Origin: Paralichthys olivaceus
Lineage: Eukaryota; Chordata; Actinopteri; Pleuronectiformes; Paralichthyidae
Length of the DNA stretch: 64,000 nt
Assembly (NCBI RefSeq): GCF_024713975.1
Contig: NC_091112.1
Location: forward strand, 11,183,501-11,247,500
Reading direction: 5' to 3'
A model generated the notes under the pieces. It did not search any database and was not told the origin of the DNA. It was given only the letters and a program-made list of their open reading frames with translations. Position numbers and translations under genes: made by a program. Of this stretch, positions 1 to 64,000 are shown in pieces (position 1 is the first letter of the stretch; every line of letters starts with the position of its first letter).

Positions 1-2979
1 ATGATGTGTAAACAAACAAAACAAAAATAATTCAGTTTCAAATTTGTTGGGGACTATTTTCAGCTTTAGATTTAGTTGAAACACTGATGTGCTTTTGGAC
101 AATAATGAACACAGGGACCATATGAGTAAGCTGTCGGCATTTGGCTACAGAGACAATGTTTATTAGCACAAGTGCTGCACACCCACGCGTCTTTTCAATG
201 GAGCAGTAATAAGATAATATGCAACATTAAAACAAAGAGTCCCTGTGAACACTGGTATTCTGTGTCGTCACAGTGAATCACGAAGGATGTTACTGTAATC
301 CTCTGGGCAAATCTGAAAGGGAAATGCGTCTAGAGAGTCTGGATATCTGTTCTGGTCATCGTGCTCTTTTCCACTCACCAGGAAGTCTTGGAGAGTCCCT
401 GATTTTCTCACCTACATCCTGGGTGCCAGCAGCAGAGCACTTTGCAACTGTAATTCTATCAAGGCCGAGCTGCTCTCCGGCCCAGTGCCAGCTGCACCAT
501 GAGAAAGAAAGGGAAACAGGGAGAGAGGGAGGGAGAGAGGTCACTGGTCTCAAGGTCTTCCAGCCACAGGGAAATAACACATTTCGGACTGCGGGGTTGC
601 AGCAGGGAGGAGTAACAATGATATAGCATCCTGCGGTTCTGTTTGCAGTCCAGTCCGCGCACACACACCCACACTCACCACCAGTTCTTCAGAATCTCCA
701 CCCAGGTTAGATTTCCTTGACACAACTGCGCAGCTGTGTCAAGTGACTCCAAAGTTTATATGGAAATCCAGTCAGGTTTCCAGGTAATACTTTCGATGTC
801 TGTTTCAGTCTAACAAAACCTCCTCTGCAAATGATTAATGTTGCATCAGTGTTGCTTTTGTGACCATTTCCCAGTCAGGGTTACAGAGTCACAGATTGTA
901 TTCCCTGGAAACAACATAATAAAAGATTAGCCAAAAGTGTAATCCAGAGTGGACTAATTTAGACACTAGGAAAATATGTAGGAATCCTCTTCAATGGATT
1001 ATTGGAATTAATTAAAGGGTCAGAGAGCGAGCTTTATAACCAAAGCTGCACTGCATGTGCCCAAACTCCCTGTCAGGTAAAGGTCAAGGCACTTGAGTCT
1101 AATAACCATGTTTCAGGCAGAGTTACAAGTCTGGAGATCACATTGTACTTCAGAGGCAGCAGTTTGACCTGCAGCAGATGAGACAAAGACAAACGCTTGG
1201 AGAGCAGTGAAGTGAAGAGAGGAGCATGAACATATTTTTGGTTTTGTTTAAGTTGGAAATATCTGAAAAGGCTTTAGGCCAATGCTGCCAAAAAGGATAA
1301 TAAACTAATCATATCAGATCATCAGCACGTAATGCGTTAATAGTTTTAAATCAGTTTAAATGTCAGGGGAAATCTAAAGACAAATACCTAATTTTAGCTC
1401 CTGTAGCAGTTGTCTGCTATGTCTCCCAACACTTTTCCTCTGTCCTTGCCGGGAAGTAATGATAACGCTGTCACTAGCTGATACCAAGGACGGGCAGAAC
1501 TTTAAAGAATAACTAAAGTAGTATCAGAACAGATAAGGTATTACTTATATTCTGAGTGGAATGATAAAGAGCAGAGCTAGTTTTTAATAAAGCAGGTAGC
1601 GACTTCAAACACTGGTTATCTGTCTGAAAAAAGGGTCAGGTCGAGCTGCATAGTTGGTAAAAAACGTCAGGTTTGTAAGTTGAGGGTGTCTCAAACAACA
1701 AAAAAATGCAGCATAGGCGAAATCAGAGTGCAGAGTGCTTTACTTTGGTTCAGCTGGAATTCTTCATGAACTGATGAGCACAGAGTCTTCACTCAACACT
1801 TCTGCAGCGCATATGCAAAAATTGCAACTTGGGACCTTCTGGGCTCATTGTGTAGATTTGGCATTTTCATTTAAATGCTTTTATTGTTTCTAGTTGATTT
1901 TATTTCACTGCTACTGCTGTGATATATTTAACTAATCAATTAATTAAACAAAAAATATTACCTTTAATTTAACTGAACGTTTGTGCAAAATTTGAAAAGA
2001 TTCCCTTTGAGGCATTCACAAAGCAAAACATTACTTTTTTGAGGCCATCCAAACTCCAATCAGTTCATCTTTGAGTCTAAGTAAACGTTTCTAACAAAAT
2101 TTGAGTACTTTCCTCAAGATGTACCTGACATGTTGAGTTCACAAGACCAGGGACAGATGGACAAACAGACAAGGGGCAGAATGCATCCTAGATTAATTCT
2201 TGGGAAATTAATAACTCACAAAAAGTGTAACAGGAGTCACTTTAAGGCATTTAAAGGTAAATCGGAATACTGTAGATTTCTAAAGTAAAATAAAATTTAA
2301 ATGACAAAACAATAATGCGACTTTAAGCAATTTAAGCATAAATGCCAAACATTTACATTAATTCTCAATGTTAAGGTACGTGTGCAGCATTCTGGTGCGA
2401 AGCAAAAAGTTATTAAATATTAAAGGTTTGCTTATATATTTGTAAATAATCAGGTGAGAGGAGTTGCTCTGATGACAGGGTATTAGAAGTATGATGGATG
2501 TGGTGTCAGCAGACCCTAACCCTTTTATAGTTTCTTATGTTGCTGTCTGTTTGTTGTTTCTCTGTGACTTATTGTCTTTGTGTAACCAGCAACTCCAGGA
2601 AGCAGTTACATCACCTCTACAACTCTAAGTGTACTGCCAGATCCCTGTGAGTCATTCATGACTATGTATCCTCAAACGGAAGCACTCATCAGTTTTCATT
2701 TTATCTGATCATGACACAGCAGACCTTCAAATACGAAAAGAAGCTGTCTTTTGTGAAGCAAGTCTATGAGTATGACTCTGATCCTGTAATGTCACTCTCT
2801 CTCTTTCTCCTCTCCCTCATATACACATGCACACAAACACACACACAGCTGCTGAAGTGGACTTTGGACTGACATGGTTTGGGGAAAGCAGGGAGTTTCC
2901 TCCTTGGGTGAAACAGTTTCTGTGTCATTCAGTGGGCTACTCATGTGGTCAGGACTCAGAGAATGAAAACATTACCTTC

Positions 2980-2983
<4 letters not shown>

Positions 2984-3010
<27 letters not shown>
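2984..3010. repeat. (CA)n microsatellite
   Basis: Uninterrupted CA run of about 27 bp. Confidence 0.9.
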
Positions 3011-3014
<4 letters not shown>

Positions 3015-3875
3015 CAGGATTCACCACCAGCTAGAGGGCTATGTTGATGATGTTTCAATGACAAAACAAAAAAACCCAACAAATATCTCAAATGAAAAAG
3101 CAGCGCCACACACCTAGAAGACACAGACATACAGTAGTTGGGATTGGAAGTATATATAATGGATGGATGAACAATATTTTTAATTTAAAAGCAATCAAAC
3201 ACCCATTTTTAGTAAAAGCTTTATCCACTTGGACCTGTATTAAAACCACAAATTCTACAATTCAATGTCCACTGTGACTGATATATCAATGTAATCTATA
3301 TAATGTATTATACATTTTTAAATTTGTTGATGCTGATGCAGCATTTCACTGTTGTAACCAGCCGAAATCAAACTATAACTTGTAAAAGATCAGAAGGTCC
3401 GAAAAATCTAATCCTGTAATAAATTAATTTTGGAATCCAATGGCTTAAAACAAGACAAGACAATTGATTTAAGATTATTTTCTCCTCCTCTACACACTCA
3501 CATTTTACTTTAAACTGCTGATATTATGCTCTTGCTGTAATATTCCTGTCGTGGACATAAGCAGGCTCTTACTGTGAGACAGGGCCCTCTTGTGGTGCTG
3601 TGAATTCAGGGGTGCAGTTTTGCCCTGGATGAAAAGGTAGTTGTAGTTTTTTAACTCCTACAAATGAAGATTAAAGGTCAGAGTGCAAGATTAGGTTTCT
3701 TGAACACTCTTCTTAATTTAGCTAAGAGACTGTTCCTGTACATGCTTACATGACCATACACTACACAGTTAGTTTAGGTTTCAGCTGTCTGTAGTGGAGC
3801 GGAATCAGGTTGGCTCTCACTCTGCCGTCAGTCGTCTGTCCCTCCCAGAGACCAAGGAGGAAGTGGCCTGGCTGC

Positions 3876-3876
<1 letters not shown>

Positions 3877-3954
<78 letters not shown>
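3877..3954. repeat. (GA)n microsatellite
   Basis: About 78 bp of GA repeat with a few AAAGA interruptions at its left end. It produces false serine/leucine-repeat frames on the opposite strand. Confidence 0.95.
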
Positions 3955-3956
<2 letters not shown>

Positions 3957-6334
3957 AAATTTCACTGTGACTGAAGAAAAAATCAGGCCACTGACGGTGC
4001 ACTGGGACCCACATGCACTCTTTGAACGTACTTGCATTTGTGCATTGTTGTGTTGATTTGTGTGTGTGTGTGCGTGCGTATTTTGCGGGCCCTGCGTGGA
4101 AGTCTTTAATAGTTAATAAGAGCCTTGTTCACTTGGCTGGGCAGATGCCCACACAGCAGATGCTGCTCAAATGCTGAGAGATACAGGAAATACAGAACAT
4201 GGATTTAAGTCACAGTTTGGATAGTTTGACGTGTTAAGCCAAAATCCAGAACAACTACACAAAATTGTTGTGTAGCAATTAATACATTAAATATAAAATA
4301 ATCCTTGGATTGTTCATCGCTAGGATCGTGAGTGTTTCATATAAATTGTATGAATTGTGATTTTCTTTATCCTAGAATGAGCCCTTCATATTTAAATACT
4401 TTATATCAGGATGTGATATTGCCATGTTTTTTTTATAGTAGTCCAGACTGGACAAATTAAACCTTATGAGTTTTAATGACAATGGAATGCTACCACAGGT
4501 TCTCTTTCATGTTAGGAATGGGAGGGTGAGGTGTGGGGTATTCATCTGCAACATGGAACTTCACTCTCACCAAAACCTTACCCCTAACAATAATCATGAT
4601 CTCAGAAAGTTCATTTTGCCTCACAGGGCCCGGGTTTGATGAGGGTTACAGCTTCATATAAGTGGAAAACAGTATCTATGTAAACCTGAATGTGGGGTAG
4701 AATCATAAACACATTTATTTAAAAATATTGTTAATTTCATTCTGTTGAGTTGGCATAAATGTAGGAAAACAGTCACTGAAGTGGAGCTTAGGGATGGGGA
4801 TGAACAAATAGGTCATCAGAACTTAATCACAAAATAACCTGAAATAAATAGAATATAGCAAAATGATGATCTACTAGAAATTGGTCATTGAGGTTGAGCT
4901 ATGACTTGGAGGACAGAGGTGAGGAACACGGAGGTTTGGTAAACTCACATCAGCCAATAGATTTTATTTTCCATCTTTCATTTTTTTATTTTTTTTATCT
5001 TCAGCCCCCACTGGTGCTGACCCTAAGTTTGGGAGCAGTACTTGATGTTTAAAATGAATGGAAAGACACAATGTAGTGTATTTGTACTAGTATATATCCA
5101 TGTATTGTATGATCTCTGTATTGAAACAGTAAGTGCCATTGGAAGATGAGAATTCCCACAAAGTGCAGCTGCATCATTAAAGTACCACCTTTGACTGAGG
5201 AACACACATTTGACTGCTAACAAGCACCTTTGGCCTCAATATGTGGGACGATGCAATGATGAAAGACATGGCATCGATTTCTGCTATAATTACCACATCC
5301 ATGCCTCTGTGGGTTGTTAGCTGCTCCTCTTTGTGTGTGTCCACAGGGAGGAAAAAGGTTATTATCCAAGATTCCCATTGTCTTTGGGGTAATTCAAAGA
5401 CACTGCACATGTCTGCAAAATATATGAAAACCCCCCCACAACAATTGGAAATATCCACCACTTTCTCTACAACCGTAGCTCTGGAGTTTAACGTCGCTGA
5501 GCCACAATAAATCTTCTCATCTAACTTCTGTCAAGAACGTTAACAAAATGTCCAAGTATTCCTTTAATTAGTTGGCTTTAAAAGCACAAGCAGATAGATA
5601 GAGATCCACACTAGCTGTGTCCCCTACTGATTCCAGTTGTTTTGTCTGTATGTGGAATGCAGATCTTCATCCAGAACCATTCATCTTATCGGCTTCACAC
5701 TTGGCATGTGTATTGTTAAGGGTCAGAGGAACTGAATTTGGTGCGATACATTCAACATTAATAAACTTGGAATAAACAGGTGAACATCTCTTTGTGCAGC
5801 AGTGGTGGCGCAGCCTCATGGTTCTGCAGAGTCCAACAGCCTTAACTTGTGGCTCAATTACTGCAGGTCAGTTTTACAGTTGAAGAAGCAAAGCCCAGTC
5901 CTATTCCTAAAACGTTAAACTTTTTAATTTACCTAATAACTCTGGAAGCCTTGCTTAGCTTTCCTCTACCATTTCATTTCCTGTAGTTTCTTATGTCCTA
6001 TCTAACATTTTCTTCATCGCTATATCCTTCCTTCTTTGCTGCTGTATAAGTTCTGGTCATGCTTCACTTTCTTCCTGCTTTGTGCTGCTCTGCCAGGTCT
6101 CTGGTCAGAAGCAGGAGGACTTCTGCAGCTTTTGGCAAAAACAGAAACGTAATAGAAGTGAATTCTGAAAGGCATGAAGAGGCTTGCCCTGCGGAGGCTT
6201 GAGACTGGGAGTGATGCCAGGCCATGTGAGGTGTGTTTGAGGTGTATGTGTGTGTGTGAGATTTTTGTGTCCTGAGTTCAAGGGCATTCCCCCACCAGTC
6301 TTCTGCTCCAGAAACATACAGATCAGCCAGGTAT

Positions 6335-6347
6335 GCACACACACACA

Positions 6348-6423
<76 letters not shown>

Positions 6424-6429
6424 CACACA
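6335..6429. repeat. (CA)n microsatellite
   Basis: About 95 bp of CA repeat with ATAC and AAAC interruptions. Confidence 0.95.
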
Positions 6430-7151
6430 TAAAATTAACAAATAAAAAAGTTTTAAGTCCCCACACACTACACACATCCACTGTTTCATACTTTAACTGA
6501 GGGAGTTTTTCCTCGACACAGTTGCCAAAGTGCTTGCTCATTGTGGGAACTGTTGGGTTTTACAGCGACAACATTAATTAAGCGAGCCAGCCGTGTGACC
6601 TTTGACCTTACACTGTCTCATCATGCTCTCAACATGTTCTCCCTCCTATCTGGGACTTACAGAAGGACATGTACAGCTGTAAGTCAAGAGGTGAGAGAAG
6701 TGTTGGAGTGTGGGCTAAGACTGTGTTTTGTATGAAGAAGAAGAGAGCGAAAAAGAGTAAACTACAGAGGGATAGGGAGAGAAGCGCCTGTTTGCTGTGA
6801 GCCTCAGAGAGTGAATTGATTTTAGCATTTGTTGTCTTTGTAAGAGCGCTCATTGATTGTTTGCATAATCTCCCTTCTTCCATCTCTTCCTCTCCTTCCT
6901 CTTTCAGCCCTTTATTCCTCTCTTCTTCATCCCTCCACTCTACTTAGATCCTCTGCCATCCTTCCACTCCTCCACTTTTCATTGCTTTTCTACTTCCCCT
7001 TTTCTTCCTTTTCTTGTCGACCCAAGCCTCCTCCACACAAACACACTGACACCACAATCCTCTCAGGTTCTTTCAGTTTCACTAAGTCATCAGTAGAAGG
7101 TGAAATACAAACTCGTACTCTCAGTGACAAAGAAAGAAAGCAGTTACCGTT

Positions 7152-7185
7152 TGTGTGTGTGTGTGTGTGTATGTGTGTGTGTATG
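7152..7185. repeat. (GT)n microsatellite
   Basis: GT run of about 34 bp with two single-base interruptions. Confidence 0.9.
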
Positions 7186-7857
7186 TTTGATACTGATGAT
7201 AATGATGTGCATGTTACTTGTTCCTCTCACATGTCTGACTGATGTGGCCGATTTGTGGTGTACTGTGCATCTATGAACATGCACGTTGAAGAATGTTAAA
7301 CAATATATATGTAATCATACTGAAAGTCTTCTTTACATGCTGTTCATGGTTTCTTTAGAAGAACATAAGAGCCATTGAAAGAGCCAAAAAGGGGGTATGT
7401 GAACCTTTGAGATGAGATTATTTTATCACACATAAGAAACATTCATTTGTATGCTCAAACACTGATCATTTACTACATATTGAAAGTGTGATAGCAATTT
7501 GAACTACTTTATATACTGTGAGGGACAAACCATCATATTTTTTAAGAAGATGGTAGGTTTTGGATACTTAAAAGTAAACCCAAATGTAACTAGTAACTAT
7601 ACCAGTCAGAAAAAATATAGTGAAGTGTATTTCCCTCAGATATAGTATGGTGCACTACTGTGGTGTAGGAAAGAGGGTTTAGTTTCTGTCCCTCTGCTTC
7701 ACACAAGGGACATTTATGTAATCTACTGACAGACTGAAAGATATAATGATCCAGCATCAGAAAACATGAAGTCAAAGTCCCTCCATTGTTTCTCACCCAC
7801 TATCATTGTATCTCAGTACTTCCTGAATCCATAAACTGTGTAGCAGCACTAACCTGA

Positions 7858-8111
7858 CGCTGTCACTCCCACACTGAAGCATGTTAGGTACAAAGGTAAT
7901 CCCAGAGTGACCTGTGGCATGTTCAATCTCTTTCACTCCAGGGGGCGAAGACAGATTGACTTTGCCCAGCGCTACACTCATTACCTGCAACCACATATCC
8001 CCTAATGATCACAGCCTCACTGTGAGTGGATGGTCCTCCACTGAGGCGCTTATAATGGGCCTCTGGGGACACCGTAGTTCCATCTACCTCCAGATAACTG
8101 TTCTCTTTATC
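7858..8111 (-). other. Exon-like open stretch, unidentified
   Basis: On the minus strand a pyrimidine-rich acceptor-like TATCCAG is followed by an open frame of about 49 codons (residues include ENSYLEVDGTTVSPEAHYKR). It ends at a good donor, GCAG followed by GTAATG, near 7965. A second open frame overlaps it downstream and reaches another donor-like GTTAGT near 7856. I do not recognise the peptide and found no neighbouring exon. It may be a relic of a gene or transposon, or chance. Confidence 0.2.
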
Positions 8112-10029
8112 CACTTCCACTTCACTGGATAAAAGTTTATATATCTTACATATCCCCACTCTGCTACTGTCTTATTTATCTTTCAATCAATCAATCAATC
8201 AATTACAACTGAACTTGGTGGAAGGATGCATTATGGTTCAGGGAAGAACCCATTCAATTTTGGAGTGGTCTCGAATCAGGGGGCAGTTCCAGGACTTCCA
8301 GACTCAAGAATTGATCTTTGAATTTCAAAGTTGGTGGTGTTGATTAACTGCCGTTTACAGCAGCAAACTACAGTGACACAAGCTGCACTGAACAAAATGG
8401 AGTAAAAATATGGGCTTCTGATTCAGGTGGCCAGAAATGTTTGTGGGATGCTGCAGCATGCAGGTTGACTTCCTGTGTCACTTTGCAGAAACCCACAACA
8501 AGCAGTAACAGTAACAGTGCATATATATTACGTTAATGTGTAACAGAGTCCATTATACACAAAATCTTTGTAAATACTTCTGTCCTGACATTCAGAGGCA
8601 GCATCCTAAAGACCAATTGCACCACAACGGCCTTAATATCCCAGAATTCTTTGCACTTCTGTGACAGACTGTTTTTTAAAAGAGACCCACGCGTTTAGCA
8701 ATTCTCCCTTTTCCTGCTTTAGCTAAATGTTTAAGGTGCTTCAAAAATCTCAAACTCGAAGCTAACAACATGAACAGTGGCACTTACAGTAACACACAGC
8801 TCAATGATTCTGTGTCCTGTAATGGCTGCTAAGCCAAGTCGATTGAACATTGATGAGTCATGCACGCACAAGCCTTTTCATTTAAGATATATTATCCCCA
8901 TATACAGACAAGATAATATAATGAAGAATGCTCTGGTCCCAAAATAGCTTCTGATGAAATCACTTCAATACAAGTCTTTAGAAAACATCATACTCTGAAC
9001 ATGACCGCTTAGTGTTTCTCGAACTGATTAAAGGCAAGAATCCAACCGGTAATTTCAAATTAAGGGTGAAAGTAAATGATTGTGGAGCTGTTTACACATG
9101 GACCTATCCTGGCCTCTGATTCTCTGACTGTAAACACACATTTTTGGTGTCTATTTAAGAAATGTCAGTTTCAGGTGTAAACTGAGGGTGTTGGTTAGTA
9201 TAGCTTTAAGTCATAAATAATGTAAGTACATCAGTAAACAAATGGCTATTAACATATAATGTTTCTTAAATGGTCGATCACAGTCTGTGCTGAGAGATGT
9301 TTTTTGTGTTTGTCTTCTTTCATGACTCCATTCCAAGCACATCAGCCGGCAATACGAGCGTCCCTGGCCCCGGGGGTGGGGAGATAGTATCTGACTTTGC
9401 TGTATTGAGCACTGAAGCACTTATTTAGTATTATATTATTGGAGTTGGGTTAGGTTTTTTTTTATTATTTCATTTGAGTTTTGCACTTCTTTATATTTGT
9501 GTAATTTAATCTGTTAACCATCAATGTGTTTCAGTTTAGCTTCTGATTTTGCCTAAGCAATTAAAAAAGCAGCTGATTATTATGAAAGGGTAAGGAAGTT
9601 GGTAGTTAGGTTTAGTTCATTACTTTTAATAACCTTTAGTCAAAAACCACATCCTGCAGGTGCCACAGGTGTCAGGTTCCGTGTGGAAGCAATGTGCTGA
9701 GGGTGTCGCTCCACCGACGCCCTTTCGAAACAGGTTCGACACACCCGCTAGTAAAACACTTTATGTCCCTCAGCTGGGAGAAAATACCTGAGCCTACCAC
9801 TGCTTAAACCATATTTATTTGAAAGAGCTGCTGCACCACGTAGACGGGTCATTTGTCGTTTGTCATTTCTTCCAAATGTAACTTCCTTGTTCCGCTGAAC
9901 ATACGCGGCTGAGGCGCAGGCGAAACAAGAAACAGGAATTGATCCTCCAGCGACGCAAAGCCGGAGCAACAGGTTGGTCTGATCGGGTCTGTAGCTGAGC
10001 ACGTCGACCTCTTTAGGTTGAGTGGTTGT

Positions 10030-10088
10030 AAACTCACAACCGACGCACAACCAGCAGAGTAGACAGACACGTCCAGCCCCGTGGAAAG
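10030..10088 (+). other. Non-coding first exon of FUT-A (3' end supported)
   Basis: The segment contains the motif GTCCAGCCCCG and ends in GGAAAG at a consensus donor GTGAGA (10089). Very similar segments, TCCAGCCC followed by an AAG|GT donor, lie upstream of FUT-B and FUT-D at comparable distance. The coding exon of FUT-A begins right after an acceptor at 11055-11056, so this is the natural upstream partner. The 5' limit is not defined by the sequence; the local GC- and CpG-rich stretch 9650-10090 is the likely promoter region. Confidence 0.55.
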
Positions 10089-11063
10089 GTGAGATTAGAC
10101 ATTTCAAGTTGTTTGTAAAGTTGATTGTGCTGTCGATTCATTTATAAACTATAGACAGTCCAAGTGTTAGTCATCTCGCCTGTGAATATTCTCTGTCAAA
10201 GTTATTTAAGAGTTGCTTTTAGATGCTAAATAGATAATAATTCATTTTCTGTTCTGAATCCCACTTCATTATATCATGGTCAAGGCCTGAAGCCAAACCG
10301 AACATGTCCTAAGCAAAAATAATATGAATATGGATATGTATATAATTATAATCACTAACTACATATGATGAGGAAATCGATCACATTCTTTACTGAAACA
10401 TTACTAGTGGAAAGAGCTGTTGAGGACATATAAAATCATAAAGACAAAGTTGGACTGGCCTGCTAAAGTGCCATCAATTTCTATTTTCAACAGCAAAATA
10501 GCTTAAGCTTGTTTCAAATTGCAGCATTTAAATATAAAAATAAATAAATGTTAAAATAAAAGGTGAAGGCGTATGAATGCACCATCGATCTGTGTACATT
10601 GATGAATATATTAATGGCTGGAAATACTCAAGTGACTTTCCCAAACTCAAATAATTAAGTAATTTCCCAGATGTTTATTTATATATACTTATTAATAAGT
10701 TAGAAATAATTGTGTGTTTAGAAACCTGATAATCATTCTGGTTGCACAGCAACGAAGTGGCTCCATACAAGCACTTCACACATTGCACCACTATTTATTA
10801 GAGGAACATTTTGAAATTATGAAGAAATTGGGCAGAAATTATGTTCATTAGGTTTCAAACAAACCCGTACTGTAGTTAATTTGGCTTCTCATGTTACATT
10901 CAGTTTTACAATATATTTGTAATCAATTAGAACCTTAAATGGTGTGATGACTTATGTGTCAGTTATGTGTAATATTAATAATTGCCATGACGCCAACAAT
11001 CTAACAAGGAAATGTGTCTCCAGTGATTGTGATGATGGTTTTCTCTTTTCTTGCAGTTTCGAA

Positions 11064-12185
11064 ATGGCTCCCATTCCCACTTTTACTTTTTTGCGGGCAT
11101 TGCAGAAAGTGATCATTGTGCTAGCTGCAATCATAGTCCTCTTTTCAATGTACTATAAGTCTTTTCCATCTCCAACATGTCACCCTCCCCCAAAGGGACT
11201 GACAAAGCATACCAACACGTCAATGTCTACAACCACCCCAAGCAACCTCGCAGCGACGGAGAAGACTAACAAACCTGTTGTGCTGCTTTGGTTTTGGCCT
11301 GATGGAAAAAAATTTGATTTCAAACTCTGCAAGGATTTAAACATTAACAGCTGCCATCTGACAGATGATAGATCCCTCTACTCCAAAGCTAATGCAGTTG
11401 TGATGTTTCACAGAGATATCAAAGATGACCTGTCCAACCTTCCCACTACGCCAAGGCCCAAATTCCAAAGGTGGATCTGGTTTAACATGGACCCACCCAC
11501 CCGCACACGCAAGATACCAGGAATCGAAGCCTTTTTTAACGTAACCTTGAACTACAGGCGGGATTCAGACATCCCTGCTCGCTGGCAACTGACTGTCAAG
11601 AAGAAAATAGATGATGAATTTGAGCTGCCAAAAAAAGAGCTATTGGTTTGTTGGATTGTGAATAAAACTGACCTCCACACAAAAACAGAGGCTAGATACA
11701 GCTACTACCATGAGCTTGCAAAACATGTAAAAGTGAACATCTTTGACAGCTCCTCTGCCGAGAACTCGAAGGGTGAAAACTATTTCATAACCATTAGTAA
11801 ATGCAAGTTCTTCCTTTCCTTCGAGGATTCAATACACGCAGATTACATCACAGAAACATTCAATGGTCCTCTTTCAGCGGGCACTGTACCAATTGCTTTG
11901 GGCCCACCTAGAGCAAACTATGAGAATTTTTTCCCAAGTACTTCCTTCATACACATTAATGACTTTCCTGATGCCTTTGGACTGGCTGAGTATCTCCTCA
12001 AACTGGATGAGGATAATGAGGCTTATATGAAATACTTTCAATGGCGGCGATTCTATAATGTCAGACGCCATTTTACTGAGGAGAATCAAGAGTTTGCACA
12101 TGCTGTCTGTCAGGCATGTCGTCACATAGTCTTAACCAATGAGTACAGAGTAATACTTGATGTGTACAAGTGGTACTTAATTTGA
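11064..12185 (+). CDS. FUT-A: alpha-1,3-fucosyltransferase 9-like, divergent active site
   Basis: GT10-family type II Golgi glycosyltransferase of 373 aa (human FUT9 has 359). Start chosen at ATG 11064, eight bases after the acceptor TTTCTTGCAG (11047-11056); the frame is open further upstream but that part would be intronic. Order: short cytosolic tail, membrane anchor about residues 14-30, Thr/Pro-rich stem to about 68, then the catalytic domain. Recognisable are DRSLY (102-106), the YRRDSDI motif (164-170) and the donor-site block around 251-287. Compared with FUT9 the ESP motif reads DPP (D143), the donor-site Asn is D255 and the EK lysine is T264; the FUT9 R202 counterpart is kept (R211). 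The family transfers fucose from GDP-fucose to GlcNAc of N-acetyllactosamine. Activity of this copy is uncertain, but the frame is intact. AATAAA at 12767-12772 is a possible polyadenylation signal. Confidence 0.88.
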   Translation: MAPIPTFTFLRALQKVIIVLAAIIVLFSMYYKSFPSPTCHPPPKGLTKHTNTSMSTTTPSNLAATEKTNKPVVLLWFWPDGKKFDFKLCKDLNINSCHLTDDRSLYSKANAVVMFHRDIKDDLSNLPTTPRPKFQRWIWFNMDPPTRTRKIPGIEAFFNVTLNYRRDSDIPARWQLTVKKKIDDEFELPKKELLVCWIVNKTDLHTKTEARYSYYHELAKHVKVNIFDSSSAENSKGENYFITISKCKFFLSFEDSIHADYITETFNGPLSAGTVPIALGPPRANYENFFPSTSFIHINDFPDAFGLAEYLLKLDEDNEAYMKYFQWRRFYNVRRHFTEENQEFAHAVCQACRHIVLTNEYRVILDVYKWYLI

Positions 12186-13423
12186 TTCTCTCATTTTCAT
12201 AGTTAAGCTTAAGATATGTCTAATCTTGCATGTGGGAATGCATTTCTTGCTCTGTAAGAGATTGACTCTTGTATATTTTTGCAATGTATCTATTTCTTTA
12301 ACAAACTGTTTTGTATGTTATTTCTGGAGTGCTTAATAAGTTCTTAATGAAGCTATATGCACTACAGGTCTAGTCTGGTCTACTTCATTTTTATTTCTCC
12401 CTGCAGTACACTCAAAAAGAAATTCACTGGTTCAACTTTGAGGTAACAACTTGTATGGATCATTTTAAGTAGTCAACTCTGGCATTGTTGAGTAAATGCT
12501 ACAAGTCTTTGACAGTCATTCTATCCCAATTACATTAAGCTTTCAAATTATTGCATTGAAGTTCCCCTAACTTCTTTACTTTATTAAAATCCTAATTTTT
12601 TTATATCAATTATTTGTGTAGCTACAGTAAGAACAACAAATAGCAATTCCAGTTTAATATGGTCAGACTTTTTATAGTAAACACTGTTCAAACAATTCTA
12701 ACCGTTAACAATTATGTTCACAAAATATACATGCCCAGCCACTTCCTACAATACTTGGAAAAAAATAATAAATGATGGTGCTTAGCTGGTTCCTCATCCC
12801 CAAATGAGATAGTCTTCATAAAAGGCCCTTTAGCAGCCATTTTCAGAAGTCACTGAAGGATAAACACAAGTGTGATGGTGTGATTTATAATGTAAATTAT
12901 GGCTCTGTTCTGTTTAGATGGGCCATGGACCTGGTATTACACATGCTCACTGGAGTGGCTTTGACTCACTAAATAAAATAGTACCATTATAATATTATCC
13001 CTGAGTTTACCCTTCTATGATGTGTCAAAATGACGGCAGGAAAATCAAACGTGCGTTTGAGTGCCTCAACTGAACACAGAGTCCAATATTTGTATGCTGT
13101 CACCATGAAATTGCCCTCAAACAAAACAAAACAAATATCATGGATTACATCCTGAACTTAATCCTGCTCTTATCATAGTCAAAAAGTAGAAAAAACCTCT
13201 GTCCAAGGTAACACAATTCAAAATAACAATCTTTACAATAAACTTGCAACTTAGTGTTAACAGTACAGCTGCTGTGTTTTAAACAACACCACAGTGCAAT
13301 ATTTCCTTGTGATTAGTTTTTTAGGACAGCAGTCTATGACATTACCTCCGGGCTCGCCTTCAGACCATCTAGTCCAAGGAATATCTTTTGAAATACCTCA
13401 AATGTTTTCATCAGTTCTTTTGA
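12186..13423. other. FUT-A 3' flank, no gene
   Basis: Likely 3'-UTR and intergenic DNA, AT-rich. The right-arm equivalent carries about 76 extra bases after AGCTTAAT (about 62173-62250) and the 356-bp insertion close to the stop codon. No further coding signal seen. Confidence 0.5.
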
Positions 13424-13798
13424 TTAGCTGAGGTGGAGCGCATATATCAGCCCATTAGCAAAGCACAGGCTCTTGGTACATTCAGGTCTTTCAGGACTTG
13501 TGTCCCCTTGATCACTATCTTTGCACGAGCTGTGTCAGACATTATGGCACCTCTGCTGATGACAATCTTCATCACCTCATCTGTAGCCTGCACTTCACTA
13601 TCCTGTAATAAGTAGGACGGAAAATATTTTAGTGTTTTAAGTCATCATATTTAAAAACGAGCAACACAAAGTACAGTGGACTGTTTGAACATTAGTGTTT
13701 CTTACCAAGTGCTCTTTGAAGAGGTCCTCCTCCTTTTCTCTGAGAAACACCACCAGATAACCGAGAGTGACCTCTCTCCTTCTTTCTACTGAATTATC
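13424..13798 (-). pseudogene. Two-exon fragment resembling the C-terminal domain of SAM-domain-3-like fish proteins (left copy)
   Basis: On the minus strand, an acceptor precedes a 93-bp exon (13798 to 13706) whose peptide ends EEDLFKEHL before a GTAAGA donor. A second acceptor leads into an exon starting DSEVQATDE and continuing to RACALLMG and a stop. The pattern (FKEH, then a KIVIKGTQVLKDL-like strand, then ACALL and GLIYALHLS) resembles the C-terminal region of a large family of uncharacterised or SAM-domain-3-like teleost proteins. The last motif is only readable after a one-base shift, so the frame is broken at the same place in both arms. No N-terminal part or convincing start is present. 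Family assignment is from memory of the motif and moderate. Confidence 0.45.
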
Positions 13799-14390
13799 CT
13801 GTGAACAAGAAATAATATTTTACAACTGCACATCCACAGAGTGAATAACATATTTTTATAGGCTTCGCGAATGTTAGTGTCGCCCTTGGGATTTTTCCAT
13901 TGGCTTTTGGATTATGCTCCAGGTTAACATGGCTTGACATCACTACCAATGCCAGCTTTAACTTAAAATGCAGTAAAACACTTATTCTCTTACCTTTGCA
14001 CTGGCAAAACCGACGCTACATAAGTTCAGTGCCACATAACGTAATTTTACTCCTGGCTCAGCTTGTTAGGCAAGCTGCAAACAGTAAGGGAGTGCATTTC
14101 TCAGTTGTTAGATGATGCAATCCTTTTGTTGATTTTTCAAGGGTTTTTTGACAGACAAAGAAAACAGGGCAGGTGTCAGTGATCCACTGAGAAAAAATGA
14201 CAGCCTACTAAGAAAGTATCCCACATTCTACAAGCATGGCAGTTCTAACTCTAACCCCAGGACAAAGTTTCTTTAGTAAAAGATTAACTTAAAATGAACC
14301 TCTTTAACAAGTGCTACTCCTCTGAGCAAAAGGCAAAAGGCTGATCCCCATTCCAGGTGCATGCTTTCACGTGTTGAGTTGCTTAAAGAC

Positions 14391-14548
14391 ATGTGACAAA
14401 CTGCAATTACCAGTTTCTCAGTTTGTTGGTTACCTGTCAGGAGAATTTCAATAATCTACCAGGACCTGTTTGTCTTTGTCAGGCAACATCAGTGTTTTGA
14501 TAGGAGCACAAAACATGTGACAAACTGTAGTTACCGGTTTCTCAGTTT
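14391..14548. repeat. Short direct repeat pair
   Basis: A unit of about 35 bp beginning CATGTGACAAACTG and ending TTTCTCAGTTT occurs at about 14391-14425 and again at 14514-14548 with a few substitutions. Both copies are also in the right arm (about 60180-60330). Confidence 0.6.
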
Positions 14549-14657
14549 CTTGAGGTCAAATTTCCCCATGTTTGCATGTTGCATGCTGTGTGTGGGACCA
14601 TAAATGAGAGGAGGAAATAGGAGGAGGAATACTGTATACTGTACATGATAGGGAAAT

Positions 14658-14693
14658 GTCAACACATTGGTGGAGAACCACCAATGTGTTGAC
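14658..14693. repeat. Perfect 16-bp inverted repeat with 4-base loop
   Basis: GTCAACACATTGGTGG, AGAA, then the exact reverse complement. The right arm has the first half and loop (about 60148-60176) but continues with different sequence, so the hairpin exists only in the left arm and marks the edge of a locally rearranged block. Confidence 0.85.
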
Positions 14694-14754
14694 ACACCGG
14701 TTTTCTTAGCTGGGTAAAAAGGTGTGGACATTGACTATTTTGGATGTATTCTTT

Positions 14755-14816
14755 AATCTACCTACAGAAGCTTGCCGGAGTAGCAGATACACACATCCAG
14801 CCCTGGTACAGGAAAG
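14755..14816 (+). other. Non-coding first exon of FUT-B (3' end supported)
   Basis: Contains ACATCCAGCCCTGG and ends in GGAAAG at a GTAAGG donor (14817). It matches the first exon proposed for FUT-A and FUT-D, and the FUT-B coding exon starts directly after an acceptor 440 bp downstream. The 5' limit is not resolved. Confidence 0.55.
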
Positions 14817-15255
14817 GTAAGGGAAAAAAATTATGTCACTTGTATTGAATTTTTTTATATAGAAACTACATTTAATGTTCTGTAATCTAATCTTATCCCT
14901 CATATAAACATATAAACTGTGAACAAGCATAGGACTTTCATCAAGTGAATGTTGAGTCAGTATTTTTTATTATTTGTCTGATGATGAACAAACTATTATG
15001 AATTTATACTGACAGAAATAATGGATACTGAAGGAAAGAAGTCAAGGGGTCAATTAGACTGGAATTTATAATCATGAGAAATATTAAATAGAGTGTGGAT
15101 CATTTTTGTGAGTGTCTAGTTTTTTTAACTTCCATTTATAGCCACAGTCTGTTCATGTAGTTATGAGCTGCAGTGATAGAATAAGAAAGTAAAAGCATTT
15201 GCTGATATGATGCTGTTATCAAACAGATGACTGATGTTTCTTTGTTCTTCCACAG

Positions 15256-16058
15256 ATGATACAATCCTTCAGTAAAACTTTTTTCCTGGCAAACTTGGCT
15301 GGTGTTGGCCTTATCTGCTGCTTTATTTCCTTCTTTCTATATTTTGAACCTGAATCCACTTTGTGTCCATCTACATCCGGTCATGGAAAAGCTAATGAAG
15401 AGCCACTACCTGAAAAGCCTATTGTCCTGCTTTGGTTCTGGCCTCTTGGTGTGAGGTTTGATTTGAATTCCTGCTTGCCTCACTACAACATTGATAGCCC
15501 AAGAAAGACAAACTGGTGTGTTGGATTGTCAGTAACAACAACCCAGCTACTGGAACAGCTTCAAGAGAGAAATATTACAGAGAACTGTCCCAACACATAA
15601 AGATTGATGTCTTTGGTGTTGCTTTTACAGGGCACCAATTAGAATATGAAGACTATTACCCAACCCTCGCTAGTTGTAAATTTTATCTCTCATTTGAGAA
15701 CTCGCTCCACAAAGACTACTTCGTAGAGAAGGTCAACGGGCCCCTCGTAGCAGGGGCGGTCCCTGTAGTTCTGGGTCCACCAAGAGAAAACTATGAGCAG
15801 TTCCTTCCCAGGGGTTCCTTTATTCATGTAAATGATTTCCCTGATGCTAAAGGACTGGCAGAGTTTCTGCAAGGCCTGGACAAGGATCATGATGCATACA
15901 TGAGTTACTTTGAGTGGAGAAAGCATTATGAAGTCATTCTTCATCTTTTGACAATATACAATGAATTCATTCATCCTATCTGCCTCGCCTGTGACCACAT
16001 CTCAAAATACAAAGAATACCATGTTATCAATGATCTTTATGGGTGGTACTTTTCATGA
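15256..16058 (+). pseudogene. FUT-B left copy: fucosyltransferase 9-like, broken by 280-bp deletion
   Basis: The reading frame opens at ATG 15256, immediately after the acceptor TTCCACAG, with a membrane anchor (about residues 9-29) and stem, and matches the intact 360-aa copy on the minus strand at 58451-59533. At 15498/15499 the sequence jumps from codon 81 (in NIDS) into the codon for Pro-175, removing 280 bp. The junction shares GC with both ends, typical of a short-microhomology deletion. The deletion removes the ESP and YRRD motifs and shifts the frame, ending at a stop at 15598-15600. The rest of the catalytic domain stays open in another frame to 16058. Polyadenylation signal AATAAA at 16480-16485. 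It cannot encode an active enzyme unless this is an assembly error or a polymorphic allele. Confidence 0.9.
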
Positions 16059-17121
16059 AAACTACAAAAGCAAAAGTCCAGCTCCATTCATTCAGCAGAC
16101 ACTGGTTTAATCTGTCTTCACTTGCCGCCTATTTATGATTCGTTCAGATGATCCAGTAGGACCAGTTGAGATGGAGACAAAGATGCTTCAGACTGTTTCA
16201 GTGCAGAATTTGCTTTGAATTTTCTGTCATGTAAAATCTTCATTCTTGTTTTCTTTAAGTGTTTTACAACAGTCAACAGTGGAGGAAAGGTTGCTGCATT
16301 GGTGCTAGGTTTAAATATGAGTTGTTTTGGTTGATCTAGATAGGACTAATAGATAAGTAAACATGTGACTATCTACCACCATCTATGAATTTTACAGGGT
16401 CATGTTGAATTATGCTGTTACATTGGTTTCACTTTGTAGATGTAATACTTTTACTTAGTTTATTACTTTATCAAACTGAAATAAAGGTACCCGAATGTTA
16501 TTTTATTTCTCTTTGATAGTTTGATAGGTTTTTCTATCAGGGGTATTTGTACAAATCAACAAAACCCTTTATGAATAATAAAGGGTAATAAAGGGAGCTT
16601 CCTCATTTCAAGGATGACTTTGTATTTCTCAATCTGGATGTTCGGAAATTATCACAACCAGAGCATCAATTGTTTTAAAGTCAATCTGCTCAACTGCCTA
16701 GTAGAGCATTGATTAGTCAAATTAGTGGCTGGGGCATCAGCACATGGGCCCAGCAGAATATCTACACACATATTTGCAGCAACAGTGCCTCCATCGCCAA
16801 GGGCTCCTGACAGATGTGGAGTGAATTCATTTTTTGCAATTGTAAATTCTGTGACTTCTTCAGAGTTTACACATTAGATCCACATTTTATACTTCTCTGT
16901 AACCCTTAAGGTGTTTTCTAACCACACCAGATAAAATAATGGAGATATCATACTCAGAGGAGACATAGCACAGCTTTTAGTGTTCTTTTTGCCAAAAGAG
17001 AAAATTAGATCATCTGGGACTTTAAGCCGAAATCACCCTGCTTTATGCAGTTTTTAAAAAGCATTATGAAAAACGGACAGAAAGCTGAATACGATAACAC
17101 AGAAATGTCATTAATATTAAC
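16059..17121. other. FUT-B 3' flank
   Basis: The first 330 bases or so after the stop are nearly identical to those after the FUT-D stop (23485-23800), from AAACTACAAAAGCAAAAG onward. The AATAAA at 16480-16485 should end the transcript. The remainder to 17121 shows no gene. Confidence 0.6.
16480..16485 (+). promoter_or_regulatory. Polyadenylation signal, FUT-B
   Basis: AATAAA about 420 bp after the FUT-B stop codon, conserved in reverse orientation in the right arm near 58024. Confidence 0.5.
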
Positions 17122-17382
17122 TCATAGGTTTTTCTTTTTAAGAATCATCTTAAATAAAGAAACTATGATGTAGCGGGCGCACAGCTCTTCCAGGATGCGG
17201 TGCACGCGGGCCACACAGCCGAGAGGTTTGCGGTAGCTATGGTGCAGACGACGGACGTTCATTTCACGCTCGGAGCGAATCTCGAGGGACTGAGCCCGAG
17301 TTTCGGGAGTAAAGCGGACTTCTTCCCCAGAGGACCCGGACTCATTCGCATTGAGAGAGACGAGCGACCCGCGGAGGCACAA
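17122..17382 (-). CDS. Unidentified 86-aa ORF in a CpG-rich island (left copy)
   Basis: The ORF starts MCLRGSLVSL and ends KMILKKKNL. It contains an Arg/His-rich middle (MNVRRLHHSYRKPLG) and two cysteines in GCVARVHRILEELCARY. I do not recognise it and see no signal peptide. The surrounding 17160-17460 is rich in CpG. Reading on the minus strand, a TATA-like CTATATAAG lies at about 17482-17490, roughly 100 bp before the start, a plausible promoter. The copy in the right arm encodes the same 86 residues. A plus-strand ORF (17200-17412) covers the same DNA, so the coding strand is not proven; the island could simply be a first exon or promoter. Confidence 0.3.
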   Translation of the reverse strand: MCLRGSLVSLNANESGSSGEEVRFTPETRAQSLEIRSEREMNVRRLHHSYRKPLGCVARVHRILEELCARYIIVSLFKMILKKKNL

Positions 17383-17479
17383 CGATCACATGGTCAACAG
17401 CTGAGACGCTGAAGCAACTGGCAGCAATACTGACGCAGCAGCGGAGCGATCCAAGGGAGTGATGGGGCATTTCTCTCTG

Positions 17480-17492
17480 CTTATATAGACTG
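17480..17492. promoter_or_regulatory. TATA-like element usable on both strands
   Basis: CTTATATAGAC reads as a TATA-type box in both directions. On the minus strand it precedes the 86-aa ORF; on the plus strand it lies upstream of FUT-C. The right-arm copy is at about 57017-57029. Confidence 0.35.
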
Positions 17493-17779
17493 CCTAATAA
17501 GGTGGGTGTGTGTTATAGATGATTGTGGAGAGAGCGAGGTATGTCACATGATGTACATCACGTGATTGGAGCAGCTCAGCTCAAATTGGCTGCCTGAACT
17601 AGCTCGCAGGCGTCGCTCCATTTTTGGTTCCAAGCAGTGTTTGATTTTGTGTATCATGACATATCCATGTGGTGGCGTTTCCGGCATGTGAGGAAACATC
17701 GAAAACGTGTAAAGCAGTGATTAAAACTGGGTTGTCCTGTTGGCACAGGAGTGGCACCTGCATCTTTTTTTCAGTGCTC

Positions 17780-17830
17780 AAGTGGCTGGACAATAAAAGA
17801 GCCCCACCTTGTGCTGGTACTCTGAGAAAG
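17780..17830 (+). other. Possible non-coding first exon of FUT-C
   Basis: An AATAAAAGAGCCCC stretch is followed by a segment ending CTGAGAAAG at a strong donor GTGAGA (17831). It is the best donor upstream of the FUT-C acceptor at 18544-18545. It lacks the TCCAGCCC motif of the other three first exons, so the assignment is weaker. Confidence 0.35.
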
Positions 17831-17895
17831 GTGAGAACAGCATTTTTTGATGCTTTCTGTCCTGTTAACATGTCAAAATTATGGAGCTTTTCAGA

Positions 17896-18358
17896 CTTTC
17901 GGTTTGACAGCATGACTTGTTGACTTTGTGTTCAGATTGTGTATTACTAGTATGCAAATAGCCTCTGTTTGCACTTACATTTTCTCTGCTTCTGCTCAAA
18001 CTGTGATTTCTCCTCAGCTCTTGGAGGTTTTTTGTGCGACGACACTCTCAAAATTCCCTGTCCAATAGAATGCCAGGTGAAGTGTTGGCAGGGTTGTTTC
18101 ACCAAAATGTCCAAGAGCAGACAATTCACAAGTGTACAGAAAGCAGCCCAAAGTGTGGAGAAGCGCTGAAGCTTGGAGCGCAGTAAATCTGTGCAAGCAA
18201 CAATATAGCTGAGTGCAAGCACACAGTTTGAGCAGAAGCAGAGCAAATCTAAGTGCAAACAGGAGCTATTTGAGTGCAAGGGTACTTAGATTGTGCATTA
18301 CGATACACAATCTGAACATAAATACGTCATGCAATAAGTCATGCTCTCAAACTGAAAG
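17896..18358. mobile_element. Foldback-type non-autonomous DNA transposon in the FUT-C 5' region
   Basis: The two ends form long imperfect inverted repeats, about 17896-18005 and 18222-18358. The outermost part pairs CTTTCGGTTTGACAGCATGA with CTTTCAGTTTGAGAGCATGA, and the inner part pairs CTCTGCTTCTGCTCAAACTG with its complement. The middle holds short GAGTGCAAG-type repeats and no coding capacity for a transposase. It sits between the proposed first exon and the coding exon of FUT-C. Superfamily not assigned. Confidence 0.7.
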
Positions 18359-18545
18359 ACCACGCTCTTGAATAAAGATAAAAAAAAGCTCCACACAAAA
18401 TAACAACGACAAATAAAGTAAAAGTAGTGGAGTGTTTGTAGGTTACGCCAGTGTACTTGTTCGTTTTGGTAGAAGTCTGTTTTCTGGTTTGATTCCATGA
18501 TCATGATATGGATGATCACAACAATTTCTTTCTCTGTTTTCACAG

Positions 18546-19637
18546 ATGAGAGCATCTTTCAGTAAAACTTCGTTCCTCGCAAAGGTAGCTGCTCTTGGCC
18601 TCATCTGCTCTACTGTTGCCTTCTTTATATATTTTGAGCCTCCAGCTTCTTTGTGTCTGCCTACGTCCACATTGGCTGAGAACAAAACTGATGAAGCCCC
18701 AGAGCCAGCTGAAAAGCCCATTGTCCTGCTGTGGTTCTGGCCTATTGGTGTAGTGTTTGATTTAAAAAAATGTGAAACCCACTTCAACATTACTAGCTGC
18801 ATACTAACTGCTGACAGATCACTGTACAGCCAAGCAGATGGAGTCATTTTCTATCATAAAGACATCTCCTGGGGTTTAGACAACTTGCCTCAGGAGCCAC
18901 GTCCATATTTTCAGAAGTGGATTTGGTACAATGTGGAATCTCCCACGAACACGGCAAAGAAACCAGGTCTGGAAAACCTGTTCAACTTAACACTGAGCTA
19001 CAGACGAGATGCTGACATCACAGTGAGGAATGAGGTGACGATCAAGAAAACAGAGACAGAGGAGGAATTTGTTCTGCCCAAGAAAGACAAACTGGTGTGT
19101 TGGATTGTCAGTAACAACAACCCAGCTACTGGAACAGCTGCGAGAGAGACATATTACAGAGAACTGTCCCAACACATACAGATTGATGTCTTTGGTGTTG
19201 CGTTTACAGGGTACGCATTAGAATTTGAAAAGTATTACCCAACACTTGAGAGTTGTAAATTTTATCTCTCATTTGAGAACTCGCTCCACAAAGACTACTT
19301 CGTAGAGAAGGTCAACGGGCCCCTCGTAGCAGGGGCAGTCCCTGTAGTTATGGGTCCACCAAGAGAAAACTATGAGCAGTTCCTTCCCAGTGGTTCCTTT
19401 ATTCACGTAAATGATTTCCCTGATGCTAAAGGACTGGCAGAGTTTCTGCAAGGCCTGGACAAGGATCATGATGCATACATGAGTTACTTTGAGTGGAGAA
19501 AGCACTATAAAGTCACCCCTCATCTTTTGTCAATGAGCAATGAATTCATTCATCCTGTCTGCCTCGCCTGTGACCACATCTCAAAATACACAGAATACCA
19601 TGTTATCAATGATCTTTATGGGTGGTACTTTTCATGA
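18546..19637 (+). CDS. FUT-C: alpha-1,3-fucosyltransferase 9-like
   Basis: Intact 363-aa GT10 type II membrane enzyme. The ATG directly follows the acceptor TTTTCACAG, the same arrangement as FUT-B and FUT-D. Membrane anchor about residues 10-30, short stem with an NKT sequon (46-48), catalytic domain from about 57. The FUT9 key residues are present: E131 in ESPTNT, R200 before the YYRELS motif, N245 in SFENS and K255 in VEK, so it should bind GDP-fucose and transfer fucose in alpha-1,3 linkage to GlcNAc of N-acetyllactosamine in the Golgi. YRRDADI is at 152-158 and further sequons occur at 81-83 (NIT) and 147-149 (NLT). From about residue 148 on it is nearly identical to FUT-B and FUT-D, whereas the anchor and stem differ. 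AATAAA at 19888-19893. Confidence 0.92.
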
Positions 19638-19887
19638 AAACTACAAAAACACAAACTAGAACGTTTACTTTGAATTTGTGTGATGCTTTGACATTTTATA
19701 GAGTAATGATTTCATTCACATGGTAACGACTGATATTGTTATCAGTTTAATTTGTTATGTAGATCACTCTAAGTACAGATGGGACTTTGTGAGTAAACAT
19801 TGCATAGTAAAACTGAGCTGATGAGAATAGTGTTGCAAATGTTCTTGGCTCTGAGTTGCCTTGAGTTGTTTTGCATACATATAGACA

Positions 19888-19893
19888 AATAAA
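19888..19893 (+). promoter_or_regulatory. Polyadenylation signal, FUT-C
   Basis: AATAAA about 250 bp after the FUT-C stop, just before an (AT)n run at 19911-19928. Confidence 0.5.
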
Positions 19894-19929
19894 CAAGTAT
19901 TCACATCCAAATATATATATATATATATG

Positions 19930-20850
19930 TAACTTTTATTGGGGTCATTTGGATGATTGTCTTATATTTATTTTTACTTTGTTTATAGGTACTTCATTTG
20001 ATATTTTTTTCTGTTCTATTGATTGTTCTTCCATCAGGGATATTTGAGCGAACCAACATAGCAGTTTGTGAAATATAAAGACTACAAGTGAGTGTCCAGT
20101 TTCTAAAGTTACTTAGTTTTACTTTATGTTTTCTACTGAGTAGTGTTAGGTGGGGCATCAGTTGCATAGATCCAGCAGAATATCAGCACACTCATATTAC
20201 AAGCAGCTATCATTTTACAACTCTAATGGACAAGCCTGTACTTTACACCCGCTTTACATAGTTTTACTTTAAAATGACCTTGCCAACACCATTTGGTGGG
20301 GGGGGGTCTTGTAGATCAGAAATTACGCTCATGAACCGGTACAGTGAATTCCCTGTATTAAAACACCATTATGGGTCAATTCAGACGTTTGACTATATTC
20401 CCGAGATTATGAAGGGGCACTGAATGCATCATGAACTCCGTGTCCGCCCACAGGTGCAGCCGTAAAAAGCCATGTTGACGCACTGAAGGTTTTAAGGTCG
20501 TTTGCAGGTTTTCTCTGAAGTGAAGTGTAGTTTGTCTTTCAAACGGCCACATGGTAGAAATTATTGGCACTTTTTCAAAAACTTAACCGAGGGGTACGAC
20601 ATTTCCACAGTAGGCGCTCTATTGTCCGTTATGCTTACGCAGAATTTATTAAAATAACTTATTGCTCATGTCTTAGTGGAAATTTCCGCTTCCGCCTGAA
20701 GCCCCCGCCTGCATCTGTGAGAACAGTTGTCTGCGTCCTGAGCGTTAGTCCGAATCGCACCGTTAATTCTGAGGGACGACGCTGTCGATAGTGTGTGTGC
20801 AAACAACGAGCGGAAATATTGTTCGTGTGGTTGTGTCTCCGGTTGTGTTT
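19930..20850. other. Intergenic FUT-C to FUT-D
   Basis: No gene. 20680-20860 is relatively CpG-rich and probably the FUT-D promoter region. Confidence 0.4.
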
Positions 20851-20854
20851 TTTA

Positions 20855-20915
20855 AACCTGTATTCCGGTGACAGACCACCAGAGAGAGGTGTCCAGCCCT
20901 GATCCCGTCAGCAAG
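20855..20915 (+). other. Non-coding first exon of FUT-D (3' end supported)
   Basis: Contains GTGTCCAGCCCTGATCCCG and ends in CAGCAAG at a GTGAGA donor (20916), matching the first exons of FUT-A and FUT-B. It would splice over about 1.5 kb to the acceptor at 22391-22392. Confidence 0.55.
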
Positions 20916-21254
20916 GTGAGAACCCGTTTCTTCTCAGTGGTGATCGTGGTAAATAAATGATGAATAAATGACATATGGCAGGTAGGAAGTCGTTTTAGCT
21001 GATGACCTGTGTTCTGACCCCTTCAATATCATTTCAACTATGTGTGTGGCGTCTTCCTTTCGGGTCAGAGCAGTCCAGAGCGCTTCGCAAATGACAGATG
21101 AGCCACAAATTAGACAAAGCTATTGAAGGTGCTGACAATGAAATGCAGCAAAATAGATTTTAAAAGATAGATTAGTCATCTAAAATGTGATAAAATGACT
21201 AAAGATAGAAAATCCAAGGCACACATTTACCACCGAGAGATAATCCTTATATGT

Positions 21255-21345
21255 GAATAGTAGTGCTGGGCAACCAATAATATTTTTAACCACGATTAAT
21301 CGAATGATTTTCTGTGATTAACTGTGATTAATCGCACACATCTTT
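21255..21345. repeat. Interspersed repeat with GATTAATCG motifs
   Basis: Begins GTAGTGCTGGGCAACCAATA and contains three spaced TGATTAA/GATTAATCG units, a pattern I associate with common vertebrate DNA-transposon remnants. It lies in the FUT-D 5'-UTR intron. Family not assigned. Confidence 0.4.
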
Positions 21346-22392
21346 TACATATAAGTGAATTAATTTATATTCATTTAATAATTGTTTAATTGTTAAATTT
21401 GATTTATTAATTGTTTGTTATGTGCAAAATTCAATAATGAATTCAGAAGTAGTATACCGCACACTTTTATTAAAAGCACTTCTATTTAAATAAATGTCCA
21501 AAAACATTTGCTTTGCAAATAATAAATAGTCACAATCATACCAACTGAACAGGAACCTTATGAGCAACAGCAAAGTTAGCAGTTATAAGTCTGTTTCCTT
21601 TTTTTTCTTAACAACTAACACCCTTTCAGTGATGCAAGATGAGTAGTTACACCATGACAAAATAAATAAATAGGTACAGGACCTGCAAAAAAAAAAATCT
21701 TTCACAGAGTACAGATGTTGCAGATGTGGCAAATTCAGCCTCGCAGTGATGCTAATAGTGTTTGTCTTTTCAATGCTACCCATTCCACGTGTATGAAAAC
21801 ATAAAGACACAGCGGGACTGGGTGCTTGGTTACCAGTGTTGCCAGCTTTTTGCTTTCAATGGCCGAGCAGCTAAAGCCAGCACTTGATAAGCTGCTAGAT
21901 AACATGGCTTTACTTTTGCATTAGCGACATCACATTGTTACTGCTGTATTGACGTTGAACCTTTGTATTGGTTTTTGAAAGTCTAGCTTACATATTATGA
22001 TCAGGATAACACAAGGCACATTTTTGAATACTGTGGAGGTGAACCCTTGTACATAGAGAAACATAAAATGCTTCGGACATGTACTGAGCTCCAGATCATT
22101 TTAGGAGATTATCAAGAGATTATGTATGTAAGAACACATATTTCAGAGTTTGCCGTGCCAATGCCCCAGTAAACACTTTAGATAGTCTATGAATGAGCTC
22201 ATGTGAGAACACAGCAAGAGATTCTAAAATGTAACAGACACAAAACTGAAAAAAACTAAGAGAATACAACTACTGTATCTCAGGATGAAAAAGTTGCAAA
22301 ACTATGATGGGACATTCACTGCCTGTGTCATTACTGAAACCATTATGCTGTTTGCTAATGAGATGACATCAGTTTTTCTTTTCCTTCCACAG

Positions 22393-23484
22393 ATGATAGC
22401 ATCTTTAAATAAAACTTCATGCCTGGCAAAGGTAGCTACACTTGGCCTTGTCTGCTGTGTTGTTGCCTTCTTTGTACATTTCAAGCCTCCATCTCCTGTG
22501 TGTCAGACTTTGTCTACAGTAGCTGATGAAAGAATCAATGAAGCCATAGAGTTACCTGAAAAGCCCATTGTTCTGCTGTGGCTCTGGCCTCTTGGTGTGA
22601 GGTTTAATTTCCAAATTTGCTCAAGCTACTTCAACATTGATAGCTGCACACTGACTGATGACAGATCACTGTACAGCCAAGCAGAGGGAGTCATTTTCTT
22701 CCATAAAGACATAAACTGGCATTTAATCAACATGCCCAAGGAGCCACGTCCATATTTTCAGAAGTGGATTTGGTTCCATGTGGAATCTCCGACCAACACA
22801 TTGAAGATTCCAGGTCTGGAAAAGCTGTTCAACTTAACGCTGAGCTACAGACGAGATGCTGACATCACAGTGAGGAATGAGGTCACGATCAAGAAAACAG
22901 AGACAGAGGAGGAATTTGTTCTGCCCAAGAAAGACAAACTGGTGTGTTGGATTGTCAGTAACAACAACCCAGCTACTGGAACAGCTTCAAGAGAGAAATA
23001 TTACAGAGAACTGTCCCAACACATAAAGATTAATGTCTTTGGTGCTGCTTTTAATGGACACCAATTGAAATATGAAGACTATTACCCAACCCTCGCAAGT
23101 TGTAAATTTTATCTCTCGTTTGAGAACTCGCTCCACAAAGACTACTTCGTAGAGAAGGTCAACGGGCCCCTCGTAGCAGGGGCGGTCCCTGTAGTTCTGG
23201 GTCCACCAAGAGAAAACTATGAGCAGTTCCTTCCCAGGGGTTCCTTTATTCATGTAAATGATTTCCCTGATGCTAAAGGACTGGCAGAGTTTCTGCAAGG
23301 CCTGGACAAGGATCATGATGCATACATGAGTTACTTTGAGTGGAGAAAGCATTATAAAGTCACCCCTCATCTTTTGTCAATGAGCAATGAATTCATTCAT
23401 CCTATCTGCCTCGCCTGTGACCACATCTCAAAATACAAAGAATACCATGTTATCAATGATCTTTATGGGTGGTACTTTTCATGA
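22393..23484 (+). CDS. FUT-D: alpha-1,3-fucosyltransferase 9-like
   Basis: Intact 363-aa GT10 enzyme. The open frame extends upstream to 22285, but the acceptor CTTCCACAG ends at 22392 and the first codon after it is the ATG, as in its paralogues, so the start is placed there. Membrane anchor about residues 11-30, stem about 31-56, catalytic domain after that. Catalytic and donor-site residues match FUT9: E131, R200, N245 and K255. FUT-B, FUT-C and FUT-D share almost the same sequence from YRRDADI to the C-terminus, ending GWYFS; FUT-D is closest to FUT-B, and that similarity continues about 300 bp into the 3' flank, which suggests recent duplication or conversion. Predicted product: Lewis-x type terminal fucosylation in the Golgi. 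Confidence 0.92.
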
Positions 23485-23801
23485 AAACTACAAAAGCAAA
23501 AGTCCAGCTCCATTCATTCAGCAGACACTGGTTTAATCTGTCTTCACTTGCCGCCTATTTATGATTCGTTCAGATGATCCAGTAGGACCAGTTGAGATGG
23601 AGACAAAGATGCTTCAGACTGTTTCAGTGCAGAATTTGCTTTGAATTTTCTGTCATGTAAAATCTTCATTCTTGTTTTCTTTAAGTGTTTTACAACAGTC
23701 AACAGTGGAGGAAAGGTTGCTGCATTGGTGCTAGGTTTAAATATGAGTTGTTTTGGTTGATCTAGATAGGACTAATAGATAAGTAAACATGTCACTATCT
23801 A

Positions 23802-23871
23802 CCATCTCAAAATACAAAGAATACCATGTTATCAATGATCTTTATGGGTGGTGCTTTTCATGAAAACTACA
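23802..23871 (+). pseudogene. Repeated 3' end of a FUT gene behind FUT-D
   Basis: About 70 bp repeating the last 20 or so codons, stop and first UTR bases of FUT-B/-D, with one visible change (GGTGGTGCTTTTCATG where the genes have GGTGGTACTTTTCATG). It sits in the FUT-D 3' flank, 340 bp after the real stop, joined at a short CCATCT-like overlap. Confidence 0.8.
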
Positions 23872-24483
23872 GTCAGAACATCATCTGACTGAACACAATG
23901 AGACCATTTACCCTCAATTTAAAAAATTTTTTTCTTCTTTTTGTCCATCAAAGTGTACCCTCTGTACTCAACAGTGGAGGTAAAAATTTAGTGCTGGAGC
24001 TGAGGAAGATAGATGCTGCTGCAAATTCACTGGGGTCAAATATGTGATCGACAAATGGGACCCGTCTGATTCGAATTGGAAGCAAGTTCAATTATTATTT
24101 TACATTTATTTTAGGTTTGCTTTGTTTCAAATTTCATAATAATCATAATCATTTTAAATTTTGAATACCATTTTAATGTTTTTTGGTGTTTTGTGCAGAT
24201 TTAACATCAGCAGTATTGATACGGGCTGTGTTAATAAAAGGGTAGGGGAAGCTAAATACTCTGGTGAGAGGCCAAAGTCCACTTTTTCATGAAAAGGTGA
24301 GGCAAACAGGTGTGGTTTTACAGCACTAGTTTCATTGTGTCATGTTCCTGAAGTAACCTGGTTACATTTGGCTGATGGAAATGTGAATGTCTTGTTTGCA
24401 AACTTTTACCATCGTACAATTTATATTAACACCATGTGCTTTTGTGTGCAGAAGTGAACCCTGTTAATGTTGTTATCACCGCA

Positions 24484-24611
24484 CAGCTTATAAACTGGCA
24501 TATGAACAACATGGCTAAGGAGCCGTGTCCATCTTTTGACATCTGACACCACGAAGAAACTGGTTCTGGATAACAATGAGCTACAGATGCACAGCTTCAC
24601 AGTCACTGTTT
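24484..24611 (+). pseudogene. Decayed fucosyltransferase relic
   Basis: The translation INWHMNNMAKEPCPSF aligns with [16 protein letters not shown] of FUT-D. It is followed by a stop and then by bases aligning with the [10 protein letters not shown] region (GAGCTACAGATGCACAGC). It is a fifth, much older member of the tandem array, now reduced to a fragment with deletions. Confidence 0.75.
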
Positions 24612-24639
24612 GATGAGGATTTAACTCCTGAACGTTGTA

Positions 24640-26570
24640 AAACAGGTGTGTCCTTCAGTTTACCTTGCCCATATTTTAGGTAAGAACATATTGTGGCTGA
24701 GTTATTGTTCGCAAGTGTGCACAATGACTCATTGACCTTTGAGGGGCTCTGTGTTACTTTTATTAATCAGTAGCAGGAATGCAATGAATCATGATATTGT
24801 ACGAATACTTGTGAGTAACTTTTGACCCTTGTCATTCCACATTTCCACTCATCTGCCGAATAAATGTTGACGGTGTGAATCAAGGTTGAGGTTTTAAAGT
24901 AAATAAAAATACTTGAAAACAATGGTTGAGATTGATTTTTTTTAATTTATGAAATCTTTCAGTCAGGAGCAATTTAAGGGACTTTGGGTATCAATGCAAA
25001 GGGGGTAGGGGTAACAGGAAATAATATCAAACATTATAGTAAAGCACATCATTCTAACCTGCAAATTATTCTGTATTTATCAAAAGTGCAGAAAAATAAA
25101 TATTAGGTAGTTAATTGTAAACTAAACTACACATGCATTTAGACATTAACCAAACCTCTACAATTACAAAGCTTTTGGCTAAAAGTTGGTCACATGGGGC
25201 TTTGACGAGGCCTCTGCCCATGATGTTGTTTCCGTCTCCTGTACATAACCATTAATAGAAATGAAGGGGTCTCTCACAAAATTGTAGTTGCTCTGGACAA
25301 ACATACTAAACCATTCTCTGGGGGGGGAAGTATCTCGACACAAAGCAGGCAATTTCCTGCTTTGTGTCGCTTGCTTTCAGTGCTGTGTGCATCACAAAGA
25401 AAAGACAGAAATGCTTCACTACAGCATACTTGTTCTTGAAATTGCTGTGATGAAACATACTCAACTGAGCTCATTTTATGTGAGTTTGAATTCTAAAGAA
25501 GCACAAGAATTTGTTATATGTGTTATTATTATTATTTTTGTTGTTGTTGTTATAATTATAATAATTATTATTATTATAATAACACAGCTTGGTACTTCCT
25601 ACTGTGACGTGTTCATTAAAACTTGGGAAAAAAATGTCAACACTAAATTCACTGTGTGAAAAAAAATTCTGATTGCCCCCTAATCTGAGCAGTCTAGATC
25701 CTTGGTGCAAGTAAAAATAATCTGGATGGCTCTATCTACAGTCTGTGGAAGTAATTGCTGGGGTGATGATTCATACAGACAGTGAGAAAGTAGGAGAATT
25801 TTATTCAACTAAAAATGATTCATGAAAATCTTCCAGATACACATTCCACATGGCTGTGATGCATTGTTTGGTTAGACTGAAAGGGAATTGCATGTCTGCA
25901 AATGCAATAATACAACAACAGATTTGTTTATCAATTGGTTTAGTTGGTTGACTTGTTTGAGAAACATAAAGAGATCCTGTCCATATAAATGCTGGAGCTG
26001 TTGCAGGACTTTCATTTGCATGACTGATGGCTGAGGTTATGAAGAAGTTTGTGCTTTAATAGTTCATATAATAAGTAACCAACACAAATGGATGGAGTGG
26101 GGAACATTTTATGCCTATTTATAAATACTTTAACAATACAAAAATAATTGAGGAACTCCTATTTGAACTGTTCTTTTATGCCTTTCAATAAAAATGACGT
26201 AATGTCCTATTTACTGACGAAGGCCACATGATTGAAAGATCTACAGAGGAAGTGGACCTTTATTTACTCCTCCACAAAAGGTCCAAGGTCATTTAGTTTT
26301 TTTATTATTTCAGACTATTTTTCATCCTTGATTATATTTTATAGACACAAAGCATTGCTCTCACATCGTGTCTGATAAAGGGTTTTCAGGGTTATGTAAA
26401 GCACTTTGAGCTGCCTTCTTGTTGATGGGCGCTTTTCATTCATGTGTCAGTTCATTCAGCTGATCCAGAGTGTGTGGGTTTCACCGTAAGTCCATCTAAC
26501 TCCAGCCAGGAGGGACTGGTGCTGTCAGCTGTCCTGAATTATACCTGTTAATGTGGCTTGGATGTCAGCA
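24640..26570. other. Intergenic, FUT cluster to tmem196
   Basis: AT-rich with no supported gene. An imperfect ATT/GTT microsatellite is at about 25521-25590. A segment at about 26120-26300 (GAGGAACTCC, then TCTTTCAAT-like sequence) is repeated in diverged form at about 28660-28810, in tmem196 intron 1. Confidence 0.5.
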
Positions 26571-26572
26571 GG

Positions 26573-26573
<1 letters not shown>

Positions 26574-26635
<62 letters not shown>
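26574..26635. repeat. (GT)n microsatellite upstream of tmem196
   Basis: About 62 bp of uninterrupted GT, some 290 bp before the tmem196 start codon. Confidence 0.95.
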
Positions 26636-26636
<1 letters not shown>

Positions 26637-26925
26637 CTGAACTTCATTTTTGCGCTCCCTCTCTCTCTCTTTACAAACAGCTTCAAGCAGCAGAGGCAGC
26701 TGTTCCCTCCTCCACATCTGCTTTGGCAAGTCCCCTCCAACCATCCTCCTCCACCTGGACCCTTCGTGCCACTTTCTCGGACAGCCTTGTCTTTTCCCGG
26801 CGGCCGTGCACGGAGCAGTGAAGGCGCGCCGCCCTTGGCGCACCGAGAAGCGGACTCCTCTCCTTCCTCCGTCCGCGCCTCCTGCCGCCCCCTCCTGCTG
26901 GAGCTGGAGAGATGCCCGGGGCAGG

Positions 26926-29900
26926 ATGTGCTCCAGCCGCAAGATCCTGTGGAGCCTGCTCTTGCTGTCCGTGTTGGAGGTGGGCCTGGGTGTGGCGAGC
27001 ATCGTCCTGGGAGCCGTGGGCATCAGCAGGGTCCGGGGAGAGCACAAGCCGCAGCAGGGCGACGCGTCCCCGGTGTGGAGCGGGCTCTGTGTACGTCCTG
27101 CATGGGAACAACTCTTCTCCTCACTTCTTACCTTGTTGTCAGAGAGGATGAGTATGGATGTGGATTAAACTCTATTAAGCGCTGTAAAAATTCAAAAGAA
27201 CATGTAGAGTATAGGTGTTCACTACTGTAAGTATCAAAACTAGTCGTTATAGGTTCATATTCAGTATATTAATTTTAAAATAACTTTATTTTCCGTGGTC
27301 CTACGAGTCATAACCAGTTTTGGATTGAGGAGGATTAAATTGATTTATGTTAATGCTGTTGGCTGTTTATCTAATATTAATCACTCTTTCCCTTTTTATA
27401 CACAACAGCCTCTCAGTATTAATAACCTGGCTGTGGGTAAAGAGTAAATATTATGGCTGCCAGCCCTCTATGTGGCTTTGTGTGTTTGTCCATTAGATGT
27501 TGGAGACACACAGTCATTTGGTCCACTGTAGATGCCTCTGTACTGGAGCCAAAGATTGGTTTCATTAATTTATGCTTGAATTGTTGCTCTGTGCTCAGGG
27601 AGGGTAAAAGCATTTTACGCACAATCATCCTCTCACTGCTCTGCATACCTCTCCCCCTGTTGTAGAGCCGCTGGCAGCCTCACTGTCTTCATTTTGATGC
27701 TGAACAAACAAAGGTTGAGTTTTCTTTTTGATACCAAAAATGTTTTGATACCAATATTGGCTGATGTAAACTTTGGCAATTATTCCTAAAATGTCGTTGT
27801 CAAAACTTCATGACAAAGAAATGTAAATTAGACTTGATATTTTACAGTGTAACCATAAACTTTATTATAAATAACTATAAATATAAAGAAAACACAAATT
27901 TAACCAAATATAAACCTTGAAACAAGAAATTAAAAAAAAAATTCAGATAAAATGTTTTTTGCATCGCAGTGTTTTGTTAAACTGTGAAAGGGCATATAGG
28001 CCAATATTATCGGCCACCTGATATATCTGTCGAGTTATTATTGAATCAGCTACTATGCTACTCCCACTGGGGAACTAAGAATTTCACATGCAATATGAGC
28101 CATAAAAAAGCATGCATCTTTTTTTTTTTTGCAAAGTTCAGAGATTCTAATTTTAGTGTAAATTTGTAAGTGTGAAGGAAACCAAGAGGAGAGATATTAG
28201 AGATGTGACATTGTTGCGCTCCCACAGTGCTGTGTGTAAAATTGCTGTTATGCAATGTGATGTCTATGTGTGTTGAACCTCACAGCTGTTGAGTGCTGTT
28301 TGCTGAGTCAGCTGCCCGGGTCTCATGATCATCCAGAGGTTTAGATCTCCTGTCAGGACCTGCGAGTCATTGAGACTGATTGAACGCTGTCCCCAAAGGA
28401 GGCTGGATAATCACTTTTAAGTTTCCTGCTGAGAGTAAAGAGACTGTCGATCATTTCAAATCATCATCATTTCAGGCCACGAAACGTTAAAGTTATAAAG
28501 AATTTTATGCTCAGTTTATTTTAAATTAGTGCCAAATAAGAATGAAATTCAGTTTTCTGAATGGCTCACTTCTTGAAGGTAGGTCAAACCTGAAAAATCT
28601 TGGACTGTGTTTTGTATTATATCTAAAGATGTCAACAATATAGATAAAATGAGTTGGGATTAGTTTCTGCAAAACTGTAAATACTGAAATAACAGTAAAA
28701 GTTGATGAGGAACTCCCATTGAAATTGTACTTTTATATCTTTCAATACAAGTAAGAGAAAAAAGTAAGTGCACCTATAGTCACTCTTATAAAAGGTCATT
28801 TTAAACTACAACATATTGAGAGTGGAAGGAGTGACATCAAACACACACACACACTGCGCCGAACGTTTCATCAAAACCAGCCCACTCTGATGTCCCACTT
28901 TTAAGTGCACTCTGTCAGCACAATACACCACTGTGCTGCTCCAGTTCAGTCTGAATCACTGATACAGGACAACATGGCTTCCTGATGGAAGCTCACACTG
29001 TTATTTTCTTTGAGGGAGAGAAGTGCATCTGAGTGAGCGGGTGTAAGGAACACCTTCACCCTTCCTGTTGTCGGGACAGGGAGGAGCAACCCACCAAAAC
29101 ATTTAAAATTTAATACCATTTCTTAATAGGTGACTTTTCCTCAGTGACAGGAACTTTTGGAACTGTTCCATTTGTTCATGTGTCTTCCTCTCTTTCCAGT
29201 TCCTGGTCTGTGGGATGTGCGGAGTGTTGTGTGCTCGAAAGAGGACGGGTCTTATTGTAAGTACTTAAAGCTATTTTGTTCCCCTATGATCCTCTTTTCT
29301 TATTCTCACCTCCTGTTTTAAATGAATAGTTCATATTCATAGCTCATATCGGCTACAGCCAGAATATGATCCGCTTAGCTTAATTTAGCTTGGCACATTT
29401 TTATGGACCATTTGATGGAAAGTGTGGGCGAGCCATTTCTTTCTTTTGAAGCAAAGATAAGGCTGTAAATTAATTTTATCAAGATATGTAATGATAATAT
29501 TCCTCCAACATTTCATTGCTTCAGACAAATGGACACTCGCCCAAGTTGCAATTTAATGTTGGTGCATTTTAGGCATGTCATTTTTTCTGACTTTCATCTT
29601 TTTTTGCTTGAATCTGAAGTAGTTGCATTTGTTCACATCAAACTGATCAAACTTAAACCCTCATCGTCTGAAGAGTTTTAAAGCCAATTCATCCATAAAA
29701 TAATGCACCACTGTTGTCAGTGTCCACTGTTTCATGATGCTAAACCAAATCCATTAGGTGAGACAAAGGAGCCTGTGAGGGAGCCTGGAAACCCAAATCA
29801 TTATTTATCATTTGTTTTCATCTGTATTTGTTTGTTAGTTTGTCAATTGGTTGGATTACACAAAAACTACTGGACAGAATAGTACAAAACTAGTGTTAAG

Positions 29901-32774
29901 GCAGTTAGGGTCAGGGAGGAAACTATCACATTTCAGTGTGGATCCAGATGAGCATAGCTGTCAACTAAAACCTGAGAGGTTTCCTTAGAAAGATGATACG
30001 CATTAAGTACTGTTAATAGAAAACAATATAATTATGTGGTGTGTGCTTCCCATGTCAAAGTCATATACTAATCAAAATACATTCATGTGAAGTGTAGATA
30101 CTGTAAATCTATAAGCATGTAGTCTGACAGTTGCAACCTGTCACTCACAACACACACAAGCCGCCACTGGAGGTTTATAAGTAAAGACAGTCTAATTATG
30201 TCAAACACCCGAAGGTGTCTGTGTGTGTGATTGTGTGATTGTTTGTGTGTGTGTGTGTGTATGTGTGTGTGTCGTCCTCTCATCATGTGCCTCCTCTGAG
30301 CTCTAAAAGAGACGTGTGAGGAAACCAGAGAAGACAGCCAGTCACCTCTCCGCCTCTCTTTCTGTCGCTTTGTCCCTCCAGCGATCGCTTCACATTCTTT
30401 CAGTGACTGCAAGTCCTCGTGTTTCCCTCCTACTGTCTCTGTCTCCTGTGGGGAGGGCGTGATGGATCAGTGTCAGTCTGCTGTAACAGAGCCATCCCTC
30501 AACCTTCCCCTCCCTCTGCCTCCATCTGTCCATCCCCAACTATTGTCTCTGTCGCCATCCTACCCTCTCGCTTTTTCCCCCTCTTTCATTAATCGCATCC
30601 ATCTCTATACCTTCTTCTACCTAGTCCTTTTGATGCTCTGCCCCGCTCCATCTTCCTCTCCTCATTCCTCCTTCCATCCGCTCCCGCCATGTTTGCCTGT
30701 GGAGTGATGATTGCATTAGGTTGGTTTGGCTCCAGACTCCTGCCAGCCGCTTTCCACACTTCAGCGGATAATGACTGAAACTGGAGATGCCCTTTTCCAT
30801 GCAGTTAAAGGCACTAAAGGAATCTGTGCAGGGAGCAATGAAAGAGAACCTGCATCCAGTCACAATACACACACACACACACACACACATGCATCCACAA
30901 TTGATGGGGACTAGAATATAATTGAATTGATTTCATTTGATTATTCTGATTGCAAGGTAAAGGAATTGCAATCATCACTCCATCAGATCCTCTTGGAAAA
31001 CAATCCGATCATCCTACTGAGTCTGAGTTTTCCAGCTATTGATAATAAGAAGAACGTACTGTAAACCCACAATAATTGATTAAATACTGAAAGTAAAACC
31101 TCACCAACAATCTACACAAATCAGACACACACACACACACAGGCACAAATACAGCAAGTGAGTGATGGCCGCATATTTACAAGCAGGGCAATATTTCTGG
31201 AGGAGACTGTACTTTGGGAGCAATCCAATTTTCTAATAGGAAATGAGATTTATTTTGACTGATGCACATTCCCCATCACAGCAGCCATCACCCAAAACAA
31301 CAAAATGATGGAGATGGAAGATCAGTAGCAGTTTGTTTATCTCACATCTCCTCACATTTTGTCAGTTTGTTTACAGTTTTGTTGATAGCATGTCAATTTT
31401 ACCGTCAGCGTTGACTCTGACTCTTCTTCCTCTTCCAGATGATCCTGTTTTCAGCGTGCTGTATCTGCGGTCTTATTGGTGGGATCCTCAACTTCCAGTT
31501 TGTTCGGGCACTGAACAAACGGCCGGACTCAATGCACTCGATCCACCTGGCTGCCATGACACTGGCCGGTTTGGGTAAACTAAAAATAACAATAACACCA
31601 CACGACAAACCCCATGTTAGATTGCCATAAAACATAACTAGAAAGTTCATATTTATAAGTGTATACATGCCTATCCTAGTTTTAAAAAGTTTTGCCTTTT
31701 ACATGACCAAAAAAACATTTATAACATGTTTTGAGTTAATCAAGCAGTCAGTGATATGGGTATATGAGTATTTTCACCTCAACACTTTAGTAAATAAATA
31801 CCAGTCTGGATTTTTTTTTAATTCAAACAGCCAGGGCTTGTGATGTCACAAATCTTTATTTCTGTCACCCCAGCCCCATCTTTCCACTACTGACGGTGAA
31901 TATAATTAAAATAACCAATAATTGCCACACAGACAATCCAGGGCTTTATAGGGACAACCAGATATTCCAGGTTGGTAAATCAACCTTGCATCAAACAACT
32001 GCCTTCAAGTCAAAATCCAACGAGTCAGTCCCCCTTATCACTAAATAACTATGAAAGAAAGATGGGACAGTCCACACTTCCTGTAAAATTCAGTTCTTTA
32101 ACCAGCTGGTTTTCCTCTTCCTGTCTTTTCCAGGCATCTCATCATGTACCTTATCGACGTGGCTGACCTGTCGCCTCGCCAGCTCTGAGCAGCAGAGGAT
32201 GTTCCTTGAGAGGGAGCACTCACTGCACCACTCGCACGAGATGACCGAGAAGGTAAGACAGCAGCATCAATGGAAACAATGGCAACTGCAATAGCCCTCG
32301 GTAGAGCACTTACCTCCACCATGGCCCAACTGTCCCCTTATGAAACCACAATTTGATTTAATAGATCCAGAGTTTTTTTTTGATCGGCACCATTCATAAG
32401 TATTAGTCCAGGAAACACATCTGATTTTTTATTTTATTATTCTGTGAGAAATCAATGAAAATTTACAAACACACTGTATCTCACAATGTTAAAGAAAGAG
32501 AAATTCCTGGATCCGCTACCCGATCCGGATTTAAACCAAAATGGAATAGATTATTCGCTGACCAGCATTGCATCCTTCCACCAAGTTTTTGCATAATGAA
32601 AACATTATCTCGCAGGTGAAGGTAACAATGGTGTGTACCTCCAACATAAGTTGTCAGTTGTATTTGAAGTTATCAAGTGTGCTCGCATGTTCCCCTTAAC
32701 AGGAGATCCTGGACAACTCCAGCAACGGCATCCCTCAGATCTCCTACAACGGACACACCACAGCATCACCATGA
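26926..32774 (+). CDS. tmem196: tmem196: transmembrane protein 196
   Basis: Five coding exons with GT-AG borders and a continuous frame of 182 aa: 26926-27090, 29200-29256, 31439-31574, 32134-32252 and 32703-32774. Start [20 protein letters not shown]; the reading WSGLC joins FLVCGMCG in exon 2, then [20 protein letters not shown] in exon 3, TWLTCRLAS and [11 protein letters not shown] in exon 4, and EILDNSSNG in exon 5. This matches vertebrate TMEM196 exon by exon. Four hydrophobic segments (about 8-33, 50-68, 74-96, 107-131) predict a four-pass membrane protein with a hydrophilic C-terminal tail. Its molecular function is poorly known; human TMEM196 has been discussed as a tumour-suppressor candidate. 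The first exon is in a GC-rich island. AATAAA lies at 33383-33388. polr1f follows on the same strand, as in other vertebrates. Confidence 0.95.
32270..32640 (+). repeat. Old interspersed repeat in tmem196 intron 4
   Basis: Shares ordered blocks with 54715-55085: a CTGTGAGAAATCAA-like block, CCTGGATCC, then CCAAAATGGAAT, CATCCTTCCACCAAGTTT and a final AGGTGAA-type end. It is a widespread fish interspersed repeat in my recollection; class not assigned. Confidence 0.5.
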
Positions 32775-33382
32775 TGTCACCAAAGGCAGGTTGCACACAC
32801 TGAAACAGAAACCTGAGGGACGAATCAGTTGCTGTCATCAGATAAATGTAGCATATACTTCCTGCTGATAGGACTGTACACAGCCCTGCAACATGCACAG
32901 CGACTATATTCTGAGTGCAGGGAGAGAAACCAAGGGCGGCGTCTGTGCTTCTGACTAATTATGCAAACGTGGCCTCAAACCTCTTCTTCAAGTCAAACCA
33001 AAGCCAGGACAGAGGGCTGTCATTTTGGGTGACGAATTCAGGTGACAAACCATCTGTGTGACATCGACCTTGAAGGTAAAAAGGTAATCAGATGCCTCAA
33101 AGTGATGAGCACAAACCACGCATGCAGCTGATCCACTTGTTTTAAAGAGCTACTATTGTTTCTCCACACCCTTATCGTCTGTCTTGTTATGGGTTCATGG
33201 ACTGCAAATGTGGAGGCAGCCTACAGTAAAGTGTATGTATCATCTGATGATGGAATGCTTTGGCATGAAAATACTGTGACGCCCAATGCACTGTACTGTA
33301 TATCCATGCTTGTGTATCAGGCATCTAGTCGTATCTATAAATGAGACATATTTTTATAAATGCTTCTTATAAAAATGAACTA

Positions 33383-33388
33383 AATAAA
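33383..33388 (+). promoter_or_regulatory. Polyadenylation signal, tmem196
   Basis: AATAAA about 610 bp after the tmem196 stop codon. Confidence 0.5.
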
Positions 33389-33918
33389 GTAAGATAAATC
33401 TGAGTCTATGTTGCTGGAATTTTTGTTTTGTTTGTATTTTTAAGTTTAATTTACAAATACACACTTAGCAGCAAGATGAGTTTTCCATGATCTCAAATAT
33501 ATTGATGTGTTTGTGAGGTGTTGCAAGTGTATTGCCACATTATAGATACATGTATTTAATCTTAAAAAACAATTACAGTATTGTGCATTGACAACCTGCA
33601 GCACTTTGTAGTCAACATGATCAATGTGGGGCAGGATTTATGAAGCCACTGTTCCCCTGTGGGACGACAGTTTAACACAGTGAAGGCTCTTGGCTCTGCT
33701 CTGGGTTTACGCGCTGATTGTAAAGTTAAGCGATGAGGTAAATCTCTTTTAGAGTGCCTCTCACAGCCAGAGATACAAAGTGCTTCACAAAGGAAAAGGA
33801 GAAATAGTAATGAAAAAGAAAAATAATATCACATGCACACAGATACAGATGAGACCTCGTATAAGAAGTTCAACACTTGTGAAATTGTGCAGTCCACAAT
33901 ATGCTGCCTCATTATCGG

Positions 33919-33920
<2 letters not shown>

Positions 33921-33974
<54 letters not shown>

Positions 33975-34238
33975 ACCATTAACTAGGGCCCACAGCAGCA
34001 GAAGCCACTAGGAGCACTTACTAACTAGGAAACCATGTCACCGTTTATCACCGTGACAACAGACAGGAGTGGGCCATGGCACCCCAGAGAGCTCAATATC
34101 TGCACAGTGTGTGTGTGTGTGTGTGCCTGTGTGTGTGTGTGTGTGCGTGCATGCACAAGTGGTGAACTGCTGAATCATGTGACTTCCTTCATGTTGCTCT
34201 GTCAGAAAACAGCAACACTAGATATCTATATATGTACA

Positions 34239-34279
<41 letters not shown>
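33921..34279. repeat. Cluster of three (GT)n microsatellites
   Basis: GT runs at about 33921-33972, 34107-34150 (interrupted) and 34239-34279, between tmem196 and polr1f. Confidence 0.9.
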
Positions 34280-34280
<1 letters not shown>

Positions 34281-34835
34281 CATGTGTACTGTAGTTGCAC
34301 CAATTGACACCTAAGGTCACCTTAATGATCTTAATGCAGGTAAGAAAAGGATACAGAATCAATGAGCGCCTCCTACAGTTGAACAGTTTGACAGTGCAGT
34401 CACCACACAAAGGGCACGTTGGATGATTTTGACACTGGGCCCTTTTTTCAAGGCTGGATCTAAAATCTAATAATAAAGCAGAAGCCACCTTAAAGGCCCT
34501 TGTCATGTTGTTAATCCAATCGTTGCTCTGAGGGAAGACTGGTTGTGGCACATATAACAAGACACATATCCTCATATATTACAGCCTATGTCATATATTT
34601 TTAAAGATTTGTCTGTGGGCAAACACTGGTGTGTGGTTACATTTATAAAACTACATAAATCTTCTTTTTTTTTTTTAATTGCATGAGTCAAAAAAAAATT
34701 CAACTTTTTTTGACATTCACTGTTGTAATTCCGTCTCCTCACCAGCAGGTGTCCCCCTAGACAAACGCTCTCTCATGTTTAACATGCTCAAGGCGGAAGT
34801 CGCTCGTTGTTGGTCTTCCGGTCTTGTAAACCAGC

Positions 34836-37677
34836 ATGGCGAACTTAGAGCATGCCGAGGTCGATCCAAAACATGCCAACATGTCTGGGGAGGTCCCCGC
34901 CGTCTGCGACCAGGTCCGACCGACAGAACCGGACAGAGACGCGGTCCCGTGTTCGATCCCGTCGTTCGCCCTCGCGTCCGAGCTGCTGTCTGCCCCGTAC
35001 TCGTGTCTGGTCATGGACACGCACCGCAGACACGTCGCGCTGCCGCCCATGTACCTGCAGAAGAAGAGGACGGGTATCCGGGGCGAGCTGGAGGCCGAGC
35101 TGCTCAAGTTCTCCCAGAGGTACGAACAACAGGAGGAGGAACCACGTGTTAGTGTTATACAGCTGTGTCGACATCGTCACTCGACAGCCTCAAACATGCA
35201 GCCATCTTCCTCATACGTCATGCCAGGTTGAGCCAGCGTTTACGCAGCTGTGGTCTTCCTTGTGGTGGACGTTTAAAATTGTAGACATTTGGACAGGTCC
35301 ATTATCGGACACAGCTGTCACCTACCCCACCATATGTGAGAGCCCTGTACACTGTAACTGATGCACATAAGGACCACATATAGCGGTTTTACTATAGAGG
35401 TAAAATTAAAGGTTCAATGGGTTGAATTGAGGGACCTCTAGTGGTGAAGTTGCATGCTGCAGCTGAATACTTCTCACCTTCCCCTTGAGATCATAAAAAC
35501 TCAAAAGGTGTTTCACATTATTTTATATTCAATTTCTGCAAATAAATTCTCTTCTCCTAAATCTTACACACTGGACCTAGAAGGGAATAGAGTATATACA
35601 ATATTTGCCTCTGTACTGATATGAAGTGTGAAGTAGCACACAATGCTCATGTACAGTTAAACTGAATTTAAGAAGAGTTAGACGGAATGGTTTCAAATTG
35701 TATTTCAATTTGATGAAAAAGCTCAGAAAGTAGTGAAATGCACACTGAATTTATTTTTGGTGTATTTGCAGTATTTATTATTGTTGTTGTTATAATGAAT
35801 TATTGTTGTTACTCTCTCACATACACACAGCCTGTACAAAGCCGGGTAAAGTTTCTGTTTGCGTCGCTGAGGGTAGATGATGATGTCTGTTTATTTGATG
35901 TGCACCTCCTGCTTGGAGGACACGATATGCAAGCATCAGGGGGCTTGCGTGCTTACAGTGCTTGAGAGGCTCGTCATCTGTTAGCAGCAGTAACCAGGCC
36001 AAAATAACCCCCAGGACATTTCCTGGGCATTAAAATGACGTAGGTTCAATTCGATCACACACCTTTCAACTTTCCTGACATGACAAGCGATGCATGCAGG
36101 TAGTGGTCACCTGGAGGCAAAAGAGCATGAACAGGTCTGTCTCAGTTCTGATTGATGCTCAATGACATACCTGCACTTTTCATTGTGTACAAAATGGTTT
36201 TCACCCGCAGATTGCAAATGATCTGTAATTATGACAATAAAACTGTATCATGTCATGTTACACTGAGTCTAACTATTTTTAACTTGTACAACCTGTCCTA
36301 TTTTCCTCTTGCAGTCTGAACGGAGTCCCTTTAGCTTATGACAATATCAGGATAGTGGGGCAGCACGGAGATATCAATGACGACAGCAGCTACATCCACA
36401 TGGACATAGAGGCAAACTTTATCGTGTTTCAACCTGAAAAAGGACAGAAATTGCTGGTGAGGTTTAATTTAATCACAGAATGTTTTCACCCAGTGTAACA
36501 GATGGTGCTTCTAGATGTGGGCACATGTCTGTACAGTCATGGATTTTATTTAGAGTCAAATAAACAGGCCATAGAAACAAAAATGACAGCATTAAACTGT
36601 TTTATTTTAGTCTTGGACAAGTTAAAATAACACATGAAATGTAATTAATCTAATAGACTGTATTTTGGGAATTTATTGTAACTAAAGAAAAAACACTGGC
36701 GTATTTTTTATTGGTTTATTTATCTTTTATGTCTTGTAAGACATTTCCAGCTCCTCACAACAACATAAACAAAACATGTAAGTACTTGCCCGTCTGTGAT
36801 GTAAGCATCATACTTTATTTGTGTTTGTTTTTCCAGGGTAAGGTCAATAAACTCGGTGTAAGCCATGTTGGCTGCCTGGTACACGGCTGTTTCAACGCCA
36901 GCATTCCCAAGCCAAACCTGGTCTCTATGGAAACCTGGATGGATGCTGGGCCGAGGATCGGAGCTGATCTGGAGTTTGAAGTGACTGCACTCGATGCTGA
37001 TAATGTGGGGGTGCTGTTGATCAGAGGGCGGCTGGGCAGAACCCGGTAAATTATCTGTAGCGGTTGTTACAGGAGGGGGCTCCTGGCAAAATAAATCTGG
37101 GAACTTTTTTAATTTTTTTGTCGCATCAGTTATTTCTGTTACACTTTGTGATTGATTTTTGTGTTTGTGTCCAAGGGTCCAAGAGCTGATGGCCTTGGGT
37201 GAGAGCTCAGAGTCGGGCATCCCTGCAGACCAGCCAGACACAGCAGACACAGAACCAAACCCTGAAACCACAGAGGCATCTCCTGAAGACACCCCCAAGA
37301 AAAAGAAGAAAAAGAAAAAAGACAAAGTCAAAGAAGAGGAGACGGAAGACGAGGTGACACCCTCCTGCCAACAGGACATTGTCACACCACCAGAGCTTAA
37401 CGGAACGACAGATGAGGCAAACGGTAACGAAGCGGGTGAAAAAAAGAAAAAGAAAAAGAAGAAGGAAAAACGTCTGAAGGAAGAAGAGGAGGAGGGAGTT
37501 GAGCTCTCTCCCATGTACGTGCACGGGAGCGATTCCAGCGGCTACATCAGTGATAAGCCAAGCAAAAAGAGGAAACATGAAACTGGTAGTGAGGTAACAT
37601 CAGTATTTAGTGAAGTACCTGAACCACCAAAATCAAAAAAGAAGAGGAAAAACAACATTGAACAGTTAAGAATCTGA
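34836..37677 (+). CDS. polr1f: polr1f: RNA polymerase I subunit RPA43 (TWISTNB)
   Basis: Four exons joined by GT-AG borders give 378 aa: 34836-35119, 36315-36456, 36837-37045 and 37176-37677. RPA43 and its partner form the Pol I stalk in the nucleolus and take part in initiation-factor contact for rRNA synthesis. The N-terminal domain shows YSCLVMDTHRRHVALPP and KKRTGIRGELEAELL (exon 1), then NGVPLAYDNI and DIEANFIVF (exon 2). The OB-type domain shows SHVGCLVHGCFNASIPKP and LEFEV (exon 3). Exon 4 is an acidic and lysine-rich tail with three Lys-rich blocks and a GSDSSGYISD motif shared with mammalian RPA43; the tail resembles a nucleolar localisation region. The start context and the length fit the family. 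An ATTAAA at 38404-38409 may be the polyadenylation signal. The gene lies between tmem196 and ferd3l on one strand, as expected from synteny. Confidence 0.95.
35406..35580. mobile_element. Short TTAA-flanked MITE-like repeat in polr1f intron 1
   Basis: Starts TTAAAGGTTCAATGG and ends CACACTGGACCT, so the ends are weakly inverted. The interior has CCTCTAGTGG and CCTAAATCTTACACACTGG, phrases typical of a common fish short repeat. About 175 bp, no coding capacity. Confidence 0.45.
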
Positions 37678-37679
37678 AA

Positions 37680-40514
37680 ACACATTGTGTTCTGTTCGGA
37701 AACCAGGTGCAAAAAAACATCTGTTGATGCTGATCATGTTAATGACAGTGGAATATACTGATGTGCCTTATAGTGGGCAGGATTTCTGCAGCATGATGGG
37801 TTCTTCTCTAAAATGTATACCATAGGGTCAGGCTGGTAGTCTGGAGTATTCTACAGCTTCATTTTGTAACTTGTGCAAAGGCACTGCCAACCCTTTTTGG
37901 GTTGTGATTCTTGTCTGCCGCCTGATGGGGGCGCAAAACTGCTTCCTTCACCCACACCGTGACACAAACCCAGAAGTGAAACCTTCAACCCTCAGGCATC
38001 ATCTGGTGTGCAACAAGAGAAGGTTTTTTCCAAATGGACGATAAGAAACTGAAGCATGACAACCAAGACACAAACCAAACTCAATTCAAGAAGTTTGTTG
38101 TCTTTGACTCTTGTATCACTGTCTTTATGAAAGCTGCTATAAGAGGAAATAACATTTTACAGCCCATTGTTATTAATATTCACTCTGAATCACAGTTTGC
38201 ATCTTACACTGCAATAATGAATCATATCCAGTGCTGCACCAGGTCCATAATTATAGCATGGGCTGGTATGACATGGTGTGTTGTCTTTATTTTGACAGAA
38301 CCAGAAAAAATGGAAATTAAATATTACATTTTCTTCCAAATTAAAGATCCCTATATTTTGACATGTTTGCATTGCTTCTATTTTTTTTTGGAAATACTCC
38401 TACATTAAATCCTTGATTGAAAACAAAGAGTCTTATTAACAACAGGATTTCTAGTTTTTCGTGGCAGATTCACTCCCACAGTAGAAGGTGTGAAGTGATA
38501 AAGTGCTGAGAGACGGCTTAAAGATCTTTGTGTTTTCTTTACCCCCCCACACACACACACCCACCCACCCACCCCTGCCTTCCAGGGGGGAGCTTAATTA
38601 GCTGTGAGGTGCTAAGAGTTGGAGAGCTTATCAGGAGCTAAAGAGGGCGGATAAGAAACCTCAATTAACTGGGCTCATGTTCATCCATCACACCTGATTG
38701 TGTGTCATCGACGTGAGCCGCCTCTTCACTTTATATCTGTTTTTGGTTTTTTTTTTAAATTTCCCCTTCCTAACCTGAGACAGCTTTAGACAAACTTATA
38801 TAAAAAGTTTAAGTGACGGCTCACTGTAATTTGTCCCATCATCAACTCCCTCTGCCTTTTATCGCTCTCGTTTGCTCGGGTTGGACTCCGTCCCTCGTTC
38901 ACCTCCCCTTCATGCAAATCCTGTCTATTAGTCGAGAAAAGGACCATCTTCCAAAGTGAGGCAGTTGTATCTGTGGAGCCTACTGTCTTCTCTAGGAAGA
39001 TGGCAAAAGCTGTTTCATCAAACCAGAGGAGCGGAAAAGAGAGGATGTCATCACACCATGCCTGTTGTCTTCGTCAATGCTTCCTTTCACAAAGAGCATC
39101 CACAGGTAAACATTACCTCTCAGCAGTGAGTCTATGCCTGGATGCTACTCACACTCTATTTCTTTTCACCTAACTTGGCACCTTTACGTTTTTCTGCATG
39201 TTCCAACCTTGATTTGATCAGAATTTCAGCTAATTTTGCATTTTGTGTTTGTTCTAAAAAGTGTTTCTATGCATTGAAGTATCACAATGTTTTTTTAAAT
39301 ATCTGAAGGGAATTTGGCTTGATATGGTTTCCTTATGATTTTCTCCTTTTCAGGTCCAGGTCCCATCCTCAGCTGACCCATCAACCCCTGTCAGCTTCAG
39401 AATGCTGCTCGTCAGACACTGTCAGGCATAATATAGAATAAAAACAAGGATGTAGGAGTTCTTGATCTACTGAGAGAACGTTGCAATAACACCAAACCTT
39501 CAGTGAGACTGTGATGCATAAAAAGTCTCCTTCAAAACAAAGATGAAGAACCATGTCCCTGTGTGCACTCATCCAAGTCAACCAACTCGATCTGGAGAGG
39601 GTCTCATCTCAAAGAGGTAATGAACTCCCACTTTGAGCAAATATAGTTCACTGCAAAGGAAAGGAAAAGATCAACAAGGCTTTTACTTTTGGTTTAAAAA
39701 CACGGTAGCATACTCAGGACTGACCAGCTGCAGAGATCCTCAGACCGAGGGTGCAGCCTCAAGCTTCACCGTCTAGCCGGTGCCCACTGTGAAGAAAGAT
39801 GAGAGGCGGCCACAGCCAATCAACAGAGAGACTGGCCCCACTTGCTCTCCTCCTATCAGAGTCACAGATGGCGACATGGAGACACCCACCAGAGGTTAGT
39901 GTACAGATGGAGGCGGATGTAATTTTGAGATCGAAACACGCATTGAGTATATTTCCAATTATAATTTAATTAAGGACAAACTCAACAAATTATATTTCTC
40001 TGGCAAAATGTTTTGACTGACTTCTCATGTAATAATCAAAATTTTGGATTTTATAGTGCGTGTGTGTGGAAAGCTTTTGCAGTGTACAGTGGGTGACATT
40101 ACACCCTGATCAATTTCAGTATTCAGAGCTGAAGCGTAACTCACCATTCATTCCGCATTTTCAGCAGCAAATGCATTTTCTGGTTTATCTCATCGTCCCT
40201 CCCATGACTCCCTCGCACTGACTCCTCCTCCTTCCCCTCCACCCTGTTCTCCCTCTCCTCCTGCTCCTCCTCCTCCTACTTGTCGGCCTGATTTATAGGC
40301 GGCGGTGTGCAGTTCACACACATTCCACTTCTGACAACACCCCACCACCACCCCCGCCACTGAACTATCATATCTAGGCATGGTCGTTCATCTTCATGAT
40401 CCTTGGACGGAGAGAAGAGGAGGGAGGGTTAGAGTGATGAGACAATAAGCAAAGTGTTGTTTCTGTAGAGCAGGCCCAACTTTTCAAATCTTTTCATACA
40501 CCTCTCTCTGCATC

Positions 40515-40545
<31 letters not shown>

Positions 40546-43500
40546 GTGGGGTCCCTATCTCCTGTGTCAAAGTTTCCAGGCTCCTACATGAAAGAGCTCA
40601 CGGAGACTTTATGGAGAACCAACGGCGCCCTGATGTGGCGCTCTGTGCTCAGGACACAACACAACGACCTGTGCCACACACTCACTGTCCCACTCATGCA
40701 GACACGCCACACCACATCCACATCCCACAATCCACAAATCCCCATCCTCGCACACCCCCGTTGGCCAGGCCTAATTAGTTATGTGGTCGGCGCTCCGCTC
40801 GATCCCAGAGTCCCAAATGGCAGCAGGTCATAAAAACCCCTTAAGTGTTCCACCAGTCAGAGCTGCGCAACTGTGGCCGTATATCCTCCAACACGGTCCA
40901 GGCCAGACAGAGTTGTATCAAAGTCCATCTCTCACAGGCCTGCCGACGTCCATGAAATCCCTTTATGGCGTTTTCAAAGGCATTTCTGAGACTTTTTTGG
41001 CACTTTGGCTTTGCATCTCTGTTTTTATTCTCCCTCAGGTAGGCAAATAGCCCAAGCTCGCACAAAGACAGACTGACTCAAGCGTTAAACTCTTTCCCAA
41101 GGGATCACTGTCTGCACACACCCGTATACAAGCGCACATACACACACACTATTAACCCCAAAAGTAAACATTACTTGTGGTTGCTGAGCTGGATTCCCAT
41201 AGTTAGTTTGTTTCCTTGGCACCCGACACCCACCTTTCTGTCCTCAGTAGCCCCGGCGACGACAGACGGGTGTTTCCTCTGACAGCATTTTGTTTCAATC
41301 TTCATGTGTGTGTCTAATTTCACCCACTCACTATTTCATGGATTCTTCAGGGAGTCATCAGTGAATGTGTTAATGAAACATCAGATTGAAATATGATCAG
41401 ATATTCGAGGATCAGGTTACTTCCGACTAAGTCCAATGACCAACAAGAGATTTGATGACCTGACCTTTTCTTCTCTGCATGTGTGTATGTGTCACATTCT
41501 ACATGTTGGTATAAAATCAAAAATAAACATTTATTATTTAAGATAAGTGATTTTATTGACATTTTTCAATTGAATTAATCTACACTACATTAAAATGTAA
41601 TTATTCATTTCAAGCCATCTCTCCTCCCTGTCATCAACAATTGATTTTGTTTTACTCATACATTAATGTTCAAACCATCTGTATAAAATACATCCATAAT
41701 ATTTGTACAAATAAAATAATATGAGGCCTATCAAAGAGACTTGAGAAACCCTGAATTTAAACTTCACAAATTTGTGATGGCAATCACTGATTTGACCATT
41801 TTGCAGCTATTTGAAAGATATTGTGTGACCTCTGATAGTATGTTTTTCTACCTTAATAATAATAATAACACAGTCCATAGTAAAGCCCTGTTTTTCTGCA
41901 AGAGTTCATATTTTTCCACCAACTGCACTGTCCCTACTTAAGAAAATCTTATGCCCATTTAATATTGAATGTTTGTAAAAGAGTCACCAGTGCTTTTATT
42001 AAAAAAACACAAGTTGAAATAGAAGAATTGAATAGAAAACGTTTTACTTGCTTTTGTCTGACTTTTCTAAATCTGATACACAAGCGTTGTGTGTTTTCTC
42101 AATCATAACAAATAACATTGCGGCCCATTTTCCACATATGTGCGTGTGTGTGTATGTGTGCGCGCGCCCCGGTCAGCCAGCCCAGTCAGATTAATAGGGC
42201 TCAGCGTAATCAGGAGGTAATGGGAGGCTCATAGGCGTCTAGACAGTGTTCAGACCAAACCTTAACTCCTACTACCACAACACTGAGGAAATGTGGCAGG
42301 GAAAAGACAAAAGGTAGAGAAAAAAAGGTTCTTAATTTTAATCTTAACTGTACGCAGTTATTATGATAGTAACATCATCTGTAGAGACTACACTAATAAA
42401 GAATGAGGCAAAACCTTATGAACATGGAAATTAATGGGAAGTAATCACTGTGATTTACTGTAGGACAACAAGTGAATGTAAAAAAAACAAAACCTTTGTC
42501 ACTCCCTATACCTTTTGCATATAAATCGAGAAGGAAATAGAAATGTGGAGAGGAGCGTTGAGGGGTGGGGTAAGGAGAGGAACACACACAGCATATCATC
42601 AGACTCTCAGCCTCAACCTCCCCAAACCACAGAAAAATAAATAAGCCAAGAGGGAAAAAAAAAACTTCTGGGTCAGGAAAAAATGATCTCATGTTTAGTC
42701 ACATGTCTTTACAGGACAATACCCAGGACACGGCTAAACATTTTATGATAATAACTTTATGACAACCTTGTCAAACTGCATACTGGGGCCGGGGGTGCTC
42801 GTGGTGGAAAGAGTGTGAAAAAGAGAGAAAGGAAAAGAAAGAAGAGGGAGAAATGAGAAGAAAGTGAAACGTGGGTGGCCAATATTCATGATGATGTGTG
42901 CATTAGAGCTGATTGCTGGAAAAGCACTTGTAAAGTCATCGACGAAGATGAAAGAAACCCCCCTGATCAGAACCAACCTCTGACTCTAAGAGGTAGGCCA
43001 ATTTTATTTACCAACTATAAAGCTTCTGTATTTTTTGCACTTGCAGCTGTAAATCCTTTGACAATTATAAGTTTCATTGTTTAGTATTTTATGGCATTTT
43101 TCTCATTCTTCCAACACACCACCTCTGTGACTGGTATTGCTTCACTCCCATTTCAAAGCTGTAGATGCAGATGTTCGCACCTTGTTTACATCTCAAGCCA
43201 GAACATGTTTCAGAACTTGCAAAGAACTGGGACTGGAAATCAAGTCCGTTTTTTCATTTAATGGTAGCGGTGAGGACATTTTAAGACCATTTGAATCGCT
43301 TACAGTGTAGTCGATTTAATGATGAGGAAAATAGTGACTTTTATTAGTTATAACTTTCAGGGTAGTTCATAAAATGTATTATATGGTTGAGAGACACAGA
43401 TCCAGCTTACTTCTGGTGTCCAAAGCTTTCAACTTTCTTCAGCAGATGGAGTCAAGGTTCGCCTGTAAAACTGAGTACGGGATTTGGTTTTACAGATCGT

Positions 43501-44860
43501 AACAACTGTCTGTGTGCAACGATGGGAATCTTCACAGGAAGGCTACAAAATATGGTTGTATGCTCTGGAAACAGAGATGAGATTCATTTTTGTCAATCAC
43601 CAGTGAAGAAGAATTAACATTTTTTTTTCATGCTCTTTGGCATCATAAACTGTAAATATTGCACCATATTCATATTTATATGGTCCTCACAGGATTCAGT
43701 TTGATCCACACCAAGAGCAACAATAAGGCTCAAGATTACAAGAGGAGGACATTTATTGGGGAGCTTTTAGATGTTGTGAGGCTGCTGATGCAGGCATCCT
43801 TCCAGCGATGTCTGATGCATCTGGGGAGTTAAACATTCAGTCATTCAAAAGTTGTTTTTTTTACTGTTATTGTGAGAATTATCAATGTTTTTCTTCAGTA
43901 CCGTCCATATTTTTCCAACTCGTTTTTGTTCCCAAGCAGTTCTGGCACCACAGTGAGAAGAAAAAAAAAGTCTGATCTATCTGGCAAAGTCGTGTGTAAA
44001 CATATTTGTACTAAAATTATCTTGGTGTAAAAAGAGGAACAAACGGCGATTTAACAGATTAGGACTTAACCAAACAAACGCAGACACTTGCAGTCAGACG
44101 GCATGAGGACAATCCTGCTGTATTGAAGTGCTTCAAGCATGCCACTCCAATCTTCATCTTCATCAACATCCTCATCAAAGAGTTGCATCTCTTTCCCACG
44201 CAAATCATGCATCTCCACATACACCCCAGCTGAGAATACGACCCTTAAAACAAATGAAACATGGCACCCTTAAAATACACAGTAAAGTCTGGGTGACCTT
44301 CTTTCAGAAAATAAACACAGACATTACTCAGACAGATATGGGGGATGGGGAGGGGTGAGTCGAAGCAAGGTGCTGACATGGGTGAGGGAGGATGGGGGGG
44401 CCATGCCATGCAATGTGATTTTTTTAGTGCAGTGGTGGAGAGTGGGAGCTAAGAGGCTGGTTTAAGAGGAGGAGAGTAAAAAGGAGTAGCTGAGGGCACG
44501 CAGTGGTTTGGAGGAAGAGGGGGAGGAGAGACGGGTGAGGAGATATATGATGTGGTATTGGGGTTTATCCAACTTCCACACGCACGCACATGCACATACA
44601 TACATACATATGGGCCCTACCTCTTTGCTGGCCACCCAGCTGTGTAAACACCCCACAACTGAGCGCAGGCCCCAAGTGTGCCAAGCCAATCAAAGGGCAG
44701 GACGCAAGAGGAAGGGTGGTACGAGTGAGCCAATGAGCCAGCTTCTGGGTGCGGGGGGGAGATGGAAAGAAACACGGAGAGAGTCAGGGTGACACAATGA
44801 AGGAGAGGCAGACAGGTCAGGAGTTAAACTCATCTCCCGTACTCCCACTGTCTCCCACTC
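37680..44860. other. polr1f 3' flank and gene desert
   Basis: No supported gene. Microsatellite GT at 40516-40544. Several stretches have balanced composition and homeobox-like TAATTA/TAATTAG sites rather than simple sequence (about 38590-38730, 39770-39890, 40745-41035, 42150-42270) and look like candidate conserved regulatory DNA for the ferd3l/twist1 region. Conservation cannot be shown from one sequence. Confidence 0.4.
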
Positions 44861-44869
44861 TCTGCCTGT

Positions 44870-44884
44870 GCCCCCCCCCCCCCC
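44870..44884. repeat. Poly-C tract
   Basis: About 14-15 consecutive C, error-prone for sequencing. Confidence 0.85.
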
Positions 44885-45569
44885 AATTCAAACTCTATAT
44901 AAAAATAATATTTATGTATTCTCTCTGTCTATGCTGTCAGGTTACAATGACATCAACTTATTTTCTCTCAACAAAAGGTAAATAACCCTTTTTCCACACC
45001 AGCTACAGAACAGAACAAGTGGATGTATCACCTCTGTTCAATCAGAGAGTGGAGAAAACAAACAGTAGACAGTGTGGAAAGACCTCAGCAAGGAAAGGAA
45101 GACAGAGCATAGAGAGAAGGAGACAGCTTTAAGGAGAGCAAAAGAAAGAAGGAGAATGAGAGAAAGGTGTCTCGTTTCAGATTTACAGCGGCAGTGGGAG
45201 AGATTTGGCCGTGTTCTTACAGCACACTGAGGACAGAGCAGGAGGAGGAGGAGGAAGACAGATTTACATGGTGAGAACAGCTCTGGCTGCTCTGGAGCAG
45301 CACACTGGTCTCCAGTGATCTCTATATTCAAAACCAACTTTGGTGAAAGAACAAAATACTTATTGCATACTTTTTTCCCTCCATCCTCATGTGAAATCAG
45401 GAATCACAGTCTTTCTTCCCAGGTCTATTTAAATGTTACTGTGGTATTGTGACGATGTATGGACCTTACCTCCAGGAGGATCTTTGTGATGTAACATTGT
45501 GCTCAGCCACATTATCTGATTCTCTACCAGTGTTGTAGTACTTCTGTTTGGCCAATCACTTTGGTCTTG

Positions 45570-46680
45570 TCTTGAAATAGTTTGGATTCCAAAGAAATTG
45601 TATGGACCCCAGAGGATGAATAATGGTTTTGGTGATTGAACTTTAATCTCACTCCACCAGCAGGTCTGACTGTTCATTTTTCCAGGAAATAAAAAATTAC
45701 TTAGAACAAGTTGGCATGACATTTTTAAAAGGAATTCATGGTTCCCAGAGGATGAATCCTCTCTTGCTTTGGTGGTCCTCTGACTGTTCCTTTGGCACCA
45801 CCAAGGTTGTCATTTGGGATTTTAAAAGATATGTGATGATATGACGTCTCCCTCATGATGAACTTTGGTGATCCACTGAATTACCATGGAGCACCTTCAT
45901 CAGGCTGAACAGTATATTGTCCAGTGCCACATCTATGATGAAACATTTGCAAAACAAATGACAATCCCATGAGCTTCAGCTGTAGACCACGTGGTGTTTA
46001 TAGGCCAATTAGCAAGTGTTAGCATGCTTACCTAAAACGGTGATGGCTGTGTCCGAAATCACCCACTCATTCACCAATCCCTACTTTAGTATATAGGGTC
46101 TTGTATATAGAGAAACATATAGTGAGCTCATCTGGAAAAGAAAAAAAAGCTTTCAGACACTATAATGACAATGACATTGATATTCATGTCATTGTCGCAG
46201 GATTATGACGAACAACAACATTAACATCGGCCGGTGGAAAATCCCAGAATAGATTTTTGTTTATGTTTGTTTATGTTTATTTCACCTATTTCAATACAAT
46301 AAACTTGTTTGTCTCAGTTCGTGCTGTGACGAGCTGCTCTGCTGGAATTAACAATTGTTTCGACAGGTTGGTCTGCTCCTGCGGCCCTGTCTCCTCTCGT
46401 CGCTCCGCCGTGAGCGCAATGCATGATGGTATATATTAGTAACCATCGGTTGTACACCATTTTTTATGATGTATTATGGGAAACAATGAGTGCACTATAT
46501 AGGGATTTAAAAGAGTACTTAACGTTCGGACACCACTACGAAATTGGTGGTTAAATAGTGATTGGTGGGTGATTTCAGACACAGCCCGTGGTTGACATGC
46601 TACCTGCTTAACTTAAGTATGGTATTGTCATTGTGAGCATGTTAGCACAATGATGTTAGCATTGAGCCGGAAGCGCCCAA
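45570..46680 (+). mobile_element. Fish interspersed repeat, split by a younger transposon
   Basis: The left part (to 46044) includes CCAGAGGATGAAT twice (about 45608 and 45746), a GGCACCACCA-type block and AATTAGCAAGTGTTAGCATG. The right part (from 46587) resumes with GACATGCTACCTGCTTAACT and ends ATTGTGAGCATGTTAGCAC then GATGTTAGCATTGAGC. These phrases occur in that order in a very common teleost repeat, probably the 3' end of a non-LTR retrotransposon. The DNA transposon at 46045-46586 interrupts it. Outer limits are approximate. Confidence 0.6.
46045..46586. mobile_element. Non-autonomous DNA transposon with terminal inverted repeats
   Basis: 542 bp. The left end GGCTGTGTCCGAAATCACCC matches the complement of the right end (GGGTGATTTCAGACACAGCC) with one mismatch, and subterminal TATATAGGG motifs occur near both ends. 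It encodes no transposase. The target-site duplication is not clear (an 8-bp comparison gives 5 matches), so hAT membership is only a guess. Confidence 0.75.
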
Positions 46681-47162
46681 AGTAGGCAACGTTCTCAAAT
46701 ATTTTTTTATCACAAAGGAAGATAAATCTCTGAGTCGACCGTTCCAGACCTCTGGACAGGGTCAAACCTTCACCGTTTACTTTCACAAACATTTAGCCAC
46801 ATCACATACTATCTTTAATATTATTCTGCGTAACCTCTAATAACAGAGCAGTGTGTGTGTGTGTGTGTGTGTGTCTACCTCTTTTGGGGTTTTACTCCTT
46901 ATTTAAGACCAATATTTACCCAGCAGCCCCAGGGTGAGATTACCTCATATTCTCCCGCCCAGCTGTGCTTTCTCAGCGTTTCCACGACAACCGGCGGAAT
47001 GTCCCATCATGTTTATCTGTCTGCCAGGGAAACTGCAAGGAGGAAGAAGCGGTGAAGCGAGATGGAGAAGATACACTTAAGTTAGGAGTGTGTGTACGAG
47101 ACAGACACACACTCTTGTTAGTATGCAGTGATACATTCAGGAATGCAAAAGGAACTTCTGTT

Positions 47163-47163
<1 letters not shown>

Positions 47164-47201
<38 letters not shown>

Positions 47202-47202
47202 T

Positions 47203-47245
<43 letters not shown>

Positions 47246-47249
47246 TGTG
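47164..47249. repeat. (GT)n microsatellite with GGT interruptions
   Basis: About 86 bp, with two TGTGG interruptions. A shorter GT run is at 46851-46874. Confidence 0.95.
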
Positions 47250-49790
47250 ATCAGGAAGTTGATCAAGACTTCTGATATTTAATTAGAATATGTGGCATGA
47301 CTTTATTTAATTTTTAACCATTTATAAACAGTGTACAATCACATAATTAATGGTTTATAACACACTACAGTGTCATAAGCACATATAATGACATTTTAAA
47401 TGTTATTAATATATTAATGTCTCCTGTTTCAAATCCATAAATCTGAAAGAAACAAGAAATATCATCCAGTGGGATTATTATTATATTATCTTATTACCCA
47501 TTTATAATTTGTTAATGTACTAATGGGCTGGATGCTTCATATAAGTCATGTGAGTGGCTATGAGCCAATTGTTTATATCCAAATACTCTAAATAACTGTA
47601 GAATAGGCAGATTCAATTTTACTACAATCTAACATAATAACAAAAAGCCAATCAATAACTTCAATATGACCATTCAGTAGCCTCACAGTCCATTAGAAAG
47701 ATGTATTCAGAGACTAATCGATCACAGCACATCAGCAAACCCCTGTGAGTCTCCAGGGAGGCTGCTGGGATCAAATGTGACCTCTGACCTCCCAGAGAGG
47801 AGAAACCAAATGAAGATTCCTCTGGGATCAGTCACTCACTGTATCTAAAGTTTAGATCCAGAGAAGCTGAAAGTTAGAATTTTTTATTTGGTACAATAGG
47901 TCATCATGAGTAGGCTTTAAAAACCGCCGGCGCTGCTGAATTCAGCAACTTTTACAACAGAACACTCTCCTCCTTTAACCACAAATGTTGAGTTGCCCTC
48001 AAGTAAACTGCTTAACCCAAAAGGACAAGCAAAACTCACAAGATAAAAATATTCTGTTCAGGACAGTTCCTGTGTCTGAAACATAAACTTTCCTGCTGCC
48101 TATTCAGTGATTAAGTAAATCAGTGTTTGTGTTCCCAGTCAGAGTGCCTGATTTGAGTGTAATAGAATAACTCTATTGGGTTATGTAAACAAAGGAAATT
48201 CTGTTTGGCAGGTCACATCTCTCTACACAACCTCAGCTGTAACTGAAATATTTCAAATAATGTTTCCATGAGGAATACCCACACTGCAGACATCTGCTAG
48301 TGTTTTTGGACAAACTAGATCTGCACGTGTTTCTATGTTGTTCAGTCGTGACCAATCATAGCTGAGATGAACACAGGGTATTATTTTCACCGAAATATGA
48401 CCTCTTACATCAGAGTATGTGAAAAGAGTGAAACATGAACCTCAATGAATTATTATATGTTTCACCAAACAGGGTGCTTCAAAGAACATAAACAGAAAAT
48501 GGTTCTTTAGTAGTTTTTCAAAATAATAAGAATAATGGTTATATATGCATTCGTATTCATTATTAGTTCATCATTATGGTTAAAAAACAGGAACATGGAC
48601 AACCACCAATTATTGAGATTCCTTCCTGCTCAAAATCCATTAAATACAAGGTATTCAAACTTTCAGTCTCAGAGACGCACAAAGTAAGTCCAATGGACTG
48701 TAATTCTGTGTTCATTCATCTAAGCATTGACAGGAGTGCCGTCACTTTTTGAAATCAAACAAATCTCAACACATATTAGATTTTAGTCTAATGAGATAAA
48801 TAATAAGTATAATGGACACTCTTTTGTGTATATTGGACGAGACACTTAAATCTATTAAAAGTTCTATGATATTGACCCACGTTTATTTTTATTTTGATAT
48901 GTTTCTGCTATTTATGCTGTATATATATATATATATAATGTTCTTATTTCAATTTATGAAGATTTACCTTTAAACTCTTTATGTAAAATTATTTGGATGT
49001 ATAAGATCATGTAAATATACGAAAACTGTAGAAGGTGATATGAGAAATAATCAAATAAAGTTTTTTTTAAAGGTTCATAAAGTTTCAATCAAACAGGTCA
49101 GACTCAGCTTCTATGATCTGTGCAACTATAATCTAAAAAATTTAAAAATTGTGCCACTGATGACCAAGCACTGCCTCACATCCAGACCACCTCCTCTCAG
49201 CAGGCCCTGCAGTGTGGACACTGTCTTTCCATGGGAACGGACAGTTGGGCTATTTGCTTTAATTTGCAACAGAAAAGCTTGTGGTGTATAGTGACTGTTA
49301 GGGAATGTTCTGTTTGGTCTTCCCCTGGCCCGTTTTAAGTGGTAAAAGTGTCATTATTTAGCCTCTAAAGCAGAGGAGAGAGTGCAAACAAGACTGTATG
49401 ACCCTCTGTCAAGAGCCTCCGTTCTTCAGAAGCTCATTAAGGGCCTCCAGGACAGCACATCAATTGGCAGGGCCCTCCAGTTTCCTCTCGGCCTGTTTAA
49501 GCCTCTCTCCCCGGATTCAGCCCACTTGTGGGCCGACTGAAGGACAGAAATAGACTCCATCTAGAGCTGGAAGATGTGGCGCTGTGAAGTGACACAGGCA
49601 ACTTATTAAAACAGCAGGAAAGGGCCTTGGATTTGAGCCAAATAGGATCTCACCCTGTTGAGCTTTGTCCGGATCTGGATTCACTTTCTGAGATGCTGCT
49701 CCTGCTTCCGCCTCTGTGTCTGGTGAAGGACTTAAGTTTGTCCTGAAACCTGTGATTGGCGTCACTTCTTGTGCTTGACTGAGAAGCAGA
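47250..49790. other. Intergenic upstream of ferd3l
   Basis: No gene. (AT)n at 48920-48937. The last 450 bp (49340-49790) is richer in GC and lacks simple repeats; it probably contains the ferd3l promoter, with a TATA-like CATAAAAG at 49793-49800. Confidence 0.4.
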
Positions 49791-49792
49791 CG

Positions 49793-49800
49793 CATAAAAG
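49793..49800 (+). promoter_or_regulatory. TATA-like box of ferd3l
   Basis: CATAAAAG 33 bp before the ferd3l ATG. If used, transcription would begin very close to the start codon, so an upstream promoter is also possible. Confidence 0.3.
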
Positions 49801-49832
49801 TGACATATTCTCTATGAGGCTGCAGTTGGAGG

Positions 49833-50306
49833 ATGGATGTGGAGCTGCCAGGCCGCTTAGTGGACTCTGCATTAATCAATTTTGTCAATGACATGAGCCT
49901 GATAGAGTTTCCGCAGAAATTCACATTGGGACCAAAGCAGCAGGGGGACAATACCACACCCAGCCCGAGCAACCAGGGCGACTCGTCTTGGAGCCGGAGC
50001 CTGGAAAACGACGTGCGCACAGTGGAGCTCCGCACCGAGCTTCTGGCGATGGGCCCGCAGAGGTACTATAGCCGCGGGGCGCACGGTCACGCCACATCCA
50101 GACGCAGGAGGATCATCACTGTGGTGCAGCGCCACGCGGCCAACGTGAGGGAGAGAAAGCGGATGTTCAGCCTGAACGAGGCGTTTGACGAACTGAGGAG
50201 GAAAGTTCCCACATTCGCGTACGAGAAGAGACTGTCCCGCATCGAGACCCTGCGCCTCGCCATCGTCTACATCTCCTTCATGACGGACCTACTGGAGAAC
50301 ACATGA
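49833..50306 (+). CDS. ferd3l: ferd3l: Fer3-like bHLH transcription factor
   Basis: Single-exon gene, 157 aa. The C-terminal half is a bHLH domain: basic region [13 protein letters not shown] (99-111), helix 1 [15 protein letters not shown], loop with [11 protein letters not shown] and helix 2 [11 protein letters not shown] up to about 154. This is the diagnostic FERD3L/Nato3 domain. The protein binds E-box DNA as a heterodimer with E-proteins and acts as a repressor in neural floor plate and midbrain development. The N-terminus is poorly conserved in the family and here begins [26 protein letters not shown] at 50615-50620. It lies 2.1 kb before twist1 on the same strand, the ancestral vertebrate arrangement. 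Confidence 0.95.
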
Positions 50307-50614
50307 CACTCAACACGATGTTAAGTCCACGCCACGGACACTGCACCAGTCCGGGGTTGCCACTGACTTCAACAGGGACACAAGTGAATGGACTGACCGC
50401 TTCTAAACATTCACTATATTCTCAATCTTGTGCTGCAAGTTTAAGAAAATACCTGAGACCTGTTTGACCTTTTGCAAAATCAATGTGATCATCAAGAAGA
50501 GTTATCTGTGAGCTATCAATGATATCAATATATTAAATTATTAGAATGAAACAAGATGAGTATCCTTTCTCTAAACATTCCATTTAATATATATATATAT
50601 ATATGTTGCTAAGA

Positions 50615-50620
50615 AATAAA
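50615..50620 (+). promoter_or_regulatory. Polyadenylation signal, ferd3l
   Basis: AATAAA about 310 bp after the stop, directly behind an (AT)n run. Confidence 0.5.
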
Positions 50621-50903
50621 CGTATAGCTTATGGCCGTGTATGTGTTCGTTGCGCTCAAATACAATGAGGAAACAGAAATGAGACTGAATTCAGACTAAT
50701 TTTGACTAAATATATTACAATGGCTGATCATACAACCATCACATAGATCCATTTGTTTTGTTGTGTAAAAGTCTGAGAAAAACAAAGAACAGAAATGATT
50801 GGATAAAACATTTTGATGCGAGAGTGAGGTGTACGTCTCAGGTGTGTTTCCAGCACCTTGGAGAGCGACACGGCCGTCTGCCTCACCTGGTCCATCAGAA
50901 GCA

Positions 50904-50906
<3 letters not shown>

Positions 50907-50993
<87 letters not shown>
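50907..50993. repeat. Compound (GT)n(GA)n microsatellite
   Basis: GT repeat of about 58 bp running directly into a GA repeat of about 28 bp. Confidence 0.95.
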
Positions 50994-50995
<2 letters not shown>

Positions 50996-51419
50996 TTTAC
51001 CCCGTGAAAAACTGAAAGTAAATGAGGAAGATTGAAAACCGTTATCAGGTTAAAATGAAGTGCATTTGGATATTCTCTTTGACACAGAGGTGTGAATTGA
51101 GTCAGTGATAAGAGTAGAGAGGTGGTACAAGCTGGGTAACATGTCCCCTGAGAGTTTGACCAGTTAGATTAGGGAGATTTAGGCCCGATAGGAGCTTGTG
51201 GTGGTGTCTCCTTATAAAATGAGAGCTGCTGTTATCCTCATCCTGTGTGCGTCATCCTCACACTTCTAACCACCTCCAGTTGCTCTTCTTTCTGGTAGTC
51301 CTGCTTGATTTTAACACTATAGGCTTTAGCACTGCATAGACCCCAGAGCTGGGTGGTCATGTGTGCGTGTTTGGGATCCATGCGAACCATGATATGAACC
51401 CACGACTCTTTTTCTCTCT

Positions 51420-51440
51420 CCCCCCCCCCCCCCCCCCCCC
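51420..51440. repeat. Poly-C tract
   Basis: 21 consecutive C. Length is likely unreliable. Confidence 0.9.
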
Positions 51441-52204
51441 TCCATCTTTATCACCTCCAGTGTTTGCATTGCGCTCCGGCAGTCCACCGCCTTTCTGCGT
51501 CCAGCTGTGCGCACGGATCCGCCCTGAGAGCTCCCTGGGACGGCCAGTCTTTTAAACCTGAGCCGCGGTGTCGAGATCCCTGCGTGAGTCAGACCCATTT
51601 AAGCGCATACCTCGACGCGGGGCTGCTGACGGGAAAATAAACACCTTGGGTCTGCTTATACGAGCGGAGGCCTCCCGCTGTGACAACCTCCTGTGTTTCA
51701 GTAGGACTGATATTTTTCACCACTGCTCCCAAGCAGGGCCCAGACCAGAAAAAAGAAGCCCGACATCAGACATTAGGCCTGTAGGGGAATTTCTGGTCTC
51801 AGTGTCTCTGACTTGGAAAATATACCACTCAAATAGCAAATTCAGTGAACATGGAGACGGTCTAATCTCTTATCCAATTTCGTTTTATAGACTTCAAATG
51901 TGTAATCAGTTAAATGTACAGTAGTAAATTCAAGACAACATAATGCATTTTAAGCAGTCATACATCGGGGTGGGGTAGAGGGAAAGAATTCATCCCTAAT
52001 TCTTTCGGCCTTTGCACAAATCTACACCTACGAGTCAATAACACCGCCCAGACTACACCCCCTCTCCTCAATCCTGTGTAAAAACGAGCCTGGATGACTT
52101 AAACTCTATTCCTAATATTATAACTAGACCTCTCCTTCTCCCTAAGTATTATGTTACATTCTTCCACCCAATCACAGCGCTCCCCCAAATCCTCCTGCCT
52201 GCTC

Positions 52205-52212
52205 CTATAAGA
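52205..52212 (+). promoter_or_regulatory. TATA-like box of twist1
   Basis: CTATAAGAG in a GC-rich context about 210 bp before the twist1 ATG, at a distance compatible with a 5'-UTR of roughly 180 bp. Confidence 0.4.
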
Positions 52213-52417
52213 GCCCCGATCGTCCCAGTCTGGCAGCCACCTCTCCCTCTCTCCGTGGCGCACGATATTTACCGTAACACCAGCCCACATCCCACTGCAG
52301 GCCTCGCTCCTCATTACCTGTCCTGTTTGTTTATGTTGTAACAGCTCAGAGGATTCTTGTCAGAGGCTATAACGGTCCTCCAGTCCACAGACACATTTTT
52401 TTGGAAAAACAAAGTCA

Positions 52418-52975
52418 ATGCGGGAAGAGGACTCCTCCCCGATGGACAGTGCGGGGAACAGCGAGGAGGAGACAGACCGTCATCTGCCGCGGAGAGGCGC
52501 GAGGAAGCGGCGGGCTGCACGGAGGAGCGTGGACGCAGAGGAGGAGGAGAGAGACGCGGAGAGTCAGAGCCCAAGCCGCGGTAAGAAGAGGTGCAGGAAG
52601 AGCTGTGACGGTGGAGGAGGCAGCGCCGGGAGCGGAGGCAGCGAGGCCAGCAGCAGCCCCGCGCGCTCCTTCGAAGACCTCCAAACGCAGCGCGTAATGG
52701 CCAACGTCCGCGAGCGGCAACGGACACAGTCTCTCAACGAGGCGTTCACTTCGCTACGGAAGATCATCCCCACGCTGCCGTCTGACAAACTCAGCAAGAT
52801 CCAGACGCTGAAGCTGGCAGCCCGGTACATCGACTTCCTGTGCCAAGTCCTGCAGAGCGACGAGCTGGACGCGCGGGGAACCAGCTGCAGCTACGTGGCG
52901 CACGAACGCCTGAGCTACGCGTTCTCGGTCTGGAGGATGGGGGGCTCGTGGTCCCTGTCTACTGCGTCCCACTAG
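52418..52975 (+). CDS. twist1: twist1: Twist family bHLH transcription factor 1
   Basis: 185 aa encoded in one exon. N-terminal acidic and basic tracts with nuclear-localisation-like RKRR (29-32) and GKKRCRK (55-61), a Gly/Ser-rich linker (65-80), then the Twist bHLH (about 89-145: [17 protein letters not shown] in the basic region and helix 1, [20 protein letters not shown] in the loop and helix 2). The C-terminal WR/Twist box is [14 protein letters not shown]. Twist1 dimerises with E-proteins, binds E-boxes and controls mesoderm, neural crest and skull development. An intron in the 3'-UTR (donor 53003, acceptor ending 53544) matches the known two-exon structure. Polyadenylation signals AATAAA at 53913 and 54007. 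Linkage to ferd3l supports twist1 rather than twist2 or twist3; whether it is the a or b copy cannot be told here. Confidence 0.95.
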
Positions 52976-53002
52976 CAGAGCTGCTGTGGATGGGACATCA
53001 AG

Positions 53003-53544
53003 GTAGGGTTACCTCTTTTCACGTCATACTTTATCCTCCATGGAGACAAACTGTGCCAAAATGCACTCACATGCGCATTTTACGCACAATACCCAGATGG
53101 AAAATCAAAGCGATAGGCGATAATTGTAATGTTCTGGTAGATGCACCAATGCAACATTTGTATGGAATTCCCACAAACCGCTTTACAATGTATCAGGCCC
53201 GTTTTATGTTTGTTGTGAAATAGATGTGGGCCTCCACAGAGGCTATAAAACTCAAATTACGCAATTATTTCGTATAACAACCGCAATATTTCACCATCTA
53301 CCTTAAAATGTGAATCTCACACATTAAAACATAGTTGTTGTTCTTTTACAACTAGCTTGTAAAGTTGTGGTGGAGGGGTTACAGAGTAAATATGCATTTT
53401 TTACATCCCCTATTGTCACAACCAGGTTACATCCCTGCACCTACATACATGTATTAAGATACATAACATATGTATCTATAATACTAGGATTTATTTCTAT
53501 TGATTGGATTTGTTCACTTAATCAAATTGATATTTTTCCCACAG
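53003..53544 (+). other. twist1 3'-UTR intron
   Basis: Donor AAG|GTAGGG at 53003 and acceptor TTTTCCCACAG ending 53544, 27 bases after the stop codon. The distance is below the usual threshold for nonsense-mediated decay. Confidence 0.75.
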
Positions 53545-53912
53545 AATATCCATACTGAGGAACTGGTGGAACAGACCAACCCTTCAGATAGACTGACACA
53601 GGCCAGCCACTGAGGCCCAGGCACTGCAGCCACTGTACTTCAGGCCTGAGAGGAGAGGGGGCTTCTCACATCTCCCTTCACATGGACTGTCATGTTTGCG
53701 AAGGAGCACTTAGGACAGACAGGATGGATATGAAGAGAGAATAGAGACCACTGCGACAATATGAATGTTGTAAAGAAACAAACAAAATGAGCTCTGAGGA
53801 ACAGCTCTGTCTTGAAACATGAGTGAAAAATGACAATTCAGTGTTTCAGAGCAGATGAAGTGTTTTGTATTTATTTTTATACACAGGTTCAAAATTCCTT
53901 TCCCCCATCTCA

Positions 53913-53918
53913 AATAAA
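53913..53918 (+). promoter_or_regulatory. Polyadenylation signal, twist1
   Basis: AATAAA in the second exon; a second AATAAA is at 54007-54012. Confidence 0.55.
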
Positions 53919-54714
53919 AGTTATTTATTTTTTTTGTTTTTAGAGAATGCTGAACGCTGAATGGATCTGCGCATTTTCAGTTTTGTAAATATTTGGTAAT
54001 ATCTTGAATAAAAATAATGAAGGTATCAGTTATTCCTCTAAGTTGTCTGGCTTTTTACTAGACTTCATCTTTAAACACCATCAGCTGAAGTGTGAGTGTT
54101 ATCTTTCGACTCAAAAGAAAATTTTATATTTTTGTAACAAACGTGACCCCTTTGCCTCAGAGCTTAAAGTCTATAGAGTGAGTTTATTTTCATTTGTTGT
54201 TGTTGATTCCACAATCAAGTAATCCACATTGGAGGGGGACAAAAGAAAACATTTCATACCTGTGGCTTTATATTCTGTAGTGATTTCTTGAGCTCAGGGA
54301 TCTGGGAAACCCATAATTAGTTGGTGGTCTGTTTGAACAGGGTGGACGTGGAGCTGGAGGAGGCACGTATGATATTCCCAGATGTCCGGCGAGCCACAGG
54401 TCAGCGTCGAAGTCTCCTGCAGGTGCTATATCAGCTCCCCCGAGAGCTTTGACAGATAAATGTGGATGTGGGACGTAATGCAGACTGGTTAGAGCGTGTG
54501 ATTATATAAACCTGCTCTTCTGGTTGAAATAAGAACTAGTCACCTCAACATATAAACTAAAATACCATGGAAAAAATTAAACAATGTATAGGAATGGAAT
54601 TTTAATCCAAGTGTTTTTTTTATAACTTTTATGTTGTTATCAAGTTCTTCCTACGTGATCAAGATGATTTTGTTAAGATCTCCCACATTCCCCTCTCTCT
54701 GAAATTAACATATA

Positions 54715-55085
54715 TTCACATTGAGCCACAAACACTCACCTTTCCAAAGATACCCAATGAATTCCTGATTCGATTACCAAATCGCACAAACTCATAAATA
54801 TCAGTTCTCCAAACATTTTTCATTAAGGTCCATGAATTATTCTCTGAGAAATCAACAAAAATGTTGAAAAGCGCCCTTTCTTGGAATGTTGAAGTAAAGT
54901 GAAAACTAAGTCCTGGATCCACCACTTGATCTAGATCTGCACCAAAATTGAATGGGTTCTTTTCGGACCCATGCAGTATCTTTCTACCAAGTTTCAGTAT
55001 CTGCAGTAGTTTTTGTGTTATCCTGTTAACTATCAGAAAAACAAACAAATGCCAGTGAAAGCATAATCTTATAGCATAATCCCCA
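54715..55085 (+). repeat. Old interspersed repeat, second copy
   Basis: Same family as 32270-32640: TCTGAGAAATCAACAAAAAT, CCTGGATCCACCACTTGATC, CACCAAAATTGAATGGGTTC, CTACCAAGTTTCAGTATCTG and an end with GTTATCCTGTTAAC followed by AAACAAACAAA. Confidence 0.55.
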
Positions 55086-55540
55086 TAAGGTAAAAAGGGG
55101 ACAGTGTCATTTCAAAGAAATATCTGTGCTAAAAAACCTCATTGTTTGCATACAGGGATGGTAAGACTAGATTAGACCAGACCTAGAGGACCCATATTAT
55201 TTTTACTTGCCTAATACAAGATTTAATTCCCTTAAATGTTATTAAAGTATCACAACACCAACATAGTAATATCAGTTGGACAATCAGAGAAGATGCTGAG
55301 TTCAATACAACAACTCACTATAGTGCCTTTCCATAGGGTTGTTGTGAGCTGGTTATACAGCAGCATTACTTTGGTTTTGCATCACAGGTTGCGTGCGGAA
55401 GGTAAACCCATCAGCTCTGACCTGAGGCCCTCGCCAGCCACCGGGGGGAATCGATTCCCACCCTTAGATCACCGTGGCCGTGTTATCTTAAACTTGAGGC
55501 TGTTGCTCTGACACAGAGGAATGTCACCTCTGAGGCTCTG

Positions 55541-55541
<1 letters not shown>

Positions 55542-55586
<45 letters not shown>
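55542..55586. repeat. (CA)n microsatellite
   Basis: About 45 bp; a 23-bp (GA)n run follows at 55630-55652. Confidence 0.95.
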
Positions 55587-56108
55587 ATTGAGGGAGATTT
55601 CTCATGCCAAACAGGGAAATACATTCCACAGAGAGAGAGAGAGAGAGAGAGATAGAGACGAACGAGAACGAGAGCTCCGACCCCCTGTTTGATGTTTGAA
55701 GGTAATGGGATGACTGCTTGTTATCAGTGTGAAGGCATCTGGCTCTCTGGATTTCTGTGATTTATAGACTCTTTGATGATTGACACTCACACTCACACAC
55801 ACTCTTTCCTGATCATTAATCACAGTTTATATCTGCTTGCTTTGGGCCTGCAGTCCTTAAACAAATCTACATGTCAAAGGTGCAGGTCTGTGTGTGCTTT
55901 AATAATGCCAGGAGCTGTAAATCTTCATAGAAATTGATTTCTCCATCATCAACAGTAGGCTCAGGTTGTGGTTTGTTTAGTTGTTTAAGTTTGATGGCTC
56001 CAGCAGAGCTCTACCTGTCTCGCTTTACTTCTTTCAGCTTCGTGTCTCCCTCACTTCCATCTCTCTCTATCTCTGAAGTTCCCCATTACAGGGGAACAGG
56101 CCCTGGTT

Positions 56109-56110
<2 letters not shown>

Positions 56111-56186
<76 letters not shown>
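56111..56186. repeat. (CA)n microsatellite
   Basis: About 76 bp uninterrupted. Confidence 0.95.
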
Positions 56187-56188
<2 letters not shown>

Positions 56189-56547
56189 GGGGGAGAGAGC
56201 AAGATAAACTTGATTTAAATGTCTGGTTTCTATTAGTGGTAATTATCTGTTTCATCTCAACCTGAAGCAGTTACTGGGTGTGTGTGTGTGTTTATGTGCG
56301 TATGTGTTCATTGTGATTGTGTTTACCTGTGTCTATGTGTGTGCACTATTATTTGCGGTTGGCTGCAATGGACTCATGGATCTCAAATGGAGAGAACCAT
56401 GTATCCCAGAACAATCTCTCAACTGAAATAAAATACTGCTCCAAAAACATGATGTGAAGTGTAAATACTGATTTGTCATTCGTCTACAGCAACAAGTTTG
56501 AGCATATTTGTATTAGGGGTTTATTGAGAACACAAATATTAATTGTT

Positions 56548-56849
56548 ATTTTTTTATTTATTAGGATCCCCTTAGCTGGGCCTTACTGCACCTGGTGTCC
56601 ACCTTAAAAACATACATTAAATAGAACAGACAAAAAAAACATGCAATGATCATAATTAAAATACAATACAATAATAATAATACACCAAAAAGTCATACTA
56701 ATGACAGTAACATTGACTAAATATAAAAACAACAAGGTGATAACATCACATTTCCACCATATTATTCTATGAAGCAGTTTGCAAACAAAAGCATCAGATT
56801 TGAACAACTGACCAAAAATTGTCTCTTGTGAATCTTATAAGCCACTAGT
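56548..56849 (-). mobile_element. Non-LTR retrotransposon 3'-end fragment abutting the right arm
   Basis: Read on the minus strand it ends CAGCTAAGGGGATCCTAATA followed by an AATAAA-rich tail, the typical end of a common fish LINE. Its other side stops where the inverted-arm similarity starts (56850). A short hydrophobic frame inside (56604-56807, minus) has no recognisable domain. Confidence 0.5.
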
Positions 56850-57124
56850 ATGATACACAAAATCAAACACTGCTTGGAACCAAAAATGGAGCGACGCCTG
56901 CGAGCTAGTTCAGGCAGCCAATTTGAGCTGAGCTGCTCCAATCACGTGATGTACATCATGTGACATACCTCGCTCTCTCCACAATCATCTATAACACACA
57001 CCCACCTTATTAGGCAGTCTATATAACCAGAGAGAAATGCCCCATCACTCCCTTGGATCGCTCCGCTGCTGCGTCAGTATTGCTGCCAGTTGCTTCAGCG
57101 TCTCAGCTGTTGACCATGTGATCG

Positions 57125-57385
57125 TTGTGCCTCCGCGGGTCGCTCGTCTCTCTCAATGCGAATGAGTCCGGGTCCTCTGGGGAAGAAGTCCGCTTTACTC
57201 CCGAAACTCGGGCTCAGTCCCTCGAGATTCGCTCCGAGCGTGAAATGAACGTCCGTCGTCTGCACCATAGCTACCGCAAACCTCTCGGCTGTGTGGCCCG
57301 CGTGCACCGCATCCTGGAAGAGCTGTGCGCCCGCTACATCATAGTTTCTTTATTTAAGATGATTCTTAAAAAGAAAAACCTATGA
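57125..57385 (+). CDS. Unidentified 86-aa ORF in a CpG-rich island (right copy)
   Basis: Encodes the same 86 residues as 17122-17382. A TATA-like CTATATAAC lies about 100 bp upstream (57018-57026). Function unknown; see the left copy for the sequence features and the doubt about the strand. Confidence 0.3.
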   Translation: MCLRGSLVSLNANESGSSGEEVRFTPETRAQSLEIRSEREMNVRRLHHSYRKPLGCVARVHRILEELCARYIIVSLFKMILKKKNL

Positions 57386-58450
57386 GTTAATATTAATGAC
57401 ATTTCTATGTTATCTTATTCAGCTTTCTGTCCGTTTTTCATAATGCTTTTTAAAAACTGCATAAAGCAGGGTGATTTCGGCTTAAAGTCCCAGATGATCT
57501 AATTTTCTCTTTTGGCAAAAAGAACACTAAAAGCTGTGCTATGTCTCCTCTGAGTATGATATCTCCATTATTTTATCTGGTGTGGTTAGAAAACACCTTA
57601 AGGGTTACAGAGAAGTATAAAATGTGGATCTAATGTGTAAACTCTGAAGAAGTCACAGAATTTACAATTGCAAAAAATGAATTCACCCCACATCTGTCAG
57701 GAGCCCTTGGCGATGGAGGCACTGTTGCTGCAAATATGAGTGTGTAGATATTCTGCTGGGCCCATGTGCTGATGCCCCAGCCACTAATTTGACTAATCAA
57801 TGCTCTACTAGGCAGTTGAGCAGATTGACTTTAAAACAATTGATGCTCTGGTTGTGATAATTTCCGAACATCCAGATTGAGAAATACAAAATCATCCTTG
57901 AAATGAGGAAGCTCCCTTTATTATCCTTTATTATTCATAAAGGGCTTTGTTGATTTGTACAAATACCCCTGATAGAAAAACCTATCAAACTATCAAAGAG
58001 AAATAAAATAACATTTGGGTACCTTTATTTCAGTTTGATAAAGTAATAAACTAAGTAAAAGTATTACATCTACAAAGTGAAACCAATGTAACAGCATAAT
58101 TCAACATGACCATGTACAATTCATAGATGGTGGTAGATAGTGACATGTTTACTTATCTATTAGTCCTATCTAGATCAACCAAAACAACTCATATTTAAAC
58201 CTAGCACCAATGCAGCAACCTTTTCTCCACTGTTGACTGTTGTAAAACACTTAAAGAAAACAAGAATGAAGATTTTACATGACAGAAAATTCAAAGCAAA
58301 TTCTGCACTGAAACAGTCTGAAGCATCTTTGTCTCCATCTCAACTGGTCCTACTGGATCATCTGAACGAATCATAAATAGGCGGCAAGTGAAGACAGATT
58401 AAACCAGTGTCTGCTGAATGAATGGAGCTGGACTTTTGCTTTTGTAGTTT

Positions 58451-59533
58451 TCATGAAAAGTACCACCCATAAAGATCATTGATAACATGGTATTCTTTGT
58501 ATTTTGAGATGTGGTCACAGGCGAGGCAGACAGGTTGAATGAATTCATTGTATATTGTCAAAAGATGAGGAATGACTTCATAATGCTTTCTCCACTCAAA
58601 GTAACTCATGTATGCATCATGATCCTTGTCCAGGCCTTGCAGAAACTCTGCCAGTCCTTTAGCATCAGGGAAATCATTTACATGAATAAAGGAACCCCTG
58701 GGAAGGAACTGCTCATAGTTTTCTCTTGGTGGACCCAGAACTACAGGGACCGCCCCTGCTACGAGGGGCCCGTTGACCTTCTCTACGAAGTAGTCTTTGT
58801 GGAGCGAGTTCTCAAGTGAGAGATAAAATTTACAACTAGCGAGGGTTGGGTAATAGTCTTCATATTCTAATTGGTGCCCTGTAAAAGCAACACCAAAGAC
58901 ATCAATCTTTATGTGTTGGGACAGTTCTCTGTAATATTTCTCTCTTGAAGCTGTTCCAGTAGCTGGGTTGTTGTTACTGACAATCCAACACACCAGTTTG
59001 TCTTTCTTGGGCAGAACAAATTCCTCCTTTGTCTCTGTTTTCTTGATCGTCACCTCATTCCTCACTGTGATGTCAGCATCTCGTCTGTAGCTCAGTGTTA
59101 AGTTGAACAGGTTTTCCAAACCTGGTTTCTTCGCCGTGTTGGTTGGAGATTCCACATTGTACCAAATCCACCTCTGAAAAGATGGACGTGGCTCCTGAGG
59201 CAAGTTCTCCAAACCCCAGGAGATGTCTTTATGGAAGAAAACGACTCCCTCTGCTTGGCTGTACAGTGATCTGTCATCAGTCAGTATGCAGCTATCAATG
59301 TTGTAGTGAGGCAAGCAGGAATTCAAATCAAACCTCACACCAAGAGGCCAGAACCAAAGCAGGACAATAGGCTTTTCAGGTAGTGGCTCTTCATTAGCTT
59401 TTCCATGACCGGATGTAGATGGACACAAAGTGGATTCAGGTTCAAAATATAGAAAGAAGGAAACAAAGCAGCAGATAAGGCCAACACCAGCCAAGTTTGC
59501 CAGGAACAAAGTTTTACTGAAGGATTGTATCAT
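58451..59533 (-). CDS. FUT-B right copy: alpha-1,3-fucosyltransferase 9-like, intact
   Basis: Complete 360-aa GT10 type II enzyme and the unbroken counterpart of 15256-16058. The ATG (59533) directly follows an acceptor (CTTCCACAG on the minus strand). Membrane anchor about residues 9-29; stem with [13 protein letters not shown]; catalytic domain from about 54. FUT9-equivalent residues are present: E128 in ESPTNT, R197 in [11 protein letters not shown]242 and K252. One oddity: the SFENS motif reads SLENS (L240), whereas the left copy and FUT-C and FUT-D have F. This is a conservative change in a highly conserved motif, so reduced activity is possible. The non-coding first exon is at about 59973-60035. 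Expected role: fucosylation of N-acetyllactosamine ends in the Golgi. Confidence 0.92.
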
Positions 59534-59972
59534 CTGTGGAAGAACAAAGAAACATCAGTCATCTGTTTGATAACAGCATCATATCAGCAAATGCTTTTAC
59601 TCTCTTATTCTATCACTGCAGCTCATAACTACATGAACAGACTGTGGCTATAAATGGAAGTTAAAAAAACTAGACACTCACAAAAATGATCCACACTCTA
59701 TTTAATATTTCTCATGATTATAAATTCCAGTCTAATTGACCCCTTGACTTCTTTCCTTCAGTATCCATTATTTCTGTCAGTATAAATTCATAATAGTTTG
59801 TTCATCATCAGACAAATAATAAAAAATACTGACTCAACATTCACTTGATGAAAGTCCTATGCTTGTTCACAGTTTATATGTTTATATGAGGGATAAGATT
59901 AGATTACAGAACATTAAATGTAGTTTCTATATAAAAAAATTCAATACAAGTGACATAATTTTTTTCCCTTAC

Positions 59973-60035
59973 CTTTCCTGTATCAGGGCTGGATGTGTGT
60001 ATCTGCTACTCCGGCAAGCTTCTGTAGGTAGATTA
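59973..60035 (-). other. Non-coding first exon of right FUT-B
   Basis: On the minus strand contains CATCCAGCCCTGATACAGG and ends GGAAAG at a GTAAGG donor, the mirror of 14755-14816. Confidence 0.5.
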
Positions 60036-60923
60036 AAGAATACATCCAAATAGTCAATGTCCACACCTTTTTACCCAGCTAAGAAAACCGGTTCTACAAA
60101 GCACCTCTGCTGGGCGTTGGGAGGGGAAACGTCAACAGGAATGGAAATGTCAACACATTGGTGGAGAACCACCAAACTGAGAAACCGGTAACTGCAGTTT
60201 GTCACATGTTTTGTGCTCCTATCAAAACACTGATGTTGCCTGACAAAGACAAACAGGTCCTGGTAGATTATTGAAATTCTCCTGACAGGTAACCAACAAA
60301 CTGAGAAACTGGTAATTGCAGTTTGTCACATGTCTTTAAGCAACTCAACACGTGAAAGCATGCACCTGGAATGGGGATCAGCCTTTTGCCTTTTGCTCAG
60401 AGGAGTAGCACTTGTTAAAGAGGTTCATTTTAAGTTAATCTTTTACTAAAGAAACTTTGTCCTGGGGTTAGAGTTAGAACTGCCATGCTTGTAGAATGTG
60501 GGATACTTTCTTAGTAGGCTGTCATTTTTTCTCAGTGGATCACTGACACCCGCCCTGTTTTCTTTGTCTGTCAAAAAACCCTTGAAAAATCAACAAAAGG
60601 ATTGCATCATCTAACAACTGAGAAATGCACTCCCTTACTGTTTGCAGCTTGCCTAACAAGCTGAGCCAGGAGTAAAATTACGTTACGTGGCACTGAACTT
60701 ATGTAGCGTCGGTTTTGCCTGTGCAAAGGTAAGAGAATAAGTGTTTTACTGCATTTTAAGTTAAAGCTGGCATTGGTAGTGATGTCAAGCCATGTTAACC
60801 TGGAGCATAATCCAAAAGCCAATGGAAAAATCCCAAGGGCGACACTAACATTCGCGAAGCCTATAAAAATATGTTATTCACTCTGTGGATGTGCAGTTGT
60901 AAAATATTATTTCTTGTTCACAG

Positions 60924-61300
60924 GATAATTCAGTAGAAAGAAGGAGAGAGGTCACTCTCGGTTATCTGGTGGTGTTTCTCAGAGAAAAGGAGGAGGACCT
61001 CTTCAAAGAGCACTTGGTAAGAAACACTAATGTTCAAACAGTCCACCGTACTTTGTGTTGCTCTTGTTTTTAAATATGATGACTTAAAACACTAAAATAT
61101 TTTCCGTCCTACTTATTACAGGATAGTGAAGTGCAGGCTACAGATGAGATGATGAAGATTGTCATCAGCAGAGGTGCCATAATGTCTGACACAGCTCGTG
61201 CAAAGATAGTGATCAAGGGGACACAAGTCCTGAAAGACCTGAATGTACCAAGAGCCTGTGCTTTGCTAATGGGCTGATATATGCGCTCCACCTCAGCTAA
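60924..61300 (+). pseudogene. SAM3-like C-terminal fragment (right copy)
   Basis: Plus-strand mirror of 13424-13798. Exons 60924-61016 and 61122 onward, with acceptor and donor sites kept. A stop at 61275-61277 falls one base out of frame before a readable GLIYALHLS and stop at 61298-61300. A possible upstream non-coding exon ends GCAAAG at a GTAAGA donor near 60727. The shared frame break means the damage predates the duplication. Confidence 0.45.
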
Positions 61301-62584
61301 TCAAAAGAACTGATGAAAACATTTGAGGTATTTCAAAAGATATTCCTTGGACTAGATGGTCTGAAGGCGAGCCCGACTGCTGTCCTAAAAAACAAATCAC
61401 AAGGAAATGTTGCACTGTGGTGTTGTTTAAAACACAGCAGCTGTACTAACTCACACTAAGTTGCAAGTTTATTGTAAAGATTGTTATTTTGAATTGTGTT
61501 ACCTTGGACAGAGGTTTTTTCTACTTTTTGACTATGATAAGAGCAGGATTAAGTTCAGGATGTAATCCATGATATTTGTTTTGTTTTGTTTGAGGGCAAT
61601 TTCATGGTGACACTATACAAATATTGGACTCTGTGTTCAGTTGAGGCACTCAAACGCACTGTTTGATTTTCCTGCCGTCATTTTGACACATCATAGAAGG
61701 GTAAACTCAGGGATAATATTATAATGGTACTATTTTATTTAGTGAGTCAAAGCCACTCCAGTGAGCATGTGTAATACCAGGTCCATGGCCCATCTAAACA
61801 GAACAGAGCCATAATTTACATTATAAATCACACCATCACACTTGTGTTTATCCTTCAGTGACTTCTGAAAATGGCTGCTAAAGGGCCTTTTATGAAGACT
61901 ATCTCATTTGGGGATGAGGAACCAGCTAAGCACCATCATTTATTATTTTTTTCCAAGTATTGTAGGAAGTGGCTGGGCATGTATATTTTATGAACATAAT
62001 TGTTAACGGTTAGAATTGTTTGAACAGTGTTTACAATAAAAAGTCTGACCATATTAAACTGGAATTGCTATTTGTTGTTCTTACTGTAGCTACACAAATA
62101 ATTGATATAAAAAAATTAGGATTTTAATAAAATAAAGAAGTTAGGGGAACTTCAATGCAATAATTTGAAAGCTTAATATCAACACATCCTTTGAGTTAAT
62201 ATTAAGGTGGTTAAGCTTTTAGAGCTCAAAACAAATCCTGTTGGATGTGCTTATGTAATTGGGATAGAATGACTGTCAAAGACTTGTAGCATTTACTCAA
62301 CAATGCCAGAGTTGACTACATAAAATGATCCATACAAGTTGTTACCTCAAAGTTGAACCAGTGAATTTCTTTTTGAGTGTACTGCAGGGAGAAATAAAAA
62401 TGAAGTAGACCAGACTAGACCTGTAGTGCATATAGCTTCATTAAGAACTTATTAAGCACTCCAGAAATAACATACAAAACACAGTTTGTTAAAGAAATAG
62501 ATACATTGCAAAAATATACAAGAGTCAATCTCTTACAGAGCAAGAAATGCATTCCCACATGCCAGATTAGACATATCTTAAGCT

Positions 62585-62940
62585 GTTTTATGTCCTGCAG
62601 AGGATCACCATAGTATTAGGTCCGGACTTTCTCCGCAGTTTGCCTTTCACGCATGCACAACGCAGCAAGAGATTCTCAGGTGTTCACAACAGTCTTAAAT
62701 CCTCCGCAGGATTCAGGGGAGGGGTGGTGCAGCAGGCAGAGCTAGGATGGAAGATATTCATTACACTTCCAAGATCACATGTTCTTGTTTACAGTAGATT
62801 GACAGTGACATCTTGAGACTCTCACTTGGACATTTGCGTTCACCACCTCCGGAGAAACTTTATGGTAACCTCAAATGAATAAAGCACCAAAACAACAACT
62901 TTGACAATTACATTCTGAAGAATATGCTTAGCCTGTGTAC
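62585..62940. mobile_element. 356-bp insertion specific to the right arm
   Basis: The left arm has uninterrupted CTTAAGCTTAAC here. The right arm has AGCT on both sides of 356 extra bases, consistent with a 4-bp target duplication. The insert starts GTTTTATGTCCTGCAG and ends GCCTGTGTAC, contains ATGAATAAAGCACC near its right end, has no clear terminal inverted repeats and no ORF. Family unknown. Confidence 0.65.
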
Positions 62941-62943
62941 AGC

Positions 62944-64000
62944 TTAACTATGAAAATAAGAGAATCTAATTAAGTACCACTTGTACACATCAAGTATTAC
63001 TCTGTACTCATTGGTTAAGACTATGTGACGACATGCCTGACAGACAACATGTGCAAACTCTTGATTCTCCTCAGTAAAATGGCGTCTGACATTATAGAAT
63101 CGTCGCCATTGAAAGTATTTCATATAAGCCTCATTATCCTCATCCAGTTTGAGGAGATACTCAGCCAGTCCAAAGGCATCAGGAAAGTCATTAATGTGTA
63201 TGAAGGAAGTACTTGGGAAAAAATTCTCATAGTTTGCTCTAGGTGGGCCCAAAGCAATTGGTACAGTGCCCGCTGAAAGAGGACCATTGAATGTTTCTGT
63301 GATGTAATCTGCGTGTATTGAATCCTCGAAGGAAAGGAAGAACTTGCATTTACTAATGGTTATGAAATAGTTTTCACCCTTCGAGTTCTCGGCAGAGGAG
63401 CTGTCAAAGATGTTCACTTTTACATGTTTTGCAAGCTCATGGTAGTAGCTGTATCTAGCCTCTGTTTTTGTGTGGAGGTCAGTTTTATTCACAATCCAAC
63501 AAACCAATAGCTCTTTTTTGGCAGCTCAAATTCGTCATCTATTTTCTTCTTGACAGTCAGTTGCCAGCGAGCAGGGATGTCTGAATCCCGCCTGTAGTTC
63601 AAGGTTACGTTAAAAAAGGCTTCGATTCCTGGTATCTTGCGTGTGCGGGTGGGTGGGTCCATGTTAAACCAGATCCACCTTTGGAATTTGGGCCTTGGCG
63701 TAGTGGGAAGGTTGGACAGGTCATCTTTGATATCTCTGTGAAACATCACAACTGCATTAGCTTTGGAGTAGAGGGATCTATCATCTGTCAGATGGCAGCT
63801 GTTAATGTTTAAATCCTTGCAGAGTTTGAAATCAAATTTTTTGCCATCAGGCCAAAACCAAAGCAGCACAACAGGTTTGTTAGTCTTCTCCGTCGCTGCG
63901 AGGTTGCTTGGGGTGGTTGTAGACATTGACGTGTTGGTATGCTTTGTCAGTCCCTTTGGGGGAGGGTGACATGTTGGAGATGGAAAAGACTTATAGTACA
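62944..64000 (-). pseudogene. FUT-A right copy: frameshifted and stop-altered, partial
   Basis: Mirror of FUT-A and cut by the window edge at about residue 29. An A7 run in the left gene is A6 here (T run at 63514-63519 on the plus strand), shifting the frame after ELPKK and ending translation soon after. The downstream frame is open from about 63507 to the end. The left TGA stop is AGA here, adding RFSYFHS before the next stop, and the 356-bp insertion follows at once. The altered donor-site residues (EDS, TET) are the same as in the left copy. A homopolymer sequencing error could mimic the frameshift, but the stop change is a separate difference. Confidence 0.85.

Follow-up and report, generated by a model that had tools for sequence, protein, structure and literature searches.

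Inverted FUT9-like fucosyltransferase arms around a twist1 gene block in Paralichthys olivaceus: a probable recent duplication

In the human genome, the FLNA-EMD region is a short segment flanked by arms of very high likeness. Among human inversions between inverted repeats, signs of recurrence have been described in 11 of the 16 that could be analysed, according to the accessible part of the study (PMC3961182), and the FLNA-EMD region (HsInv0389) figures as a block between inverted repeats that is open to repeated inversion. A similar arrangement is found in Paralichthys olivaceus, but the fish locus differs in that its arms carry fucosyltransferase (FUT) genes and no inverted allele is seen in the one assembly. 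In Lagocephalus sceleratus, 24 FUT9 genes are listed in the accessible text (PMC8692874). FUT9-like genes have grown in number in P. olivaceus as well, including seven GT10 matches on contig C23, but the accessible sections of the Lagocephalus account describe no inverted copy across a developmental locus. In mammals, enhancers inside and outside HDAC9 drive Twist1, as given in the available part of PMC6233932, and this TWIST1-HDAC9 regulatory landscape, as far as that part goes, represents the same neighbourhood as the fish locus. The latter differs in that HDAC9 was not found there and a FUT arm occupies that side of twist1. Among the matches listed in a search of titles and abstract openings that covered FUT clusters of fish, inverted duplications and the surroundings of twist1, with the subscription literature mostly outside its range, the arrangement was not recognised; one paper, in its available part, has a table naming twist1a that has no bearing on the arrangement (PMC11034925).

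The stretch analysed, termed the window, comprises 64,000 bases (C20:11183501-11247500), contains no N and belongs to a genome of 588 Mb in 25 contigs. An earlier note had claimed inverted arms at 11149-17657 and 56850-64000, matching over at least 6.5 kb and about 39 kb apart, and self-BLAST gives a single minus-strand chain with exactly those coordinates. The left arm (11149..17657, + strand) has 6,509 bases and may extend to the left of 11149; the right arm, the inverted copy (56850..64000, - strand), has at least 7,151 bases and reaches the window end, where it is cut. Five blocks form the chain (11149-12209 / 64000-62941, 12206-12540 / 62584-62249, 12534-14548 / 62177-60174, 14696-15498 / 60092-59291 and 15497-17657 / 59012-56850), with identities of 98.3-99.4%. 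When the window was resampled 20 times with a first-order Markov model, the longest inverted match arising by chance was 41 bases. The inner edges, 17657 and 56850, are separated by 39,192 bases (39.2 kb). Inverted segmental duplications are copies of at least 1 kb and at least 90% identity in opposite orientation on the same chromosome; the arms have all these properties, and the arrangement is an ordinary, real-looking member of this known class. A 1258-base piece of the inner arm has full-length genome matches only at the two arms and partial matches of up to 86% elsewhere (best 40 of 520 candidates scored). A 1941-base mid-arm piece likewise matches in full length at the two arms only, its best partial matches elsewhere being 86% over 1455 bases, 93% over 475 and 94% over 83. 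Positions 10000-11148 match only themselves in the genome, and Rfam gave no matches at gathering scores. The arms probably stem from a recent duplicative insertion that placed an inverted copy of FUT1 and FUT2, part of a FUT9-like cluster, in the interval from twist1 to snx13. This insertion is seen at its inner side in one assembly, and the right arm runs on past the window to its outer end.

The enclosed genes are those the earlier note had listed: two FUT genes, tmem196, polr1f, ferd3l and twist1, several of the names being assigned from translations. The loci at 26641..31627 (exons), 49833..50306 and 52418..52975, all on the + strand, we take to be tmem196, ferd3l and twist1, respectively, from their translations, and sp8 is named in the same manner. 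Both ferd3l and twist1 have a bHLH match, and one exon of polr1f (exons within 34830..37677, + strand) has an RPA43_OB match. Four of the ten pieces sent to Pfam gave no match (sp8, one polr1f exon and two tmem196 exons), so the names sp8 and tmem196 are putative. The tmem196 exon at 31436-31576 was found once in the genome. To the left of the window are sp8 and an integrin-beta gene, by position itgb8, and no gene was recognised by eye among open reading frames of at least 50 amino acids in 1-10,900. To the right is snx13 (+ strand, about 85.5 kb on the window scale), with PXA, PX and Nexin_C matches, the PXA match lying on C20 at 85.6 kb on the same scale. FUT1, FUT2, FUT3 and FUT4 all stand on the + strand ahead of tmem196, and FUT2' and FUT1' follow twist1 on the - strand. 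The other genes are ordered sp8+, itgb8-, tmem196+, polr1f+, ferd3l+, twist1+ and snx13+. Human 7p21, read in this direction, presumably has the same gene order and strands, which suggests that the block has kept its former orientation; no flip is seen.

The two FUT genes of the arms have decayed differently. FUT1 of the left arm (11064..12185, + strand) is intron-less, open and FUT9-like; its reading frame opens at 10947 and 11064 is the likely start. The right-arm copy, FUT1' (62965..64000, - strand, 5' end beyond the window), has a frameshift near 63520, where a run of A has six residues instead of seven, and its stop is changed from TGA to AGA by a plain substitution. The change in the A run could be a sequencing error. 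Left-arm FUT2 (15256..16075, + strand) is broken at 15496/15497 by the loss of 280 bases, and FUT2' of the right arm (58451..59533, - strand) is open, with 360 amino acids. Of the four FUT copies that the arms contain, two are broken as assembled, and each arm has one open FUT frame, of a different gene, FUT1 on the left and FUT2' on the right. The open FUT2 copy is now on the twist1 side; if the arms are real, they show how unequal decay of inverted copies can give the gene copy that survives a different set of neighbours. FUT2' displays a Leu at the Phe position (58816) of the LSFENS motif, a position occupied by Phe in human FUT9 and in each of the 10 further FUTs of the alignment. The left FUT2 fragment retains the Phe, and the change to Leu may lower FUT2' activity. 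Both GT10 domains, PF00852 and PF17039, were detected in all four FUT proteins scanned, and among solved structures human FUT9 (8d0o) gave the best match to FUT1 and FUT2', the two that were searched. By domains and best solved match, both are predicted FUT9-like GT10 alpha-1,3-fucosyltransferases. Two further open genes, FUT3 (18546..19637) and FUT4 (22285..23484), both on the + strand, are enclosed between the arms. GT10 matches number 19 in the genome, six of them on C20, all within the window.

FUT4 has a mosaic relationship with FUT2. The FUT4 3' half and 3' flank (22923..23804, + strand) are 98% identical in self-BLAST to left FUT2 positions 15497-16378 over 882 bases (59012-58131 in the right arm), and the adjoining sequence, 22342-22644, is 72% identical to 15207-15498. 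In an alignment of FUT2' with FUT4, read in bins of 100 columns, identity is 74-90% through about column 500 of the gene, and thereafter 93-100% to 300 bases beyond the stop, where it ends abruptly. FUT3 is 91-98% identical to FUT2' in the same part of the gene, and the likeness is absent beyond the stop. The near-identical 3' halves beside divergent 5' halves are best read, on alignment evidence, as putative traces of gene conversion, or of unequal exchange, between the tandem genes. As the FUT2/FUT4 tract differs by 2%, the exchange probably predates the arms. The arms differ at six sites inside the tract; FUT4 matches the left arm at four of these and the right arm at the other two, which suggests that it overwrote neither arm recently.

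Such conversion-like exchange in the cluster, a 98% tract beside 72% sequence, gives some support to the possibility that the arms stem from an older duplication held alike by whole-arm gene conversion. The pattern of divergence points the other way. Between the arms there are 44 substitutions in 6336 aligned columns of the five blocks (0.69%), 27 transitions and 17 transversions, with 12 gap openings inside the blocks, one of 15 bases. The column count leaves out a replaced tract (L 14549-14702, 154 bases, vs R 60173-60086, 88 bases) and three pieces of 360, 77 and 280 bases that lie outside the aligned blocks and are found in the right arm only. Substitutions are spread as at random, with a VMR of 1.16 (p 0.22) in 200-base bins and 0.69 (p 0.80) in 400-base bins, and the longest run without a substitution is 430 columns (p 0.94). 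Neither patchy divergence nor longer-than-chance runs of identity, both expected of converting arms, was found. Gene-breaking lesions and large indels are also private to one arm. The recent origin that the earlier note read from the near identity of the arms is upheld by these data, but continuing conversion, its other suggestion, is not supported by the evenly spread substitutions, on which it was rejected, nor by the private lesions. With converted patches absent, whole-arm conversion fits only as a single event over the entire arm with none since, and must be considered quite unlikely.

Some of the large differences can be polarized. Positions 131-360 of the 360-base right-only piece (62584..62943, - strand) match dispersed repeats at 73-80% (best 40 of 1072 candidates scored); as the likeness is no higher, the piece appears old, and the 360 bases would most likely have been deleted from the left arm. 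The 280-base difference takes out part of the FUT2 reading frame and is best read as a left-arm deletion also. With these two stretches the right arm retains more old sequence, as would be expected if it were the older site and left FUT1-FUT2 the copy. Later deletions, however, say nothing on the direction of copying, and left FUT1 and FUT2 belong, with FUT3 and FUT4, to one tandem array on a single strand. This reverse direction is therefore rather unlikely. A hairpin-like inverted repeat is included in the replaced tract (14549-14702 / 60086-60173) and perhaps consists of transposon ends.

The inner junctions are sharp. Both arms read ...TTTGATTTTGTGTATCAT at their inner ends, past which the left side continues with GACATATCC and the right side with ACTAGTGGC; the final shared bases are ...GTATCAT, and the arms diverge directly after. 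The final 19-mer of the arms, with up to 2 mismatches allowed, is found at two sites in the window, the two inner edges. The first 234 bases past the left edge (17658-17891) had no genome match elsewhere in the best 40 of 535 candidates, and the 145 bases by the right edge (56705-56849) had none elsewhere among the matches listed (at least 155), the genome search scoring part of the candidates, such that an absent match is no proof of single copy. Sequence further past these 145 bases gave mainly microsatellite matches among the matches listed. Repeats do occur within the arms. A transposon-like sequence common to both (12600..14054, + strand) is 86% identical to a stretch of C13, and an old dispersed repeat (17168..17632, + strand) stops about 30 bases short of the inner edge. 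Carriage of the arm by a transposon was considered and rejected, since the dispersed repeat stops early and the bases at the edge have no listed copy elsewhere on either side.

These junctions bear on whether the right arm is an assembly artefact, i.e. the left arm in its alternative haplotype, misjoined in inverted orientation. A divergence of 0.69% with several indels also fits two alleles of one locus and is within the range of heterozygosity in fish, and a contig end may lie just beyond the right edge of the window. A misplaced haplotig, however, should show a gap at its inner side too, and no N occurs in the window. The sequences that meet at the inner junction have neither a shared nor a listed repeat, which makes a repeat-driven misjoin improbable. 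An artefact of this type is accordingly judged unlikely. A fold-back read would give near-identical arms, and the differences of 360, 280 and 77 bases rule against it.

An inverted duplicative insertion of recent date remains the preferred reading. FUT1 and FUT2 of the tandem FUT1-FUT4 cluster, on a segment no shorter than 6.5 kb, would have been copied in inverted orientation between twist1 and snx13. The left copy is the more likely source, since FUT3 and FUT4 follow directly in the same line and the right copy ends short of FUT3, after FUT2. As the join displays no homology, copying probably occurred by end joining or template switching. The copies would then have drifted apart, with loss of the 360 and 280 bases from the left arm, loss of frame and stop in the right FUT1 copy, and acquisition of the Phe-to-Leu change at a conserved position in the right FUT2 copy. 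Substitution rates in teleosts are a few 1e-9 per site per year, and with 0.69% divergence the duplication might be of the order of a million years old.

HDAC9 is expected beside twist1. The HDAC4_Gln domain, which we take to mark class IIa HDACs, gave six matches at four loci in a profile search of the genome, none on C20, although a match cannot tell HDAC9 from HDAC4. With all matches off C20, HDAC9 appears to have been lost between twist1 and snx13 on this contig; a fragment could persist beyond the window. On C10, a second twist-like gene lies at 18476565, preceded at 13 kb by a bHLH match and followed at about 65 kb by an HDAC4_Gln match; it is probably the twist1 ohnologue with HDAC9. 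On C13, a twist-like gene at 11918799 and an HDAC at 11959370 are probably twist2-HDAC4.

The arms are long and highly identical, with unbroken identity tracts as required of NAHR arms; the longest exact tract is 416 bases, and the next are 380 and 379. The longest tract exceeds the 200-300 bases usually regarded as necessary for recombination. A flip of the block is possible in principle, and the arms may be long and alike enough for inversion by homologous recombination, although none is seen. A bolder proposal is that of a working inversion switch, whereby both orientations of the 39-kb FUT3-FUT4-tmem196-polr1f-ferd3l-twist1 block would occur in wild fish, the absence of HDAC9 and its enhancers from the locus would make flips tolerable, and every flip would also reassort which arm has the open FUT1 and FUT2 copies. 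This is highly speculative and quite doubtful. If real, the locus is a natural example, still young, of an expanding glycosyltransferase family that has come to flank a conserved developmental regulator with repeats prone to inversion. It would then offer a place for testing whether twist1 gene order tolerates flips after the departure of HDAC9.

A second, denser expansion is present on C23 (5255275-5286392), where the seven GT10 (FUT9-like) matches fall within 31 kb. Six of these genes were translated and are 88-98% alike in protein sequence.
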